A stretch of DNA of 64,000 nt, taken from Arthrobacter sp. Leaf234. Its GTDB lineage: Bacteria; Actinomycetota; Actinomycetes; Actinomycetales; Micrococcaceae. A program made the position numbers and the translations under genes. A model generated the notes under the pieces. That model did not search any database. It was not told where the DNA came from and saw only the letters and a program-made list of their open reading frames with translations. Numbering within the stretch: the stretch's first letter is position 1; each line of letters starts with the position of its first letter. Shown here one piece after another: positions 1 to 64,000 of the stretch. The stretch spans positions 517,307 to 581,306 of the forward strand of contig NZ_LMLU01000005.1 of assembly GCF_001422665.1 (NCBI RefSeq). The letters are read 5' to 3'.

Positions 1-755
1 CGCACACGTATGGTGCGGCGGGGACGTACTCGGTGGTGCTGACGGTGACTGATGACAAGGGTGCGACGGACACTGTGACGAAGTCCGTCACGGTCACGGC
101 GCCTCCCGCCCAGACGGTTGCAGCCAAGGACCTGTTCGACAGGAGCACCGCGAATGCCTGGGGCACCGCGGAGGTCGGCGGCGTCTGGACCATCTCCTCG
201 TGGGCGGCCGCCAAGTATTCGGTCGCTGCAGGATCCGGAATCATGGCGACGTCGGCCGGGGCCACCCTCGCCGCACAGCTCAATGCCGTATCGGTCCTGA
301 ATTCCACCACGACGAGCGTGTTCTCCGTCGACAAGGTGGCGGACGGCGGCGGTCTTCAGGTGAGCGTCATCCCCCGCAGGGTCCCGAATGCCGGCGAGTA
401 CAGGGCGAAGGCACTGCTGCAGAAGAACGGGGCAGTGACGATCGAGTTGAAGAAGAAGGTCGGCACGACGGAGACGCTCATGCTGGCTCGTGCAGTCTCC
501 GGTCTGACCTATGCGGCAGGTGACGTCCTCACCATGAAGGTGGACACGTCGGGCGCCGGCAGCACGACGGTCGCCGCGAAGATCTGGAAGGCCGGGACAC
601 CTGAGCCCGCTGCCTGGCAGATCGTGTCGAGCGACTCCACCGCAGCCCTCCAGGCACGTGGAAGCGTGGGTGTCGAAACCTATCTGTCGGCTTCGTCGAC
701 GAACGGCCCGGTCGCGTTCCGGCTGCAGGATCTGGTGACAGTTCCTTCGCCATAA
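1..755 (+). CDS. C-terminal part of a PKD-domain secreted protein (5' truncated)
   Basis: The reading frame is open from the window edge (first full codon at base 3), so the true start lies upstream. The first 35 or so residues are the end of a PKD domain: HTYGAAGTYSVVLTV is the typical last-strand motif, followed by a Thr/Val-rich linker. The remaining 205 residues are Ser/Thr/Gly-rich and beta-strand-like, and resemble the concanavalin/LamG-like C-terminal modules of actinobacterial extracellular proteins. No cysteine, membrane anchor or LPXTG motif is seen at the end. The exported status is inferred from the PKD fold; the signal peptide would lie outside the window. It sits just before an exopolysaccharide gene set, so a cell-surface or polysaccharide-binding role is plausible. 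The exact function is unknown. Confidence 0.75.
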   Translation, partial: HTYGAAGTYSVVLTVTDDKGATDTVTKSVTVTAPPAQTVAAKDLFDRSTANAWGTAEVGGVWTISSWAAAKYSVAAGSGIMATSAGATLAAQLNAVSVLNSTTTSVFSVDKVADGGGLQVSVIPRRVPNAGEYRAKALLQKNGAVTIELKKKVGTTETLMLARAVSGLTYAAGDVLTMKVDTSGAGSTTVAAKIWKAGTPEPAAWQIVSSDSTAALQARGSVGVETYLSASSTNGPVAFRLQDLVTVPSP

Positions 756-770
756 CCGCACGATGACGAC

Positions 771-806
771 AGGGACCTCATCCCGGATCTCCGGGGTGGG
801 GTCCCT
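771..806 (+). terminator. Hairpin after the PKD protein gene
   Basis: Outer arms AGGGACC (771-777) and GGTCCCT (800-806) enclose an inner CCCGG/CCGGG stem (782-786 with 791-795), starting 15 bases after the stop codon. There is no clear T-run, which is common for terminators in high-GC actinobacteria. Confidence 0.45.
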
Positions 807-832
807 GCCCTATGACCCGGGGACCCTTCCCC

Positions 833-838
833 TATATT
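833..838 (+). promoter_or_regulatory. Possible -10 box (TATATT) for the glycosyltransferase gene
   Basis: TATATT stands out in an otherwise GC-rich gap 36 bases before the likely ATG. The -35 hexamer is poor (TATGAC, 16 bases upstream). The call rests mainly on the isolated AT-rich hexamer. Confidence 0.3.
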
Positions 839-874
839 TGAAGAGCCCGGACCATCGCTGGCCGGCTGGAGCCG

Positions 875-2059
875 ATGGGGTGGAATGTGATCCGCAGGGA
901 CGACGTAGGCCGGACGAGAACTGTACTCATCGCTCATCCGAGTGCAGATCTCTACGGCTCCGATCGAGTGCTTCTCGAGACGATCGCAGGATTGACCGCC
1001 GCCGGCCTGCACGTCGTGCTCACCGTTCCGGACCATGGCCCCCTCGTTCCGGAGGCGGAGCAGAGGGGCGCTACCGTGCGGCTCTGTCCCACCCCGGTGC
1101 TGCGGAAGGCTTTTCTCAGCCCGTCCGGGCTTCTCAGGCTCACCGGGGAATCGCTGGCGTCGCTTCTCGCCGGCGTCCGCCTCGTCCGCGAGACGCGTCC
1201 GGTCGGGGTGTACGTGAACACGATCACCATCCCGCTCTGGTCCGTCGTCGCTTCCCTGACGCGTACGCCGCTCCTGGTGCACATCCACGAGGCGGAGAGC
1301 ACTGCATCCTCCGTCGTGCGGAAGCTCCTGGCCTCTCCGCTGTTCCTGGCCGACTCCCTCATCACGAACAGTCGTTTCAGCGTCGACGTTCTCGCCTCCT
1401 CCTTCCCCCGCCTGGCGCGGAAGTGCAGAGTCGTTGCGAACGGCGTGGCCGGCCCGCCCTCCGTCGACGCCGCCCGACCAGGCATTTCGGGACCCGTCCG
1501 CCTCGTCTACGTGGGACGGCTGTCCCACCGCAAGGGCCCGGACCTCGTGATCGAATCGCTGGCCCACCTCCGGAGTCGGGACATCGAGGCGGACCTGCAG
1601 GTGGTGGGCGCCGTCTTTCCCGGGAACGAAGCCTATGAAGCCGACCTGCGTCGGCGGATCGATGAGCTCGGGGTGGGCGACCGTGTTCACCTGCGCGGCT
1701 TCCAACCGTCCGTGTGGCCGTTCATCGCGCGATCAGACATCGTGGTGGTGCCCTCCCGTGTCGACGAACCCTTCGGTAATACGGCTGTCGAGGCGATGCT
1801 GGCCGCACGCCCTGCCGTCGTGAGTGATACGTCGGGTCTGCGCGAAGCGTCGGCAGGGTTCGGTTCGGTGCTGCGGGTCGCTCCCGACTCGGCAGCGGGC
1901 ATCGCCGATGCGGTGGCGGACATGGTGGCGTCCTGGCCGACCTACCGCGAGGCCGCCGTCGCCGATTCGGTGGCGGCCGAGAGCCGGAACGGCATCGCCG
2001 CCTATCGGACCGAGATCGTCCGCGAGGTGGAGGCCTTGAGCCGAGGGAGGAAGCCTTGA
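875..2059 (+). CDS. Glycosyltransferase, GT4 type (GT-B fold)
   Basis: This 394-residue protein has the two-domain GT-B layout. The N-terminal half (about residues 15-190) carries a nucleotide-fold start (TVLIAHPSADLYGSDR) and VHIHEAES. The C-terminal half begins at PVRLVYVGRLSHRKGPDL and contains the donor-site stretch VVPSRVDEPFGNTAVEAMLA with the E-x7-E pattern of GT4 enzymes. No membrane segment is seen. It probably transfers a sugar from an activated donor onto a lipid-linked repeat unit in the cytoplasm. The next gene overlaps it by four bases (TTGA) and encodes a Wzy/ligase-like protein, so the two are translationally coupled. ATG 875 has GGAG only three bases upstream; GTG 887 is an alternative start. 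The sugar specificity cannot be read from the sequence. Confidence 0.85.
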   Translation: MGWNVIRRDDVGRTRTVLIAHPSADLYGSDRVLLETIAGLTAAGLHVVLTVPDHGPLVPEAEQRGATVRLCPTPVLRKAFLSPSGLLRLTGESLASLLAGVRLVRETRPVGVYVNTITIPLWSVVASLTRTPLLVHIHEAESTASSVVRKLLASPLFLADSLITNSRFSVDVLASSFPRLARKCRVVANGVAGPPSVDAARPGISGPVRLVYVGRLSHRKGPDLVIESLAHLRSRDIEADLQVVGAVFPGNEAYEADLRRRIDELGVGDRVHLRGFQPSVWPFIARSDIVVVPSRVDEPFGNTAVEAMLAARPAVVSDTSGLREASAGFGSVLRVAPDSAAGIADAVADMVASWPTYREAAVADSVAAESRNGIAAYRTEIVREVEALSRGRKP

Positions 2060-3342
2060 CGAACTGGGCCGGGACCAGGGCCATCACGCCCTCCCACCTC
2101 AGGGACCTGACCACGCACGACGACGTCGCGCGAGGACAAGCCTGGAAATTCCTCGAGCGTCTCGTGGCAGCCGCGGTGCTCATCCTTCTCGGCTACCGCT
2201 TCAATCTGCCCTACGGACTCACCATCGGGTACGTCGCCGCACTCGCACTCCTGCCGGTGTGGATCCGCGTCGCCACAGCGCAGCGGGCCGGCGCGCTGGT
2301 CTACTTCCTCGGCGCGGTCACCGCGATCAGCGGCGTACTCCTGGGCGTCTACTCGTCCCAGGACCACGTCATCAGTCCGAACGCCGGCATGATCTCCCTC
2401 ATGCTGCTCGTGGGGATCCTGGCCGGCGCAGGTGCACTGCTGTGGGCCAGGACCCTCATGCGAACCGGCTGGGCCGTGACGTTCTTCGGTCTCGGCATGC
2501 TGTTGCACGTCACCCCTGGAAGCGAGAGCTTCGCCCTCAATCCCTGGAAGTTCGGCTTCGGTCTTCCCGCCATGGTGATCGCGCTCGGACTCGCATCGCT
2601 CACCGGCAGGCGCTGGGCGGAGGCGCTCGCGTTGATCGCCCTGTGCGCGACCTCAGCCCTCAACGATTCACGGTCGGCGTTCGCCATCCTGATGCTCACT
2701 CTGCTGGCGGTCCTGTGGCAGGGCCGTCCCCGTTCAGCGACCGGCAAGACCTCGTCTGTGGCGACGGTCATCGCGGTGGGAGCGATGGGTTACGTCGTCT
2801 ACGCCTTCGGGCAGGCCCTGATCCTCGACGGCTACCTCGGTGAGGACACCCAGGAGCGATCCCTCCGCCAGGTCGAGACCTCGGGGTCCATCCTGCTCGG
2901 TTCGCGTCCGGAACTCGGTGCCACAGCCGGCCTGATGGGGGATCGTGTCCTGGGCTTCGGGCTCGGCGCCGTACCGACGCCCGGGGACATCCTCGCCGCG
3001 AAGGAGGGGATGACCCGTCTGGGGTACGACCCGAACAACGGTTACGTGGAGAGATACATGTTCGGCAGCAGGTTCGAACTGCATTCCGTCGTGGGCGATC
3101 TCTGGGCCGATTTCGGCATTCCCGGGCTGATCTTCGCCGCGGTGCTCATCGGCGTCATCATCGTCATGTTCAGTCGCCTGCTGACCGACGGCCGCGCCAG
3201 CGCACTCCTCGTCTTCGTCGTCGTGCAGTCCGCCTGGAACCTGTTCTTCGCCCCGCTATACAGCGCCGTCCCGACGCTCATGCTCCTGCTGGGGCTGCTT
3301 CTGGCACGCGAGGACACAGTGCGCCGTGACCGGACCTCCTGA
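2056..3342 (+). CDS. O-antigen ligase/polymerase-like multispanning membrane protein
   Basis: This 428-residue protein has about 10-12 hydrophobic segments spread over its length. A long polar loop (about residues 255-335) sits before the last segments, as in Wzy polymerases and WaaL/RfaL ligases. It starts with TTG inside the stop region of the preceding glycosyltransferase gene. In such loci the protein acts at the outer face of the membrane and joins lipid-linked repeat units into a polymer or transfers the chain to an acceptor. Sequence conservation in this family is low, so the call rests on topology, length and neighbours (glycosyltransferase, Wzc-like kinase, Wzx-like flippase). Polymerase and ligase roles cannot be separated here. 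Confidence 0.75.
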   Translation: MTNWAGTRAITPSHLRDLTTHDDVARGQAWKFLERLVAAAVLILLGYRFNLPYGLTIGYVAALALLPVWIRVATAQRAGALVYFLGAVTAISGVLLGVYSSQDHVISPNAGMISLMLLVGILAGAGALLWARTLMRTGWAVTFFGLGMLLHVTPGSESFALNPWKFGFGLPAMVIALGLASLTGRRWAEALALIALCATSALNDSRSAFAILMLTLLAVLWQGRPRSATGKTSSVATVIAVGAMGYVVYAFGQALILDGYLGEDTQERSLRQVETSGSILLGSRPELGATAGLMGDRVLGFGLGAVPTPGDILAAKEGMTRLGYDPNNGYVERYMFGSRFELHSVVGDLWADFGIPGLIFAAVLIGVIIVMFSRLLTDGRASALLVFVVVQSAWNLFFAPLYSAVPTLMLLLGLLLAREDTVRRDRTS

Positions 3343-3351
3343 TCCGGTCAC
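3326..3351 (+). terminator. Hairpin at the convergent end of the polymerase and tyrosine kinase genes
   Basis: Perfect 9-bp arms GTGACCGGA (3326-3334) and TCCGGTCAC (3343-3351) enclose an 8-base loop that contains the stop codon. Genes converge here, so it could serve both strands. There is no T-run. Confidence 0.45.
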
Positions 3352-3399
3352 AGCTCCGGTAGGGAGGTGCGACACCGCCTCGGTGCAGCGCCGTGGCTC

Positions 3400-4752
3400 C
3401 TAGCGTGTGGGGCCTGGCTGCTCCTTGCTGCCGTAGTAGGCCGTCCGACTCGCGGCTTTCCCGCCGGTCAGGATGACTCCGAGCGCATCCGACCCCACGC
3501 CTTCGAGGGATTGCAGGGTCTTGGCCAACTGACCTCTCCTGGTGCGATGCTGACGCGTGACGATGACCGCGCCATCGGTCAGCCGTGCGAGCGGGAGGGC
3601 GTCCGCGACGAGAAGGATCGGGGGTGAGTCGATGACGATGAAGTCGTACACGTCCGACAGTTCCTTCACCAGATGAGCCATGCTGTCGGAGCTGAGGAGT
3701 TGATTGGGATTGGGGGGCACGACGCCGCAGGGCAGGACATCGATCGATTCCCAGGGCTCGATGACGCTGGACAGGCTCGCTCGGCTCGACAGGACCGTCG
3801 TCAGGCCCACACCGCCCTCGATGCTGCAGAATTCAGCCACGGAGGGACGGCGGAGGTCCGCGTCGATCAGCAGGACCTTGTGGTTCCGCTCCGCAGCAGC
3901 GAGAGCGAGATTGATCGCCGTCGTACTCTTGCCCTCACCGGGAAGCGGTGACGAGACGACGATCGACCGGAGTGACTTGTCCGGGTTCAGGAACTCGAGG
4001 TTCGTCGCCAGCAGCCGGTACGCCTCGGCCACATTTCCGTTCGGGTCGGACGTCAGCACGATCGACCCGGAGTCCGCCCCACGTGTGCGCGGGATCGTAC
4101 CGAGGATAGGGAGATCCGTGAGTCGGGCGACGTCCCCTGCATCGTGGATCCTGGTGTCGAGGAGCTGTCGGGCGAGGGCCACGACGATACCGGCCACCAG
4201 GCCGACCAGTGCTCCGGCGGCGATGAGGAGACGGGTGTTCGGGGCGAAGGCGAAGGTCGGTGCCTGGGCGGTCGCAACGGTGCTGATGCTGATGGTGGGG
4301 CTACCCGACTCCGTCTTCGGGCTCATGTCCGTCACCACCCGGGCAAGCGAATCAGCGACGCCGTTGGCGATGTTCGCGGCCCCGGCCGGCGACTCACTGA
4401 CGGCCGTGATGTTGATGAGAACCGTGTTGAGGGGTGTCTCCGCGCTGACGGCGTCCTCCAGCTGAGCAGCGGAGGAGTCGAGGTCGAGGTCCTCGATGAC
4501 AGGGTCGAGGACGACCGGCTTGGTGGCCAGTTCGGTGAACGAGGCCACCAGATTCTGCGTATAGGTCGATCCCTGGACGAGTTCGCCCGTGGTCTCACCA
4601 CGATTCGAACTCACGAAGACGCTGCTGACCGCGCGGTATTGCGGTGCCGAGAGGCTCGCGTAGGCGAACGCCGCAAGGGCGCCGAGCAGGCAGAGCGCCA
4701 CGATCGTCACCCAGCGTTTCCTGAGGGCTGCAACGTAATCCCTGAGCTCCAT
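3400..4752 (-). CDS. Polysaccharide co-polymerase / tyrosine autokinase (Wzz-Wzc type)
   Basis: This 450-residue protein begins MELRDYVAALRKRWV, with a first membrane segment at about residues 15-35 and a second near 175-195, as in Wzz chain-length regulators. A BY-kinase domain follows. It has Walker A (SSPLPGEGKSTTAINLA), Walker A' (LLIDADLRRPS) and Walker B (FIVIDSPPILL). A short tail contains adjacent tyrosines (TAYYGS), the usual autophosphorylation site. Wzz and kinase parts are fused as in Wzc. It controls chain length and export of capsule or exopolysaccharide by cycles of Tyr phosphorylation. The start at 4752 is preferred over the longer frame from 4815 because GGGGAG lies about 8 bases upstream. 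A cognate phosphatase is encoded divergently next to it. Confidence 0.9.
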   Translation of the reverse strand: MELRDYVAALRKRWVTIVALCLLGALAAFAYASLSAPQYRAVSSVFVSSNRGETTGELVQGSTYTQNLVASFTELATKPVVLDPVIEDLDLDSSAAQLEDAVSAETPLNTVLINITAVSESPAGAANIANGVADSLARVVTDMSPKTESGSPTISISTVATAQAPTFAFAPNTRLLIAAGALVGLVAGIVVALARQLLDTRIHDAGDVARLTDLPILGTIPRTRGADSGSIVLTSDPNGNVAEAYRLLATNLEFLNPDKSLRSIVVSSPLPGEGKSTTAINLALAAAERNHKVLLIDADLRRPSVAEFCSIEGGVGLTTVLSSRASLSSVIEPWESIDVLPCGVVPPNPNQLLSSDSMAHLVKELSDVYDFIVIDSPPILLVADALPLARLTDGAVIVTRQHRTRRGQLAKTLQSLEGVGSDALGVILTGGKAASRTAYYGSKEQPGPTR

Positions 4753-4930
4753 GTATGTCGTCTCCCCTTCAACACCCCGGTCCGCGGGTGCACACATGCT
4801 CCCTACGGTGTACAACGTCCGATTCAGCTTGTCATACTTACCTAGCCTGCGGCCGAGACGCGTCCGTCATCACCCCGAAAGGAGTGATCCCGGCGTCCTG
4901 TCGCCGCCCATCGCCACCACGAGGAAGCCC

Positions 4931-5542
4931 TTGTTCACGATCCTTGTCGCCTGCACGGCGAACATCTGCCGCTCCCCCCTCGCCGCTTTCTCACTCGGGC
5001 AGCGGCTTGGGCAGGCGGGGCCGGACGGGCTCTTCGCGGTCACGAGTGCCGGGACACGAGCGCGCACAGGAGACAGGATCTGTCCCTGCGTCGGCGAGGA
5101 ATTGGCCTCCGATCATCCAGGACGTCGGTATGCGGAGGGCCACACCTCCCGGCGGGTCACCGAAGCGGCGATCTCGGCGGCTGATTTGATCCTCCTGCCG
5201 GATTTCGAGAACAGGACCCGGATAGCCCTGCTTGACCCGGTTGCTCGCCACCGGTCCTTCACGTTCCGTGAGGCCGACAGGCTGCTCGCGTCGCTGGCAG
5301 TGGAGGGGATTCCACCCCTGCGCGATGTGGTGCCGGTGATGCACGCGATCAGGAGCAGGGCCGCGATGTCCGCGGGCAGTCGCCGGTGGCCTCAGCTCCG
5401 GAGGCCGTCCGACGGCCTCGACATCCTGGACGGCCACAATCTCGGTTCCCGTCGGCACCGGCGGACCGTTCGGGATGTCGGCCTGACGTCGTCCTCGATC
5501 GCTGCACGACTGGAGGAGTCAGCGCTGGTCGATCAGGTCTGA
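4931..5542 (+). CDS. Low-molecular-weight protein-tyrosine phosphatase (Wzb-like)
   Basis: The protein starts with the family's active-site loop: with TTG at 4931 as Met1, the motif is C8-TANIC-R14-S15 (CX5R[S/T]). GAGGA sits six bases before this TTG. Upstream in-frame starts would add a low-complexity extension not seen in the family. The 203-residue length is longer than the 150 or so of simple enzymes, with a basic C-terminal tail. DPVAR near residue 105 may correspond to the general-acid Asp loop. It probably dephosphorylates the adjacent Wzc-like autokinase. The two genes are divergent with 178 bases between them. Its 3' end overlaps the convergent GT2 gene by 24 bases. Confidence 0.82.
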   Translation: MFTILVACTANICRSPLAAFSLGQRLGQAGPDGLFAVTSAGTRARTGDRICPCVGEELASDHPGRRYAEGHTSRRVTEAAISAADLILLPDFENRTRIALLDPVARHRSFTFREADRLLASLAVEGIPPLRDVVPVMHAIRSRAAMSAGSRRWPQLRRPSDGLDILDGHNLGSRRHRRTVRDVGLTSSSIAARLEESALVDQV

Positions 5543-6487
5543 TCGTCGCTGCCGTCGTCGGGCCGTCCGTTCCCGCGCGTGCAGCGCGAGGCCCGCGTAC
5601 GTCCCGGTGACAGCCGCCCGCATCGGAGCGGCAGATCGGAGGAGTTGTCTGCGCCCGCCCTGCAGCAGGACGTCCCACGCCGCGACGGGACTGTTCAGGA
5701 CCCACCGTCGGCGGTCCTTCGCCTCGAGGTGCTGTGCCGCGAAGAGCAGACGGTTGCGGATGTTGTAGAAGTAGTAGACGGAGGACTTGCCCCTCGCCGA
5801 TCCTTGGTGTTCCTCCCCATGGGTGCCGCCCTCGTCGTGCACGGCGCGCGCCTCCTCGAGCAGGGTCAGCCTCCCGCCGTTCCGCACGACCCGCATCGAC
5901 AGGTCGATGTCCTCCCAGTAGAGGAAGTAGCGTTCGTCGAAGCCGCCGACACGACTCCAGAGGTCGAGGGTGACCAGAAGGCAGGCGCCACTCAACCAGG
6001 GCTCGAAGCGTTCCCGGGGGTAGCCGGCCCTGTGCCGTGTTGCCCTGCTCCGGCCGAACCCGAGATGGAGGTCCGCGCCCGCGAACCACACCGCGCCGGA
6101 CGATGTGAGGATCGTCGGAGCGACCAGGGCGAGCGGGTCCGCATCCACTGCCGACACCATCAGCCCGACGCTCTGACGATCGATCGTCGCGTCGGGGTTG
6201 AGAAGGAGGAATCGTGTGTTGCCCCGCCGGGTGGCTTCCTCGACGCCGAGGTTCATCCCCGCCCCGAAACCCGCGTTCACGGGGCTGGCGACCAGGGTCC
6301 ATGTGTTGTCCGCGCAGAGGGCGGAAACCGCCGCCTGTTCCGTCGCTGACGTGTAGTTGTCGACGACGACGACGTCGGCTTCGGGAACGGACCGCGAGAC
6401 CTGCACGAGGTTCGACGCGAGCAGGAGGTGCGACCCGTAGTTCACGACGACGATGGCCAGCGCCCCGCGCTCGGCTGGAGATGTCAT
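5519..6487 (-). CDS. Glycosyltransferase family 2 (rhamnosyltransferase-like)
   Basis: This 322-residue GT-A protein has an N-terminal LAIVVVNYGSH, a VVVVDNYTS donor-site segment, and LLNPDATI, the DxD-like motif position. GFDERYFLYWEDIDLSMRV follows, the ED pattern common in rhamnosyl- and galactofuranosyltransferases. The C-terminal third is basic and probably membrane-associated. It would add a sugar to the lipid-linked repeat unit. It lies 52 bases downstream of the flippase gene on the same strand. A TAGGGT box six bases before its ATG may start a separate leaderless transcript. The specific sugar is unknown. Confidence 0.85.
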   Translation of the reverse strand: MTSPAERGALAIVVVNYGSHLLLASNLVQVSRSVPEADVVVVDNYTSATEQAAVSALCADNTWTLVASPVNAGFGAGMNLGVEEATRRGNTRFLLLNPDATIDRQSVGLMVSAVDADPLALVAPTILTSSGAVWFAGADLHLGFGRSRATRHRAGYPRERFEPWLSGACLLVTLDLWSRVGGFDERYFLYWEDIDLSMRVVRNGGRLTLLEEARAVHDEGGTHGEEHQGSARGKSSVYYFYNIRNRLLFAAQHLEAKDRRRWVLNSPVAAWDVLLQGGRRQLLRSAAPMRAAVTGTYAGLALHARERTARRRQRRSDLIDQR

Positions 6488-6493
6488 GGCCCA

Positions 6494-6499
6494 ACCCTA
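6494..6499 (-). promoter_or_regulatory. -10 box TAGGGT, leaderless start of the GT2 gene
   Basis: On the minus strand TAGGGT is followed by six bases and then the ATG at 6487, with no Shine-Dalgarno between. This spacing places the predicted transcription start on the start codon. No convincing -35 is visible. Confidence 0.45.
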
Positions 6500-6539
6500 T
6501 AGCGGACCACGGTCGCCGCCGATGTCCCCGGACCCTGCG

Positions 6540-8027
6540 CTAACGCGACGAACGCCGCGCCATCCGACGCGCGACGTCGAGGATCGCGAGTGCATCGCGT
6601 CGGAAGGGCGGGAGCGCCGCACAGACGACGGCGCACGCACTGCCGGCAGTGAGCAGGGCGGCCAGGATGGACACGATGGCCGCCTCGTCCTGGAGCCACA
6701 GGGTGGTCAGCCACGATGCGGCGACGGCCACCCCGGACAGGGCGACGATCCGGAGCGCGCCCAGGTACAGCCCCCTGGTGGGGATGGTGGTGAAGCGCGA
6801 CAGCCACCAGAAGGTGGCGGGCCAGGTCAGGGCCGGGGCGAGCGCGTAGCCCACAGCGACACCGATCACGCCCCAGTGGCTGCCGACGAGGATGAGTGCG
6901 AGCCGGACCGACGACGAGAAGATGGAGTCCTGCAGGAGCCGGAACGTGAGGGCCCGTGTCACGTACACCCAGTAGCCCACGAACGCGAGGATCTGGAAGA
7001 CGCCGGCCACGGCCAGGAGAGCGAGCAGGGGTGCGACGCCGCTCCATTCCTCGCCGCCCAGGAAGAGGACCGTGATCGGCGCCGCCGCTCCTGCTGCGAC
7101 GCCGAGCACGAATCCGAGGCTGTGCCCCATCGCCACCTGTCCGCGGAGCAGAAAGGCTCCGTAGGCGGCGTCGTCGTCCTGGATCTTGGCGAGCACAGGT
7201 ATCGCGACGCGGGTGATGGGCGAGCGGACCTGGTTCAGAGGATTCATCAGCAGCTGGAATGCACGGCTGTAATTGCCGAGAGCGACGGCGCCGGAGCGGA
7301 GACCGATGATGAAATAGTCGGCATTGTTGCTCACATAGTTGATGAGCTGTGTGACCACGATGTTCCAGCCGAACCGGAGCATGCCGTCCATCGGCACGGA
7401 GGTCCGGGGGAGCCCGGGCAACCACCGGGCACCCCACGCGACGATGACCAGCATGACGCTGTACTGGATGAGCTGCTGGCCGACGAGCGCCCACAGGCCG
7501 GCGCCGCTCAGGGCCAGCCAGACGGCTCCGCCGAGTGCGACGATCGGGCTGGCCACGTCTGCGACGGCGAGAGTGGAGAAGGCGAGTTTCCGGTTCAGAT
7601 CCGCCCGGTACTGGGTGGCGACCCCATTCAGCACGAACGTGGCGGACAGTACCTGCGCGATGTCGACGAGGGCCGGCTGCCCGTAGATCGAGGCGATGAC
7701 AGGGGCCAGGGCGAAGACGGCGACGGCCAGGATCAGCCCGATCCCGGAATTGATCCAGAACAGGTTGGTGCGTTGTGCTCGGGACAGGGTCTTCGCCTGG
7801 ATGGCGGCGGTGGAGAGACCGAAGTCGCGGAAGATGTCTGCTACCCCGATGACTGCTGCGACCATGGCCAGCAGTCCGTAGTCGGTCGGGGACAGCAACC
7901 TGGCGAGAATTGCCACCGACAGGACCTGGACGGCGATACGCAGGACCTGCCCGGTCATGGTGACGAGGATGCCGCTCGCTGCGCTCTGTGCCAGCGACTT
8001 GCCCTGACCTTCTTCTCTGTCGGACAC
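6540..8027 (-). CDS. Polysaccharide flippase (Wzx/WzxC-type, MOP superfamily)
   Basis: This 495-residue protein has about 12-14 hydrophobic segments. Its N-terminal half matches the polysaccharide-transporter family: LARLLSPTDYGLLAMVAAVIG is the hallmark region, and FRDFGLSTAAIQ follows. It moves undecaprenyl-linked repeat units across the membrane for the polymerase encoded at 2056-3342. It starts at GTG 8027 without an obvious ribosome binding site. The last 35 residues are basic. The lack of a nearby ABC transporter supports a Wzx/Wzy-dependent pathway. Confidence 0.87.
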   Translation of the reverse strand: MSDREEGQGKSLAQSAASGILVTMTGQVLRIAVQVLSVAILARLLSPTDYGLLAMVAAVIGVADIFRDFGLSTAAIQAKTLSRAQRTNLFWINSGIGLILAVAVFALAPVIASIYGQPALVDIAQVLSATFVLNGVATQYRADLNRKLAFSTLAVADVASPIVALGGAVWLALSGAGLWALVGQQLIQYSVMLVIVAWGARWLPGLPRTSVPMDGMLRFGWNIVVTQLINYVSNNADYFIIGLRSGAVALGNYSRAFQLLMNPLNQVRSPITRVAIPVLAKIQDDDAAYGAFLLRGQVAMGHSLGFVLGVAAGAAAPITVLFLGGEEWSGVAPLLALLAVAGVFQILAFVGYWVYVTRALTFRLLQDSIFSSSVRLALILVGSHWGVIGVAVGYALAPALTWPATFWWLSRFTTIPTRGLYLGALRIVALSGVAVAASWLTTLWLQDEAAIVSILAALLTAGSACAVVCAALPPFRRDALAILDVARRMARRSSR

Positions 8028-8498
8028 GTCTAGTGGAATCCCCTCAGACCTGGAACAACCGACGGACAGCTCGTAGCGGGCAGGCTCGGCGACATGGGCG
8101 CTGGAGATCCCTTCCTGGCTTCGGGCACCCCCAAGCCGCGCTCGAAGGGTTCTTGGTGCGTGCAGGCGAAGGACGTGCTGGGCCGGGGTCCAGGCCTGCC
8201 TGTGCTCCGATCAGACTAGCCGACCGGCCGAGTGGGACAGGCTCGAGCGGCCGGGTCGGACGAAGGACGGCGTCCGTCGATGGACGAGATGCCGCCGTCG
8301 CCCCGTCCTTCTGGCGCACGACACTCTGGTAGGGTTCTGTCCGATCACTGGCTCTTCATGCGGTAGGAGGAGCAGTTAGCGAGTCTCCAGGTCCGTCCGG
8401 GCGCGTCAGCCGGATTGGCCGCAGTCAGTGACAGTCCGTCGCGGGGAACGATCGGGCACACAGTCCTCCACAGCACCGCACCACGTCATCATCGTCGT

Positions 8499-8519
8499 AA
8501 CTAAGAACTGGGCTTAGTT
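8499..8519 (+). promoter_or_regulatory. Perfect 7-7-7 inverted repeat (operator-like)
   Basis: AACTAAG (8499-8505) and CTTAGTT (8513-8519) flank a 7-base spacer. The AT-rich arms stand out in this GC-rich gap, 67 bases before the start codon of the beta-helix protein gene. The size suits a dimeric repressor site. It could instead be part of the leader structure. Confidence 0.5.
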
Positions 8520-8525
8520 GCTGCA

Positions 8526-8562
8526 CGCGCGCCCGTACTCCGATCAGGAGGCCGGGCGCGCG
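8526..8562 (+). promoter_or_regulatory. Strong leader hairpin before the beta-helix protein gene
   Basis: Perfect 10-bp arms CGCGCGCCCG (8526-8535) and CGGGCGCGCG (8553-8562) extend inward with CTCC/GGAG (8538-8541 with 8547-8550) across a two-base mismatch. The hairpin ends 13 bases before the AAAGGG ribosome binding site (8576-8580). It could attenuate transcription, stabilise the messenger or mask nearby sequence. Confidence 0.55.
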
Positions 8563-8585
8563 ATCGCATCTACTAAAGGGTTCTT

Positions 8586-10244
8586 ATGCACAAGACAGCC
8601 ACTGGCTTCATCAGTACGGTGTCCGCTCTTCTCCTGTTACCTCTCGGCGTCCCCACTGCCTCAGCGGCCACGTCGGCCGACGTGTGTTCGGCCATGACGC
8701 AGGCGACCTACCGGAGCATCAACCCGACGTCGGGTGTCACCCTGCTCACGACGTCCCCTCGCGAGATCACCAACGCCGCCGAGCGGTACGGCTTCACGGA
8801 GGATCAGCAGGTCGAATTCGAGGCAGCCACCCGCGGGGGTGACGGCCTCGTGCCCGTCTACCGCCTCTACCGGGACGGGGCGTTCAGCTGGATGGCGGAC
8901 CGCGAGGGCGAAGGTGAGTTCGAGAGCGCCCAGAGCAAGTATGGCTACACGAGCCAGCAGATCGACTTCTATGCCTCTCCGATGGCGCTCGACTGCACCG
9001 TTCCCGTTCATCGTCTGCTCAAGGGTGACATCCACCGTTTCGTCGCCGATGACGCTGAACGGGCGGCACTGACGGCGAACGGCTGGACGGACGAGGGTGC
9101 GAAATTCTGGGTGGCCGACGCCGATGCTGCCCCGGCACCCGCTCCGGCACCGGCGCCGGCGCCTGCTCCTGCTCCTGCTCCTGCTCCTGCGCCTGCGCCT
9201 GCGCCTGCACCGGCTCCTGCACCGGCTCCGCTTCCGTCCGGCCAGATCGCCTGGGCCAGTGTGGCGCGGGCCGGGGACGACATCAACGACGTCCTCGCCA
9301 AGCCCGAACTGACCGGCAAGGTGCTCAAACTGCCCGCCGGTGTCTTCGAGGTGTCGAACTTCCTCAACGGGTCCGAGGCGGTCGTCGTCCCTTCGAGGGT
9401 CAAGGGCATCATCGGTGAGGGCCGTGACACGATCATTCGCATCAGAGCCAACAGCTCGACCTACGGATGGACCGTTCCGGCGCAGGGGACCGGGCTGACC
9501 AATCAGCTGTACATCATGAGGATGTCGGACGGCCAGAACCAGATCTTGTCCGACTTCTGGCTGCAGGGTACGGAGCAGGGCCACCTGTACAACGGGCTGA
9601 TGGTGGGCCGGTCCGGTCCGGGAACCAGGGTCGAGGACGTCCTCATCACCGGGATCCCGGGGAACAGCGGAGCGCCCCCCGGGGAGACCTTCGGCCTCAA
9701 CTGGTGGAGGGGGTCCGATTCGGTCACGCGCAATGTCGAGATCGACGGATTCCGCTGGACAGGGAACTCGTTCGCCGCCCGGGCGAAGGGCGCCAAGGTC
9801 GGCGCCTCGCCGATCGGCTACAACAGCCACGACAATGCGCGCCTCTACGATGTGAACACCCATGACGCCGAGTACGGCATGCCCACGTTCTGGCTCTCGA
9901 ACAATGCGGAGACCTGGAACCTCCAGTCCATCCGCAACGTGATCGGCATCAATCACGAGGAGAGCTTCGGGATCGTCCATCACCAGCCGGTCATGTACGG
10001 ATCGAAGACGCGGCGCCATGTGAACTTCATGTCCAACAGGTCCGACGGTCGTCTGACGATCATCGGCTCCACGAACGACGAATGGATCAACCCGAGTGTC
10101 TCCGGCCCGGTCGGCAAGGGGAAGAAGATGCTCATCCAGACGCCGACGAACTACACCGGCTCGAACACGAACCGCATCTTCACTCCGCCGAAGATCGTGC
10201 TCGACGACGGCGTGACCTCGCACCCCTACCTCTGGGCACACTAG
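8586..10244 (+). CDS. Secreted protein: YRLY-type repeat module, Ala-Pro linker, beta-helix domain
   Basis: This 552-residue protein has a Sec signal peptide (residues 1-27, ending PTASAA). Residues 30-180 hold repeats with VPVYRLYRDGAFSWMA and VPVHRLLKGDIHRFVA, typical of the DUF5648-like module found on secreted hydrolases. Residues about 182-218 are nearly pure Ala-Pro. Residues 220-552 look like a right-handed parallel beta-helix: KLPAGVFEVSNF, then IIGEGRDTIIRI, then repeated short strands rich in Asn and Gly, as in pectate-lyase-like folds. A catalytic set cannot be assigned, so lyase, hydrolase or binding roles all remain possible. AAAGGG precedes the ATG. It closes the exopolysaccharide region and may trim or bind the polymer. 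Confidence 0.8.
   Translation: MHKTATGFISTVSALLLLPLGVPTASAATSADVCSAMTQATYRSINPTSGVTLLTTSPREITNAAERYGFTEDQQVEFEAATRGGDGLVPVYRLYRDGAFSWMADREGEGEFESAQSKYGYTSQQIDFYASPMALDCTVPVHRLLKGDIHRFVADDAERAALTANGWTDEGAKFWVADADAAPAPAPAPAPAPAPAPAPAPAPAPAPAPAPAPAPLPSGQIAWASVARAGDDINDVLAKPELTGKVLKLPAGVFEVSNFLNGSEAVVVPSRVKGIIGEGRDTIIRIRANSSTYGWTVPAQGTGLTNQLYIMRMSDGQNQILSDFWLQGTEQGHLYNGLMVGRSGPGTRVEDVLITGIPGNSGAPPGETFGLNWWRGSDSVTRNVEIDGFRWTGNSFAARAKGAKVGASPIGYNSHDNARLYDVNTHDAEYGMPTFWLSNNAETWNLQSIRNVIGINHEESFGIVHHQPVMYGSKTRRHVNFMSNRSDGRLTIIGSTNDEWINPSVSGPVGKGKKMLIQTPTNYTGSNTNRIFTPPKIVLDDGVTSHPYLWAH
9130..9236 (+). repeat. CCN-GCN hexamer tract encoding an Ala-Pro linker
   Basis: About 17 Pro-Ala units are encoded by short near-identical hexamers. 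The middle part is runs of GCTCCT and GCGCCT. Unit loss or gain keeps the frame and changes only linker length. The tract separates the N-terminal module from the beta-helix. Confidence 0.85.
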
Positions 10245-10266
10245 CTCCGGCTCGGATGATCGACCG

Positions 10267-10299
10267 AAGGGCTCCGACCGCACGGCGGTCGGAGCCCTT
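10267..10299 (+). terminator. Terminator after the beta-helix protein gene
   Basis: Perfect 14-bp arms AAGGGCTCCGACCG (10267-10280) and CGGTCGGAGCCCTT (10286-10299) enclose a 5-base loop, 22 bases after the stop codon. The arm ends in CCCTTC, giving a short pyrimidine tail. Confidence 0.8.
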
Positions 10300-10387
10300 C
10301 TGCAGTCCCGGGGCGCTTCTTAGGCTCCACTGGGATGCCCCGCACCACCGCCGAGTGGCAGGATTAACGCAGACAATCCTTGCGTAA

Positions 10388-11740
<1,353 letters not shown>

Positions 11741-12193
11741 ATGAGCTCAGGACTCGAACAGCTGTACCAGCAGATCATCCTCGACCACGCGAAGGCGCGG
11801 CACGGCTCGCCCCTGGCAGCGTACGACGGCGACGGCAGGGTGGGGGAGTCCCACCAGCTGAACCCTGTGTGCGGGGACGAGATCACCCTCCGCGCCGCCG
11901 TGCTGGACGGCAGCGTCGCGGCGGTGACATGGGACGGTGCCGGATGCGCCATCTCGATGGCCTCGGCGTCGGTGCTCGCGGACCTCGTGCAGGGCCTGCC
12001 GCGTGACGAGGCCATCACGCTCGTCGATGCGTTCCGCGAGGTCATGCGGTCCCGCGGCCGGATCGAGGCCGACGAGGAGGTTCTCGGGGACGCTGCGGCC
12101 TTCTCGGGTGTGTCCCGGTTCCCTGCGCGCGTGAAGTGCGCCATGCTCGCCTGGGTCGCGCTCGAGGAGTCCCTGCTCGCCGCCAACGGCTAG
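11741..12193 (+). CDS. sufU: Fe-S cluster assembly sulfur-transfer protein SufU
   Basis: This 150-residue protein is the IscU-like SufU type of Gram-positive bacteria. The three conserved cysteines are present: C44 in NPVCGDEI, C69 in GAGCAIS and C133 in VKCAMLAW, with Asp46 completing the zinc site. It starts with MSSGLEQLYQQIILDH, a typical family start, and has the longer spacing between the second and third cysteines that separates SufU from IscU. It accepts persulfide sulfur from SufS and passes it to the SufBCD scaffold. It follows sufS with no gap. Confidence 0.93.
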   Translation: MSSGLEQLYQQIILDHAKARHGSPLAAYDGDGRVGESHQLNPVCGDEITLRAAVLDGSVAAVTWDGAGCAISMASASVLADLVQGLPRDEAITLVDAFREVMRSRGRIEADEEVLGDAAAFSGVSRFPARVKCAMLAWVALEESLLAANG

Positions 12194-12236
12194 GTCCCGA
12201 CGAGCCGGCCCACGGTGGTGCGGGCAGGACCCCCGC

Positions 12237-13913
12237 TCACCGCGTGGGCTGCGGGATCACGACGGTGAAGCACGACCCACGGCCCGGCTCGCTGGCCACC
12301 GAGATGGAGCCGCCGTGCTCGCTGACGATGCTCTTGGTGATCAGCAGGCCCAGCCCGACGCCCGGCACCGCCGAGGTACGCACCGACGGGGAGCGGAAGA
12401 AGCGGTCGAAGACCTGGTGCAGTTCCTCGGCCTCGATGCCGATCCCCGTGTCCTCGACCTCGATGACGAGGCCGTCGTCCCCGAGGGAGGCGTCCAGCGT
12501 GATGCTTCCGCCGCGCCTGTTGTACTTCACGGCATTGGTCAGCAGGTTGTCGACCGCCTGGGCGAGGCGGGCCGGGTCCGCGACCGCCTGCAGGGACGAG
12601 GGCGCCCGGTTCTCGAGATGGACCCCGGCCCGCACGGCCCGCAGATGGCCGGAGGATGCCGCATCGGCGAGGATACGGCCGACGTCCGTGGCGATCGGGA
12701 TGACCTCGAAGGTGCCGGCGTTGATCGCGAGCAGGTCCTCGACCAGCTGTTCGAGCCGGAGTGCATTCCGCCGGGCGATCTCGAGGTAGCCCTCCACGCC
12801 CTCGGGCAGCACGTCCCCCAGCTCCAGCGTCAGGTCGAGATAGCCGAGGATCGACGTGAGCGGGGTGCGGAACTCGTGCGAGACGTTCGACAGGAAGTCG
12901 TCCTTGGCCTGCAGGGCGAGGAGCAGTTCGGTGACGTCGTTGAAGGACACGACCGTCCCCGCGAAGGCGCCGTCGTCGTCGTACATGGACTGCGAGAAGA
13001 TGCTGAGCGCACGCTGGGACCGTCCGGCGCCCACCCACACCTGTTCGCCCTGCAGGTCCTCGCCCATGATGGCCCGGCGCACCGGTCGGATCTCCGGCGG
13101 GATCGGCGTGGTCCTGTCCGCACCGAAGATGAGCAGCTCGCTCTCCCGCGGATCGGGCGTGTCCGGGGGTGCGGCTGCCGCATGGCCCTCGCGCTGGCGG
13201 GCATTCATCAGGATGTCGTTGCCGTCACGGTCCACGGCGAGAAGTCCCACGCTCACCGTGTCCAGCACGGTCCCGAGGAGCCGTTCGCGGTCGCGGCCGG
13301 CCTCGATGCTCTCCCGCAGTGCTGCCTGGGATGCCCGGAGTGCGTCCTGCCGTCGCCGGTTGTCCTTCGCCAGCGCACTCACGAACCCGGCCAGACCCGT
13401 GAGCATGATGGGCAGGAGGATGGGATCGATGAGGCCGCGGAGTGTGAGCACCTCGGTGCGGAGGAGGAACGGCAGCCAGATGACGAGGAGGGAGGCGACG
13501 ACGGCGATCGTCACGGCGGTCGCGGTGCGGACCCTCGACGCGGCGATCCAGACCGTGGGCAAGGCGGCGAGGAGCCCGACGCCCGTGAGGCTGTCTCCAG
13601 CGGCCGCCCGGGTGAGCGCGATGGCGACGAAATCGACGAGCGGGACGATGATGACCCAGCGGCTGGGGATGCGCGACCACGGCAGCGTGCAGCACAGTGC
13701 GAAGACGGCCAGGTTCAGGATCCACCCTGCGACGAAGACGGGGACGGAGCGGAGCTCCTCGCTCTGCAGCAGCCCGAGCACGACCGTCATGGAGAAGGTG
13801 CTGGTGAGGGCCAGTTCGCTCAGGATGATCCGGCGCCTGTTACGCGGCCGGCGGGGACCCCGCACGGCCTCGACCGGACCATGCCCTGCCTGCACCACCC
13901 CCGGTTCGGCCAT
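12237..13913 (-). CDS. Membrane sensor histidine kinase with a PAS domain
   Basis: This 558-residue protein has an N-terminal region of about six hydrophobic segments (residues 30-180) without a large outer domain. A PAS-like domain follows (about 207-330), then a HisKA dimerisation domain with H346 in FLSNVSHEFRTPL, then a HATPase domain (about 440-550) with LLTNAVKYNRRGGS (N box), VEDTGIGI (G1) and GVGLGLLI (G2). It should autophosphorylate on H346 and signal to a response regulator. None is encoded next to it, so it looks like an orphan. It begins three bases after the nhaA stop codon on the same strand, which suggests co-transcription. The signal is unknown; ion or pH stress is a guess from that neighbour. 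Confidence 0.88.
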   Translation of the reverse strand: MAEPGVVQAGHGPVEAVRGPRRPRNRRRIILSELALTSTFSMTVVLGLLQSEELRSVPVFVAGWILNLAVFALCCTLPWSRIPSRWVIIVPLVDFVAIALTRAAAGDSLTGVGLLAALPTVWIAASRVRTATAVTIAVVASLLVIWLPFLLRTEVLTLRGLIDPILLPIMLTGLAGFVSALAKDNRRRQDALRASQAALRESIEAGRDRERLLGTVLDTVSVGLLAVDRDGNDILMNARQREGHAAAAPPDTPDPRESELLIFGADRTTPIPPEIRPVRRAIMGEDLQGEQVWVGAGRSQRALSIFSQSMYDDDGAFAGTVVSFNDVTELLLALQAKDDFLSNVSHEFRTPLTSILGYLDLTLELGDVLPEGVEGYLEIARRNALRLEQLVEDLLAINAGTFEVIPIATDVGRILADAASSGHLRAVRAGVHLENRAPSSLQAVADPARLAQAVDNLLTNAVKYNRRGGSITLDASLGDDGLVIEVEDTGIGIEAEELHQVFDRFFRSPSVRTSAVPGVGLGLLITKSIVSEHGGSISVASEPGRGSCFTVVIPQPTR

Positions 13914-13916
13914 GGA

Positions 13917-15275
13917 TCAGTCCGCGCGGTTCTCGAACACGTCGGGGACGCCGTCCGCATCGGTGTCGACCTTCTCCTCCTCCTCGATGCGGCGGTAGTG
14001 CTTGTTGCGCAGGCGCAGCACCACGCTCGCCAGGAGCGCCGCCAGGAGGGATGCCGTGAGGATGGCGACCTTCGCGTGGTCGTCGTGCTCGCTGCCCGCC
14101 CCGAAGCTGAGGTCGTTGACGAGCAGGGACACGGTGAACCCGACCCCGGCGAGGATCCCGACGCCCAGCAGGTCCCACCAGCTCAGTCCCGGATCGAGGT
14201 CGGCCTTCGTGGTCCTCGTGACGACGAACGTGGTCAGGAGCACGCCGATCGGCTTGCCGAGGACGAGCCCGAGCACGACCCCGATCAGGACCGGATCCGT
14301 GAGCGCGGACGCGAAGCCCTCCGCGCCCCCGATCGCCACACCCGCGGAGAAGAAGGCGAAGACGGGTACGGCGAAGCCCGTCGAGAGCGGGCGGAAGCGA
14401 TGCTCGAGGACCTCGGCCAGTCCCGGCTTGTTGGGGCGGGGCAGCAGGGGCCTGCCCTCGGACCTCCGCAGGACGGGCACGCAGAACCCGAGCAGCACCC
14501 CGGCGACCGTCGCGTGCACCCCCGACGCGTGCATGAGCGCCCAGGTGGCGACACCCAGCGGCAGGAGGACGAGCCACGGACCCCGCGTGGTGCTCCCGAA
14601 GAACTTCGGCCGCCGCTGGGCGAGCAGGGCGAAGAGGCCCAGGGGGAGCAGCATCCAGAGGAGGAAGACGAGGCTGACGTCCTCCGAGTAGAAGAACGCG
14701 ATGATCGCGATGGCGATGAGGTCGTCCACGACGGCGAGTGTCAGGAGGAAGACGCGCAGGGCACCGGGCAGGTGCGAGCTGATGACCGCGAGGACGGCCA
14801 GGGCGAAGGCGATGTCCGTGGCGGTGGGGATGGCCCAGCCGCGGAGCGTCTCGGGGGAGGACAGGTTCACGGCCGTGTAGATGAGCGCGGGCACGAGGAC
14901 ACCGCCGAAGGCGGCCGCGACGGGGACGATCGCGCGGCTGAGCCGCCGCAGGTCCCCGGCTACGAACTCACGCTTGAGTTCGAGGCCCGTGAGGAAGAAG
15001 AAGACCGCGAGGAGACCGTCGGAGGCCCAGGTACCCACCGACAGCTTCAGGTGCCATGGTTCGTAGCCGAACTCGAAGTCCCGGATCGCGAAGTAGGACT
15101 CGGAGAACGGCGAGTTGGCCCAGAGGATGGCAAGGGCGGCCGCGACGAGGAGCAGGATGCCCCCCACCGTCTCCTTACGCAGGATCTCCGTGATGCGGAG
15201 GTGCTCCGCATAGCTCGATCGCTGGAGGATCACCGGGTGGGCGCCTGCCGGCTTCGCTCGATCGTCCTGGGTCAT
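13917..15275 (-). CDS. nhaA: Na+/H+ antiporter NhaA
   Basis: This 452-residue inner-membrane antiporter exports Na+ in exchange for H+. It shows the NhaA pattern: [20 protein letters not shown], then [18 protein letters not shown], the central [16 protein letters not shown] segment with the paired Asp residues region [16 protein letters not shown], and a hydrophobic C-terminal half. The tail after about residue 400 is charged and longer than in E. coli NhaA (388 residues). GAGGAG lies just before the ATG. Upstream are the SCO4848-like and DUF2505 genes, and downstream is a histidine kinase three bases away, all on the minus strand. Confidence 0.95.
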
Positions 15276-15316
15276 CGGGTCTCCTCGGGGATGCAGCGTG
15301 CAGGCATGGTCCGGTC

Positions 15317-15538
15317 TCAGGCGATGAGGGCTCGCACCCCGATGACGGCAGTCGCCGCGCCGAGGATCATCGAGGTGGAGATCAGCATGAGGTGGACCGT
15401 GAGGAACCTGGTCGCCGCGCCCTTCTCGTCGCGGGCGCGCGGGTCCTTGAGGATGCGGCGCAGGAACGGCGGCCAGACGATCAGGGTCCAGACGCCGGAG
15501 AGGATGAGGATCAGGGCAAGGGGTGTGGGCAGCTGCAT
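15317..15538 (-). CDS. SCO4848-family small membrane protein
   Basis: This 73-residue protein has two hydrophobic segments (about residues 5-23 and 47-70) and a basic middle. The pattern [19 protein letters not shown] and [19 protein letters not shown] resembles the actinobacterial SCO4848 family, which has no known function. It lies 40 bases after the DUF2505 gene and 41 bases before nhaA on the same strand. No clear ribosome binding site precedes the ATG. Confidence 0.75.
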
Positions 15539-15578
15539 GGTGGTCGCGGAACTCTCGGGTGGGGTGGCTACGGTCGTG

Positions 15579-16076
15579 TCAGCGGTTCTCGAGCCAGGTG
15601 CGGGCCTCGGTCGCCTGCACGTTGAGGGCCTTGCCGATCATCGGCTCGGCGGCACCGGCGATCTTCCCGCCGAGGAACGGGATGGTGGAGGAGACGGTGC
15701 CCTGGAGGTCGACGACGGTCCCGCCGCCCTGCGCCGTGAGGCGCTGCACCGCTGCCACGGAGAGGGGGACGCCCGCGACGGTCATCTGCAGTGTCGCCTC
15801 GCGGGAACCGTCGGCGGTCGGCGCCGCCCACTGCTCGGTCTGGGTGACGGACAGGGTTTCGCCGACGAACTTGCGGGCCATGTCGGGGAGGCGATCGGTC
15901 GGCATGGTGCGGACCGCCGTCAGCGTGAACGCGCCGGCGGTGTCCCCGTCCACCGTGAGCGACTCCAGGGTGCCGCCGACATGCTCGCTCATGTGGCGGA
16001 CAAAGCCCTCGTCGGTGAACACCCCGAGGACCGTCGCCGGGTCGTAGGGGAGCGTGGTCGATGCGTTCAGGGCCAT
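15579..16076 (-). CDS. DUF2505 domain protein (START/SRPBCC-like)
   Basis: This 165-residue soluble protein spans one DUF2505 domain. It starts MALNASTTLPYDPATVLGVFTDEGF, an SRPBCC-type opening, and ends with a long amphipathic helix (AAEPMIGKALNVQATEA). The fold suggests a hydrophobic ligand pocket, but no ligand or reaction is known. AGGAGA lies just before the ATG. It heads the minus-strand run that leads to nhaA. Confidence 0.85.
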   Translation of the reverse strand: MALNASTTLPYDPATVLGVFTDEGFVRHMSEHVGGTLESLTVDGDTAGAFTLTAVRTMPTDRLPDMARKFVGETLSVTQTEQWAAPTADGSREATLQMTVAGVPLSVAAVQRLTAQGGGTVVDLQGTVSSTIPFLGGKIAGAAEPMIGKALNVQATEARTWLENR

Positions 16077-16186
16077 GGGTTCTCCTGGGGTCGTCGAGAT
16101 GCCGGGCGGGCAGGGTCTGCCAGCAATCCTACGGCCTGCCGGTCAGGGGGCGCCGGGCGGGCCCCGAAAGCGTCAGGCCCCCTTGG

Positions 16187-16192
16187 TAGTCT
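16187..16192 (+). promoter_or_regulatory. Possible -10 box (TAGTCT) upstream of mfd
   Basis: TAGTCT lies in the gap between the divergent DUF2505 and mfd genes, about 130 bases before the mfd start. No good -35 is seen. The call rests on the TAnnnT form and its position. Confidence 0.25.
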
Positions 16193-16321
16193 GGGAGTAT
16201 CCCCGGGAACGATTCGTCTTCCCGGGCTTTCGTGCTGTCCCAGCCCCTCGGCAGCCGCGTCGAGCCGGCGCGGACCATGGGCCGGTGGCAGAGGAGACCA
16301 CGCCTGAGGAGCCCCAGACAG

Positions 16322-19300
16322 ATGAGCCTGAACGGATTGCGCGCGGCGCTCGCCGAGGACGCGTCCTACGCGCGCGTACGCACCAACGCCTCGCGCCCGG
16401 TCGACCAGCGCAGCGCCGACCTGCAGATCGGGGCGCCCGCGGGACTGCGCGCGCCCCTGATCGCGGAGATGGTCGACGGCCTGGCGGGCCTGTCGGCACC
16501 CGACGTCGGCGCTGCCACAACCCCCGATGCCGGCGCAGCGGTGCCCGTGGTGCTCGCGATCACGGCGACCGGCCGCGAGGCGGAGGACCTGGCCCAGGCG
16601 CTCCGCAGCTACCTGCCCGAGAGTGCCATCGAGGAGTTCCCCAGCTGGGAGACCCTGCCGCACGAACGCCTGTCGCCGCGCTCGGACACGGTGGGCCGCC
16701 GGCTCTCGGTCCTCCGGCGGCTCGCCCACCCGGGCGGGTCGCCGATCAGGGTCATCACCGCGCCCATCCGCGCGGTCGTGCAGCCACTCGTCGCCGGTCT
16801 CGGCGACCTCGAGCCCGTCGCGCTCAAGGTGGGCGACGAGATCGCCTTCTCCGAGGTGGTCACGGCGCTCGCCGACGCGGCGTACGCGAGGGTCGACATG
16901 GTCACGCACCGGGGCGAGTTCGCCGTGCGCGGGGGGATCATCGACGTCTTCCCGCCGACCGAGGACCACCCGGTCCGCGTCGACTTCTTCGGCGACGAGG
17001 TGGACCAGATGCGCTGGTTCGCCGTCGCCGACCAGCGCTCCCTGACCACGGGGGAACCTCCGGTGGCGCTGTATGCGCCGCCCTGCCGCGAGATCCTCAT
17101 CACGCCGTCGGTCATGTCCCGTGCGGCGAAACTGCAGTCCGAGCTCCCCGCCGCGGCGGCGATGCTGGAGAAGATCGCCGGAGGCATCGCCGTCGAGGGC
17201 ATGGAGTCCCTCGCCCCGGTGCTGGTGGACGCCATGGTGCCCTTCGCGGGCGAGCTGCCCGCGGGGTCCATCGCCGTCGTGATCGAGCCGGAGAAGGTCC
17301 GCGCCCGCGCGCACGACCTCGCCGCCACGAACGAGGAGTTCCTCGCCGCCGCGTGGTCCACGGCCTCCGACGGCGGCGCCGCCCCGCTCGACCTCGGCGG
17401 CGGTCTCGGCACCGACCTGCAGGAGGCGAGCTTCCGCTCGCTGACGGAGACGCGGTCGACGGCGCTCGCCCACGAGGTGGCCTGGTGGGGGATCACCTCC
17501 TTCGGCGCGGACGAGGAGCTCGCCGACGTCGACAGCTTCACGCTGCACGCACGCGAGCCGCGCGGATACCAGGGCGACGTCGCCGAGATGATGGACTTCA
17601 TCGGCGGACGTGTCAGGGACCAGTGGCGCGTCGTGGTCGCGACCGAGGGACCCGGGCCCGCCCAGCGCCTCGCGGAGCTGTTCCACGACAACGACATCCC
17701 CACGAGCCGCGTCGACTCCCTGGACGCTCCTCCCCAGCCCGGCATCATCGAGATCACGACGGCGTGCGCCGGGCGCGGGTTCGTGGTGGACGGACTGAAG
17801 ATCGGGCTGCTCACGGAAGCGGACCTGCTGGGACGCACCAGTGCCTCGGGTACGCGCGACATGCGGAAGATGCCCTCGCGGCGCAGGAACGCCGTCGACC
17901 CCCTGCAGCTGAAGGAGGGCGACTTCGTGGTGCACGAGCAGCACGGTGTGGCCCGCTTCGTCGAGCTGATGCAGCGCTCCACCGGTGCCGGCCCCACGCG
18001 GACCACCCGCGAGTACCTGGTCCTCGAGTACGCGCCGTCGAAGCGCGGTGCCCCGGGGGACCGCCTCTTCGTGCCGACGGACCAGCTCGACCAGGTGACG
18101 CGCTACGTCGGCGGGGACGCCCCGGCGCTGAGCAAGATGGGCGGCTCGGACTGGAGCAAGACCAAGAACCAGGCACGGAAGGCCGTCAAGGAGATCGCGG
18201 GCGAGCTGATCCGCCTGTACTCGGCGCGCATGGCCTCCCGCGGTCATGCCTTCGGTGCCGATACGCCCTGGCAGCGCGAGCTCGAGGAGGCCTTCCCCTA
18301 CGTCGAGACGCCGGACCAGCTGACCACCATCAACGAGGTCAAGGCGGACATGGAGCGTGAGGTGCCGATGGACCGGCTCGTCTCGGGGGACGTCGGCTAC
18401 GGCAAGACCGAGATCGCCGTCCGTGCCGCGTTCAAGGCCGTGCAGGACGGCAAGCAGGTGGCCGTGCTCGTGCCGACCACCCTCCTGGTGCAGCAGCACT
18501 TCGAGACGTTCTCCGAGCGGTTCTCCGGCTTCCCGGTCCGTGTCCGCGCCCTGTCGCGCTTCCAGACGGCGAAGGAGTCGCGGGAGACCGCCGAGGGACT
18601 CACCTCGGGTGCCGTCGACGTCGTCATCGGCACGCACCGCCTGCTGTCCAAGGAGATCACCTTCAAGGACCTCGGGCTCGTGATCGTCGACGAGGAGCAG
18701 CGCTTCGGCGTGGAGCACAAGGAGGCGCTCAAGAAGATGCGCACCAATGTGGACGTCCTCGCCATGAGTGCGACGCCGATCCCCCGGACGCTGGAGATGT
18801 CCCTCACGGGCATCCGGGAGACCTCGACGCTCGCGACCCCACCGGAGGAGCGCCACCCGGTGCTCACGTACGTCGGCCCGTACACGGACAAGCAGGCCTC
18901 CGCCGCGATCCGGCGTGAACTCATGCGCGAGGGCCAGGTGTTCTTCGTGCACAACCGGGTCTCGTCGATCGACCGGACCGCGGCGCACCTCAAGGAACTC
19001 GTGCCCGAGGCGCGGGTCGCCGTCGCGCACGGGCAGATGACGGAGTCCCGCCTGGAGCAGATCATCGTGGACTTCTGGGAGAAGCGGTTCGACGTCCTCG
19101 TGTGCACCACGATCATCGAGACGGGCCTCGACATCTCCAATGCCAACACGCTGATCGTGGACCGTGCGGACTCCTACGGGCTCTCCCAGCTGCACCAGCT
19201 GCGCGGCCGCGTGGGGCGGGGCAGGGAGCGGGCCTACGCCTACTTCCTGTACCCGTCGGAGAAACCGCTCGGGGAGGTGGCGCTCGAGCGGCTGAAGGCC

Positions 19301-19942
19301 GTGGCGTCCCACAACGAACTCGGTGCCGGCATGCAGCTGGCCATGAAGGACCTCGAGATCCGCGGCGCCGGGAACCTGCTCGGTGGTGAGCAGTCGGGCC
19401 ACATCCAGGGGGTTGGATTCGATCTGTACATCCGCCTGGTCGGCGAGGCGGTGGCGTCCTTCCGCGGCGAGGCCGAGGAGAAGGCAGCGGAGATGAAGAT
19501 CGAGCTGCCCGTCAACGCCCACCTACCGCACGAATACGTCCCGGGGGAGAGGCTCCGCCTGGAGGCCTACCGGAAGCTGGCCGCCGCCGTCACCGAGGAG
19601 GCGATCGACGCGGTGGTCGCCGAACTCGAGGACCGCTACGGGGAGCCGCCCGCTGCGGTCGTGAACCTGATCTCGGTGGCCCGCTTCCGGGTCGCGGCAC
19701 GGGCCCTCGGGCTCACCGACGTGGCGCTGCAGGGCAATTTCATCAAGTTCGCCCCGGCCGAGCTGCCGGAGTCCAAGCAGATGCGGCTCACCCGCATATA
19801 TCCGGGCGCCACGGTGAAGCCCGCCATGAACGCGGTGCTGGTACCCAAGCCGAAGACGGCGCGGATCGGCGGTCGGGACCTCGTGGATGCCGAGATTCTC
19901 GACTGGGCGAAGAACGTGCTGGAAGCGGTCTTCACCCCCTAG
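16322..19942 (+). CDS. mfd: Transcription-repair coupling factor Mfd
   Basis: At 1206 residues this matches the usual Mfd length. Mfd pushes stalled RNA polymerase off DNA lesions and recruits UvrA. The N-terminal part is the UvrB-like module. The RNA-polymerase-interaction domain begins near LKEGDFVVHEQHGVARFVEL. The RecG-like motor has Walker A GDVGYGKTEIAVRAAFK, the DEEQ box in VIVDEEQRFGVEHKE, SATPIPRTLEMSL, and LHQLRGRVGRGRERAYA. The C-terminal TRCF domain follows. ATG 16322 is chosen because family homology starts at MSLNGLRAAL; the frame is open further upstream. A strong terminator lies 17 bases after the stop. Confidence 0.96.
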   Translation: MSLNGLRAALAEDASYARVRTNASRPVDQRSADLQIGAPAGLRAPLIAEMVDGLAGLSAPDVGAATTPDAGAAVPVVLAITATGREAEDLAQALRSYLPESAIEEFPSWETLPHERLSPRSDTVGRRLSVLRRLAHPGGSPIRVITAPIRAVVQPLVAGLGDLEPVALKVGDEIAFSEVVTALADAAYARVDMVTHRGEFAVRGGIIDVFPPTEDHPVRVDFFGDEVDQMRWFAVADQRSLTTGEPPVALYAPPCREILITPSVMSRAAKLQSELPAAAAMLEKIAGGIAVEGMESLAPVLVDAMVPFAGELPAGSIAVVIEPEKVRARAHDLAATNEEFLAAAWSTASDGGAAPLDLGGGLGTDLQEASFRSLTETRSTALAHEVAWWGITSFGADEELADVDSFTLHAREPRGYQGDVAEMMDFIGGRVRDQWRVVVATEGPGPAQRLAELFHDNDIPTSRVDSLDAPPQPGIIEITTACAGRGFVVDGLKIGLLTEADLLGRTSASGTRDMRKMPSRRRNAVDPLQLKEGDFVVHEQHGVARFVELMQRSTGAGPTRTTREYLVLEYAPSKRGAPGDRLFVPTDQLDQVTRYVGGDAPALSKMGGSDWSKTKNQARKAVKEIAGELIRLYSARMASRGHAFGADTPWQRELEEAFPYVETPDQLTTINEVKADMEREVPMDRLVSGDVGYGKTEIAVRAAFKAVQDGKQVAVLVPTTLLVQQHFETFSERFSGFPVRVRALSRFQTAKESRETAEGLTSGAVDVVIGTHRLLSKEITFKDLGLVIVDEEQRFGVEHKEALKKMRTNVDVLAMSATPIPRTLEMSLTGIRETSTLATPPEERHPVLTYVGPYTDKQASAAIRRELMREGQVFFVHNRVSSIDRTAAHLKELVPEARVAVAHGQMTESRLEQIIVDFWEKRFDVLVCTTIIETGLDISNANTLIVDRADSYGLSQLHQLRGRVGRGRERAYAYFLYPSEKPLGEVALERLKAVASHNELGAGMQLAMKDLEIRGAGNLLGGEQSGHIQGVGFDLYIRLVGEAVASFRGEAEEKAAEMKIELPVNAHLPHEYVPGERLRLEAYRKLAAAVTEEAIDAVVAELEDRYGEPPAAVVNLISVARFRVAARALGLTDVALQGNFIKFAPAELPESKQMRLTRIYPGATVKPAMNAVLVPKPKTARIGGRDLVDAEILDWAKNVLEAVFTP

Positions 19943-19958
19943 GTCCCCGGACCGACGC

Positions 19959-19992
19959 GAAGAGGCCGTCCCCCTCGGGGGACGGCCTCTTC
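19959..19992 (+). terminator. Terminator between mfd and the convergent small membrane protein gene
   Basis: Nearly perfect palindrome: GAAGAGGCCGTCCCC (19959-19973) pairs with GGGGACGGCCTCTTC (19978-19992) around a 4-base loop. It works on both strands, which fits its place between convergent genes. Confidence 0.85.
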
Positions 19993-20040
19993 GCATCGTT
20001 CAGGTCGTTCAGGCCGGTGTCGGCGCGGTGTGCCCGGAGC

Positions 20041-20328
20041 TCAGGAGCCGACGCCCGCCGATGTCTCCTTCTCGTCGGTCCGGTTGCCCTCGGCGAGGTT
20101 GTAGCCGGTGTCCGCGCGGCCGAGGATGCCCTGCGGGATGAAGAAGACGAGGAACGCGACGACGACGATCACGGCCATGGGCCAGATGTCCTGCGGCGTG
20201 AACCAGGTCAGCAGGTAGATGCTCAGCAGGAATGCACCGAAGATGACCACGAACCATACGATGTTGCTGACGAGGTGACCCTTGCCGGCGTGGGCGGGCT
20301 GGCTCTCGGCGTTGACCTGGTGTGACAT
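20041..20328 (-). CDS. Small two-pass membrane protein, unknown function
   Basis: This 95-residue protein has two hydrophobic segments (about 22-42 and 49-66) and polar ends. AGGAG lies about six bases before the ATG, supporting translation. No family is recognised. It lies 56 bases downstream of deoC on the same strand and could be the last gene of that run. Confidence 0.7.
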   Translation of the reverse strand: MSHQVNAESQPAHAGKGHLVSNIVWFVVIFGAFLLSIYLLTWFTPQDIWPMAVIVVVAFLVFFIPQGILGRADTGYNLAEGNRTDEKETSAGVGS

Positions 20329-20384
20329 GTGTTCTCCTAGCGTGCTGTGACGGCCGGTTCCGCGCTGTCCTGGCTGGTTCGCCG

Positions 20385-21065
20385 TCAGTAGCCTGCGGCG
20401 CCCTGTTCTCCCTTAACGATAGCGACTCCCGAGCTCGCTCCGATACGGGTTGCGCCGGCGCCGATCATCGCGCGGGCGTCCTCGAGCGAGCGGACCCCGC
20501 CCGAGGCCTTGACGCCGAGGTCCGGGCCGACCGTCCTCCGCATGAGGGCGATGTCCTCGACGGTCGCCCCGCCGCCGTTGAACCCGGTGGAGGTCTTCAC
20601 GAAATCCGCTCCTGCCTCGACGGCCGCTTCGCAGGCCAGCACCTTCTGCTCGTCCGACAGCAGGGCGGTCTCGATGATGACCTTGAGGATGGCACCGTTC
20701 TCGTGCACGGCGTCCGCGACGGCCCGGATGTCCTGGACCAGGACGTCGCGTTCACCGGCCCGTGCAGCGGCAATGTCGATGACCATGTCGATCTCGTCGG
20801 CGCCGTCGGCCACGGCGCCGCGCGCCTCGACGACCTTGACCTCGGTGGTGCTGGCCCCGAGGGGGAACCCGATGACCGAACAGGTGAGGACGCCGGTGTC
20901 CTTCACCGCGGTGCGGACGGTACTGACCCAGAGCGGATTGACGCAGACGGACTTGAAGGAGTACTCGACCGCTTCCCGGCAGACGGTGAGGATCTGCTCA
21001 CGGCTGGCTTCGGGCTTGAGCAGGGTGTGGTCGATGAAGGACGCGAGGGAGGCATCGGTAGACAT
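20385..21065 (-). CDS. deoC: Deoxyribose-phosphate aldolase DeoC
   Basis: This 226-residue TIM-barrel class I aldolase splits 2-deoxyribose-5-phosphate into glyceraldehyde-3-phosphate and acetaldehyde. It starts [16 protein letters not shown] and contains [25 protein letters not shown] and [11 protein letters not shown]. The Schiff-base lysine is in DFVKTSTGF and the second lysine in VKASGGVR. The ATG at 21065 has GGAAGG nine bases upstream. It lies 65 bases after the phospho-sugar mutase gene and shares its strand with the purine nucleoside phosphorylase, a nucleoside-salvage grouping. Confidence 0.95.
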
Positions 21066-21130
21066 GGCGTCCATCCTTCCATGCCGCCGCCCGTACCGCG
21101 GACGGCTGCCGCCCCCGCGGCAGGAGGGGT

Positions 21131-22882
21131 TCAGAGCCCGAGCGCCTCGCCGACGTCCCGGCGTACGGCCTGCAGCCGGAGGCGGGCCGCCTCCTTGGCG
21201 GCGGAGAGCTCGGCCGCAGAGCCGACCGGCTCGACGACCTCGAGGTAGCACTTGAGTTTCGGTTCGGTGCCGCTCGGCCGGATGATCACGCGCGTCTCGT
21301 CCTGCGTGACGTAGAGCAGCCCGTCGGTGGGAGGCAGGTGGGCCGAGCCCTGCGCGAGATCCTCGGCCGTGGTCACCGGCGAGTCGGCGAAGGACGACGG
21401 CGGGTTCTCGCGCAGCCGGTTCATCATGGCCCCCAGCAGTCCGAGGCTGCCGACGCGGACGGACAGCTGGTCCGAGGCATGCAGGCCGTGCACCAGGAAG
21501 GCGTCGTCGAGCAGGTCGAAGAGCGTGCGGCCGTCGGCCTTGGTGGCCGCGGCGAGTTCGGCGAGGAGGAGGCCGGCGGAGATGCCGTCCTTGTCCCGGA
21601 CGAGCTCGGGAGCCACGCAGTAGCCCAGCGCTTCCTCGTAGCCGAAGGAGAGCCCGTGCACGCGCGCGATCCACTTGAAGCCGGTCAGCGTCTGGACATG
21701 ATCGATCCCCGAGACGGCGGCGATCCGCCCGAGCAGGCGGGAGGACACGATCGAGTTCGCGAAGACCCCGCGTGCGCTGGCTCCTGCCGACGGGGTGTCC
21801 CGTCCACCCGAGCCGAGGCGGGCGGCGAGATGCAGGCCGAGCAGGGAGCCCACCTCGTCACCGCGGAGCATGCGCCAGACACCGGTGGACGGTTCCCGGG
21901 CGGCGAGGGCCACGCGGTCGGCATCGGGGTCGTTGGCGATCACGAGGTCCGCTCCGGTCTCCTGGGCCAAGGCGAGGGCGAGATCAAGTGCGCCCGGCTC
22001 CTCGGGGTTCGGAAAGGCGACGGTGGGGAAGTCCGGGTCCGGCTCGGCCTGGCGCCGGACGACGGTGACGTCGTCGAAGCCGGCTTCCGACAGGACGGCC
22101 TGCGCCGTGCGTCCACCCACGCCGTGCAGCGGCGTGAGGACGATCCTGAGCCCGCGCGCCGTCGACGCCGGATCGGCGAGGGCCGCGACGGCGGAGACGT
22201 AGTCGGCCTCGATGCTTCCGGGCAGGACGGTCCAGCCCTCCGGGGCCAGGACGATGTCCGAGAGCGCGCCGGCGGCGTCGATGTGCGCGGCGATACCCGA
22301 GTCGTGCGGTGCCACGATCTGGACGCCCCGGGCGTCCTCCTCCACGGCGCGTCCGCCGAGGTACACCTTGTAGCCGTTGTCCTGCGGCGGGTTGTGGCTC
22401 GCTGTGACCATGATGCCGACCTCGCAGGCCAGCGTGCGGATCGCGTACGCGAGCACCGGTGTCGGCAGCTCGGTCGGCATGAGGAAGGTCTCGATCCCGG
22501 CGGCTGTGAGGATCGCCGCCGATTCCTCGGCGAACACCCTGGAGTTGTGCCGGGCGTCGAAGCCGACGACGGCGCGCGGGACGTAGGCGCCGGCCGCGAG
22601 GTCGAGGACGTGGGCGGCGACACCCGCGGCTGCACGGCGCACCACGACCCGGTTCATCCGGTTCGGACCCGCGCCGAGTGCTGCGCGCAGTCCGGCCGTG
22701 CCGAAGGCGAGCGGACCGGAGAAGCGGTCACGCAGATCCTGTTCCGCGGCTGCCGCCGGCGCTCCGCCGTCCCGAACCCGCCCCACGAGGGTCCGAAGTT
22801 CGTCAGCCGTCCTCGGATCGGGGTCGGCGGCGGCCCAGTCGTCGGCCGTGCTGAGGAGGGTGTCCAGTTCCGGGGTGGTCAT
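21131..22882 (-). CDS. Phospho-sugar mutase (alpha-D-phosphohexomutase family)
   Basis: This 583-residue enzyme has all four family signatures: the phosphoserine loop [15 protein letters not shown], the metal site NDPDADR, the sugar-binding region near the middle, and the phosphate-binding [11 protein letters not shown] close to the end. The length fits the PGM2/phosphopentomutase-like branch rather than short GlmM enzymes. With purine nucleoside phosphorylase upstream and deoC downstream, a phosphopentomutase role (ribose- or deoxyribose-1-phosphate to 5-phosphate) is likely. Phosphoglucomutase activity cannot be excluded. Confidence 0.88.
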
Positions 22883-22991
22883 GCGGGTCCCTAACGGTGG
22901 ATCGTCGACGGCGGCCGGACGGGCACCGGTCGTGCTGCGGTGGTCCGGCCGCCGAGCCCTCCAGCGGGGTGGGCGGGCGGACGGAAAGCGG

Positions 22992-23804
22992 TCAGATGGT
23001 CGCGACGATGTCGGCGAGCAGGCGCGAGATCCGCGGGCCGGCCGCCTGGCCCGCTTCGAGGACCTCGGTGTGGCTGAGGGGGACGGGGCTGATGCCGGCG
23101 GCGAGGTTCGTGACCAGCGAGATGCCGAAGACCTCCATGCCGGCATGACGTGCTGCGATGGCCTCGAGGGCCGTGGACATGCCCACGAGATCGGCGCCGA
23201 TGCGCTGGGCGTACTGCACCTCGGCCGGGGTCTCGTAGTGCGGTCCGGTGAACTGTGCGTAGACCCCCTCGTCCAGCGTCGGGTCCACGGTGCGGGCGAG
23301 GGCGCGCAGCCGGGTCGAGTAGAGGTCCGTGAGGTCCACGAAGGTGGCTCCCTCGAGGGGCGACGACGCCGTGAGGTTGATGTGGTCGCTGATCAGGACG
23401 GGGGTGCCGGGCTGCCACTGCTCCTGCAGCCCGCCGCAGCCGTTCGTCAGGATCATCGTCGTCGCACCCGTCGCCGCTGCCGTCCGCACGCCGTGGACGA
23501 CGGCGCGGACGCCCTTGCCCTCGTAGTAGTGGGTGCGCGCGCCCAGGACCAGGGCCCGCTTGCCGTTGGGGGTCAGGATGGAGCGGATGGTGCCGGTGTG
23601 GCCCACCACGGCGGGGGCGGAGAAGCCGGGGATGTCCGCGGCGTCCAGCGTGTGGGTGGTCTCGCCGATGAGCTCGGCCGCCTCGCCCCAGCCGGAGCCG
23701 AGGACGAGGGCCGTGTCATGCCGGTCGATGCCGGTTGCTCGGGCGATGTGGCCGGCAGCGTCGCGGGCCAGGTCGAAAGGGTCGGGGGAGGAGTCGGAAG
23801 TCAC
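22992..23804 (-). CDS. Purine nucleoside phosphorylase
   Basis: This 270-residue enzyme splits purine nucleosides with phosphate to give the base and (deoxy)ribose-1-phosphate. It is the trimeric PNP type: VLGSGWGE near the N-terminus, then the family core VLGARTHYYEGKGV, ILTNGCGGLQ, and FTGPHYETPAEVQ with VGMSTALEAIAARH. It starts with GTG at 23804, six bases after a TAAGTT box and without a Shine-Dalgarno, suggesting a leaderless transcript. Downstream on the same strand are the phospho-sugar mutase and deoC, which process its sugar product. Confidence 0.94.
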   Translation of the reverse strand: MTSDSSPDPFDLARDAAGHIARATGIDRHDTALVLGSGWGEAAELIGETTHTLDAADIPGFSAPAVVGHTGTIRSILTPNGKRALVLGARTHYYEGKGVRAVVHGVRTAAATGATTMILTNGCGGLQEQWQPGTPVLISDHINLTASSPLEGATFVDLTDLYSTRLRALARTVDPTLDEGVYAQFTGPHYETPAEVQYAQRIGADLVGMSTALEAIAARHAGMEVFGISLVTNLAAGISPVPLSHTEVLEAGQAAGPRISRLLADIVATI

Positions 23805-23810
23805 CGCTAC

Positions 23811-23816
23811 AACTTA
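23811..23816 (-). promoter_or_regulatory. -10 box TAAGTT, leaderless start of the PNP gene
   Basis: TAAGTT on the minus strand is followed by six bases and then the GTG start. The AT-rich hexamer is the only one in the divergent gap, and no ribosome binding site is present. Confidence 0.55.
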
Positions 23817-23917
23817 CCCTCTGCCCATCCGCCGCACCCACAGGCACAGGGTGTCGCGGCCGGGTGGCACACGGTTCGCTGTTCCGACGTGTCGGTGGCA
23901 TGCGCGATGATGGACGC

Positions 23918-25318
23918 GTGACCAATCAACTCGATCTCAGCTCACTGCGCCTGGCGATCCTGGGCGGCGGACCCGGCGGTTACGAAGCCGCGATGGTGGC
24001 GTCCTCGCTCGGCGCCCAGGTGACCATCGTCGAGAGCCAGGGACTCGGTGGTTCCGCTGTCCTGACGGACGTGGTCCCGTCGAAGACGCTCATCGCGACG
24101 GCCGACACCATGACGCGTTTCACGGACGCGAGCGGGCTCGGTGTGCGCTTCTCCGCCGACAGCGCGGTCTCGGCGGACCTCGACAAGGTCAACCAGCGCC
24201 TGCTCAAGCTCGCGGTCGAGCAGTCCTCGGACATCCGCGCAACGCTCGAGCGCCTCGGCGTGCGCGTCATCATCGGCACAGGGAAGCTGCTGGACAACCA
24301 CCGCCTCGAGGTGGAGTCGGAGGGAGACACCCTGATCGTCGAGGCCGACGCCGTCCTCCTCGCGGTCGGCGCGACGCCCCGTGAGCTCCCCAGCGCCATG
24401 CCCGACGGCGAGCGCATCTTCAACTGGACCCAGCTCTACAACCTCCGCGAGATCCCCGAGCACCTCATCGTCGTGGGTTCGGGCGTCACCGGGGCCGAGT
24501 TCGCCAGCGCCTACAACGGCCTCGGGTCGAAGGTCACCCTCATCTCGAGCCGAGACCGCGTGCTGCCCGGCGAGGACGCGGACGCCGCGGAGGTCCTCGA
24601 GGGGGTCTTCAAGGACCGCGGCATGACCGTCCTCTCGCAGTCGCGGGCCAACGCCGTCGACAGGACGGAGAACGGCGTGGTGGTCCACCTCGCGGACGGC
24701 CGGACGGTCGAGGGAAGCCACTGCCTCGTGGCGGTCGGGGCCGTGCCGCGGACGGCCGGTATCGGGCTCGACGAGGCGGGTGTGGCCGTCAGCGAGTCCG
24801 GACACATCCAGGTGGACGGCGTCTCTCGCACCACGGCACCCAACGTCTATGCGGCAGGGGACTGCACGGGCGTGTTCGCCCTGGCGTCGGTCGCAGCGAT
24901 GCAGGGCCGGATCGCCATCGCCCACCTCATGGGTGATTCGGTCAGTCCGATCAAGCTGAAGCAGGTCGCATCGAACATCTTCACCTCACCCGAGATCGCC
25001 ACGGTCGGCGTGACGGAGGAGGACATCGCCTCGGGTCGGTACCAGGGTGACGTCGTGAAGCTGTCCCTGCACACCAACGCCCGGGCGAAGATGATGAACG
25101 TCAAGGACGGGTTCGTGAAGGTGATCTCCCGCAAGGGCTCGGGAACGGTGATCGGCGGTGTCGTCGTCGGGCCCCGTGCCTCGGAGCTGATCTTCCCGCT
25201 GGCGCTCGCCGTGACGAAGAAGCTGCATGTGGACGACGTCGCCAATACCTTCACGGTCTACCCGTCGCTCACGGGGTCGATCTCGGAGGCCGCGCGCAGG
25301 CTGCACGTCCGCATCTAG
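23918..25318 (+). CDS. lpdA: NAD(P)H-quinone dehydrogenase, LpdA-type flavoprotein
   Basis: This 466-residue FAD/NAD(P) protein has the disulfide-reductase fold: LAILGGGPGGYEA (FAD), IVVGSGVTGAEFA (NAD), YAAGDCTGVFALA (second FAD site) and a C-terminal dimerisation domain. The two redox cysteines are absent: the usual CxxxxC region reads GGSAVLTDVVPSKT. This matches the mycobacterial Rv3303c (LpdA) group, which reduces quinones and not disulfides. GTG 23918 is chosen because family homology starts there and GATGAT lies six bases before it; ATG 23900 would add six residues. It is divergent from the PNP gene. Confidence 0.88.
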   Translation: MTNQLDLSSLRLAILGGGPGGYEAAMVASSLGAQVTIVESQGLGGSAVLTDVVPSKTLIATADTMTRFTDASGLGVRFSADSAVSADLDKVNQRLLKLAVEQSSDIRATLERLGVRVIIGTGKLLDNHRLEVESEGDTLIVEADAVLLAVGATPRELPSAMPDGERIFNWTQLYNLREIPEHLIVVGSGVTGAEFASAYNGLGSKVTLISSRDRVLPGEDADAAEVLEGVFKDRGMTVLSQSRANAVDRTENGVVVHLADGRTVEGSHCLVAVGAVPRTAGIGLDEAGVAVSESGHIQVDGVSRTTAPNVYAAGDCTGVFALASVAAMQGRIAIAHLMGDSVSPIKLKQVASNIFTSPEIATVGVTEEDIASGRYQGDVVKLSLHTNARAKMMNVKDGFVKVISRKGSGTVIGGVVVGPRASELIFPLALAVTKKLHVDDVANTFTVYPSLTGSISEAARRLHVRI

Positions 25319-25361
25319 GGCGGGCGGCGGCGGGATCGGAGCGCCCGGAAGAGTTCCCATG

Positions 25362-25396
25362 GTCCAGAGTGTGGACACGCTTATCCAGCAGGTGGA
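25362..25396 (+). promoter_or_regulatory. Two phased TCCA-N5-TGGA dyads upstream of the MHS transporter gene
   Basis: The first dyad is GTCCA (25362-25366) with TGGAC (25372-25376). The second is TCCA (25384-25387) with TGGA (25393-25396). Centres are 21 bases apart, two helical turns. They also give a direct repeat of GTGGACAC. They lie about 105-135 bases before the transporter start, which fits a regulator binding as paired dimers. Confidence 0.45.
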
Positions 25397-25499
25397 CACT
25401 GGTGGTCTGATATCCGGGTACTCCTGAAGCACGGGCTCCGGGCTGCGCCGCTCCTCGGGGTGCCTGCGGTCCGGTGTCCAGCCCGAGAAAGCCGACTCC

Positions 25500-26912
25500 A
25501 TGACCTCCTCCACAGCCGCTGACCGAAGCGGAACCACGAAGCCCCTGAACTCCCGGGGGCGGGTGATCTTCGCCAGCCTCATCGGCACCACCATCGAGTT
25601 CTACGACTTCTACATCTATGCGACGGCCGCCGTCCTGGTGTTCCCGGCCCTGTTCTTCCCGAACCAGACGTCGGCGAACCAGCTGCTCAGCTCCTTCGCC
25701 GTCTTCGGCGTCGCGTTCGTCGCCCGGCCCCTCGGCTCCATCCTCTTCGGGCACTTCGGTGACAAGATCGGCAGGAAGGCGACGCTGGTCGCCTCGCTGC
25801 TGACCATGGGCATAGCGACCTTCCTCATCGGTGTGCTGCCGACCGCCGAGGGCGCGGGCTGGATCTTCTGGGCGCCGTTCCTGCTCGTGGTGCTCCGCTT
25901 CCTCCAGGGTCTGGCGCTCGGTGGCGAGTGGAGCGGTGCCGCCCTCCTGGCCACGGAGAACGCACCCGAGGGCAAGCGGGCCATCTTCGGGACCTTCCCG
26001 CAGCTGGGTGCACCGATCGGCTTCATCCTCGCCAACCTGCTGTTCGTGCTGCTGAGCACCACGCTCTCGGCGGAGGACTTCATGGCCTGGGGCTGGCGCG
26101 TGCCGTTCCTGCTGAGTGCTGTCATGGTGATCATCGGCCTGTACGTCCGGTTGAAGCTCATCGAGAGCGCCTCGTTCCAGAAGGTCCAGACCGAGGGCAA
26201 GGTGGTCAAGCTCCCGCTCGGCACCGTGTTCCGCTCCCACTGGCGTCCGCTCCTGCTCGGCACCTTCATCATGTTCGCCACCTACGTGCTCTTCTACTTC
26301 ATGACTGCCTTCACGCTGACCTACGGGACGGCGCCGTCCTCGCTCGAGCAGGCGCAGGCCCGCGCCGAGGCCGCCGGCAAGACACTGACGCAGGCGCAGA
26401 TCGACTCCTTCGTGCCCGGCCTCGGCATGAGCCGGCCGGACTTCCTGTGGATGCTGATCATCGGTGTGGTGTTCTTCGGGATCTTCACCATCATCTCCGG
26501 CCCGCTGGCCGAGCGCTTCGGCCGCCGGAAGATGCTGCTCGCCACCACCGTGGGCATCGGGGTCTTCGGACTGCTCTGGGCGCCGCTGTTCGCCGCGGGC
26601 ACGGCGGGCGCCATGGTGCTGCTGATCGTCGGCTTCACCCTCATGGGCCTCACCTTCGGGCCGATGGCCGCCGTCCTTCCCGAGCTGTTCCCTGCCAACG
26701 TCCGCTACACGGGCTCCGCCGTCGCCTACAACGTCTCGAGCATGATCGGTGCAGCACCCGCCTCGTTCATCGCCGTGGCACTCTGGCAGGCCGCGGGCGG
26801 CAGCACCGTACTCGTCGGCGCCTACCTCAGCGTGGCCGCCGTGGCCACGTTCATCGCCCTCTTCGTCTCCCGCGAGACCCGCGACCACGACTACGAGAAC
26901 AACGTCGCCTAG
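25500..26912 (+). CDS. MFS transporter, metabolite:H+ symporter (MHS) family
   Basis: This 470-residue protein has 12 hydrophobic segments and the MHS signature near the N-terminus: GTTIEFYDFYIYATAAVLVF. The loop 2-3 motif follows as GHFGDKIGRKATL, and the loop 8-9 copy is FGRRKMLL. VLRFLQGLALGGEWSGA is also typical of this group (proline/betaine, shikimate, citrate and alpha-ketoglutarate carriers). The insertion with YGTAPSSLEQAQARAEAAG between segments 7 and 8 is longer than usual. The substrate cannot be told. It stands alone between two intergenic regions, with paired dyads upstream and a strong terminator downstream. Confidence 0.9.
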   Translation: MTSSTAADRSGTTKPLNSRGRVIFASLIGTTIEFYDFYIYATAAVLVFPALFFPNQTSANQLLSSFAVFGVAFVARPLGSILFGHFGDKIGRKATLVASLLTMGIATFLIGVLPTAEGAGWIFWAPFLLVVLRFLQGLALGGEWSGAALLATENAPEGKRAIFGTFPQLGAPIGFILANLLFVLLSTTLSAEDFMAWGWRVPFLLSAVMVIIGLYVRLKLIESASFQKVQTEGKVVKLPLGTVFRSHWRPLLLGTFIMFATYVLFYFMTAFTLTYGTAPSSLEQAQARAEAAGKTLTQAQIDSFVPGLGMSRPDFLWMLIIGVVFFGIFTIISGPLAERFGRRKMLLATTVGIGVFGLLWAPLFAAGTAGAMVLLIVGFTLMGLTFGPMAAVLPELFPANVRYTGSAVAYNVSSMIGAAPASFIAVALWQAAGGSTVLVGAYLSVAAVATFIALFVSRETRDHDYENNVA

Positions 26913-26928
26913 CTCGCACCGCATCACC

Positions 26929-26964
26929 CGACGGCGCCGCACCCACCAGGGTGCGGCGCCGTCG
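26929..26964 (+). terminator. Terminator after the MHS transporter gene
   Basis: Perfect 16-bp arms CGACGGCGCCGCACCC (26929-26944) and GGGTGCGGCGCCGTCG (26949-26964) enclose the loop ACCA, 17 bases after the stop. A TCGTTC tail follows. Confidence 0.85.
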
Positions 26965-27014
26965 TCGTTCCGGGCTCGTGAGCCGACGGGTCGGCTTGCC
27001 CGGGGTGGCTGTGC

Positions 27015-27045
27015 TTGCGCGCCGCCGCCACGGCCCCCCTACACT
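27015..27045 (+). promoter_or_regulatory. Promoter of the Ser/Thr kinase-lipoprotein operon
   Basis: TTGCGC (27015-27020) and TACACT (27040-27045) are separated by 19 bases. TACACT is a good -10 for this phylum. The predicted start near 27052 gives a leader of about 77 bases before the ATG. Confidence 0.5.
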
Positions 27046-27128
27046 GGAAGCACAGCAGGCTTAGCACCTGCCCGGACGCAGCCGCTGCTCGCCCGGAGGC
27101 GGAAGACGGGGTAGTAGGAACGGGCGAC

Positions 27129-28694
27129 ATGGAACAGCAGGCTCTGGCCGGGAGGTACGCGCTGGGTAAGCGCGTCGGCACCGGCGGCATGGCGGAGGTC
27201 TTCACGGCCCGGGACACCCGCCTCGGGCGGGACGTGGCCGTCAAACTGTTCAGGCCCGGCACCGCCGACGGCCTGGAACGCGGATCAGCGGAGGCGCGCA
27301 TGCTGGCGCGACTCGATCACCCCGGGCTGGTGCGGGTCCTCGACATGGACAACGGTGAGGACGCGCAGGACGGCGCCTACCTCGTGATGGAACTCGTGGA
27401 CGGCCCGGATCTCGGCGTCCGGCTCCGGACCTCCGGACCGCTCGGCCGCGAGGAGGTCCGGACAATGGCCCTCGATCTTGCCCGGACGCTGCAGTACATC
27501 CACGGCCAGGGCATCGTGCACCGCGACCTGAAACCCTCCAACATCCTGACGCGCGAGGCGGATCCCCACAGCGGGCTCTTCGGCTATCTGCTCACGGATT
27601 TCGGGATCGCCCGGTTCTTCGACGGAGGCCGTATGACGGCGACCGGGCAGGTCATCGGCAGCGCCGCCTACTTCAGCCCGGAACAGGCACGGGGCGACGG
27701 CGTGGGCCGGCCCTCGGACATCTACTCACTGGGGCTGGTGCTGATCGAGGCCCTCACGGGTGAACGTGCCTTTCCCGGCACCGGTATCGAGAGCGCCCTG
27801 GCCCGGCTCCACCGGAGCCCGTCCATCCCGCACGCCGCAGGGCCCGCCCTCTCGGCCCTGCTCATCTCGATGGCCCTGGACGACCCCGACGATCGACCGG
27901 ACGCCGCAGGCGTCGTCCGTGCCCTCACCGTCATGGGCCCGCAGCGCGGAGCCGACGCGAGCGGCGCGTCGAGGGGGCCCGCCGGCACGTCGTCGACCGA
28001 GGTGCCGGCTGCTGCCTGGACGGCGCCCGGTCCCCGGGGCGCGGCCTCGCCGGAGCCGCGCACCGCGGCGATGCCCGTTGCCGCCGGGCCATCCGCGTCG
28101 CTCGACCCGCACACTGCGGTCCTCCCTCCCGCCGCCGAGCGCGCGCCGTCACCCGATGCACGCACGGCGGCCGTGCCCGCGGCCGTCGAGTCCCCGTCGT
28201 CGACCCATCCACGCACGGCGGTCCTGCCTGCCCCCGAGCTACCGTCGCCGTCGCCCCTGCCGTCGACGGCGGTCCCGGCACGGCCTGCACCTGCGGTGAC
28301 AGCATTACCGGCGCCGTCGGACCGCGTCACGGACAGCGTCTCGGGCCTGCGTCGCGTCGGCGCTGCGGAGCGCCCCTGGAGTGACCGTGCCCCGGACACT
28401 GCGCAGCAGGCGCAGGGGGTTGCCCCGACCAGGGTGTCGGACGCCGTGGACCAGGACCACCCCGACGGCGCGGGCGAGACCCGGGATCCGCGTCCATCGT
28501 CCCGTCCCGTCCTTCGTCGCTCCGCCCTGCCGTGGGTCCTGGCTCTCCTCGCCGTGCTGGCCCTGGCGGCCGCAGGCCTCTGGATCATGATGACGATGAC
28601 CGCGGACGGCTCCCCGCCCGGGATCGAGCCCCTGCCGGCGGTGCCGGGCGAACCGGGCGAGCGGCTCCAGGAACTCTACGAAAGCGTGCAGTGA
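27129..28694 (+). CDS. Membrane Ser/Thr protein kinase with a repeat-bearing juxtamembrane region
   Basis: This 521-residue PknB-type kinase has a glycine loop (GKRVGTGGMAEVF), K39 in VAVKLF, the catalytic loop HRDLKPSNIL with D133, DFG D157 and SPEQARGD. The kinase domain ends near residue 270. A Pro/Ala-rich juxtamembrane stretch follows, with four 17-residue repeats. One membrane segment (about 467-489) leads to a short outer tail of about 30 residues; there are no PASTA domains. AGGAA lies nine bases before the ATG. The next gene, a lipoprotein, starts within its stop codon (TGATG), so the pair probably works together, perhaps with the lipoprotein as a sensor. Confidence 0.92.
   Translation: MEQQALAGRYALGKRVGTGGMAEVFTARDTRLGRDVAVKLFRPGTADGLERGSAEARMLARLDHPGLVRVLDMDNGEDAQDGAYLVMELVDGPDLGVRLRTSGPLGREEVRTMALDLARTLQYIHGQGIVHRDLKPSNILTREADPHSGLFGYLLTDFGIARFFDGGRMTATGQVIGSAAYFSPEQARGDGVGRPSDIYSLGLVLIEALTGERAFPGTGIESALARLHRSPSIPHAAGPALSALLISMALDDPDDRPDAAGVVRALTVMGPQRGADASGASRGPAGTSSTEVPAAAWTAPGPRGAASPEPRTAAMPVAAGPSASLDPHTAVLPPAAERAPSPDARTAAVPAAVESPSSTHPRTAVLPAPELPSPSPLPSTAVPARPAPAVTALPAPSDRVTDSVSGLRRVGAAERPWSDRAPDTAQQAQGVAPTRVSDAVDQDHPDGAGETRDPRPSSRPVLRRSALPWVLALLAVLALAAAGLWIMMTMTADGSPPGIEPLPAVPGEPGERLQELYESVQ
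28059..28262 (+). repeat. Four 51-bp in-frame tandem repeats in the Ser/Thr kinase gene
   Basis: Each unit encodes 17 residues starting [R/H]TA[A/V]xP: RTAAMP, HTAVLP, RTAAVP and RTAVLP, exactly 51 bases apart. A fifth partial unit (STAVP) begins at 28263. The Thr at the second position is kept in all copies; the rest is Pro/Ser/Ala-rich. Confidence 0.85.
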
Positions 28695-29383
28695 TGACCC
28701 GGTACAGGATCGGCGTCCTTCCGGTGCTCGCCGCTGCGGCACTGCTCCTCGGCGGGTGCGGCGCCGAGCCGATCGATCCCGCGACGGCGGGGGACCTCCA
28801 GGCGGAGGTGCGCACCATCGCTGCCACCGCAGCCGGAGGCGACAGCACCGGGGCGATCGCCCTGGCCGAACGCCTCCGGGCGGAAGTGGACGGCGCCCGC
28901 GACGCGGGAACGGTGAACGAGGACCGTGCCTCGCTCATCGGCATGCACATCGATGCCGTGATCGCCTCCCTCCGGGCCGCGGAGGAGCCGGCCGACGGTG
29001 CTCCCGCGGGGACCCCGGCGCCCGAGCCGGCCCCGACACAGACCTCGGGCCCTCCGGCGCCGGCAGGGACGACTCCGGCCCCGGCGGACCCGGCACCGGA
29101 GTCGCCGGTCCCGGCTCCGGTCTCGGAGGCACCGGCGGCACCTACACCCGGCGAGACGGACGAGAACGAAGCCGAGGAGAACGAACCGGACGAGGACGCG
29201 GGGGACGGGGGAGCGGTTGATCAGGGGGCAGTGACGCCGGGTGACGGCGGGCAGGGGGCTGACAAGGCCGCCGAGCAGCAGCGGAAGGCCGAGGAGAAGG
29301 CCGCCGAGCAGGCCAGGAAGGAGGCCGAGAGGGCCGCCGACAAAGCTGCGGACGAAGCCCGGGGCAAGGGTAACGGCGGCTGA
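28694..29383 (+). CDS. Lipoprotein with Pro-rich and charged helical regions, unknown function
   Basis: This 229-residue protein has a lipoprotein signal peptide with lipobox LLGGC, so the mature protein should be anchored to the outer face of the membrane. Residues about 25-95 form a small helical domain. Residues about 95-155 are Pro/Ala/Thr-rich, residues 155-180 are acidic, and the last 50 are Lys/Glu/Ala-rich and may form a coiled coil. It starts in the stop codon of the Ser/Thr kinase gene and has a hydrophilic outer domain of the kind that could feed signals to that kinase. No known family is recognised. Confidence 0.75.
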   Translation: MTRYRIGVLPVLAAAALLLGGCGAEPIDPATAGDLQAEVRTIAATAAGGDSTGAIALAERLRAEVDGARDAGTVNEDRASLIGMHIDAVIASLRAAEEPADGAPAGTPAPEPAPTQTSGPPAPAGTTPAPADPAPESPVPAPVSEAPAAPTPGETDENEAEENEPDEDAGDGGAVDQGAVTPGDGGQGADKAAEQQRKAEEKAAEQARKEAERAADKAADEARGKGNGG

Positions 29384-29402
29384 CGGTCCGGGACGGACCG
29401 GC

Positions 29403-31247
29403 TCAATCGCCGATGGTGGCGATCACCGATCCCGCCGAGACGGTGTCCCCGGGTGCCGCGGTGAGACCGGACAGGGTTCCGGACTTGTGGGCGGTCAGGG
29501 GTTGCTCCATCTTCATGGCCTCGAGCACGACGATCAGGTCACCCTCACGCACCGCATCGCCGTCGCTGGCGGCGACCTTCACGATCGTCCCCTGCATGGG
29601 CGAGGTCAGCTCGTCCCCGCTGACGGCCGTCTTCCCGGCCCGGGCACGGGCGGACTTCTTCGACTTGGCCGGCGTGCCGGTCCGGCCGTTCGGGGATGCT
29701 CCGAGGCCGGCAGGAAGGACCACGTCGAGGCGGCGGCCGCCGACCTCGACGGTGACGCGCTGGCGGGTGTCCTCCTCCGGCGTCGGCTCCGCCGGGCCGG
29801 TCCACGGCTCGATGGTGTTGGCGAAGCCGGTCTCGATCCAGCGGGTGTGCACGGAGAACGGCCCGCTCTCCGGGGCGAAGGCCGGATCGGCGACGACCGC
29901 GGCGTGGAAGGGGAGCACGGTCGGCATGCCCTCGATCACCATCTCACCGATGGCCCGCCGCGCGCGCTGGAGCGCCTGTTCGCGGGTGGCGCCGGTGACG
30001 ATCAGCTTGGCCAGCATGGAGTCGAAGTTGCCACCGATGACCTCTCCGGCCTCGATCCCGGAATCCACGCGGACACCCGGTCCGCTCGGGAGCGTGAACG
30101 TCTGGACCGTGCCCGGAGCGGGCATGAAGCCACGGCCGGCGTCCTCCCCGTTGATCCGGAACTCGAAGGAGTGGCCGCGGACAGCCGGATCCCCGTATCC
30201 GAGTTCCTCGCCGCGGGCGATCCTGAACTGTTCCCGCACGAGGTCGAGCCCGGTGACCTCCTCCGAGACGGGGTGCTCCACCTGCAGGCGGGTGTTGACC
30301 TCGAGGAAGGAGATGGTGCCGTCCTGTCCCACGAGGAACTCGCAGGTGCCGGCACCCTGGTAGCCCGCCGCACGGAGGATGGCCTTGGACGCCTCGTACA
30401 GCCGGGTGTTCTGCTCAGCAGACAGGAACGGAGCCGGCGCCTCCTCGACGAGCTTCTGGTTGCGGCGCTGGAGTGAGCAGTCACGCGTCGAGACGACGAC
30501 GACCGAGCCGTACGCGTCGGCGAGGCACTGCGTCTCGACGTGCCGGGGTGCGTCGAGGAAACGCTCCACGAAGCACTCGCCGCGGCCGAAGGCCGCCGTC
30601 GCCTCGCGGACCGCGGACTCGAACAGTTCGGGAATCTCCTCGTGGCTGCGCACCACCTTGATGCCACGTCCGCCGCCGCCGAAGGCCGCCTTGATGGCCA
30701 GGGGCAGCCCGAACTCCTGCGCGAAGTCGACGACCTCCTGCACGGATTCGACCGGGTCCTTGGTCCCCGGGACCAGGGGGGCGCCCACACGCTCGGCGAT
30801 GTGCCGGGCCTGCACCTTGTCGCCGAGCTGCGAGATGGACTCGGGCGACGGCCCGATCCAGGTGATCCCGGCGTCGATCACGCGCTGCGCGAACTCGGCG
30901 TTCTCGGAGAGGAAGCCGTACCCGGGATGGATGGCGTCGGCCCCGCTGCGCCGCGCGGCGTCGAGGATGCTGTCCATGACGAGGTACGACTCCGCCGCGG
31001 TCTCGCCGCCCAGAGCGAAGGCCTCGTCGGCCATCCGGACGTGGAGGGCGTCCCGATCCGGATCGGCGTAGACGGCGACCGAGGCGAGGCCCTCGTCCCG
31101 TGCCGCCCGGATCACGCGCACGGCGATCTCCCCGCGGTTTGCCACCAGCACCTTCGTCATGGGCCTGAGTTCCCGCGAGCGACCGGCGGGGCTGCTCGGG
31201 GTACCGGTGTCGGACGACTCGGACGGGGCTGCGGGGGACTGGCTCAT
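29403..31247 (-). CDS. Acyl-CoA carboxylase alpha chain (biotin carboxylase + biotin carrier)
   Basis: This protein carboxylates its own biotin with ATP and bicarbonate and feeds the beta chain, giving malonyl- or methylmalonyl-CoA for fatty acid synthesis. The order is biotin carboxylase (start [19 protein letters not shown]-grasp [25 protein letters not shown]) and then a C-terminal biotinyl domain with EAMKMEQPL carrying the target lysine. This is the AccA3/AccBC fused form of actinobacteria. The frame starts at ATG 31247 (614 residues, AAGGAG 11 bases upstream); an inner ATG at 31160 marks the start of family homology and is the alternative. The beta and epsilon chains are encoded at 39651-41506, birA at 42713. 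Confidence 0.93.
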
Positions 31248-31344
31248 GGGGGATTGAACTCCTTCTTCTCAGATCGGAGCCTAGCCCGCCTTTGTCGCTT
31301 CTGCCCATGGATCGTGGTCCGAGGGAGTGTTGTGTGCCGATCCT

Positions 31345-31361
31345 TTGTAGGGAACCTACAA
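31345..31361 (-). promoter_or_regulatory. Palindrome TTGTAGG-N3-CCTACAA upstream of the carboxylase alpha gene
   Basis: Perfect 7-bp arms (31345-31351 and 31355-31361) with spacer GAA, 98 bases before the ATG at 31247 and overlapping the maf stop codon. The same palindrome core occurs upstream of the carboxylase beta gene at 41613-41629. A candidate -10 for this gene is TAGGCT at 31278-31283. Confidence 0.6.
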
Positions 31362-31988
31362 CGCCGGCGCGTCGCCCCACAAAGCGGTGATGGGCACCCC
31401 GGCAGAGTGGAGCAACGCTCGCAGGGTGGAGATGCTGAGCCCGACGACGGCGTGCGGGTCCCCGTCGATGCGGTCGATGAACGCACCGCCGAGGCCGTCG
31501 AGGGTGAAGGATCCCGCGCACTGCAGCGGTTCCCCGCTGGCCACGTACCGCCGCACCTCGTCGTCGGTCATGGCCCCGAAGTACACCGTTGCCGAGGACA
31601 CTGCGCCGATGGTCGCACCCGAACCGCCGTCACGCGTGTCCACGAGCCAGTGGCCCGTGTGGAGGACGCCCGACCGTCCGCGCATGCGGCTGATGCGCTC
31701 GATGGCCACGGCGGACTCGTAGGGCTTGCCGTGGGCCTCGCCGTCGAACTCGAAGACGGAATCGCAGCCGATCACCAGTGAGCCATCGGCGTCGGGCAGT
31801 GACGCGACCGCCTCCGCCTTGGCGCGAGCGAGGAGCAGTGATGTGTCGTGCGGGTCGAGCTCGCCGTAGGCGGCGACGACGGCGGGTTCGTCGACGTCCG
31901 AGACGAGGACGCGGTGCTCGATGCCCGCCTCGGCGAGGAGCTTGGTGCGGGCAGGCGATCTGGAGGCGAGGATCAGGCGTGCGGTCAT
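31356..31988 (-). CDS. maf: Maf-family nucleotide pyrophosphatase
   Basis: This 210-residue protein starts RLILASRSPARTKLLAEAG, the Maf signature. It also contains VIGCDSVFEFDG, where the Asp is the catalytic metal ligand, and KPYESAVAIERISRMRGR. Maf enzymes hydrolyse non-canonical or modified nucleoside triphosphates to monophosphates, keeping them out of DNA and RNA. The ATG is six bases after a TAGGCT box with no ribosome binding site, so the transcript is probably leaderless. In actinobacteria maf is often found beside acyl-CoA carboxylase genes, as here. Confidence 0.93.
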   Translation of the reverse strand: MTARLILASRSPARTKLLAEAGIEHRVLVSDVDEPAVVAAYGELDPHDTSLLLARAKAEAVASLPDADGSLVIGCDSVFEFDGEAHGKPYESAVAIERISRMRGRSGVLHTGHWLVDTRDGGSGATIGAVSSATVYFGAMTDDEVRRYVASGEPLQCAGSFTLDGLGGAFIDRIDGDPHAVVGLSISTLRALLHSAGVPITALWGDAPAL

Positions 31989-31994
31989 GCCCCA

Positions 31995-32000
31995 AGCCTA
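31995..32000 (-). promoter_or_regulatory. -10 box TAGGCT, leaderless start of maf
   Basis: On the minus strand TAGGCT, six bases (TGGGGC), then ATG. The arrangement is nearly identical to the one before the GT2 gene at 6487. Confidence 0.5.
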
Positions 32001-32041
32001 GGGCCGGGGACGCCGGGGCCGGTCGCCGTCCAGGCCGGGGC

Positions 32042-32073
32042 CCGGTCCCGGAGCGACGGCGCGCCGGGACCGG
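32042..32073 (-). terminator. Terminator after the AMIN-like protein gene
   Basis: Perfect 10-bp arms CCGGTCCCGG (32042-32051) and CCGGGACCGG (32064-32073) with a 12-base loop, nine bases past the stop codon on the minus strand. Confidence 0.6.
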
Positions 32074-32082
32074 TAGAAATCC

Positions 32083-32643
32083 TCACCACTGGTGTGCGAC
32101 GTCGACCACCACCCTCGAACCGGTGCCCGGGCCGGGCAGGACCATGACACGGACGGGAAGGCGCGCCCGCACACCGAGGCCGAGCGTCGTCCGGCCCTCG
32201 TAGCTGCCGGCGAGGGCCACCTGGCGGAACGTGGAGTAGCCCGCCACGTCCGTGAGCTCCGTCCGGTTCGCCGGTGAGTAGGTGGCCCGTCCTGCGGCGT
32301 CGTAGGCCGGCGCGCGGACCGTGAGGGAGATGCGTGCACCACCCCTGAGGGGGACGGTGGCGCCCGAGCCCGGCTGGGCCACCTGGTCCACGTAGGCCAC
32401 GCGGTACCCGGAGACGGGGCCGCGGGCATCGATGACGAGCCGGTCGAAGCACGTGTGCCGGCCGGAGCGCACGTCGGTGATGGGAGCGGAGGAGGAGGTG
32501 GGGGCGGTCTTGGCCGTCGAGCCCCACGTGATGCCGCAGTATGCGGCGGATGCCGGCGGCGCCCCCGCGAGGCCGAGGCCTGCGGTCAGGGCGAGGACGG
32601 CGAGTGCGGCGGGGATCTTCCCCGTCGTGCGCGATCGGTTCAT
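32083..32643 (-). CDS. Secreted AMIN-like domain protein
   Basis: This 186-residue protein has a Sec signal peptide (cleavage near residue 33, PPASAA). The mature part has the pattern of AMIN-like secreted proteins of actinobacteria: the opening YCGITWGS, then RSGRHTCFDRLVIDARG, then GYRVAYVDQV, and a final GSRVVVDVAHQW. Two cysteines (in YCG and HTCFD) may form a disulfide. AMIN-type folds usually bind cell-wall polymers or scaffold envelope proteins, but no activity is shown for this group. It stands alone between two terminators. Confidence 0.78.
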   Translation of the reverse strand: MNRSRTTGKIPAALAVLALTAGLGLAGAPPASAAYCGITWGSTAKTAPTSSSAPITDVRSGRHTCFDRLVIDARGPVSGYRVAYVDQVAQPGSGATVPLRGGARISLTVRAPAYDAAGRATYSPANRTELTDVAGYSTFRQVALAGSYEGRTTLGLGVRARLPVRVMVLPGPGTGSRVVVDVAHQW

Positions 32644-32749
32644 GGCGCACCACCTTGTCGAGCTGGATAGGTGAGTCCATGGTCCGCCTACCGGGAAGGG
32701 AAAGCGCCGCTGTGCCGTCGAACGGCGCCGAATCGTTAGCGGGGAACGG

Positions 32750-32784
32750 CTGCGGCCCGCCCCGGTGGTCGGGGCGGGCCGCAG
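32750..32784 (-). terminator. Terminator after the dicarboxylate symporter gene
   Basis: Perfect 14-bp arms CTGCGGCCCGCCCC (32750-32763) and GGGGCGGGCCGCAG (32771-32784) with a 7-base loop, 26 bases beyond the symporter stop codon on the minus strand. Confidence 0.8.
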
Positions 32785-32810
32785 TCAGCGACCGGAGGGG
32801 GTATCCGCGG

Positions 32811-34229
32811 TCAGCGGGCCACCGAGATGCCGTCGTTCGTGGCGGAGGCGGCGGTCTCCACGTCGACCTCGTCGATCGTGCTGTCATCGGCGAATGGATC
32901 ACCGTTGCGCTGCGCGTTGTAGAGACGGGTGTCCAGGATGCCCTCCCGCTTGGCGACGATCGTGGGGATGAGGGCCTGGCCCGCGACGTTGACCGCGGTA
33001 CGCCCCATGTCGAGGATCGGGTCGACGGCGAGGAGCAGGCCGACGCCGGCGAGGGGGAGTCCCAGGGTGGAGAGCGTGAGGGTCAGCATGACGACTGCGC
33101 CCGTGGTCCCGGCGGTCGCGGCCGAGCCGAGGACCGACACGAGCGCGATCAGCAGGTACTGCGTGAGCGTCAGGTCGATGCCGAAGAACTGGGCCACGAA
33201 GATCGCCGAGATGGCGGGGTAGATGGCCGCGCAGCCATCCATCTTCGTCGTCGCACCGAGGGGGACGGCGAAGGACGCATAGGCGCGGGGAACGCCCAGG
33301 TTCCGCTCCGCCACACGCTGGGTCAGCGGGAGGGTGCCCACCGAGGAGCGCGACACGAAGGCGAGCTGGATCGCCGGCCACGCGCCGGAGAAGTACTGGC
33401 GGACGGACAGCCCGTGGGTCTTGACCAGCACCGGGTACACGGCGAACAGCACGAGGGCCAGGCCCACGTAGATGGCGAGGGTGAACTTGCCGAGCGAGCC
33501 GATGGTGTCCCAGCCGTAGACCGCGACCGCGTTGCCGATGAGCCCCACCGTGCCGAGCGGTGCGATGCGGATGATCCACCAGAGCACCTTCTGGATGACG
33601 GCGAGGGCGGACGCGTTGAAGGTCAGGAAGGGCTCGGCCTGCTTGCCGACCTTGAGCGCGGCGATACCGACGGCGATGGCGACCACCAGCACCTGCAGGA
33701 CGTTGAAGTTCAGCGCCGTGGTGACCGAGCCCGATTCGGCGACACTGGAGGATGCCTGCAGTCCGAGGAAGTTCGCCGGGATGAGCCCGGTGAGGAACGC
33801 CCACCAGCTGCCGGTGGTCCCCGTGTACTCGTCCGGCTGGGTGGCGCCCGTGCCGGCTCCCGGCTGGAAGACGACTCCCAGCGCGATCCCGATGACCACG
33901 GAGATGAGGGCCGTGATGGCGAACCACAGCAGGGTCTGGCCGGCGAGGCGCGCGGCGTTGTTCACCGCACGCAGGTTGGCGATCGAGCTGACCACGGCGG
34001 TGAAGATGAGGGGGACGACGGCGGCGCGCAGCAGGGCCACGTAGCTCGAGCCGAGGGTGGCGAGCGTGGTGCCGAGTCCGTTGGGCGTCTCGGCCGTGTG
34101 GCCGGTGTTCTTCGCGAGGAGGCCGAGGGCCAGGCCGACGACGAGGGCGGCGATGATCTGCGGACCGAACGAGGTCACCCAGCGGGGCAACGGTCGCCGC
34201 GTGGGCACGGAGGTGGTTTCAGTAGACAC
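32811..34229 (-). CDS. Dicarboxylate/amino acid:cation symporter (DAACS family)
   Basis: This 472-residue protein has eight membrane segments and two re-entrant hairpins, as in GltPh/DctA. Visible motifs are VSRSSVGTLPLTQRVAE (the serine-rich hairpin), FAVPLGATTKMDGCAA (helix 7 region) and the GTTGAVVMLTLTLS / AVDPILDMGRTAVNVAG region of hairpin 2 and helix 8, with the substrate-site Asp and the Na+-site N in TAVNV. It takes up C4-dicarboxylates or acidic amino acids with Na+ or H+. GTG 34229 lies seven bases after a TAGTGT box. It stands alone with a strong terminator. Confidence 0.92.
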   Translation of the reverse strand: MSTETTSVPTRRPLPRWVTSFGPQIIAALVVGLALGLLAKNTGHTAETPNGLGTTLATLGSSYVALLRAAVVPLIFTAVVSSIANLRAVNNAARLAGQTLLWFAITALISVVIGIALGVVFQPGAGTGATQPDEYTGTTGSWWAFLTGLIPANFLGLQASSSVAESGSVTTALNFNVLQVLVVAIAVGIAALKVGKQAEPFLTFNASALAVIQKVLWWIIRIAPLGTVGLIGNAVAVYGWDTIGSLGKFTLAIYVGLALVLFAVYPVLVKTHGLSVRQYFSGAWPAIQLAFVSRSSVGTLPLTQRVAERNLGVPRAYASFAVPLGATTKMDGCAAIYPAISAIFVAQFFGIDLTLTQYLLIALVSVLGSAATAGTTGAVVMLTLTLSTLGLPLAGVGLLLAVDPILDMGRTAVNVAGQALIPTIVAKREGILDTRLYNAQRNGDPFADDSTIDEVDVETAASATNDGISVAR

Positions 34230-34236
34230 GCCGGAA

Positions 34237-34242
34237 ACACTA
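34237..34242 (-). promoter_or_regulatory. -10 box TAGTGT, leaderless start of the symporter gene
   Basis: TAGTGT, seven bases, then GTG on the minus strand. No Shine-Dalgarno lies between. Confidence 0.45.
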
Positions 34243-34341
34243 GGGGTCGGCGTATACCGGGACGAAGTGCAGGTTGCGAAATGTTACGCACCGTCTATCC
34301 GCAGCGGGACGAGGCCCGACCGCCGGCCGCCGCCATAACGG

Positions 34342-34367
34342 GCGGGCGGGCCTGCAGGCCCGCCCGC
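34342..34367 (-). terminator. Palindromic terminator after the DUF885 gene
   Basis: A perfect 26-base palindrome with arms GCGGGCGGGCCTG and CAGGCCCGCCCGC lies 17 bases past the DUF885 stop codon on the minus strand. Confidence 0.75.
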
Positions 34368-34384
34368 GTGTGACGAAGCTCGCG

Positions 34385-36094
34385 CTATGCGACCAGCGCT
34401 CGCCGCAGGGTGTCGAGTCCCACCGAGCCCAGGTTGAGGGCCCGGGTGTGGAAGGCGCGGAGATCGAAGGAGTCGCCTTCGGCGTCGCGCACCTCGTCCC
34501 GGACCTGCTCCCAGAGGCGCTGGCCGATCTTGTAGGCGGGGGCCTGGCCGGGCCAGCCGAGGTAGCGGGTGAACTCGAAGGCCAGCTGTCCCTCGCTGAT
34601 GGCGATGTTCTCCTTCAGGAAGGCGTACCCCTTGTCCGGCGTCCAGGTGCCCTCGCCCCATCGCTCCGGCATCTCGAGTTCGAGGTGCACGCCGATGTCG
34701 AACACCACCCGCGCCGCCCGCATGCGCTGCGCGTCGAGCATGCCGAGGCGGTCGCCGGGATCGGACAGGAAGCCGAGCTCCTGCATGAGGCGCTCCGCGT
34801 ACAGCGCCCAGCCCTCGCCCTGGCCCGAGACCCAGATGGCGTTGCGGCGCCACGGGTTGAGCAGGGCCCGCTGGTAGGTGGCGGTCGCGATCTGGAGGTG
34901 GTGGCCCGGGACCCCCTCGTGGTAGACGGTGGTGGTCTCCTTCCAGGTCGTGAAGGAGTCCTCGCCCTCGGGTACCGACCACCACATCCGGCCCGGACGC
35001 GAGAAGTCGTCGCTCGGGCCGGTGTAGTAGATGCCGCCCTCCTTCGTGGGTGCGATCCTGCATTCGAGGCGCCGCATGATGTCCGGGATGTCGAAGTGCA
35101 CGCCGGCCATCGCGTCCACGGCTCTGTCCGAGAGGGTCTGCATCCAGGCCTGCAGGGCGTCGGTGCCCTGGAGCTGCCGGGCCGGATCGGCGTCGAGGAG
35201 GTCCATCGCCTCGCGGATGGTCGCGCCCGCCCTGATCTCCTCGGCCACCGCCTCCTGTTCGGCGATGACGCGATCGAGCTCCTCGACACCCCATCGGTAG
35301 GTCTCCTCGAGGTCCACGGCCGAGCCGAGGAAGCGCCGGGACATCAGGGCGTAGTGTTCGCGGCCGACGGCGTCCTTCTCGGGGGCATCCGGGAGCAGGT
35401 CGTCCTGCAGGAAGGCGGCGAGGGTGCGGTAGGCGCCGCGGGCTGCACCGGCACCCGTTCGGAGCTGCTCCCGGAGGGACTCCGGCAGCGGGCCGTCGTC
35501 GGCCCGGTCCGTCGCGCCGAGGGCGTCGAAGAAGCCGCCGTCCTCCGCGTACTTCGTGGACTGCTCGATCACGATCTCGACCTGGCGGCGGGCGGCGACG
35601 AGCCCGCGCTCGCGGCCCGTGCGCAGTGACGAGACGTAGCCGTCGATGGCGGCAGGGACGGCGGACATCCGGCCCGCGATGTGGCCCCACTGCTCCGCGG
35701 TCGCGGTGGGCATGAGGTCGAAGATGGCGCGGATGCCCTGGGCCGGGCAGGCGATGTTGTTCAGCTCGGAGTAGTCCAGCCCGGCCTCGTGGATCTCGAG
35801 GTCGAGGCCGAGGCGTTCGCGCATGGCGTCGAGGGTCACGGCGTCCACGTCGTCCGACGGTGCGAGGTCCTCGAGCAGGCGGAGCGTGGTTCCGGCGGCC
35901 TCGGTGAGTGCCTCGATGCCGGCCGGTGAGTAGTCGCGGTACTCCGTCTCGCGACCCGGGAGTCCCAGTTCGGTGGCGAAGTCGGGCATGAGCTCCAGGA
36001 GGGTCTCGTAGTACGAGGTGGCCACGGCGTCGATGGCGGTGGACGGGCGGTCGGGCTGCTCGCCCGGGGCGGGGGCTGGGGTGGTGTGGGTCAC
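34385..36094 (-). CDS. DUF885 family protein (zinc-hydrolase-like)
   Basis: This 569-residue cytosolic protein spans the DUF885 domain. It shows VYHEGVPGHHLQI, an HExxxHH-type metal motif close to that of M3/M32 peptidase relatives, followed by WALYAERLMQELG with a likely third ligand Glu and a C-terminal FTRYLGWPGQAPAYKIG. A peptidase or other hydrolase activity is usually assumed for the family but is not proven. There is no signal peptide. It starts at GTG 36094, six bases after a TAGGCT box without a ribosome binding site. It is monocistronic. Confidence 0.85.
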   Translation of the reverse strand: MTHTTPAPAPGEQPDRPSTAIDAVATSYYETLLELMPDFATELGLPGRETEYRDYSPAGIEALTEAAGTTLRLLEDLAPSDDVDAVTLDAMRERLGLDLEIHEAGLDYSELNNIACPAQGIRAIFDLMPTATAEQWGHIAGRMSAVPAAIDGYVSSLRTGRERGLVAARRQVEIVIEQSTKYAEDGGFFDALGATDRADDGPLPESLREQLRTGAGAARGAYRTLAAFLQDDLLPDAPEKDAVGREHYALMSRRFLGSAVDLEETYRWGVEELDRVIAEQEAVAEEIRAGATIREAMDLLDADPARQLQGTDALQAWMQTLSDRAVDAMAGVHFDIPDIMRRLECRIAPTKEGGIYYTGPSDDFSRPGRMWWSVPEGEDSFTTWKETTTVYHEGVPGHHLQIATATYQRALLNPWRRNAIWVSGQGEGWALYAERLMQELGFLSDPGDRLGMLDAQRMRAARVVFDIGVHLELEMPERWGEGTWTPDKGYAFLKENIAISEGQLAFEFTRYLGWPGQAPAYKIGQRLWEQVRDEVRDAEGDSFDLRAFHTRALNLGSVGLDTLRRALVA

Positions 36095-36100
36095 GTTCCG

Positions 36101-36106
36101 AGCCTA
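36101..36106 (-). promoter_or_regulatory. -10 box TAGGCT, leaderless start of the DUF885 gene
   Basis: TAGGCT, six bases (CGGAAC), then GTG on the minus strand. No Shine-Dalgarno is present. Confidence 0.5.
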
Positions 36107-36348
36107 CTGCCGACCGGTTGCCGGAGGCCACCAAGCCCGGCGCGAATCACCGCACGCGGGTCCGAGGGGCGCGACCGACCGGCTCGGTGGGTCGGGGGCA
36201 GGTGGAGCGGCAGGGCCACCCACCTGTAGGTTTGCCTTGAGCAGCTGTCGGACCGCGCCGACGACAGCGAAGCCTTGGTCTGTGCGCGGTGGAGATCGTC
36301 GACGGCGTGTACGGGTTCACTCGCTGCCGGAACGGGGGAAGGTCCTGA

Positions 36349-37392
36349 ATGAGCGGCACGTTGAGGGTACTGCAGGTGTTCCCTGCAGGCAGAAGCACCA
36401 CGAACCCCTATCTGGTGATGCTGGCGGACGCGCTGCGGGGCCATGACGGCGTAGCGGTGAGCAACTTCACGTGGCGCTCCTCGCTGCTGTCCTCCTACGA
36501 CGTCGTCCACCTGCACTGGCCCGAGAACCTGGGCTCGGGGCACAGTCCCCTGAAGCGGGTGGTGCGCCAGGTCCTCACCCTCCTCCTCGTCGCGAAGTGG
36601 CGCCTCAGCCGGACCGCCGTCGTGAGGACCCTGCACAATGTGCACCCGCCCACCGGCATCTCGCGGCGGGAGAGGGGCCTGCTCCGCCTGATCGATCGCG
36701 TGACCGACCATTTCATCATCCTGAACGTCCACACCCCGGTGACACGCGGCCGTCCGGCGACGCTCGTCCCGCACGGCCATTACCGCGAGTGGTTCGATCG
36801 TCATACCCGGTCAGAACTGGTGCCGGGGCAGTTCGGCTTCGCCGGGCTCATCCGCGGGTACAAGGGCGTCGAACAGCTTGTCACGGCGTTCCGGTCGGTG
36901 GGGCAACCGGGTACGTCGCTGCTGGTGGCAGGCAATCCCAGCTCGCCCGACCTTGCGAGAGATCTGCGGGAACTGGCGGGAGACGCCCGGAATATCCATT
37001 TCGACCTGCGATTCCTCCCGGACGAGGACCTCGTACGGGTGATCGGGACGTCCGAACTGGTGGTCCTGCCGTACCGGTTCATGCACAACTCGGGCGGTCT
37101 CCTCGCGGCCCTGTCCCTGGAGCGGCCGGTCCTGGTACCGCGCAACGAGGTGACCGCGGACATAGCCGTCGAGGTCGGCCCCGGGTGGGTGCACCACTTC
37201 GACGGCGACCTCAGTGCCCACGACCTCGAGTCGGCGCTGCGCAGCGTCCGGGACACACCGCCGACCGCTGCTCCGGACCTCGGCGCGCGCGAATGGCCCG
37301 AAGCGGGTTCGCTGCACGTCCAGGCCTATCGATCCGCGCTCGCGCTCGTCCGAGGACGCCGGGCGAGCGCGCGCGGGACCGGTACGCGATGA
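36349..37392 (+). CDS. Glycosyltransferase (GT-B fold), exopolysaccharide type
   Basis: This 347-residue protein has an N-terminal half with LRVLQVFPAGRSTTNPYLVMLA, VVHLHWPENL and RTLHNVHPPTG. These are characteristic of the beta-mannosyl/glucosyltransferases that act on polyprenyl-linked glycans. The C-terminal half has FGFAGLIRGYKGVEQLV and VVLPYRFMHNSGGLLAALSLERPVL, the donor site. GGGGAAGG lies six bases before the ATG. The next gene starts inside its stop codon (ATGA). It heads a three-gene polysaccharide operon separate from the locus at 0-10 kb. Confidence 0.83.
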   Translation: MSGTLRVLQVFPAGRSTTNPYLVMLADALRGHDGVAVSNFTWRSSLLSSYDVVHLHWPENLGSGHSPLKRVVRQVLTLLLVAKWRLSRTAVVRTLHNVHPPTGISRRERGLLRLIDRVTDHFIILNVHTPVTRGRPATLVPHGHYREWFDRHTRSELVPGQFGFAGLIRGYKGVEQLVTAFRSVGQPGTSLLVAGNPSSPDLARDLRELAGDARNIHFDLRFLPDEDLVRVIGTSELVVLPYRFMHNSGGLLAALSLERPVLVPRNEVTADIAVEVGPGWVHHFDGDLSAHDLESALRSVRDTPPTAAPDLGAREWPEAGSLHVQAYRSALALVRGRRASARGTGTR

Positions 37393-38372
37393 GGACGCGC
37401 CTCGACGTCGTCGTCGGAGTCCTGACCTTCAAGCGGCCCGCAGCGCTCGATCTCACGCTCGAACGGATCCTCGCCCAGGTGACGGAGCTCGATCAGGTCG
37501 GCGGTGTGGACGTCGGTGTCCGGGTCGTCGTCGTCGACAACGACCCCCAGGCCTCCGCTCGGGGCGTGGCCGAGAAGTACCCGTCCATCACCTACGTCGT
37601 CGAACCGGTCCCCGGTATCTCCGCCGGCCGCAACCGTGCGCTGGACGAGGCCGCCGACGGTGACGTGCTCGTCTTCATCGACGACGACGAGACACCGCTC
37701 GAGAAGTGGCTGTCGTCGCTGATCGAGACCTGGCAGTCGACCGGCGCTACCGCCGTCATGGGGCGCGTGGTCTCCGTCTTCGAGACGACGCTCGACCCCT
37801 GGATCGCAGCGGGAGGCTTCTTCGTGCGGCGCAGCATGCCGTCGGGAACGCCGATCACCGTTGCGGCAGCAGGCAACCTCCTGCTGGACCTGCACCAGAT
37901 GAGCCGCATCGGTGCCCGGTTCGACCCTGCCATGGGGCTCACAGGAGGCGAGGACACCCTGCTGAGCCGGCACATCATCGAGGGTGGCGGAACGATCGTC
38001 TGGTGTGACGAGTCGGCCGCCCTCGACCACGTGCCCGCGTCGCGGACCACCAGGAAGTGGGTGCTGACCCGGGCCTGGAGCCATGGCAACACGGCGACCC
38101 TGGTGGACCTGAAGATGAGCGCAACCCCCGGCTCCCGTTCACGGGTGCGGGCGAAGGCCCTGGTGAAGGGGAGCACCCGGATTGCCGGCGGTACGGCTCG
38201 CTGCGCGTGGGGGGCGCTTCGCGGGAACCTGCGCGATCGCGCGCGCGGCCGTCGGGCGATCTACCGCGGTGCAGGCCTCATGTCAGGAGCCCTCGGCATC
38301 GCCTACCTCGAATACGCGCGGGGTTCGCGCTGGAAATGGCGGCGGGACGTGGAAAGCGGGTCCGGGTCGTGA
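37389..38372 (+). CDS. Glycosyltransferase family 2
   Basis: This 327-residue GT-A enzyme has VVVGVLTFKRPAALDLTLE at the start, VVVVDNDPQASA, and a clear DDDE metal site in DVLVFIDDDETPLEKW. The acceptor-side GGEDTLLSRHIIEGGG (ED motif) follows. The C-terminal 80 residues are basic, possibly membrane-associated. It overlaps both neighbours by four bases, so the three genes are translationally coupled. The sugar and acceptor are unknown. Confidence 0.88.
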   Translation: MRTRLDVVVGVLTFKRPAALDLTLERILAQVTELDQVGGVDVGVRVVVVDNDPQASARGVAEKYPSITYVVEPVPGISAGRNRALDEAADGDVLVFIDDDETPLEKWLSSLIETWQSTGATAVMGRVVSVFETTLDPWIAAGGFFVRRSMPSGTPITVAAAGNLLLDLHQMSRIGARFDPAMGLTGGEDTLLSRHIIEGGGTIVWCDESAALDHVPASRTTRKWVLTRAWSHGNTATLVDLKMSATPGSRSRVRAKALVKGSTRIAGGTARCAWGALRGNLRDRARGRRAIYRGAGLMSGALGIAYLEYARGSRWKWRRDVESGSGS

Positions 38373-39106
38373 CCGCACTCGGTGCGGTGCGCGGGTCACT
38401 GCTGGCGACCGCCAAGCGGCACTCGGGAGTCATCGGATCCACGGTGGCCGTCTCCACAGTGGCCCCGGAGATCGTCCTCACGTTCGACGACGGGCCGGCG
38501 CCACCTGTCACCGAGCAGTTGTCCGCGGTCCTCGCCCACGCCGGAGCGACGGCGACGTTCTTCGTCCTCATGACGAGGGTCGCCGCGCACGCGTCCGTGC
38601 TGCAGGAGCTCGTGAAGCAGGGCCATGAGGTGGCCCTGCACGGAGTCGATCACCGGCGGATCACCGGTCGCCCGTACCGGGAGCTGACGGAGGAGTTCCG
38701 CCGCAGCAAGGGTGACCTCGAGGACATCACCGGGGTTGCCGTCCACTGGTTCAGGCCGCCCTACGGCGCCCAGGGATCGCGCGCCTGGCTTGCTGCGCGC
38801 AGGAGCGGACTCGAGCCCGTGATGTGGAACCGCAGTACTCGCGATTCGGCGCACGTCGATGATGCGGAACGCTTCAGGGCCGCGACGGCCGGAGCGCGCG
38901 CGGGCGACATCCTTCTGGCTCATGACGGATTCGCCGCGCTCCAGGACGGGGTGGACGACGGTCCCGAACCCCACCTCGACCGGTCCGATCTGCTGGCTCG
39001 GGTGCTCGGCGAGTACCAGCGCCTCGGTCTCGCGGGCCGCTCGATGAGCGATGCCCTCCTGCAGGGCACCCCCGTACGTCGAGCATGGTTCAGTGCAGCT
39101 CTCTGA
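38369..39106 (+). CDS. Polysaccharide deacetylase (NodB homology, CE4)
   Basis: This 245-residue protein carries the CE4 motifs: TFDDGP with the catalytic base and metal Asp, HGVDHRR with the two metal histidines, RPPYG, and LAHDG near the end with the catalytic His. GTG 38369 sits in the stop codon of the GT2 gene. A hydrophobic segment upstream of the catalytic domain is weak, so the location is uncertain. It probably removes N-acetyl groups from amino sugars in the polymer made by the two preceding enzymes, or from peptidoglycan. Confidence 0.88.
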   Translation: MTALGAVRGSLLATAKRHSGVIGSTVAVSTVAPEIVLTFDDGPAPPVTEQLSAVLAHAGATATFFVLMTRVAAHASVLQELVKQGHEVALHGVDHRRITGRPYRELTEEFRRSKGDLEDITGVAVHWFRPPYGAQGSRAWLAARRSGLEPVMWNRSTRDSAHVDDAERFRAATAGARAGDILLAHDGFAALQDGVDDGPEPHLDRSDLLARVLGEYQRLGLAGRSMSDALLQGTPVRRAWFSAAL

Positions 39107-39134
39107 CCCGGACTCCACACCTGAAAGGCCGCTC

Positions 39135-39536
39135 ATGCCCGTCACCCATCCGCTCCTCGAGAACGACCACATGTCCGCCTGGCTCGGGATCTCCGTCGAG
39201 GCGGCGGAGTCCGGCAGCGCGCGCATCTCGATGGTGCTCCGCCGGGACATGGTGAACGGCTTCGGGATCGTGCACGGCGGCGTGCTCTTCGCCTTCGCCG
39301 ATACGTGCTTCGCCCTGGCGTGCAACGACCCGGCGGGCACACCGGGGGTCATCACCGTCGCGTCCGGGGCCGACGTCACGTTCCTCGCGCCGGCCTACGA
39401 GGGCCAGACCCTCACCGCCGTCGGGTCGGTCCTGTCGAGCACCGGGCGGAGCGGCCTGTACGACGTCCACGTCACCTCGGCGGACGGGGCGGTCGCGGAG
39501 TTCCGCGGCCGGAGCCGCACCATCCCGGCGCGGTGA
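39135..39536 (+). CDS. PaaI-type hotdog thioesterase
   Basis: This 133-residue single hotdog-fold protein has MVNGFGIVHGGVLFAFADTCFALA, the PaaI signature with the conserved N, HGG and acidic residue (Asp in FADT). PaaI thioesterases hydrolyse aryl- or hydroxyphenylacetyl-CoA. ATG 39135 is chosen because GAAAGG precedes it and homology begins at once; an earlier start would overlap the deacetylase gene. No paa genes are near. It may be a general acyl-CoA housekeeping enzyme next to the carboxylase genes. Confidence 0.85.
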   Translation: MPVTHPLLENDHMSAWLGISVEAAESGSARISMVLRRDMVNGFGIVHGGVLFAFADTCFALACNDPAGTPGVITVASGADVTFLAPAYEGQTLTAVGSVLSSTGRSGLYDVHVTSADGAVAEFRGRSRTIPAR

Positions 39537-39650
39537 CCTGATCCGGCCCGCGGTATCCCCGGCGCGGCCCGGAACGGGGCGCAGCCAGGGCCGCTGCCCC
39601 GACGCCGCGCACGCCCTCGGACGGGCTGCTCGGCGGACGGACGGACGCCG

Positions 39651-39914
39651 TCAGCGGACGCTGCGCCGCCATGAGCCGGGGCCGGGGGTCGGCCCGAGCC
39701 GCAGCAGGGCACGGCGCAACCAGGACCGCCCCTGGTCCGGGGCCTCCTCCACCTCGCCGGTATCCCGGAGGGCGAGGACGACGGCGGTGAGCGCCGCCAG
39801 CTCCTCGTCCGTCGGCGCACCCGAGACCACGGAGAGCACGGCGCCCTCGGCGTCGTCGACGGGATCGGCCGAGGCCGCAGCATCGCCGTCGTGCCCGTCC
39901 CGGTGGCCGCTCAC
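39651..39914 (-). CDS. Acyl-CoA carboxylase epsilon subunit
   Basis: This 87-residue acidic protein has the epsilon hallmark [20 protein letters not shown], followed by an Arg/Trp-rich tail ([15 protein letters not shown]). Epsilon chains stabilise actinobacterial acyl-CoA carboxylase holoenzymes by bridging alpha and beta. GTG 39914 overlaps the beta-chain stop by four bases (GTGA). Confidence 0.9.
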
Positions 39915-41506
39915 AGCGGGATGTTCCCGTGCTTCTTGGCGGGGTTGGATGCCCGCTTGTCACGGAGCGCCCGCAGGCCGCGGACGATGTGGAGCCGGGT
40001 GTCCGACGGCGCGATGACGGCGTCCACGTACCCGAGCTCCGCTGCCTGGTACGGGTTGAGCAACTCCTCCTCGTACTGCTGGACGGCGTCGGCGCGCGCC
40101 GCCTCGACATCACCCCCTGCGTCGGCCACGGCCTTCAGCCGGCCGCGGTACAGGATGTTCACCGCGCCCTGCGCGCCCATCACACCGATCTGCGCGGTGG
40201 GCCACGCGAGGTTCAGGTCCGCCCCGAGCTTCTTGGAGCCCATGACGATGTACGCGCCGCCGTAGGCCTTGCGCGTGATCACCGTCAGCTTCGGCACTGT
40301 GGCTTCCGCATAGGCGTAGAGCAGCTTGGCGCCGCGGCGGATGATGCCCTGGAACTCCTGGTCCTTGCCCGGGAGGAATCCGGGCACGTCCACCAGGGTC
40401 AGGATGGGGATGTTGAAGGCGTCGCAGTGGCGGACGAAGCGGGCCGCCTTCTCGGAGGCGTTGATGTCGAGCGTGCCGGCGAACTGCAGCGGCTGGTTGG
40501 CGACGATCCCGATGGTGTGGCCCTCCACCCGGGCGTACCCGGTGACGACGTTCGGTGCATAGAGGGCCTGCAGCTCGAGGAAGTGGCCGTCGTCCACCAC
40601 CGCGGCGATGACGGCGTGCATGTCGTACGGCTGGTTGGCGGCGTCGGGGATGAGCGCATCGAGGGCGAGGTCCTCCTCGGTGGTGTCCGGCTCCTCGACG
40701 AACTCCGTCAGCGGGGCCTCTGCGAGGTTGTTCGAGGGCAGGAAGTCGAGGAGCTCGCGGACGAAGCCGATGGCGTCGGCCTCGTCGGTGGCGAGGTAGG
40801 CGGAGGTTCCCGTCGTCGTGTTGTGCTGCCGGGCGCCGCCGAGGGTCTCCATGTCGACGTCCTCGCCGGTGACGGTCTTGATGACATCGGGACCGGTGAT
40901 GAACATGTGCGAGGTCTTGTCCACCATGACCACGAAATCGGTGAGCGCGGGGGAGTAGGCCGCACCGCCGGCGCAGGGACCCATGATGAGTGAGATCTGC
41001 GGGACGACGCCCGAGGCGTGCACGTTGTTGCGGAAGATGTCCGCGAACATCGCCAGCGAGGCCACGCCCTCCTGGATGCGTGCCCCACCGCCGTCGTTGA
41101 TGCCGATGACCGGGCAGCCGTTGCGGAGCGCGAACTCCTGCACCTTGACGATCTTCTCGCCGTTGACCTGGCTGAGGGATCCGCCGTAGACGGTGAAGTC
41201 CTGGCTGTAGACGGCGATCAGCCGTCCGTCCACCGTCGCGTAGCCGGAGACCACGCCGTCGCCCAGTGGCTTCTTCCGCTCCATGCCGAAGGCCGTCGAG
41301 CGGTGGACGGCGAGGGCGTCGAATTCGACGAAGGAGCCTTCGTCGACCAGCAGGTCGATGCGCTCGCGCGCCGTGTTCTTGCCGCGCGCGTGCTGCTTCT
41401 CGATGGCCTCGGGACCTGAGGGCTGCTCCGAGAGCGCGGTGCGCCTCCGGAAGTCGGCGAGCTTCCCGGCCGTCGTGGTGAGGTCGGGCTGCAGGTCCTG
41501 GTGCAT
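39911..41506 (-). CDS. Acyl-CoA carboxylase beta chain (carboxyltransferase, AccD/PccB type)
   Basis: This 531-residue protein has two crotonase-fold carboxyltransferase domains. The N-terminal one shows [22 protein letters not shown] and [17 protein letters not shown]; the C-terminal one shows [18 protein letters not shown] and [19 protein letters not shown]. It transfers carboxyl from biotin on the alpha chain to acetyl- or propionyl-CoA. The residue that selects substrate (Asp422 in S. coelicolor PccB) cannot be placed by eye, so the substrate is left open. GGAG precedes the ATG. Epsilon follows with a 4-base overlap. Confidence 0.94.
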
Positions 41507-41584
41507 TGGTACTCCGGTCGGCGGGTGGCGGGGGTATGCGCTGCGTCACTGGAGGTTTCCGACAACGTCCGGCGCAATTCACCC

Positions 41585-41590
41585 AGTCTA
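41585..41590 (-). promoter_or_regulatory. -10 box TAGACT of the carboxylase beta-epsilon operon
   Basis: TAGACT on the minus strand, about 79 bases before the ATG. The palindrome at 41613-41629 abuts the expected -35 position (ACAGCG, 17-base spacer). Confidence 0.4.
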
Positions 41591-41612
41591 GTGACGCCCA
41601 CGGCGCCCGCTG

Positions 41613-41629
41613 TTGTAGGAGCCCTACAG
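41613..41629 (-). promoter_or_regulatory. Palindrome TTGTAGG-N3-CCTACAG upstream of the carboxylase beta gene
   Basis: Perfect 6-bp core arms TGTAGG (41614-41619) and CCTACA (41623-41628) with a 3-base spacer, 107 bases before the beta-chain ATG. Same motif and similar distance as at 31345-31361 before the alpha-chain gene. Confidence 0.6.
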
Positions 41630-41658
41630 TTTCCCTCCCCATCGATTAGCCGGCCGAG

Positions 41659-41682
41659 CGATGTTACCCGCCGGTAACATCG
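41659..41682. promoter_or_regulatory. Perfect 10-4-10 palindrome in the carboxylase/SDR divergent gap
   Basis: CGATGTTACC (41659-41668) and GGTAACATCG (41673-41682) flank CGCC. The size and symmetry suit a TetR-type operator. It lies 47 bases before the SDR start and 153 before the carboxylase beta start. Confidence 0.6.
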
Positions 41683-41717
41683 GTGCGTCGCACGCCGCTC
41701 CCGCTGGGGGGAGTGCT

Positions 41718-41723
41718 TAGGCT
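41718..41723 (+). promoter_or_regulatory. -10 box TAGGCT, leaderless start of the SDR gene
   Basis: TAGGCT, six bases (GGTGCC), then ATG 41730. No Shine-Dalgarno is present between them. Confidence 0.5.
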
Positions 41724-41729
41724 GGTGCC

Positions 41730-42611
41730 ATGACTGCACGCGACGAAGCTCAGGAATCACCCGCCACGGATGCCGGGGCGGACCGTCTCCCGACCCTCGC
41801 CGGACGCACCATCATCATGTCGGGCGGGAGCCGCGGCATCGGCCTCGCCATCGCCCTGAGGGCGGCCCGCGACGGCGCGAATGTCGCCATCATGGCCAAG
41901 ACCGGCGAGCCGCACCCCAAGCTCGAGGGCACCGTGTACACCGCCGCGGAGCAGATCGAGGCGGCCGGCGGGGCCGCGCTGCCGTTCGTCGGCGACGTCC
42001 GGAACGACGACGACGTCCGCGCCGCCGTGGACGCCACCGTCGGTCGCTTCGGCGGGATCGACATCGTGGTCAACAACGCCTCGGCGATCGATCTCTCGAA
42101 GACCCCCGACGTCGACATGAAGCGCTACGACCTCATGGCGGACATCAACGTGCGCGGCACCTTCATGCTGAGCAAGTTCGCCCTCGACGCCCTGAAACGG
42201 TCGGCCAACCCCCACATCCTGACCCTCTCGCCCCCGCTGAACCTCGCCCCGAGGTGGGCGGGCCTGCACCTCGCCTACACCATGGCCAAGTACGGCATGA
42301 GCCTGACCACCCTGGGGCTCGCGGAGGAACTGAAGGACGACGGCGTCGCCGTGAACTCCCTCTGGCCCGCGACGTTGATCGACACGGCAGCCATCCGCAA
42401 CATGCCCGGCGGGACCCGCATGGTGCAGGCCGCCCGCAGCGCCGACATCGTCGCCGACGCCGCGCACGCCGTGCTCGTGCGGGCCGCACGCGACTGCACC
42501 GGCAACTTCTACACGGACGAGCAGGTCCTCCGCGACGAGGGGGTCACGGACCTCACCGGGTACAGCCTGGGAGCGACCGAGGACCGGCTGGTGCCTGACA
42601 TCTTCCTCTGA
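41730..42611 (+). CDS. Short-chain dehydrogenase/reductase, HSDL2-like
   Basis: This 293-residue Rossmann protein has the cofactor loop SGGSRGIGLAIAL, NNAS, and the catalytic YTMAK, with a Ser in LTLSPP. IDTAAIRNMPGG and the C-terminal GNFYTDEQVLRDEGV are typical of the group related to human HSDL2 (peroxisomal SDR). An NAD(P)-dependent oxidoreductase acting on a lipid-like or acyl substrate is likely, but the substrate is unknown. It is divergent from the acyl-CoA carboxylase beta gene with two palindromes between them. A 9-bp tandem repeat begins at its stop codon. Confidence 0.88.
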   Translation: MTARDEAQESPATDAGADRLPTLAGRTIIMSGGSRGIGLAIALRAARDGANVAIMAKTGEPHPKLEGTVYTAAEQIEAAGGAALPFVGDVRNDDDVRAAVDATVGRFGGIDIVVNNASAIDLSKTPDVDMKRYDLMADINVRGTFMLSKFALDALKRSANPHILTLSPPLNLAPRWAGLHLAYTMAKYGMSLTTLGLAEELKDDGVAVNSLWPATLIDTAAIRNMPGGTRMVQAARSADIVADAAHAVLVRAARDCTGNFYTDEQVLRDEGVTDLTGYSLGATEDRLVPDIFL

Positions 42612-42659
42612 TCCCTCTGATCCCTCTGATCCCTCTGATCCCTCTGATCCCCCTGATCC
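42606..42659 (+). repeat. 9-bp tandem repeat (CTCTGATCC) across the SDR stop codon
   Basis: Five perfect copies (42606-42650) and one variant copy (CCCTGATCC, 42651-42659). The first copy supplies the last codon and the TGA stop of the SDR gene. The copy number may vary between strains. Confidence 0.9.
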
Positions 42660-42699
42660 CCCCGACGCCCCGCTCCGGTGGGGAGGGCGCCCGGCCGGA

Positions 42700-42705
42700 T
42701 AGGAT
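42700..42705 (+). promoter_or_regulatory. -10 box TAGGAT, near-leaderless start of birA
   Basis: TAGGAT, seven bases, then ATG 42713. A GAAGG in the spacer is too close to the ATG to act as a normal ribosome binding site. Confidence 0.45.
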
Positions 42706-42712
42706 CGAAGGC

Positions 42713-43591
42713 ATGTCCTCCCGCTACTCCAATCTCGAGCGCCCCGGCCTCGACCCCGGTGCGCTGAGGACAGCCCTGTGCATGCCTGCCGGTCCGTTCC
42801 CGCGCCTCGACATCGTCGAGCGGACCGGGTCCACCAACACGGACCTCGTGGACCATGCCCAGCGGGAGACCGCTGGATGGCCGGATCTCAGCGTCCTGTG
42901 CGCGGAGGTACAGACCGCCGGCCGCGGGCGGCTCGACCGCAGCTGGACCGCGCCCGAGCGTTCCTCGCTCTTCGTCAGCATCCTGCTGCGTCCGTTCAAC
43001 CGGCACGGGCGCCCCGTGCCGACCGCCGCCTACGCGTGGCTCTCCCTGCTGGCCGCGCTCGCCCTCGCCGAGAGTGTGGAGGACCGGACGGAGATCGCAC
43101 CACAGCTGAAGTGGCCCAACGACGTGACGGTCGACGGCCGCAAGCTCGCCGGTGTCCTCGCGCAGTTCGTCCCGGGCGCGGGTGCCGAACCCCCCGCCGT
43201 CGTCGTCGGGGTGGGCCTCAACGTGAGCCTCACCGATGACGAGCTGCCCGTCCCGACCGCCACGAGCCTCCTGCTCGAGTACGCCGGCACCACCGACCGC
43301 AACATCCTGCTGAAGTCCTTCCTCCGCACGTTCGCCGACCGGTACCGGGCCTTCTGCGATGTCGACGGCGACGCCGACGCGGACTGGGACGGCGGACCCT
43401 CCCTGCAGGCCCGGGTCGCCGCCCGCATGGCGACGCTCGGCCAGGACGTCCGCGCGGACCTGCCCGGCGGGTCCCTGACGGGCCGCGCCCTGCGCCTCGA
43501 CGGACACGGCGCCCTGGTGATCCGGGACGACGACGGCGAGCGGCACACCGTCTCGGCGGGCGACGTCGTACACCTCCGCCCGCAGGTGTAG
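42713..43591 (+). CDS. birA: Biotin-[acyl-CoA carboxylase] ligase BirA (group I)
   Basis: This 292-residue enzyme attaches biotin to the lysine of the carboxylase alpha chain through biotinyl-AMP. Motifs: ERTGSTNTDL, QTAGRGRLDRSW (biotin/ATP loop, the GRGR motif), LKWPNDVTVDGRKLAGVLA, and a C-terminal SH3-like domain (LRLDGHGALVIRDDDG). It has no N-terminal HTH, so it is a ligase only and not a repressor. Its gene lies about 1.2 kb from the carboxylase beta gene, as in many actinobacteria, and leads into the PH-domain and cyclase genes. Confidence 0.94.
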   Translation: MSSRYSNLERPGLDPGALRTALCMPAGPFPRLDIVERTGSTNTDLVDHAQRETAGWPDLSVLCAEVQTAGRGRLDRSWTAPERSSLFVSILLRPFNRHGRPVPTAAYAWLSLLAALALAESVEDRTEIAPQLKWPNDVTVDGRKLAGVLAQFVPGAGAEPPAVVVGVGLNVSLTDDELPVPTATSLLLEYAGTTDRNILLKSFLRTFADRYRAFCDVDGDADADWDGGPSLQARVAARMATLGQDVRADLPGGSLTGRALRLDGHGALVIRDDDGERHTVSAGDVVHLRPQV

Positions 43592-43593
43592 CG

Positions 43594-44217
43594 GTGCGCA
43601 TCAAGCTGCTGCCGGGGGAACGGGTCCTCGTCCGGACCCGGCCCTCGCCCCTGCCTCTTGTGGGGCCGGTGATCCTCGGCTTCGTGCTCCTCGCGCTCGG
43701 CGGGTTCGGCCTCGGCTTCCTCATGCGCCGCGACGTCGCGGATCTCGGGGACTGGCAGCCCGTGCTCCTGCTGGTGCTCCTCGCGGTCGTGGTCCTGCTG
43801 CTGCTCCGGGTGCTCGTCCGTCCGCTGCTCGGGTGGTCCAGCAACCGGTTCGTGCTCACGAGTATGCGCCTGATCCACCGCAGGGGTGCGGCCCGGCGGT
43901 CGGAGCACCAGATCAACCTCTCCGCCATCTCGCAGCTGCAGACCGAGCAGGGTCTCATCCAGCGCATGGTGGGCAGCGGGACCCTGATCGCCGACCTCGG
44001 GTTCGACAGGGCGCACGCCTACCGGGACGTACCGCAGATAGCCCGCTTCAAGCAGTTCGTGGTGCAGGCGATCAGCGACCTGCCCCTGACCCGCATGTTC
44101 GATGGTGTAGACATGGAAATCGATCCGCAGTACGCCCGGGGCGGGGCGGGGCGGAACCAGGACGGTCGGGCGCGCCAGGAATGGCCGCACCACGAGGGCA
44201 GGAGCGAGCGAGCGTGA
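43594..44217 (+). CDS. Bacterial PH-domain membrane protein
   Basis: This 207-residue protein has a short N-terminal stretch (LLPGERVLVRTRPS), two membrane segments (about 25-45 and 55-75), and then a bacterial PH domain (bPH2/DUF304 type: NRFVLTSMRLIHRRG, LSAISQLQTEQG, GSGTLIADLG). The last 40 residues are polar and disordered-looking. The function is unknown; it may act in envelope stress or protein scaffolding. GTG 43594 follows birA by two bases, and the cyclase gene overlaps its stop (GTGA). Confidence 0.82.
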   Translation: MRIKLLPGERVLVRTRPSPLPLVGPVILGFVLLALGGFGLGFLMRRDVADLGDWQPVLLLVLLAVVVLLLLRVLVRPLLGWSSNRFVLTSMRLIHRRGAARRSEHQINLSAISQLQTEQGLIQRMVGSGTLIADLGFDRAHAYRDVPQIARFKQFVVQAISDLPLTRMFDGVDMEIDPQYARGGAGRNQDGRARQEWPHHEGRSERA

Positions 44218-45551
44218 CAGTCGAGGACCGCCACGGCCCGGGCGCCGCCTCCGGCGCATCGGACCGCGCGCCGGTGAGGGCAGCGGACAGCGCCCCGGCT
44301 CCGGCCACCCCGCCGGGGGATACGCGCGACAGCGCCCCGGCTCCTGATCCGGCCACCGCACCTGCCGTCCCGACGGAGGCGCGGACGGACACGAGCCGCC
44401 TCGACGACGCGCCTGAGGCCGCGGCCTCGACGGCGTCGAAGGCGGTCTGGCAGCTGCAGCCGGACATGGCGACCGCCGGTCCGGAGGAGGCGGCGCCGGC
44501 CGGGCCCATCGAGCTCGACCGCGAGACCATCCGCCGGCTGGAGCGTGAACTGCTGGGAGCCGAGCGCACGCTGAAACGCCGTGACATCGCGGCGGGCGCA
44601 GGGGTCTCGCTGCTCTCGGCGCGGAAGCTGTGGCGCGCCATGGGCTTCCCGAACATCGGCGACGACGACATCGCCTTCACGGAGAAGGACCTCGGGGCCC
44701 TGACCACCATCATCGACATGGTGCGCCAGGAGCAGCTCACCGAGGACGCGGCGATCTCCATCACGCGAGCGGTCGGCCAGATGACGGACCGCATGGTCGT
44801 CTGGCAGATCGAGGCGATCGTCGAGGAGATGGTGGCCCAGCGCGGCCTCACCGACGCCGACGCGCGCAAGACCCTCGTCTCGGAGCTCCCGGACCTGATC
44901 GACCCGCTGGAGCGGACCCTCGTCTACGCATGGCGGCGCCAGATGAACGCCGCCGTGCAGCGGCTGGCCCTGCGCGCGGAGTCGGGGCTCGCGTCCAGCG
45001 AGGCGGGCCGTGACGGCGACGAGCAGGACGCCCCGCTGCCCCTGGCCCGCGCCGTCGGTTTCGCGGACCTCGTGTCCTACACGAGCCTGTCCCGCCAGAT
45101 GAACGAGCGCACCCTGGCCCAGCTGGTGCAGCGCTTCGAGAACAAGAGTGCAGAGATCATCTCCGTCGGCGGCGGCCGCCTCGTGAAGACCATCGGTGAC
45201 GAGGTCCTCTACATCGCCGAGTCACCCGAGGCGGGTGCGGAGATCTCACTGGCGCTCGCCAAGGCGTTCACGGAGGACGAGTTCCTGCCCTCCGCGCGCT
45301 GCTCCCTCGTCTGGGGACGGGTGCTCTCCCGGCTCGGTGACATCTACGGGCCGACGGTCAATCTCGCAGCGCGCCTCACGGCGCTCGCGGAACCCGGGGA
45401 GGTCCTCGTGGACGGGTCCACCGCCGCCACGCTCGACACCAACGAGAAGTTCGTCCTCACGCCCCACGCGCCCCGCCAGGTGCGCGGCTTCGGGGAGGTG
45501 CGTCCGGTCACCCTGGCGCGCGGGACCGGCAGCGGACTCGTCCTCGACTGA
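44214..45551 (+). CDS. Class III adenylate cyclase with an N-terminal regulatory domain
   Basis: This 445-residue protein has a disordered N-terminus (about 1-95). A helical regulatory domain follows (about 100-255; LKRRDIAAGAGVSLLSARKLWRAMGFP looks HTH-like), as in the autoinhibitory region of mycobacterial Rv1264. The catalytic domain is about 275-440. Metal-binding D285 (FADLVSYT) and D329 (TIGDEV), adenine-selecting K325 and D376, and transition-state N383 and R387 are all present, so it should make cAMP from ATP. There is no membrane segment. GTG 44214 overlaps the PH gene stop. Rv1264 is pH-sensing, so a similar input is possible. Confidence 0.88.
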   Translation: MTVEDRHGPGAASGASDRAPVRAADSAPAPATPPGDTRDSAPAPDPATAPAVPTEARTDTSRLDDAPEAAASTASKAVWQLQPDMATAGPEEAAPAGPIELDRETIRRLERELLGAERTLKRRDIAAGAGVSLLSARKLWRAMGFPNIGDDDIAFTEKDLGALTTIIDMVRQEQLTEDAAISITRAVGQMTDRMVVWQIEAIVEEMVAQRGLTDADARKTLVSELPDLIDPLERTLVYAWRRQMNAAVQRLALRAESGLASSEAGRDGDEQDAPLPLARAVGFADLVSYTSLSRQMNERTLAQLVQRFENKSAEIISVGGGRLVKTIGDEVLYIAESPEAGAEISLALAKAFTEDEFLPSARCSLVWGRVLSRLGDIYGPTVNLAARLTALAEPGEVLVDGSTAATLDTNEKFVLTPHAPRQVRGFGEVRPVTLARGTGSGLVLD

Positions 45552-45795
45552 GCACCGGGCGCCTCCCCGGCCGAGCGTCAGCATGCAGCCGCCCGGCCGC
45601 CCGGAGCGGAAGCCGGTGTAGCGGCGACCGGACGCCACGCCTCCGCCCCTGGCGTTCCCGCCGGACGCCCCGCGTTGGCACAACCGGCACGCCGTGCGAC
45701 ACTGCTAGCGACCATCCATGCGCCCGTCGCCCGTCCTCCGGGGCGTGCTCGCCGCGCGTCGGTGGCCCGCAGTACCGATCAAGTGGGGCACAAGA

Positions 45796-48700
45796 GTGAA
45801 GTTCGTAGGTCTCAGACGCGCGCAGGCGAAGCATCGCCGCGCCCTCTCGACGGCGGTCGCCACTGCCGTGACGGGTGGCGTCGTCGCCGGTGCGCTCCTC
45901 TATCCGGGCTTCGCGACCGCCGATGTCGACCTGAACGACGGCGGCGTGTGGGTCACCAACGAGAACCTCGGAATGGTGGGCCACCTCAACTACCAGTCAC
46001 GCCTGCTCGACGGGGGGTACGCGGCCAACAGCGACGCCTTCGACCTCCGCCAGGAGGCGTCGACGGTCTTCAACATCAACACCGACCAGTCGAAGGTCAG
46101 CCCCGTCGACATCGCCAACGTGGTGCGCGGCACGGAGGTGCAGCTGCCCGGAGCGGCCGAGGTGGCCATGGGCGGCACCACGGTGGCCGTCACCGACCAG
46201 ACATCCGGGACCGTCTGGATCACCACCGCCGCCGACCTCGCAGGCTTCGACGACCAGGAGGAGGAACCCGTGTCCTCCGGGCCGGGCTCGGTGGCCGCCG
46301 TCTCCCCGACCGGTCGCGTGGCGGTCGCGAACCCCGAGGACGCCACCGTCACCACCTACGATGTCCGGCAGGACGGTACGTGGGAGGAGCCCGACGTCCG
46401 CGAGTTCCCTGAGCTCGCCGACTCCGGTGACCTGCAGGTCGCCGTGATCGGGCAGGACGCGGTGGTCTTCGACCCGGCGTCCGGGCAGGTCCTCCTCCCC
46501 GACGGGACGCTGGTGGCGTTCGACGGCACCGAGCGGGCCGAGTTGCAGCAGAGCGGGCCCGCGGCGGACGCCGTCGCGATCGCGACCGAGACCTCGCTCA
46601 TCCAGCAGCCGCTCGACGGCGCCGACGCCGTGGTGACGGACATCGGCAACGGCCGGCCCGCAGCGCCCGTGGTGCAGGGGACGTGCCTGCACGCCGCGTG
46701 GGCCGGAGCCGCCACCTACCTCCGCGACTGCCGCGACGACGCCGACGACCAGCGCCAGGACATCCCGAACATCGGGGTGGAGTCCGAGCTGGTCTTCCGT
46801 GTCAACCGCGAGGTGGTGGTGCTCAACGACACCGCGGCCGGCGACGTCTGGCTCGTCCAGCAGAACCTCGAGCTGGTGGACAACTGGGGTGACATCATCC
46901 CGCCGAAGGACGAGTCCGACGAGCAGGACGAGGAGTCCGCGAGCGAGAACCCCGTCAACACGCTGCCCGACCGCTCGGGCGAGAACCGCCCGCCCGTCGC
47001 CACCGACGACAGCTTCGGGGCGCGGGCCGGCCGGACCACCATCCTCAACGTCCTCGACAACGACACCGATCCCGACGGGGACCTGCTGACGGCCACCCTG
47101 GCGGGCGAGCAGCCGGCGTCGGGCACGGTGCAGAGCATCTACGACGGCGCCGGCATGCAGATCGTGGTGCCCGAGGACGCGCCGCAGGGCAGGAGCACCT
47201 ACCGGTACGAGATCGAGGACGGACGCGGTGGGACGGCCGGCGCGTCGGTCACGGTGGACGTCCGCGGTCCCGACACCAATGAGGCGCCACGCGCGAAGCG
47301 GCCCACGACCATCCTCGTGGAGCAGGGCCGGAGCGTCAGCCAGAACATCCTGAACACGTGGGAGGACCCCGACGGCGATGACCTGTTCCTGGTCAGCGCC
47401 GCGCCCACGCCCGACGGCGACCAGGTCCGGACCCGCTCCGACGGGCTCCTGACCTTCCGCGACGTCGGCAAGAGCCAGGGCGTCAAGGAGGTCGCCGTCG
47501 TGGTCTCGGACGGTGCCGAGCAGGTCGAGGGCACGATCGTCTTCGACGTCCGTGCCAACGGCGTCCTGCCCCCGGTCGCGAACTTCGACCACTTCACCGC
47601 CGTCGTGGGCCAGGAGGTGCAGCTCTCACCGCTGCAGAACGACCTCGACCCGGCCGGCGGGCAACTGAGCCTCGCGCGGGCGGAGGCCACGGGTGGGGAC
47701 GCCCCGATCGCCCCCGACTACGAGACCGGGACGATCGCGTTCACACCGTCGGCCGCGGGCACCGCCTACGTCGAGTACCTGGTGACGAACGGCCCGCAGA
47801 CCGCTACCGGTCTCATCCGGGTGGATGCCCGGACCAGCGGGATCGAGGGAGCGCCGGTGGCCGTCCGCGACGTCGCGCTCCTGCCCCGCAACGGCGACGT
47901 CCTGGTGGACGTCCTGGCCAACGACACCGACCCGACCGGCGGCGTGATGGTGGTGCAGTCCGTGAGCACCCCGGACGGGTCACCGCTGGACGTCGCCCTG
48001 CTGGACCACGACATCCTCCGTATCCACGACGTCCGCAGCCTCAACCAGCAGACCACCCTGACGTACACGGTCTCCAACGGCACCGCCTCCGCGACGGGCG
48101 AGGTCAGCGTGCTGTCCGTGGCGGGACCGGAGACCCTGCTCCCGCCGCAGGCCACGCCCGATGCCGCCACGGTGCGCGTGGGCGACGTCGTGAACATCCC
48201 GGTGCTCGACAACGACACGCACCCCAACGGGGACGCCCTCACCCTCGATCCGGTGCTGGCCCAGTCCGTGGACCCCGCCGACGGCCGCATCTTCGCGTCG
48301 GAGAACGTGCTCCGCTTCGTCGCCGGTGAGACCGCCAAGACCGTCTACGCGATCTACGACGTCAAGGACAGCACCGGGCAGGTGGACTCCGCGGAGGTGC
48401 GGATCACCATCAAGGCGCGCGACGACGCGAAGAACGCCCAGCCGGTCCCGCGGAACCTGGAGGGCCGCGTGATCGCGGGGTCCACCATCCGCATCCCCGT
48501 GCCGCTGGACGGCATCGACGCCGACGGCGACTCGGTGTTCCTCACCGGGATCGACAGCGCGCCGCGCCAGGGGGCCGCCGTCCCCGGTACCAACTACATC
48601 GACTTCACCGCTTCCGCGACGGGCGCCGGGACCGACTCCTTCACCTACCGCGTGCGGGACCGCTTCGGCCTGGAGAACACCGGGACGGTGCAGGTGGGCA

Positions 48701-51700
48701 TCGCGCCTGCGGCGGAGTCCAACCAGCAGCCGGTCGCGGTCGACGACGGCGTCCTGCTGCGGCCCGGGCGGGCCATCGCCGTCGAGGCCCTGCGCAACGA
48801 CTCCGACCCCGACGGAGATCCCCTGCGCCTGGTCCCGGAGGCGCTCTCCGCGGAGCCTGCCGGGATGGCGCCGGAGATCCGCGACGGCCGCATCCTGTTC
48901 ACGGCGCCGGAGGAGCAGGGCACCTTCACGGTGCGGTACCGGGTCACGGACGGCCGGGGCGGGAGCGCCGACGCGGCGATCACCGTCACGGTCGACCAGA
49001 ACGCCGAGCTGCTCCTGCCGATCGCCCGCGACGACCGCGTGGAGCCGTCCGAGACCAGGGGGGAGACCGCCGTCGTCGTCCCCGTCCTCGACAACGACGA
49101 GGATCCCGACGGTGTCCGCGAGGACCTCGAGGTGACCGTCGACCCCGCCTACGAGGGCGTCACGGTCGGCCGGGACGACGTGGTGACGGTCGATCTCACC
49201 GCCGAGGACCAGCTCATCCCGTACGAGGTCGAGGATATCGACGGGGGAGTCGCCCGCGCCGTGATCTGGGTTCCCCGCCTGGGTGAGCAGTACCCCACGC
49301 TGCTCTCCGACGCACCCCTCGACGTGACGGCCGGCGAGGACCTCGTCCTCGACCTCGGTGCCCTCGTCGAGGTACGCGAGGGGCGCACTCCGCGCGTCAC
49401 CGTCGCCGAGAAGGTCGTGGCCATCGGGGTCGACAACCAGGCCGAGCTGATCCGGGACCCGGGCACGCTCGTGTACGGCGCCGACCTCGACTATGCGGGC
49501 CGCGGGTCGATCACGTTCGAGGTGACGGACGGCAGCGGACCGGACGACCCCGAGGGGCTCAGCAGCACGCTGACCGTCCTGACGAACGTCATCCCCGCCG
49601 CGGAACGGAACATCCCCCCGACGCTGACCTCCGGGTCGCTCGAACCGGCGATCGCGGAGCCGGCGGCATCCCTCGACCTCCGGCAGCTGGCCGGCGACGC
49701 CAACCCCGAGGACGTCGACTCGCTCGCGTTCGCGGTCGAGGGCGAGGTCCCGCCGGGGTTCGACGCCACGCTCGACGGGTCCGTGCTCGAGGTCCGCGCG
49801 ACGGATGCTGCGCGCCCCGGGACGGTCGGCCGCCTCGGCATCTCCGTCACCGACGGCCAGGAGACGGCCATCAACGTCGTGGAACTCACCGTCCTCGCGT
49901 CCAGCCGCCCGCTCGCCGTCGCGAACACCGACGTGGTCCCCAAGGCCATCCAGGGTGAGCCCGTCACGGTGCCGGTCCTCGAGAACGACGCCAACCCGTT
50001 CGAGGACACGCCGCTGACCGTCGTGGACGCCACCGCCGACGGGAACGGCACCGCCACCCTGCAGGGCGACGCCGTCGTCGTGACTCCCGCAGCGGACTTC
50101 GTGGGCAGCATGACGGTCCAGTACACCGTGGGGGACAAGACCGGGGACAGCAACCGGTACGCGACCGGGCAGATCCGCCTCACCGTCGAGGGCACGCCGG
50201 GTGCGCCGGGCACGCCCACCGTCGAGTCCGTGCGCAGCAGGACCGCCGTGATGTCCTGGGATCCGCCGGCCAGCAACGGCTCACCGATCACCGGCTACAC
50301 CGTGACGGGAACCAGCGGCGTGACCCAGGAATGCCCCACGACCACCTGCACCATCACGGGGCTGACCAACAACGTCGAGTACGTTTTCCAGGTCACGGCC
50401 ACCAACGCGAACGGTACCTCCGACCCCTCGCCCGCGAGCGCCCCGGCCCGGCCCGACACCAAACCGGACCAGCCGGCCCCACCCACGCTGGTGTTCGGGG
50501 ACCGATCGCTGACGGTCGACTTCACGCCGCCCACCAACGAAGGGTCCCCGATCGAGGGCTACGAGCTGCAGATCTCACCCGCCCCGCCCCGCGGCGCGAC
50601 CCAGCGCTCCGTTGCGGGCAGCCCCGTGGTCTGGGAGGGCCTCGAGAACGGGACGGCCTACCGGGTCCGCGTCCAGGCGCGCAACGCCGCCCCCGACCCG
50701 TCCGACTGGAGCGACTACTCCGCCGCCGAGACGCCCGCCGGGCTGCCCGGGGTGCCGCAGGCGCCGACCACGACGCGCGCCCAGTCCGTCGGTGCACAGA
50801 GCCAGCTGTCCGTCGACTGGAACGACGCCGACCCCAACGGCGCCCCGGTGACGAAGTACCAGGTGCAGGAGTTCCGCGGGGGCGCCCTCGTCCGGACGCT
50901 CCCCGAGGCTCCCGCATCCCAGCAGACCATCACCGTGGACAACGCGGAAGCCGACTACTCCTACGCGGTGCGCTCCTTCAACCGGGCCGGCTGGTCGGAG
51001 TACGGTGCGCAGTCAGCGCCTCGGCGCGCGGTCGGCAATCCGGCACCACCGGCCCCGCCGCAACTGGTCGAGGCGGAGACCGGTGGAGCGGGCCGCGCCG
51101 TGACCATCACCTTCACCCCGCTCTCCGCCGCCCAGCGCAACGGCGCCCGCGCGGGCGAGGTCTCCTACGAGGCGAGCTTCAACGGTGGGGGCTGGCGGCC
51201 CCTGAGCCAGAACCAGACCGTGGGCGGCTTCGCCAACGGGGAGAACGTGACCGCGACCGTCCGGGCGCTCGTCGCCAGCGACGGTTCGAGCTACACGAGC
51301 GACCCGGGCGCGCCCTCCGCCGCCGTGCGGCCGTACGGCTCACCCGGTGCGGCCACGGCGTCCGGGCGGGACGGCCGGGCCGAGCAGAAGAGCCTCGAGC
51401 TCAGCTGGGGTGCTCCGAGCACCTCCGCGCACGACGTCCGCCAGATCCAGATCAGCATCGACGGCGGAAGCTGGGAGGACGTGGGCAACTCGGGCAGCAG
51501 GACCGTCAACACCAGCGGCTATGGCGAGCGCCATTCGATCAGGGTGCGCTCGCTCAACTCCCGCGACCAGCCGGGGCCGGTTGCCGAGGCCGCCGCACGG
51601 AGTGGCGAAGCCCCTCCACCGCCGCCCCCACCGAAGACCGAATGGACCATCACGGCCGGCGGTCCGGACCTGAGCTCGCGCAGCTGCATGGACCCGGCCA

Positions 51701-51921
51701 ACGGCACGAACTTCAACGACGCGACCCGCGACTGCGCCGGGGAGCACTGGATGTACAACAACACCTCCATGACCTCCAACTGCTACATCAACCGGGCAAG
51801 CGGGCCCTGGTACCGGCAGAAGTCCGGTCCGAACCGTGACGCCAACAACGACGGCCTCTTCCTGAAGGGCATCCACACCACGGCGGGCAACAACCCGCCG
51901 GACGGGATGCGTCCGTGCTGA
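45796..51921 (+). CDS. Giant surface protein with Ig-like and FN3 repeats
   Basis: This 2041-residue protein has a basic N-terminus, a signal anchor (about 18-38), and a region of about 330 residues that looks like a beta-propeller (DVDLNDGGVWVTNENLGMV, repeated DVWLV- and VWIT-type strands). An acidic linker follows (about 371-390), then about nine Ig/cadherin-like repeats with DNDTDPDGD-type turns, five FN3-like domains from about residue 1468, a proline stretch, and a 95-residue C-terminal domain with four cysteines, the last one being the final residue. GTG 45796 gives the family-like start MKFVGLRRAQAKHRR; ATG 45718 is possible. Acidic turns suggest Ca2+ binding. It leads the MoxR/kinase gene set and is probably the surface structure that set controls. 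Confidence 0.85.
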   Translation: MKFVGLRRAQAKHRRALSTAVATAVTGGVVAGALLYPGFATADVDLNDGGVWVTNENLGMVGHLNYQSRLLDGGYAANSDAFDLRQEASTVFNINTDQSKVSPVDIANVVRGTEVQLPGAAEVAMGGTTVAVTDQTSGTVWITTAADLAGFDDQEEEPVSSGPGSVAAVSPTGRVAVANPEDATVTTYDVRQDGTWEEPDVREFPELADSGDLQVAVIGQDAVVFDPASGQVLLPDGTLVAFDGTERAELQQSGPAADAVAIATETSLIQQPLDGADAVVTDIGNGRPAAPVVQGTCLHAAWAGAATYLRDCRDDADDQRQDIPNIGVESELVFRVNREVVVLNDTAAGDVWLVQQNLELVDNWGDIIPPKDESDEQDEESASENPVNTLPDRSGENRPPVATDDSFGARAGRTTILNVLDNDTDPDGDLLTATLAGEQPASGTVQSIYDGAGMQIVVPEDAPQGRSTYRYEIEDGRGGTAGASVTVDVRGPDTNEAPRAKRPTTILVEQGRSVSQNILNTWEDPDGDDLFLVSAAPTPDGDQVRTRSDGLLTFRDVGKSQGVKEVAVVVSDGAEQVEGTIVFDVRANGVLPPVANFDHFTAVVGQEVQLSPLQNDLDPAGGQLSLARAEATGGDAPIAPDYETGTIAFTPSAAGTAYVEYLVTNGPQTATGLIRVDARTSGIEGAPVAVRDVALLPRNGDVLVDVLANDTDPTGGVMVVQSVSTPDGSPLDVALLDHDILRIHDVRSLNQQTTLTYTVSNGTASATGEVSVLSVAGPETLLPPQATPDAATVRVGDVVNIPVLDNDTHPNGDALTLDPVLAQSVDPADGRIFASENVLRFVAGETAKTVYAIYDVKDSTGQVDSAEVRITIKARDDAKNAQPVPRNLEGRVIAGSTIRIPVPLDGIDADGDSVFLTGIDSAPRQGAAVPGTNYIDFTASATGAGTDSFTYRVRDRFGLENTGTVQVGIAPAAESNQQPVAVDDGVLLRPGRAIAVEALRNDSDPDGDPLRLVPEALSAEPAGMAPEIRDGRILFTAPEEQGTFTVRYRVTDGRGGSADAAITVTVDQNAELLLPIARDDRVEPSETRGETAVVVPVLDNDEDPDGVREDLEVTVDPAYEGVTVGRDDVVTVDLTAEDQLIPYEVEDIDGGVARAVIWVPRLGEQYPTLLSDAPLDVTAGEDLVLDLGALVEVREGRTPRVTVAEKVVAIGVDNQAELIRDPGTLVYGADLDYAGRGSITFEVTDGSGPDDPEGLSSTLTVLTNVIPAAERNIPPTLTSGSLEPAIAEPAASLDLRQLAGDANPEDVDSLAFAVEGEVPPGFDATLDGSVLEVRATDAARPGTVGRLGISVTDGQETAINVVELTVLASSRPLAVANTDVVPKAIQGEPVTVPVLENDANPFEDTPLTVVDATADGNGTATLQGDAVVVTPAADFVGSMTVQYTVGDKTGDSNRYATGQIRLTVEGTPGAPGTPTVESVRSRTAVMSWDPPASNGSPITGYTVTGTSGVTQECPTTTCTITGLTNNVEYVFQVTATNANGTSDPSPASAPARPDTKPDQPAPPTLVFGDRSLTVDFTPPTNEGSPIEGYELQISPAPPRGATQRSVAGSPVVWEGLENGTAYRVRVQARNAAPDPSDWSDYSAAETPAGLPGVPQAPTTTRAQSVGAQSQLSVDWNDADPNGAPVTKYQVQEFRGGALVRTLPEAPASQQTITVDNAEADYSYAVRSFNRAGWSEYGAQSAPRRAVGNPAPPAPPQLVEAETGGAGRAVTITFTPLSAAQRNGARAGEVSYEASFNGGGWRPLSQNQTVGGFANGENVTATVRALVASDGSSYTSDPGAPSAAVRPYGSPGAATASGRDGRAEQKSLELSWGAPSTSAHDVRQIQISIDGGSWEDVGNSGSRTVNTSGYGERHSIRVRSLNSRDQPGPVAEAAARSGEAPPPPPPPKTEWTITAGGPDLSSRSCMDPANGTNFNDATRDCAGEHWMYNNTSMTSNCYINRASGPWYRQKSGPNRDANNDGLFLKGIHTTAGNNPPDGMRPC

Positions 51922-52007
51922 CCGCGCCGTCGACGCCGCTCCCGTGAGCATCTGAGCTCCACCGACCGCCCCACCCACCCCACCCACCCCATTCGAGGAC
52001 GCACCAC

Positions 52008-52979
52008 ATGACCATGACCGCAGAACAGGCCACCTGGTTCGCCGGCACCTTCGACAAGCTCGTGGAGAACATCGGCGAGGCCGTGCTCGGCAAGACGTAC
52101 GTGGTCCGCCTCGTCCTCACGGCGCTGTTGACCGAGGGTCATGTGCTCCTCGAGGACGCCCCGGGCACCGGCAAGACCATGCTCGCCCGGTCCCTGGCCG
52201 CGACGGTGCGGGGCAGCCACTCCCGCATCCAGTTCACCCCCGACCTCCTGCCCTCGGACGTCACCGGCGTGACGATCTACGACCAGAAGACGCAGAACTT
52301 CGAGTACCACCGGGGCCCCATCTTCGCGAACATCGTCCTCGCCGACGAGATCAACCGGGCCTCACCCAAGACGCAGTCCGCGCTCCTGGAGGTCATGGAG
52401 GAGTCCCGGGTGACGGTCGACGGCGTCAGCTACACCAACGAGCGGCCCTTCATGGTCATCGCCACCCAGAACCCGATCGAGCAGGCCGGGACCTACCGGC
52501 TACCGGAGGCGCAGCTGGACCGCTTCCTCATCAAGACCGAGATCGGCTACCCCGACCACGCCTCCACCGTGAAGCTGCTGGGCGGCGCCGCCACACGGGA
52601 CCGTTCGCTGGCGCTCACGCCGATCATCACCACGTCCGCCGTCGTGGAGATGGCGGACCTCGCCGCCGACACCCACGTGGACCCCGCCGTGCTCGACTAC
52701 ATCTCACGACTGACCGAGCAGACCCGCAGCGCGCCCGAGACACGGCTCGGCGTGAGCGTGCGCGGAGCCCTCGCGATGGTGCGCGCGGCGAAGGTCTGGG
52801 CCGCGGGGCAGGGCAGGCACTACGTGCTCCCGGACGACGTCAAGGAGCTGGCCCCCTTCGTGTGGACGCACCGCTTCGTCATGGACCCCGAGGCGGAGTT
52901 CGCTGGGGCGACGGCGGAAGCCGTCCTCCGCCGCGTCCTCGACGACGTCCCCGCGCCCCAGCAGCGCCTGTCCGCCTGA
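52008..52979 (+). CDS. MoxR-family AAA+ ATPase
   Basis: This 323-residue protein has Walker A in EDAPGTGKTMLARSL (K56), a MoxR-type FTPDLLPSDVTG insert, Walker B in IVLADEINRASPKTQSALLE, sensor 1 in MVIATQNPIEQAGTY and the arginine-finger region LPEAQLDRFLIK. MoxR ATPases act as chaperones that remodel or mature partner complexes, usually together with VWA or DUF58 proteins. A DUF58 gene follows 27 bases later, as expected. ATG 52008 has only a weak GAGGA upstream; ATG 52014 is an alternative. Confidence 0.94.
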   Translation: MTMTAEQATWFAGTFDKLVENIGEAVLGKTYVVRLVLTALLTEGHVLLEDAPGTGKTMLARSLAATVRGSHSRIQFTPDLLPSDVTGVTIYDQKTQNFEYHRGPIFANIVLADEINRASPKTQSALLEVMEESRVTVDGVSYTNERPFMVIATQNPIEQAGTYRLPEAQLDRFLIKTEIGYPDHASTVKLLGGAATRDRSLALTPIITTSAVVEMADLAADTHVDPAVLDYISRLTEQTRSAPETRLGVSVRGALAMVRAAKVWAAGQGRHYVLPDDVKELAPFVWTHRFVMDPEAEFAGATAEAVLRRVLDDVPAPQQRLSA

Positions 52980-53006
52980 CGGCTGCACCGACCGGATGAG
53001 GACAGC

Positions 53007-54407
53007 ATGAGCTCCACCACGGCCCGCCGACCCCGCCGGTCCCGTGCGGCAGCGGACGGGACGACCGCGCAGCGGGCAGCGGCCGACCGCCCGCCGGCCG
53101 GCCGAGGGCAGGACCGGGCGGCACCTGGACGGCCGGCTGCCGGTCGAGGCGCGGTACGGGCGCCAGCCGGACGGACCACCGCCGGTCGCGTCGCGGCCTC
53201 CCGCATCGCTGCACTCCTGCGCCGAGCCCGAGAGCGCATCCGGCACGCCTCGGCACCGGTGACCGACGTCGTCGGGCCGCTCGGATGGTTGCTGCTCGGA
53301 CTCGTCATGCTCCTCGCCACGCTCGGGACGGCCCTCGGCTGGGACGAGGCCGTCATCGCGGCGGTGCTGGGAGCCATGCTGCTGCTCCTCGCCGTGGCCT
53401 TCATCCTGGGCCGCTCCGCCTACGAGGTGGAGCTGGACCTCGCCCGCACCCGCGTGGCGGTCGGCGACCGTGCCGTCGGCGGCGTCACCGTCGCGAACGC
53501 CTCGGACCGCACCCTGCTCCCGGCGTCGCTCGAGCTGCCTGTGGGAGCCTCCACCGCGCTGTTCCACCTGCCCCGGCTGCGGCCGGGGCAGGACCACGAG
53601 GACCTCTTCAGCATCCCGACCCAGCGACGCGCGGTGATCGTCGTCGGGCCCGTCCGCTCGGTGCGACAGGACCCGCTCGGACTGCTCCGCCGGCAGGTGA
53701 CCTGGACGGACCCGACGGACCTCTACGTCCACCCGCGCACCGCCCCGCTCACCGGCTCGGCGGCCGGTTTCATCAAGGACCTCGAAGGGCTCCCCACCAG
53801 GGAGCTCTCGAATGCCGACGTCTCCTTCCACGCGCTGCGCGAGTACGTGCCGGGCGACGACCGCCGTCACATCCACTGGAAGACCACCGCGCGCACCAAC
53901 ACCCTCATGGTCCGCCAGTTCGAGGAGACCCGGCGCTCGCACCTGGCCGTCGCCCTGTCGGTCACCACTGCCGAGTACGACGGCGAGGCGGCCTTCGAAC
54001 TCGCGGTCTCGGTCGCCGCGTCGATCGGGCTGCAGGCGCTGCGCGAGCAGCGGAACCTGAGTGTCCTGACGCAGGACGGCCCGCTGCGCTCCGAGACCGG
54101 CCGTGCCCTGCTGGATGCCGTGACGCGTATCGAGGGCAGGGTCCTCCGCGCCACCGCCGTCGACCTCGCACGCACCACGGCCGACGCCGTCCCCAACGCC
54201 TCCGTGGTGTTCCTGGTGGTCGGCGCGTCGGTCACGCCGTCGCAGCTGCGCTCGGCCGCGGCCTCGATCCCGCCCGGCATCCGCTGCCTGGCGATCCGGT
54301 GCATCGACGGAGCACCCGCCGCACGGTCGTCCATCGGCGACCTGACGGTGCTGACCCTCGGGGACCTCGATGATCTGGCCCTCGTCCTGCGGAAGGCCGC
54401 GGCGTGA
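53007..54407 (+). CDS. DUF58 membrane protein
   Basis: This 466-residue protein has an Arg/Ala-rich N-terminal tail of about 85 residues, two membrane segments (about 92-112 and 115-137), an outer or cytosolic beta-rich part, and the DUF58 core with REYVPGDDRRHIHWKTTART. The Arg/Ala tail is unusual in length. DUF58 proteins share the VWA-like fold region and are standard partners of MoxR ATPases. The following transglutaminase-fold gene overlaps by four bases (GTGA), the usual order in this gene set. Confidence 0.88.
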   Translation: MSSTTARRPRRSRAAADGTTAQRAAADRPPAGRGQDRAAPGRPAAGRGAVRAPAGRTTAGRVAASRIAALLRRARERIRHASAPVTDVVGPLGWLLLGLVMLLATLGTALGWDEAVIAAVLGAMLLLLAVAFILGRSAYEVELDLARTRVAVGDRAVGGVTVANASDRTLLPASLELPVGASTALFHLPRLRPGQDHEDLFSIPTQRRAVIVVGPVRSVRQDPLGLLRRQVTWTDPTDLYVHPRTAPLTGSAAGFIKDLEGLPTRELSNADVSFHALREYVPGDDRRHIHWKTTARTNTLMVRQFEETRRSHLAVALSVTTAEYDGEAAFELAVSVAASIGLQALREQRNLSVLTQDGPLRSETGRALLDAVTRIEGRVLRATAVDLARTTADAVPNASVVFLVVGASVTPSQLRSAAASIPPGIRCLAIRCIDGAPAARSSIGDLTVLTLGDLDDLALVLRKAAA

Positions 54408-56902
54408 GTACCGTGCGGCCTGCCGGCCGCGCGGGGACGGATCTGCCCACCGACGTCAGGATCGAGGCCGGACGCGGCATCCCGGAGGGACATCCGGCCG
54501 ACGGGCGATCCCCTGTCCCGCCCCTGCAGGGGATCATCGACGCCCTCGTGCTCCTCGTGCTCCTGGGTCTCGGTGTCCTCGCCCTCGGGCCCACCTTCGG
54601 CGACGACCCGCGCTACCTGGTCGCCGGCGTCGGGGGCGTGGTGCTCGGCCTCGCACTGGCGTGGGAAGGCGCCCGCCGGGGCTGGCGCGCCTGGCGCATG
54701 GCCAACGGTGCCGCGCTGACCTACCTCGTGGCAGGCAGCGCGCTGGCCGCACCCCAGGAAGCGCTGGGGGGTGTCCTGCCGACCCTGCAGTCGCTCCGCG
54801 TGATCGTGCTCGGCGTCGTCCTGTCCTGGAAGGACCTGCTCACCGTCGCACCGCCGGTCGGGACGGCGGGCGGCACGCTCGTGGTGCCCTTCCTGGCGGC
54901 GCTCGTGTGTGCGGCCGTGGCGGGGACACTGGCGTGGCGAGGTCGCGGGGCGGGCTGGACCCTGGTCCCGGTCCTCGTAGTGTTCGGCGGGTGCATCGCC
55001 CTCGGGACGGACCGGGTGTCCCTGCCGGCCGTCCGCGGCACGCTGCTCCTCCTGGTGGCCCTCGTCTGGCTGGCCTACCGGCGGGACCTCCAGCGGGTCG
55101 GTGCCACGCGCTCCCTCGTCCCGGCGGATCCGGTGGACCCGACCGGAACGACCGTGGGGCGGAACAGGCGCCTCGCCCTCGGCGCAGGCATGCTCGCCGT
55201 GGGGACGCTGCTGACCCTCGCCGTCACACCGCTCGTGACGGGCGGCTCCGATCGCCAGGTCCTCCGGGACGTCGTCGAGCCTCCTGTGGACCTCTACGCC
55301 TACCCGAGCCCGCTGACGAGCTTCCGCACCTATGTGAAGGACAGCACCAACGACGTCCTCTTCACCGTCGAGGGGCTCCCCGAGGGCGAACGCCTCCGCC
55401 TGGCCGCCCTGGACACCTACGACGGCGTGGTCTACAACGTGGACCCGCAGGCCGCCGGGAGCTTCTCGCGAGTGGGGGACGCGGCCCGGCTGAGCGGGGC
55501 CGGCGGTGACCCGGTGAGCGGCACGCGTGCGCGGCTGTCCATCACGGTGGGCGACTACTCCGGTGTCTGGTTGCCGGCCGCCGGCGACGTCGAGGGCGTG
55601 CGTCTCGGGGGACCGCGCGGAGAGGACCTGGGCCGCGCGCTGTACTACAACGACGACGCGCGGACCGCGCTGTCCACCATCGGCGTCCAGGAGGGGGATG
55701 CCTACGAGGTCGACGCCGTCTTCCCCGAGAAGCTGAGCGACGAACAGCTCGCCCAGTACGACTTCGCCCAGCTCTCCCTGCCGCGCGTCGTGAACGATCC
55801 GCCGGTGATCGCGACGAAGTCCGCCGAGTACATCGGATCGACCGCGGAACCCCTCGAGCGCGCCCGCAGCCTCGAGCAGGTGCTCAGCGCCCAGGGATAC
55901 TTCAGCAACGGGAAGGACGACGAGGCGCGGTCCCTGCCCGGTCACGGGGCGGCGCGCATGCTGTCCCTGCTCGACGCCGACGAGATGGTGGGCGACGACG
56001 AGCAGTACGCCGTCGCCATGGCCCTGATGGCGCGCAAGGCGGACATCCCGGCCCGCGTGGTCATGGGCTTCTACCCGGACTGGGACGAGGTCCAGGACCC
56101 CTCTGCCCCCCTGCAGATCACCGGTGAGGACGTGCACGCGTGGGTGGAGATCGCGTTCGACGGCGCCGGGTGGGTCCCCTTCGACCCCACGCCCCCGGAG
56201 GACAACGAACCGGTACCGCCGCAGCAGCAGCCGAAATCCTCGCCGAAGCCGCAGGTCCTGCAGCCCCCGCCGCCACCGCAGGAACCGGCCGAACTGCCGC
56301 CGGACGCCGCCCCCGAGGCCCAGGACGCGGAGGACCGCGAGAAGGACCTCCTCGACGAGCTGGCCCCGGTGCTGACACTGATCGGCCTCGCCGCGATCCC
56401 CCTCGTCCTGCTGGTGCTGCCCCTCGTGGTCGTCGCAGGGCTCAAGGCACGACGCCGTAGGCGGCGCCGGTTCACGGGCGAGCCCGCCCAGCGGGTCGGC
56501 GGCGGCTGGAGCGAGGTCCTGAGTCTCGCGACGGACCTCGGTGCCGAGCCGGATCCACGGGCGACCCGACGCGAGAGCGCCGCCGCCCTCGGCGCCGCCT
56601 TCCCGTCCGGCCGGGCCGGCACGGCGGTCCTCGCCCGGCGGGCCGACGCGGGGATCTTCGCGTCCGGGCAGCCCTCCGAGGAGGAGGTCGAGGACTACTG
56701 GCGATCGGTCGACGCCTCCCTCGGCGACCTCAGAGGATCCGTCGGGTACTGGAAGCGGCAGCGCGCCCGCTACTCGCCCCGATCGCTGCGCCGGGAGCGG
56801 CGACTGCGCGCCGACGCGCGCCGGCGTGACGCGAAGGGTGCTGACGGCCCGCCGACGTCCTCCGCCCCGGGCCGACGGGCAGAGGGCAGAATGGGGTCAT
56901 GA
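54404..56902 (+). CDS. TgpA-like transglutaminase-fold membrane protein, catalytic Cys replaced
   Basis: This 832-residue protein has an N-terminal block of about six membrane segments (residues 40-280), a large outer domain with the transglutaminase core (about 475-600), a Pro/Gln-rich linker, one more membrane segment (about 655-680) and a basic cytosolic tail similar to DUF4129. The core motif reads GDDEQYA at residues 530-536 where active enzymes have G-x-C-E/Q-x-[F/Y]-A, so Asp532 replaces the catalytic Cys. H578 (DVHAWVEI) and D594 (PFDPTPP) of the triad are kept. Cross-linking or peptidase activity is therefore unlikely; a binding or scaffolding role is inferred. GTG 54404 overlaps the DUF58 stop. 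Confidence 0.86.
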   Translation: MSTVRPAGRAGTDLPTDVRIEAGRGIPEGHPADGRSPVPPLQGIIDALVLLVLLGLGVLALGPTFGDDPRYLVAGVGGVVLGLALAWEGARRGWRAWRMANGAALTYLVAGSALAAPQEALGGVLPTLQSLRVIVLGVVLSWKDLLTVAPPVGTAGGTLVVPFLAALVCAAVAGTLAWRGRGAGWTLVPVLVVFGGCIALGTDRVSLPAVRGTLLLLVALVWLAYRRDLQRVGATRSLVPADPVDPTGTTVGRNRRLALGAGMLAVGTLLTLAVTPLVTGGSDRQVLRDVVEPPVDLYAYPSPLTSFRTYVKDSTNDVLFTVEGLPEGERLRLAALDTYDGVVYNVDPQAAGSFSRVGDAARLSGAGGDPVSGTRARLSITVGDYSGVWLPAAGDVEGVRLGGPRGEDLGRALYYNDDARTALSTIGVQEGDAYEVDAVFPEKLSDEQLAQYDFAQLSLPRVVNDPPVIATKSAEYIGSTAEPLERARSLEQVLSAQGYFSNGKDDEARSLPGHGAARMLSLLDADEMVGDDEQYAVAMALMARKADIPARVVMGFYPDWDEVQDPSAPLQITGEDVHAWVEIAFDGAGWVPFDPTPPEDNEPVPPQQQPKSSPKPQVLQPPPPPQEPAELPPDAAPEAQDAEDREKDLLDELAPVLTLIGLAAIPLVLLVLPLVVVAGLKARRRRRRRFTGEPAQRVGGGWSEVLSLATDLGAEPDPRATRRESAAALGAAFPSGRAGTAVLARRADAGIFASGQPSEEEVEDYWRSVDASLGDLRGSVGYWKRQRARYSPRSLRRERRLRADARRRDAKGADGPPTSSAPGRRAEGRMGS

Positions 56903-56976
56903 CCGACCATCGAGCCCGCCCTGCCGCGACACCCCCTCCGCTTCGCCGGCCCGCTCCCGGGAACCACCATGAGTGA
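56899..56976 (+). CDS. Possible 25-codon linking ORF between the transglutaminase and PP2C genes
   Basis: ATG 56899 overlaps the transglutaminase stop (ATGA), and its own stop TGA (56974-56976) lies just past the PP2C ATG at 56969. It would keep ribosomes moving across the only sizeable gap in this part of the array. The peptide is Pro/Arg-rich with no family features, so it may simply be chance. Confidence 0.2.
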   Translation: MTDHRARPAATPPPLRRPAPGNHHE

Positions 56977-57964
56977 GCCGCAGGCCCACGGCTCGCACGC
57001 CGTCGACCTCGGAGCTGCGTCGGGCAGTGATGCGTCGAGCGGGCACGGCACCGCGGACCAGGGCGGAACGGCGTACGGCGCAGGTGGTGGCCCCGCTGTC
57101 CCGGCCGACGCCGACCCCGAACGCGACGACGCCCGCCGCTCCTCACCGAGCCTCGGCATCCGCCTGACGTACGGGTTCGGTACGGATCGGGGTCTCCGCC
57201 GCGAGCTGAACGAGGACTCCTTCATCGCCGTGGAGCCCGTCTTCGCCGTGGCCGACGGAATGGGCGGCCATGAGGCCGGCGAGGTGGCCAGCAGCATCTG
57301 CGTACGGACGCTGGGCGCCAGCAGCATCATCGGCAGCAGGGCGCCGCAGTTCAGCGCGAACGATCTCGAGGACCTCATCCGGGACGCGGACCAGCGCATC
57401 CGCAGCGAGGCGGGCGGCCACGCGGGCACCACGCTGACCGGCACCGTGCTCGTCGAGGAATCCGGCGCGCCCTACTGGCTCTTCTTCAACGTGGGCGATT
57501 CCAGGACGTACCGCCTCAGCGGCGGAACCTTCGGCCAGATCTCCGTGGACCATTCCGAGGTCCAGGAACTGGTGGACATCGGCCGCATCACGGAGGAGGA
57601 GGCGCGCACGCACCCGCGCCGGCACGTCGTCACGCGGGCGCTCGGGACGGGTGACGACGCCGAGGCGGACTTCTGGCTCATGCCCGTCGAGGAGGGCGAC
57701 CGCATCCTCCTGTGCTCCGACGGGCTGAGCGGGGAGGTCACGGACGACGGTATCTGCACCATCCTCAGCACCGTGCAGGACCCGCAGGAGGCCTGCGACG
57801 AGCTGATCGCCGCGACCCTCCGGTCCGGCGCGCGGGACAACGTCACCGTGATCGTGATCGACGCGAGCGATCTCGGCGGCCACGACCCGGACGCCATCAC
57901 GGTGCCGCGGGGCGGCCTCTTCGCCGCGGACGCGGACGCCCGGCTTCCCGGTGCGCCGGCGTGA
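56969..57964 (+). CDS. PP2C-family Ser/Thr protein phosphatase
   Basis: This 331-residue soluble protein has a disordered N-terminus of about 60 residues and then a PstP-like PP2C domain. Motifs: RELNEDSF, AVADGMGGHEAG (metal Asp), AGTTLTGTVL, FNVGDSRTYRL, TRALG, LLCSDGLSGEVTDD (metal Asp) and DNVTVIVID (metal Asp). All metal ligands are kept, so it should be active. It lacks the membrane segment found in PstP. It probably opposes the Ser/Thr kinase encoded 1.5 kb downstream and resets the FHA proteins' targets. The FHA gene overlaps its stop (GTGA). Confidence 0.92.
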   Translation: MSEPQAHGSHAVDLGAASGSDASSGHGTADQGGTAYGAGGGPAVPADADPERDDARRSSPSLGIRLTYGFGTDRGLRRELNEDSFIAVEPVFAVADGMGGHEAGEVASSICVRTLGASSIIGSRAPQFSANDLEDLIRDADQRIRSEAGGHAGTTLTGTVLVEESGAPYWLFFNVGDSRTYRLSGGTFGQISVDHSEVQELVDIGRITEEEARTHPRRHVVTRALGTGDDAEADFWLMPVEEGDRILLCSDGLSGEVTDDGICTILSTVQDPQEACDELIAATLRSGARDNVTVIVIDASDLGGHDPDAITVPRGGLFAADADARLPGAPA

Positions 57965-59472
57965 ACCCTGCACCGCTCGGCTACAGCCCGGGGGAGTGGC
58001 TCTGCCTCGTCCGGCACGGGCTCGTCGCCGTCGTCCCGCGATCGACGCCCGTCGAGGACCTGGAGCGCCTGTGGCAGGCGTTGCTTCCGGGCGTCTCGCT
58101 CGGACACCTGCTGCCGGTCGCCGCACGCGGGCTGGGTGCCGGACTCGACGCGGTGCCGCCCTTCGCGCTCCTGGCCGTCGGTGAGGACCTGCACGTGATG
58201 CTGCGGGGTCCGTTCGCTCTGACGACGGCGGAGCAGGGGGCGGAGACGGCGCGGGTGGCCGGGGGCGGACGCATCACCACGTGGACGGAGAGCGTCATCG
58301 AGGGTGGTGGCCGCGGGGCCTTCGAGCTCGCCTGCGGTGAAGCCGTGCCGCCGGGCCCGCTGTATCCGATGGAGTCGGGCATGGTGCTGGCCTCGGTCAT
58401 CCGTGGCGGTACGCGCGTCCCGGGCACGCCCGACGTCGTCCGGGTCTCCGGTGCCGACGGGGTGTCCGGCAGCCCCGCGCGGGAGGCCGTGGTGCCCGTG
58501 ACCCGCCCACCGGCTGCGGACCCACCCCGGCCGACCGACCCGGTGCCCGTTCGGCCCGCCCGTCCGGTGAAGACCCTGATCGACTCCATCCCCTGGCTGC
58601 GCGCCGACGCGGAGGGCGCGGGCTCCGGAGCGAGCGACGTCCGGACCACCGACGCCGGCACCGCCGCGGCCGCGAGGCCCGCCGATGCCGATATCGATGC
58701 CGATGCCGACGAGCCACGCTCCGCGCCGATCCCCGCAGGCATGAGCGATCACGACGGTGACACGATCATGGGCCCGCCCTCGCCCGATGCGGACTCCGAC
58801 CAAGCGGACGTACGGATACCGGAAGTACCAGCACCTGCGGTGCCGGTATCTGCAGCGCCAGCACCGGAGGCTCCGGGTGAGGCGGAGGGCCGGAGGCCGA
58901 CCGCCCCGCAGGCCGTGGGTGACGCCGACTCCGCGGACACGATCGTCCGGCCCGGCGCCGCTGGTCCCGATGCCCAGGAACGCTCGCTCCGGTCGCCGTC
59001 GAGCCCGGGTACGGGTCCGCTGGTCGTGGCACGCCTGTGCCGCAAGGGGCACGCCAACGCGCCCACCCGTACCGTGTGCAGCCACTGCGGATCCGGACTG
59101 AACGATGAGACGGAACAGGTGCGGCGCCCGAGCCTCGGACAGGTGCGGCTGAGCACAGGAGAGGTGTTCGAGCTCGACCGGTCGCTGGTGTTCGGGCGGC
59201 AGCCCTCCGTCTCGCGCGTCGCCGGCCGGGAGATGCCGCGGCTCGTGCAGGTGCCGAGCGGCGGTGGTGACATCTCACGCTCGCACGTCGAGGTGCGCCT
59301 GGACGGCTGGCACGTCCTGCTCTGCGACCTGCGGGCCACCAACGGCACGCTGCTGCTCCGGGCAGGCCAGCCACCGCGCCGGCTCGGCGAGGGCGAGACG
59401 GCCTTCCTGCTCGACGGCGACGTCGCCCAGCTGGCCGACGACGTCTCCCTGCGCTTCGAGGGACTGCCGTGA
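57961..59472 (+). CDS. FHA-domain protein with a zinc-ribbon motif
   Basis: This 503-residue protein has an N-terminal domain of about 150 residues with no recognised family. A long acidic Pro/Ala-rich linker follows, then a zinc-ribbon-like knuckle (LCRKGHANAPTRTVCSHCG) and a C-terminal FHA domain. FHA residues are intact: GR (VFGRQPSVSR), SRSH and ATNGT. It should bind phosphothreonine, probably on the kinase encoded next or on its substrates. It overlaps both neighbours by four bases. Confidence 0.85.
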   Translation: MNPAPLGYSPGEWLCLVRHGLVAVVPRSTPVEDLERLWQALLPGVSLGHLLPVAARGLGAGLDAVPPFALLAVGEDLHVMLRGPFALTTAEQGAETARVAGGGRITTWTESVIEGGGRGAFELACGEAVPPGPLYPMESGMVLASVIRGGTRVPGTPDVVRVSGADGVSGSPAREAVVPVTRPPAADPPRPTDPVPVRPARPVKTLIDSIPWLRADAEGAGSGASDVRTTDAGTAAAARPADADIDADADEPRSAPIPAGMSDHDGDTIMGPPSPDADSDQADVRIPEVPAPAVPVSAAPAPEAPGEAEGRRPTAPQAVGDADSADTIVRPGAAGPDAQERSLRSPSSPGTGPLVVARLCRKGHANAPTRTVCSHCGSGLNDETEQVRRPSLGQVRLSTGEVFELDRSLVFGRQPSVSRVAGREMPRLVQVPSGGGDISRSHVEVRLDGWHVLLCDLRATNGTLLLRAGQPPRRLGEGETAFLLDGDVAQLADDVSLRFEGLP

Positions 59473-61115
59473 GCCCGAAGCGACTGCCGGCGCCGCCTCC
59501 CGCCCTTCCCGGGTACCGCTACGTCAGCCTCCTGGGCTCCGGCGGTTTCGCCGACGTCTACCTGTACGAGCAGGACCGCCCGCGTCGACGGGTCGCCGTC
59601 AAGGTGCTCCTCTCGGACCTGCGCACCGACGGCGCGCGCCGGGCCTTCGAGGCCGAGGCGAATCTGATGGCGCAGCTGTCCTCCCACCCGTACATCGTCA
59701 CCATCTTCGAGGCGGACACCACGGCGGACGGGCACTCCTACCTCGCCATGGAGTACTGCTCCCGGCCCAGCCTCGACGTCCGCTACCGCAGCGGCCCGCT
59801 CTCGGTCGCGGAGGCACTGACGGTGGGCGTCCAGGTGGCGTCGGCGGTCGAGTCGGCGCACCGTGCGGGGATCGTCCACCGGGACATCAAGCCGGCCAAC
59901 ATCCTCGTCACGGACTACAACCGTCCCGCCCTCACCGACTTCGGGATCTCGGGCACCATCGGCGGGACGGGCGATGTGCAGGACCACGGCATGTCCGTCC
60001 CGTGGTCACCGCCCGAGGTGTTCGGGGACGAGGCGGTGGACGGCGTGCTCGCGGACGTGTGGTCCCTGGGTGCCACCGTCTACACCCTGCTCGCCGGTCA
60101 CTCACCCTTCGTGCAGCCGGGGGCGGACAACGGGCAACTCGCACTGATGGACCGGATCGGATCTGCACCGTTGCGCCGGACGCACCGCGAGGACGTCCCG
60201 GACTCCCTCGAACTGGCGCTCGCCACGGCGATGTCCAAGCAGCCGTCGTCGCGCTTCCCCTCGGCCTACTCGTTCGGACTGACGCTGCAGCGCATCCAGA
60301 CCGAGCTCGGATTCTCGGTCACGCCCTTCGAGGTCCTCGACGAGACCGGGGACACGGTCGGCGAGGACGACGGCGAGGAGGCGACGCGCGTACGGCGCGT
60401 CCTGTCGATCGACCCCGGCGCCGGCTCGCCCAGGCCGACCTTCGCCGACGCGCCGACCACCCGCCCCGCGACCCCCCGGTTCCTGCCCGTTCGGACGGGG
60501 CAGGACGCAGCGCAGGGGGATCCGGACGGGGGACGGACGGTTCTCCGCGGATCCTCCGCCGTTCGCGGTACCGGCACGTCATCCGGTCGGACGGGAGCGG
60601 ATCCGGGCACCACGGGTCGCACGACGTCGTCGACCCTCCCGTCCGGGGCGGAAGCCACGCCGCCCGACGCTCCGCGACGCGGGGCACGGCCCGCACGCAG
60701 TACATCCGCTCTGCTCGCGGCGGGCGCCGCCGTCGTGGGCGGGATCGTCATCGCCGCGATCGCTTTGGGCGGGACGGACGAGGACACCGGGCCGCCGCCG
60801 GGCTTCACGCAACCTCCCGCCGACCCGCTCGCGGGCGTGGAGGGCAACGTGCCCCCGCCCGAAGCGGTGCAGGGCAGCGCGGACGGAGACTCGGTCACCT
60901 TCAGCTGGACCAATCCCGACCCGCGGGACGGGGACGTCTACCGATTCCGCACCGTCACGGTGCGGGAGACGTCCGACTGGACCCGGACGCTGCAGACCAC
61001 CGCCTCGGTGCCGGCGGACCCGTCCGGTACCACGTGCATCGACGTCCAGACAGCGCGCGGCAACGGTCAGGGGTCGGAGCCTGCGGCCGCGTGCTGGCCC
61101 GAACAGCCCGAATGA
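59469..61115 (+). CDS. Transmembrane Ser/Thr protein kinase with an FN3-like outer domain
   Basis: This 548-residue protein has kinase motifs GSGGFADVYLY, K45 in VAVKVLL, HRDIKPANIL with D139, DFG D157 and PPEVFGDEA. The kinase ends near residue 275. A Thr/Arg/Gly-rich juxtamembrane region with several possible phosphosites follows, then one membrane segment (about 413-435) and an outer domain of about 110 residues (VTFSWTNPDPRDGDVYRFRT) that looks like FN3. The outer FN3 echoes the giant surface protein of the same array. The usual Mn/Mg and ATP residues are all present. GTG 59469 overlaps the FHA gene stop. Confidence 0.92.
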   Translation: MSPKRLPAPPPALPGYRYVSLLGSGGFADVYLYEQDRPRRRVAVKVLLSDLRTDGARRAFEAEANLMAQLSSHPYIVTIFEADTTADGHSYLAMEYCSRPSLDVRYRSGPLSVAEALTVGVQVASAVESAHRAGIVHRDIKPANILVTDYNRPALTDFGISGTIGGTGDVQDHGMSVPWSPPEVFGDEAVDGVLADVWSLGATVYTLLAGHSPFVQPGADNGQLALMDRIGSAPLRRTHREDVPDSLELALATAMSKQPSSRFPSAYSFGLTLQRIQTELGFSVTPFEVLDETGDTVGEDDGEEATRVRRVLSIDPGAGSPRPTFADAPTTRPATPRFLPVRTGQDAAQGDPDGGRTVLRGSSAVRGTGTSSGRTGADPGTTGRTTSSTLPSGAEATPPDAPRRGARPARSTSALLAAGAAVVGGIVIAAIALGGTDEDTGPPPGFTQPPADPLAGVEGNVPPPEAVQGSADGDSVTFSWTNPDPRDGDVYRFRTVTVRETSDWTRTLQTTASVPADPSGTTCIDVQTARGNGQGSEPAAACWPEQPE

Positions 61116-61131
61116 CGCGGAGAGGATGACC

Positions 61132-61839
61132 ATGGGGGAGCTTGCGCTCGACTACTGCGGGGAGTGGCACGAGCCGCCCGACGACGCCGTGTTCAGCATC
61201 GGCAGGGAGGGTGACCTGGCGGTGGACGAGAACCCGTACCTCCACCGGCAGTTCCTGGAGATCGCCCGGCAGAACGGCATCTGGTGGCTGTCGAACGTGG
61301 GCAGCATGATCTCGGCGACCGTCGCGGACACCACCGGCGGCATGCAGGCCTGGGTCGCGCCGGGTGCGCGCATCCCCATCGTCTTCGGCCAGACGCGGGT
61401 CGTCTTCACCGCCGGACCGACCACCTACGAGTTCGACATCCACCTGCGGACTCCGGCCTTCCGGCAGCAGGCGAGGGCTGAGGACAGCGGCGGAGCGGCC
61501 ACGATCGGACCCGTGCGGTTCACCGATGCCCAGAAGGCGGTGATCGTCGCGCTCGCGGAACCCCTGCTGCGGCGTGAAGGCACCGGCTACAGCGCCATCC
61601 CCTCGTCCGCCCAGGCTGCCGAGAAGCTCGGGTGGGCGCTGACCCGCTTCAACCGCAAGCTGGACAACGTGTGCGACAAGCTGGATCGGGTGGGTGTGGC
61701 GGGACTCCGCGGCGGAGCGGGCAGGCTGGCGACCAACAGGCGTGCACGGCTCGTCGAGCACGCGATCACCTCCCACCTCGTCACCGCCGAGGATCTCGGC
61801 CTGCTCGACGCCCAGCAGGGCCGCGCCGAGGACGAATGA
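61132..61839 (+). CDS. FHA-like protein with a C-terminal helix-turn-helix-type domain
   Basis: This 235-residue protein has an N-terminal FHA-like domain (about 5-110) that keeps GR (SIGREGD), the HR pair (YLHRQF) and an Asn (LSNVG) but lacks the Ser of the SxxH motif, so phosphopeptide binding may be altered. The C-terminal part (about 130-225) is helical and basic: SSAQAAEKLGWALTRFNRKLDNVCDKL looks like a winged HTH with recognition helix, then RLATNRRARLVEHAI. GGAGAGG lies seven bases before ATG 61132; ATG 61126 would leave one base. It could be a phospho-regulated transcription factor, but DNA binding is inferred only. Confidence 0.8.
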   Translation: MGELALDYCGEWHEPPDDAVFSIGREGDLAVDENPYLHRQFLEIARQNGIWWLSNVGSMISATVADTTGGMQAWVAPGARIPIVFGQTRVVFTAGPTTYEFDIHLRTPAFRQQARAEDSGGAATIGPVRFTDAQKAVIVALAEPLLRREGTGYSAIPSSAQAAEKLGWALTRFNRKLDNVCDKLDRVGVAGLRGGAGRLATNRRARLVEHAITSHLVTAEDLGLLDAQQGRAEDE

Positions 61840-61880
61840 TCCCCCGGAGGGGTGGCGGAGGAACCGGCACCGCGCCCACC

Positions 61881-61886
61881 TAGAAT
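61881..61886 (+). promoter_or_regulatory. Possible internal -10 box (TAGAAT) before the RDD-FHA gene
   Basis: TAGAAT stands in a 118-base gap, the largest after the PP2C gene, 71 bases before the RDD-FHA start. No clear -35 is seen. It may give the last gene its own promoter. Confidence 0.35.
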
Positions 61887-61957
61887 CAGGACGGTCGGTG
61901 TCGCACGGTGAGGGGGACGTCCCTGCACGGCACCCCCAGGAAGACAGGACCCATCCC

Positions 61958-63235
61958 ATGGCCCCGAAGCTCGTCAACGCCCTCGCCCGACAGCGTGTCA
62001 TCGCCAAGGTCCTGGACGCCGTCCTGCCCGCGCTGGCGGTCGCGGTCGCCCTCCTGGTCAGTGGCGGGACCACGGCGGTGCTGACGGCCTCGGGTCTGGC
62101 GCTGCTGTACTGGATCGGCGTGCTCGTCTGGGAGTCGGTGTCGGGACGGACGCCGGGAAACGTGGTGGTGGGTCTCAGGACCGTCGGTCCCGCCGGTGGG
62201 CCCCCGGGATTCGGTCCCGTCCTCGTCAGGGCGCTGGCCCTGGCCGCTGCCTCGATCGTCCCGCTGGTCGGTCCCGTCGTGGTGCTCGTCTCCAACCTCT
62301 GGGACCGTGACGGACAGCGGAGGGGCTGGCACGACAAGCTGGTGGGGACCTATGTGGTGGATGTCCGCGCAGGCCGCGATCCGCTGGTCACCGGAGGCAT
62401 CGACGGACCCCCTGCGCGCGACGTCGCGCACGGCGAGGATGCAGGCATCGGACCGGTACCGGTCCGAGCGGATGCGGCTGTCAGCGGCCGGTCCGGCGAC
62501 GGGGTGGAGAACCTGGTGCTCGCCGGACGCAGGCTGCCGGGGCAACAGGTCGGGGGCCCGACGGACCGTTTCGCGCCGTCGAATCCGCCACCGGGATCGG
62601 GTACGACGGGAGAAGACCCGACCGGGACGACCGCCGCGGAGGCTGCAGCGGGACCGGCAACGACTCCGTCGGGAGACTCAGCAGCCGATCTCGCGGCCGG
62701 GGTCGTTCCGCGGGCACCCGCCGCGGAGGCTGCAGCGGGACCTGCCGATGGCGCTGACCGGGCCTTCGCCGGCGTCACCGCATCCGCACCCGCCGGCAGT
62801 GCTGCTGCGCCCGACGTCGCCGTCGGCACGACCTGGGCACCCGATGAGGGGCACGCGGGCGGTCGCTCCGCGCCCGGTCCTGACGTGTCGGCGGGCGACC
62901 CGGCCGTCCCCGTGCTGCGTGTGCTCGTCTTCGACGACGGCACGGAGGTCGAGATCGCCGGGCAGGCCCTGATCGGCCGCAATCCGGAACCGCGGGCCGG
63001 GGAGTCGGTCAACTACCTCATCAATTTCGCCGATCTCAACCGGTCCGTCTCCAAGACCCATGTGCATGTGGGCGTGGACGACGGTGCGGTCTGGGTGACC
63101 GACCGCGGTTCCACCAACGGCAGCTTCCTCCTGGACCAGACCGGGGTGGAGCAGCCGCTCCACCCCGAGGTACCGATGCTGCTGCCCTCGGGGTGCGGCG
63201 TCCGCTTCGGCGACAGACGGTTCACCGTCCGCTAG
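61958..63235 (+). CDS. RDD-family membrane protein with a C-terminal FHA domain
   Basis: This 425-residue protein has an N-terminal RDD domain (about 10-130) with three membrane segments and the marks RVIAKVLDAVLPAL, GRTPGNVVVGLRTV and GWHDKLVGTYVVDV. A Pro/Ala-rich linker of about 190 residues with a 25-bp duplicated segment follows, then a C-terminal FHA domain (about 325-425) with intact GR (LIGRNPEP), SKTH and STNGS. It could hold phosphothreonine proteins at the membrane. It ends the co-directional array. The ATG has a weak AGGA upstream. Confidence 0.88.
   Translation: MAPKLVNALARQRVIAKVLDAVLPALAVAVALLVSGGTTAVLTASGLALLYWIGVLVWESVSGRTPGNVVVGLRTVGPAGGPPGFGPVLVRALALAAASIVPLVGPVVVLVSNLWDRDGQRRGWHDKLVGTYVVDVRAGRDPLVTGGIDGPPARDVAHGEDAGIGPVPVRADAAVSGRSGDGVENLVLAGRRLPGQQVGGPTDRFAPSNPPPGSGTTGEDPTGTTAAEAAAGPATTPSGDSAADLAAGVVPRAPAAEAAAGPADGADRAFAGVTASAPAGSAAAPDVAVGTTWAPDEGHAGGRSAPGPDVSAGDPAVPVLRVLVFDDGTEVEIAGQALIGRNPEPRAGESVNYLINFADLNRSVSKTHVHVGVDDGAVWVTDRGSTNGSFLLDQTGVEQPLHPEVPMLLPSGCGVRFGDRRFTVR
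62631..62742 (+). repeat. 25-bp in-frame direct repeat in the RDD-FHA linker
   Basis: Identical 25-base copies at 62631-62655 and 62718-62742, 87 bases (29 codons) apart, both encoding AAEAAAGP. This suggests recent duplication or gene conversion in the linker. Confidence 0.85.
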
Positions 63236-63258
63236 CTCTGCCCGGCCGGTCGACCAGT

Positions 63259-63299
63259 CAGCCGGTCAGCCCGCCGTCGGGCCCGCCAGCCGGTCAGCC
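63259..63299. repeat. 13-bp direct repeat at the convergent 3' ends
   Basis: CAGCCGGTCAGCC occurs at 63259-63271 and 63287-63299, 28 bases apart. The first copy covers the stop codon of the minus-strand gene. Confidence 0.7.
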
Positions 63300-64000
63300 G
63301 GCGGCACGAGGGCCAGCGCCCCCACCAGGGAGGCATAGGCCTCGAGGGAGTGCTGCCGTCCCGGGATCTCCTCCTGCGCATACTGCACGGCGAGGGACTG
63401 GGCGGGAGCAGCCCCGAGGGGCCGCGCATCCCCGCCGGACTCCGATGCGAGGCGCGCAGCGGGTGCGGCGCCGGTCGCAGCGAGTGCCTCCGGACCGAAG
63501 AGGGCGACGGCGGGAACTGTGGAGCCGGTGAAGCGCGCCGGCCGGGTCAGGCCCGTGTAGCCCACCCCGTGCCCGACGAGGGCCGTGCGTGCCCGTGCCG
63601 CGTGCAGCGCCCCGGCGAGTCCGGCCAGGTCCGCTGAGGAGAGGGGGTCGTCGCTCTCTGCCAGGATTTCGACCGATTCGACCACGGCGTCGGAGGTGCG
63701 CTCGACGGTCAGCACCCCGATCGCCGGGACGGGGCTGCTGCTGCCGGTGCGACCACGACCCCGCGGCACCGACGGGCGACGGCGTGCGCCAGGGCTTCCG
63801 CCAGCGGGTCGGTGCGGGGCACGTTGGCTGATGCATGCAGGTCCTGCCACCACACCGGCGTCCGACCGGCGTCCGACCGGCGACGGACCGTCGGCGGCGA
63901 CCGGGGAGGTGAAGAGGTCCGGGATGCCGACGGATCCCTCCGGTGCCGAGACGTCGGCGCCGGGGTGCAGCCTCGCGAGCTCCGCCGGCGTGTGGACGAG
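63266..64000 (-). CDS. Protein of unknown function, N-terminus beyond the window, probable frame disturbance
   Basis: The minus-strand frame is open from the window edge to the stop at 63266 (about 244 residues). Its last 130 residues (from VLTVERTSDAVVESVE) and first 40 (LVHTPAELARLHPGAD) look like normal coding sequence. Between about 63735 and 63875 this frame turns Arg/Pro/Gly-rich, while the +1 frame reads WWQDLHASANVPRTDPLAEA and looks like the true coding text. A tandem 11-bp expansion lies at the first junction and a GCA run at the second. It may be a pseudogene or a protein with a scrambled middle. No family is recognised. It faces the kinase/FHA array tail to tail. Confidence 0.55.
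   Translation of the reverse strand, partial: LVHTPAELARLHPGADVSAPEGSVGIPDLFTSPVAADGPSPVGRRSDAGVVAGPACISQRAPHRPAGGSPGARRRPSVPRGRGRTGSSSPVPAIGVLTVERTSDAVVESVEILAESDDPLSSADLAGLAGALHAARARTALVGHGVGYTGLTRPARFTGSTVPAVALFGPEALAATGAAPAARLASESGGDARPLGAAPAQSLAVQYAQEEIPGRQHSLEAYASLVGALALVPPADRLAGPTAG
63854..63886. repeat. 11-bp tandem repeat at a frame break
   Basis: Two perfect copies of ACCGGCGTCCG (63854-63875) followed by a third, diverged copy (63876-63886). Removing two units (22 bp) joins the coding-like upstream frame to the WWQDLH frame. Confidence 0.85.

What the first reader, a model, noticed from the sequence alone, without database searches (positions are those of the whole stretch)
45796..63235. 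Kinase/phosphatase/FHA array coupled to a giant Ig-FN3 surface protein, MoxR, DUF58 and a transglutaminase-fold protein
Nine co-directional genes, five of them joined by 4-base overlaps or gaps under 20 bases, combine a 2041-residue surface protein, a MoxR-DUF58-TgpA module, a PP2C phosphatase, a transmembrane Ser/Thr kinase and three different FHA proteins (zinc ribbon, HTH, RDD). MoxR-DUF58-TgpA groupings are known, and so are PknB-PstP-FHA groupings; the fusion of both around one giant exoprotein is less familiar. A model: the kinase senses the outside through its FN3 domain, phosphothreonine marks recruit the FHA proteins to membrane and DNA, and MoxR/DUF58/TgpA assemble or anchor the giant protein.
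Basis: partly seen in the sequence, partly recalled or inferred. Interest (0 to 1): 0.85.

Follow-up and report, generated by a model that had tools for sequence, protein, structure and literature searches.

The report
Swappable-tip surface stalk with phospho-switch genes
A soil bacterium carries a conserved gene set for a giant surface stalk whose outermost tip is swapped between close relatives, together with a kinase/phosphatase control circuit and, in many relatives, a secretion motor; related genes in gut bifidobacteria had been described as unique to them.

Summary
The grouping is not new in kind: kinase, giant FN3 protein, MoxR, DUF58 and transglutaminase-like genes form the published PFNA operon of Bifidobacterium, called unique to bifidobacteria. 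Here the giant's N-terminal domain occurs in 103 of 198 sampled genomes of the order, which argues against a gut-only origin. New here, as far as I saw: (1) the giant begins with a membrane helix and a predicted beta-propeller; (2) the 'transglutaminase' lacks its catalytic cysteine in 46 of 46 copies; (3) the last 200-300 residues of the giant are exchanged as a block: window and A. bussei are 96-100% identical to residue 1800, 33% in the last 100; (4) one single-contig genome has tandem giants with 5,057 identical bases and unrelated tips; (5) an FHA-EssC type VII ATPase directly follows the FHA-HTH gene in 28 of the 53 genomes with a near-full-length match. Points 3-5 were not searched for in print. 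I read the locus as a surface stalk with an exchangeable recognition tip, an ATPase-driven membrane complex and a phosphothreonine circuit often tied to type VII secretion. Functions are inferred, not shown.

The parts
45796..51921 (+). Giant surface protein, 2041 aa: N-terminal membrane helix, beta-propeller, about ten Big_9/cadherin-like domains, at least three FN3 domains, 4-Cys tip
   Evidence: Pfam; structure; start GTG
45814..45900 (+). Predicted membrane helix, residues 7-35; no LPxTG-like motif in the last 80 residues of 142 of 142 giants, so anchoring would be N-terminal
45946..46878 (+). Beta-propeller domain, residues 51-361, expected on the outer face
   Evidence: AlphaFold2 on 47 rows, mean pLDDT 89.2, blocks of residues 51-360 at 93-98; Foldseek hits YVTN propeller, BamB, NirF
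51330..51921 (+). Exchangeable tip: last FN3 region and 4-Cys/Trp domain; about 33% identical in the last 100 residues to the tip of the otherwise 96-100% identical A. bussei giant
52008..52979 (+). MoxR-family AAA+ ATPase, Walker A and B intact
53007..54407 (+). DUF58 protein, two N-terminal membrane segments; no DxSxS metal site at the aligned position (also missing in the canonical paralogue, so not distinctive)
54404..56902 (+). TgpA-like membrane protein with a transglutaminase-fold domain lacking the catalytic Cys
55997..55999 (+). Codon of residue 532 (Asp) at the place of the canonical catalytic Cys (G-x-C-x-x-Y-A)
   Evidence: control
56969..57964 (+). PP2C phosphatase, metal-site motifs intact
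57961..59472 (+). FHA protein with zinc ribbon and an uncharacterised N-terminal domain
59469..61115 (+). Transmembrane Ser/Thr kinase, catalytic motifs intact, one TM (411-437), weak FN3-like outer domain
61126..61839 (+). FHA-fold + C-terminal helix-turn-helix-like protein; Ser of the pThr pocket replaced (Pro, Leu or Arg)
61958..63235 (+). RDD membrane protein with C-terminal canonical FHA
   Evidence: start
63266..64000 (-). DUF6177 gene (runs past the window end); lies between the operon and the convergent EccCab gene (G000:C5:581479-585510, outside the window)

Best explanation
The locus encodes a membrane-anchored surface stalk and the machine that installs and controls it. Shown by sequence or structure prediction: the giant has an N-terminal membrane helix, a propeller next to it, a long Ig/cadherin/FN3 stalk and a C-terminal tip that is exchanged as a unit between relatives. 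It is encoded with MoxR (active-looking ATPase), DUF58 (membrane protein) and a TgpA-like protein whose transglutaminase site is dead. Inferred: MoxR-DUF58-pseudo-transglutaminase form a transmembrane complex that uses ATP to fold, place or gate the giant through its propeller. The kinase/PP2C pair sets phosphothreonine marks (in B. longum MoxR is reported as a Pkb2 substrate), which the zinc-ribbon FHA and RDD-FHA proteins read, while the FHA-HTH protein carries the state to transcription. In many relatives the same gene run ends in an FHA-EssC type VII secretion motor. Ancestrally the circuit may therefore have coordinated stalk display with type VII secretion. In the window's lineage the FHA-EssC is absent and a different EccCab cluster lies convergent to the operon. 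The tip is a recognition or binding module under diversifying selection. Tip choice arises by recombination between tandem giants with matching stalks or by exchange between strains.
For: Conserved core in 42 of 45 giant loci I fetched (44 genomes chosen to cover the families). Giant in 103 of 198 and FHA-HTH in 74 of 198 genomes of the order (plus 6 weak), 69 shared, Fisher p 3e-21, not corrected for relatedness. Propeller model pLDDT 89. Catalytic Cys absent in 46 of 46 aligned copies and His kept in only 20 of 46, while 12 of 12 other transglutaminase-fold loci in which my pattern found the motif keep Cys. Tip: of 125 giant pairs with stalk >=90% identical, the last three 100-aa bins fall below 60% in 40, 58 and 44 pairs, while the other 17 bins never do. 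Best tip neighbour differs from best stalk neighbour by 20 points or more in 20 of 80. Tandem giants with 5,057 identical bases and different tips. Near-full-length FHA-EssC in 53 of 198 genomes; directly after FHA-HTH on the same strand in 28 (24 of these with the giant within 30 kb), and on the same strand within 30 kb of the giant in 6 more. WXG100-like genes, below cut-off, after EssC.
Against: No expression, localisation or biochemistry for any Arthrobacter member. The giant is patchy: 13 of 38 genomes of the window's genus. EssC was not found in the downstream DNA held for G020 and G096 (Bifidobacteriaceae), G047, G083, G167 or G197; in G047, G083 and G167 it lies far away on the same contig, and 15 of 53 EssC genes lie elsewhere or on another contig. 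So the secretion link is not obligatory, and the window's genome has no FHA-EssC match. FHA-HTH sits by EssC without a giant near in several genomes. The MoxR-DUF58-TgpA complex is assumed from gene order. The DUF58 metal-site check did not discriminate. Propeller matches are fold-level only (TM about 0.5). The window's N-terminus has an A-x-A before the mature domain, found in 12 of the 41 rows my pattern could read (of 47), so cleavage and release of the giant cannot be excluded. No sigma-70-like promoter was found.
Confidence: 0.55

Rival explanations
1. Host-immune sensing: as proposed for Bifidobacterium, the giant is a cytokine/epithelium-binding adhesin and the kinase senses host signals.
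For: Published for B. longum: FN3 fragments bind TNF-alpha, and Pkb2 phosphorylates MoxR (PMC8430577, PMC10688814; passages read).
Against: Homologous loci with the same core genes occur in Arthrobacter/Pseudarthrobacter (named records), which I know as mainly soil bacteria, and across the order, so a mammalian host cannot be the general ligand. It may be a bifidobacterial adaptation.
Confidence: 0.1
2. Two independent neighbours: the stalk module (giant-moxR-duf58-tgm) and the phospho/secretion module (pp2c-fhaZn-stpk-fhaHTH-EssC) only sit side by side, and the kinase circuit serves type VII secretion, not the stalk.
For: For example in G077, G088, G165, G172 and G197 FHA-HTH lies away from the giant. 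In G062, G066, G069 and G140 EssC lies near FHA-HTH with no giant close by.
Against: A kinase gene still accompanies the giant on the same strand in 43 of 45 loci, including four of those five genomes (not G165; in G172 it is read in two pieces and in G197 the match is weak). In five genomes EssC follows tgm directly.
Confidence: 0.25
3. Polymorphic toxin: the exchanged C-terminal tip is a toxin delivered on contact, like CdiA or Rhs C-termini (recalled).
For: Block exchange of the C-terminus behind a long conserved stalk; tandem copies with different ends.
Against: Only 86 bases separate giant and moxR in the window, so no immunity gene there. Tips are small 4-Cys/Trp domains with no Pfam or credible PDB match, and a profile search found no spare tip in the own genome.
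Confidence: 0.08
4. Tip diversity is escape from phages that use the stalk as receptor, with no recognition function of its own.
For: The outermost part alone diversifies, while the stalk stays 96-100% identical in the closest pair.
Against: Conserved Cys/Trp framework within the tip family suggests a kept binding fold; no phage data.
Confidence: 0.15

Closest known systems
PFNA operon of Bifidobacterium (pkb2-fn3-aaa-atp-duf58-tgm, then prpC, hypothetical, fha in some)
   Same: Same five core families; MoxR-DUF58-TGM in the same internal order directly after the giant. Genomes of one family (f4: G003, G020, G096) show kinase-giant-moxR-duf58-tgm; in G152 moxR is read in one frame with the giant. 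G096's phosphoketolase is near-identical to PDB 3ahc, which I recall as the B. breve enzyme.
   Different: The kinase is seventh, not first; PP2C, zinc-ribbon FHA, FHA-HTH and RDD-FHA added (some bifidobacteria have prpC and fha); Arthrobacter; 4-Cys tip. The papers call the cluster or protein unique to bifidobacteria.
MoxR-DUF58-TgpA operons
   Same: Same three families side by side; the window's genome has a separate one at G000:C5 about 477-482 kb.
   Different: Canonical TgpA keeps GYCVHYA; here the Cys is Asp.
Type VII secretion (EssC/EccC, WXG100)
   Same: FHA-EssC follows the operon in many relatives, with WXG100-like genes (below the Pfam cut-off) after it in G008, G011 and G145.
   Different: No EssC or WXG100 inside the window; EccB/D/E and MycP were not examined. 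The G008 EssC scores 522 bits to TIGR03928, below its cut-off of 778.
Mycobacterial PknA/PknB-PstP-FhaA/FhaB locus (recalled)
   Same: Kinase, PP2C and FHA proteins together.
   Different: A locus of that make-up (two FHA, a PP2C and two kinase matches) lies elsewhere in the same genome (G000:C1 about 443-456 kb).
MoxR-vWA-propeller ternary systems (Pfam bpMoxR; vWA-MoxR systems in PMC7159879, passages read)
   Same: MoxR, a DUF58 protein (vWA-related, recalled) and a propeller are encoded together; the window MoxR passes the Pfam bpMoxR cut-off (39.8 against 27 bits).
   Different: Here the propeller is expected outside the cell on a giant anchor; the bpMoxR score is far below AAA_3 (210 bits).

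Membership tests
PFNA operon | Five core families pkb2, fn3, aaa-atp, duf58, tgm together on one strand | tested here: met
   the five on one strand in 40 of 45 fetched loci
PFNA operon | Fixed order with the kinase first (PMC8430577) | tested here: not met
   kinase is gene 7 in the window; kinase-first order is seen in family f4 and others
PFNA operon | Giant homologous over its N-terminal domain, not only FN3/Ig repeats | tested here: met
   f4 giants G003, G020, G096, G152 align over 388-399 residues
PFNA operon | Restricted to Bifidobacterium | tested here: not met
PFNA operon | Single transcript | not testable with these tools
   no expression data; 4-base overlaps only suggest it
Active TgpA transglutaminase | Catalytic Cys in the Transglut_core motif | tested here: not met
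   absent in 46 of 46; present in 12 of 12 other loci where the motif was found
MoxR-vWA ternary systems | vWA metal site DxSxS in the partner | tested here: inconclusive
   not at the aligned position in the window; 3 of 46 rows (family f4) have a DxSxT/S string nearby, and the canonical DUF58 paralogue also lacks the motif
Type VII secretion system | EssC/EccC ATPase | tested here: not met
   not among the nine genes; EccCab convergent just outside the window; FHA-EssC next in line in 18 of 46 genomes
Type VII secretion system | WXG100 substrate genes | tested here: not met
   the one WXG100 match in the own genome is at C5:32840, far away; weak WXG100 after EssC in relatives
Polymorphic toxin (CDI/Rhs) | Immunity gene directly after the variable C-terminus | tested here: not met
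   86-base gap to moxR in the window

The most novel reading that the evidence does not exclude
A contact-sensing type VII secretion apparatus of Actinomycetales: a 2000-residue membrane-anchored stalk with an exchangeable recognition tip is mounted by a MoxR-DUF58-pseudo-transglutaminase complex, and tip engagement is relayed by kinase, PP2C and FHA proteins to an FHA-bearing EssC motor and to transcription. This would resemble the threonine-phosphorylation control of type VI secretion (recalled), but in Gram-positives and with a tip-swapping mechanism based on tandem stalk genes. The bifidobacterial PFNA operon would be a derived form that lost the secretion motor.
Probability: 0.15. Interest if true: 0.9.

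Novelty: new variant of a known kind. Interest (0 to 1): 0.68.

Why it matters
Published work explains the PFNA operon through the mammalian gut and immune system and calls it unique to bifidobacteria. Finding homologous loci across the order, Arthrobacter included, argues for a more general envelope function and offers soil strains as models. The dead transglutaminase changes how tgm should be read. The tip exchange gives a concrete handle on what the giant binds. The link to FHA-EssC connects kinase/FHA genes and a giant surface protein to type VII secretion, whose control in these bacteria is, to my knowledge, little known.

Tried and rejected
Considered the canonical PknA/PknB-PstP-FhaAB locus: rejected, a locus of that make-up lies elsewhere. 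Considered a plain MoxR-DUF58-TgpA operon: rejected, that one is separate and keeps its Cys. Considered WXG100 genes inside the window: not found. Considered silent tip cassettes in the genome: one tip only by profile. Considered polymorphic toxin: no immunity gene at the junction. Looked for plasmid copies: one weak match only, 6% of the query. Rfam: nothing at 45-64 kb. Promoter/terminator scan: at or below chance. PDB sequence search with the propeller, FHA-HTH and tip profiles gave only non-significant hits. My idea that DUF58 here has lost a vWA metal site is dropped as evidence: the canonical paralogue lacks the motif too. In one search, 14 of 30 transglutaminase loci gave no motif under my pattern and are not counted. 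In one search two identical duplicates of 144 giants were dropped; proteins under 1750 aa were left out. Some of the 123 loci may come from the same genome under a handle and a name. Genomes fetched for synteny were chosen by me to cover families, not drawn at random, and stretches of 20 kb cut some loci short, so gene counts there are lower bounds. One stretch (G182, 200 bases, L107) was asked for by mistake and not used. L112, from a record titled Vibrio cholerae that carries Arthrobacter-like DNA, was fetched by the database search and is one row in the giant comparisons.
Full report
Identity. The window lies at G000:C5:517307-581306. Its giant's first 400 residues are 98% identical to Arthrobacter bussei, so this is an Arthrobacter or very near.

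Observation. All nine genes exist at the stated place and strand. Four tight junctions (three 4-base overlaps, one 10-base gap) tie six genes. Pfam supports the domain calls, with two cautions: gene 8's FHA is seen only by structure (model mean pLDDT 88; best Foldseek hits are FHA domains, Rv1747 FHA-1 first), and the kinase's FN3 is below cut-off.

Known relative. [quoted passage not shown] abstract, one whole section and passages read). Its core is pkb2, fn3, aaa-atp (MoxR), duf58, tgm, with prpC, a hypothetical gene and fha in some species, and it reports MoxR as a Pkb2 substrate. It calls the cluster and the FN3 protein unique to bifidobacteria; PMC10688814 says FN3 is found only in Bifidobacterium (passages). 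I also read passages of PMC12607495, PMC6803598, PMC12067865 and PMC7159879. The word propeller is in none of the four PFNA papers, and a search for it with FN3 protein and Bifidobacterium found no paper. I saw no mention of a missing catalytic Cys in the two in which I looked for such terms. Searches that could have shown this locus outside bifidobacteria gave none; the mycobacterial review PMC12067865 only notes a resemblance of the moxR operon to PFNA. I made no print search for tip exchange in this protein or for the type VII link.

Distribution. The giant's first 425 residues match in 103 of 198 genomes of the order. The FHA-HTH protein matches in 80, six of them weak; of the 74 strong, 69 also have the giant (Fisher p 3e-21, not corrected for shared ancestry). 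With a profile, 27 of 346 genomes of the phylum match, several weakly. Inside the window's genus 13 of 38 have it. Of 44 genomes I chose to cover the families, 45 giant loci were read: duf58 and tgm in 45, moxR in 42 (in G152, one of the three, moxR is read in one frame with the giant), kinase in 43, FHA-HTH in 28, PP2C, zinc-ribbon FHA and RDD-FHA in 24 each; 20 have all seven others, the RDD gene aside. These are lower bounds where a 20-kb stretch ended. Family f4 has the PFNA order, kinase first; G096 there carries a phosphoketolase almost identical to PDB 3ahc, which I recall as the B. breve enzyme. In G077, G088, G165, G172 and G197, among others, the FHA-HTH gene lies apart from the giant, so the locus looks like two modules that often travel together.

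The giant. AlphaFold2 on 47 rows gives a membrane helix (7-35) and a beta-propeller (51-361), mean pLDDT 89.2, pTM 0.81; Foldseek returns YVTN, BamB and NirF propellers. A hydropathy scan finds an N-terminal membrane segment in 115 of 142 giants, a C-terminal one in none, and an LPxTG-like motif in the last 80 residues in none. An A-x-A that might be cut precedes the mature part in 12 of the 41 rows my pattern could read, out of 47, the window among them, so anchoring is likely but not settled.

The machine. MoxR Walker motifs, kinase and PP2C catalytic motifs are conserved (one of 44 MoxR rows departs inside Walker A, and the kinase Lys and HRD columns are gapped in two of 42 rows). In the transglutaminase-like protein the place of the catalytic Cys (G-x-C-x-x-Y/F-A expected) holds Asp in 28, Ala in 7, Ser in 6, Glu in 4 and Gly in 1 of 46 rows, the f4 rows included; the catalytic His is kept in 20. 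In 30 transglutaminase-fold loci of relatives my pattern found the motif in 16: 12 with Cys, and 4 without, all four on contigs with a giant near. DUF58 shows no DxSxS at the aligned place, but neither does the canonical paralogue, so this says nothing. The zinc-ribbon FHA and RDD-FHA proteins keep the Gly-Arg, Ser and Asn-Gly residues; His is kept except in one of 30 zinc-ribbon rows. In FHA-HTH the Ser position is Pro, Leu or Arg in all 34 ungapped rows of 35.

Tip exchange. Window and A. bussei giants are 96-100% identical over residues 1-1800, then 79, 39 and 31% in the last bins. At DNA level the flanking alignments are 95.9% (up to 51438) and 96.6% (from 51958) identical, and the 100-base bins from 51.4 to 51.9 kb are 41-68%. 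The window's tip is instead 78% identical to that of Arthrobacter sp. H5, whose stalk is only 72% identical. Among 142 distinct giants, 125 pairs have stalks at least 90% identical. Their last three 100-aa bins fall below 60% in 40, 58 and 44 pairs; the other 17 bins never do, among them the bin just before the tip, most of which lay outside the selection region. Twenty of 80 giants have a better tip match than their nearest stalk neighbour's by 20 points or more. G547, one contig, has tandem giants with 5,057 identical bases, about 120 bases of leader included, while the last two 100-aa bins are 25-29% identical. In 31 of 31 same-locus pairs the tips are at most 51% identical, with stalks from 47 to 100%. 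The own genome holds only one tip. Deletion between tandem giants of matching stalk would leave either tip, which is what the window and A. bussei look like; exchange between strains is the alternative. The tip is a small domain with four conserved Cys and a Trp in most of the 19 copies aligned, without Pfam or credible PDB match. This tip family is seen mainly in Micrococcaceae-type giants; other families end differently (output partly cut).

Type VII link. Directly past the window, convergent to the operon, lies an EccCab ATPase above both NCBIfam cut-offs (736.7 and 628.9 bits) with a DUF6177 gene between. In relatives an FHA-bearing EssC follows on the same strand (FHA seen by Pfam in the G008 copy). 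Of 46 genomes with DNA in hand, 18 have it immediately downstream (13 after FHA-HTH, 5 after tgm), 3 (G000, G099, G544) have a convergent EccC, 1 has it upstream, 24 show none in the DNA held, and for many of these little downstream DNA was held; in one of the 24, G038, one search lists a weaker EssC match about 4 kb past FHA-HTH. Without hand-picking: 130 of 198 genomes of the order have some match to the G008 EssC at E <= 1e-60, and 53 a near-full-length one listed at E 0. Of these 53, in 28 it lies under 700 bases from FHA-HTH on the same strand (24 of the 28 with the giant within 30 kb), in 6 more within 30 kb of the giant on the same strand, in 4 more within 9 kb of FHA-HTH, in 15 elsewhere or on another contig. 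WXG100-like genes, below the Pfam cut-off, follow EssC in G008, G011 and G145. The downstream DNA held for the Bifidobacteriaceae genomes G020 and G096 shows no EssC. The window's genome has no FHA-EssC match.

Reading. Best supported: a membrane-anchored surface stalk with an exchangeable recognition tip, an ATPase-dependent membrane complex that uses a transglutaminase fold as scaffold rather than enzyme, and a phosphothreonine circuit that in many relatives is followed by a type VII motor. Shown: gene content, conservation, missing Cys, tip exchange, physical linkage. Predicted: propeller, FHA fold. Inferred: the complex, its action on the giant, direction of signalling, what the tip binds. 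By the strict published definition it is not a PFNA operon (kinase not first, not Bifidobacterium), but the core genes are the same families with the same giant-moxR-duf58-tgm run and the giants align over the propeller, so I treat PFNA and this locus as two forms of one wider kind.

Noticed in passing
L112 (WNZI01000051.1): A contig titled Vibrio cholerae strain 35D carries an Arthrobacter-like giant (82% identical over the first 400 residues); the record looks mislabelled or contaminated.
   Followed up: no
G152:C1:542315-548896 (L106): In this genome of family f4 giant and MoxR form one open frame of 2194 aa with no membrane segment between them, which is hard to reconcile with an outside giant and an inside MoxR. 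The PFNA review reports such a fusion for B. breve.
   Followed up: partly
window 43833-45551: The gene directly upstream of the giant is an adenylate/guanylate cyclase-like protein (Pfam Guanylate_cyc), after a bacterial PH-domain gene and a biotin ligase gene.
   Followed up: no
window 63266-64000 and L234:573-8125: Convergent cluster downstream: DUF6177, EccCab and a MinD-like protein; its other type VII parts were not examined.
   Followed up: partly
window 61126-61839: FHA-HTH: pocket Ser of the FHA replaced in every ungapped row, while the helix-turn-helix-like part (around RFNRKLDNVCDKL) is highly conserved; it may not read phosphothreonine in the usual way.
   Followed up: partly
G534:C9 about 199-206 kb: Giant genes broken into several frames beside a copy with a long open frame, perhaps remnants of tandem recombination.
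   Followed up: no
G122:C4 22000-57999 (L096, L097): FHA-HTH here has an internal stop and two giants come after moxR-duf58-tgm, an order unlike the other loci.
   Followed up: no
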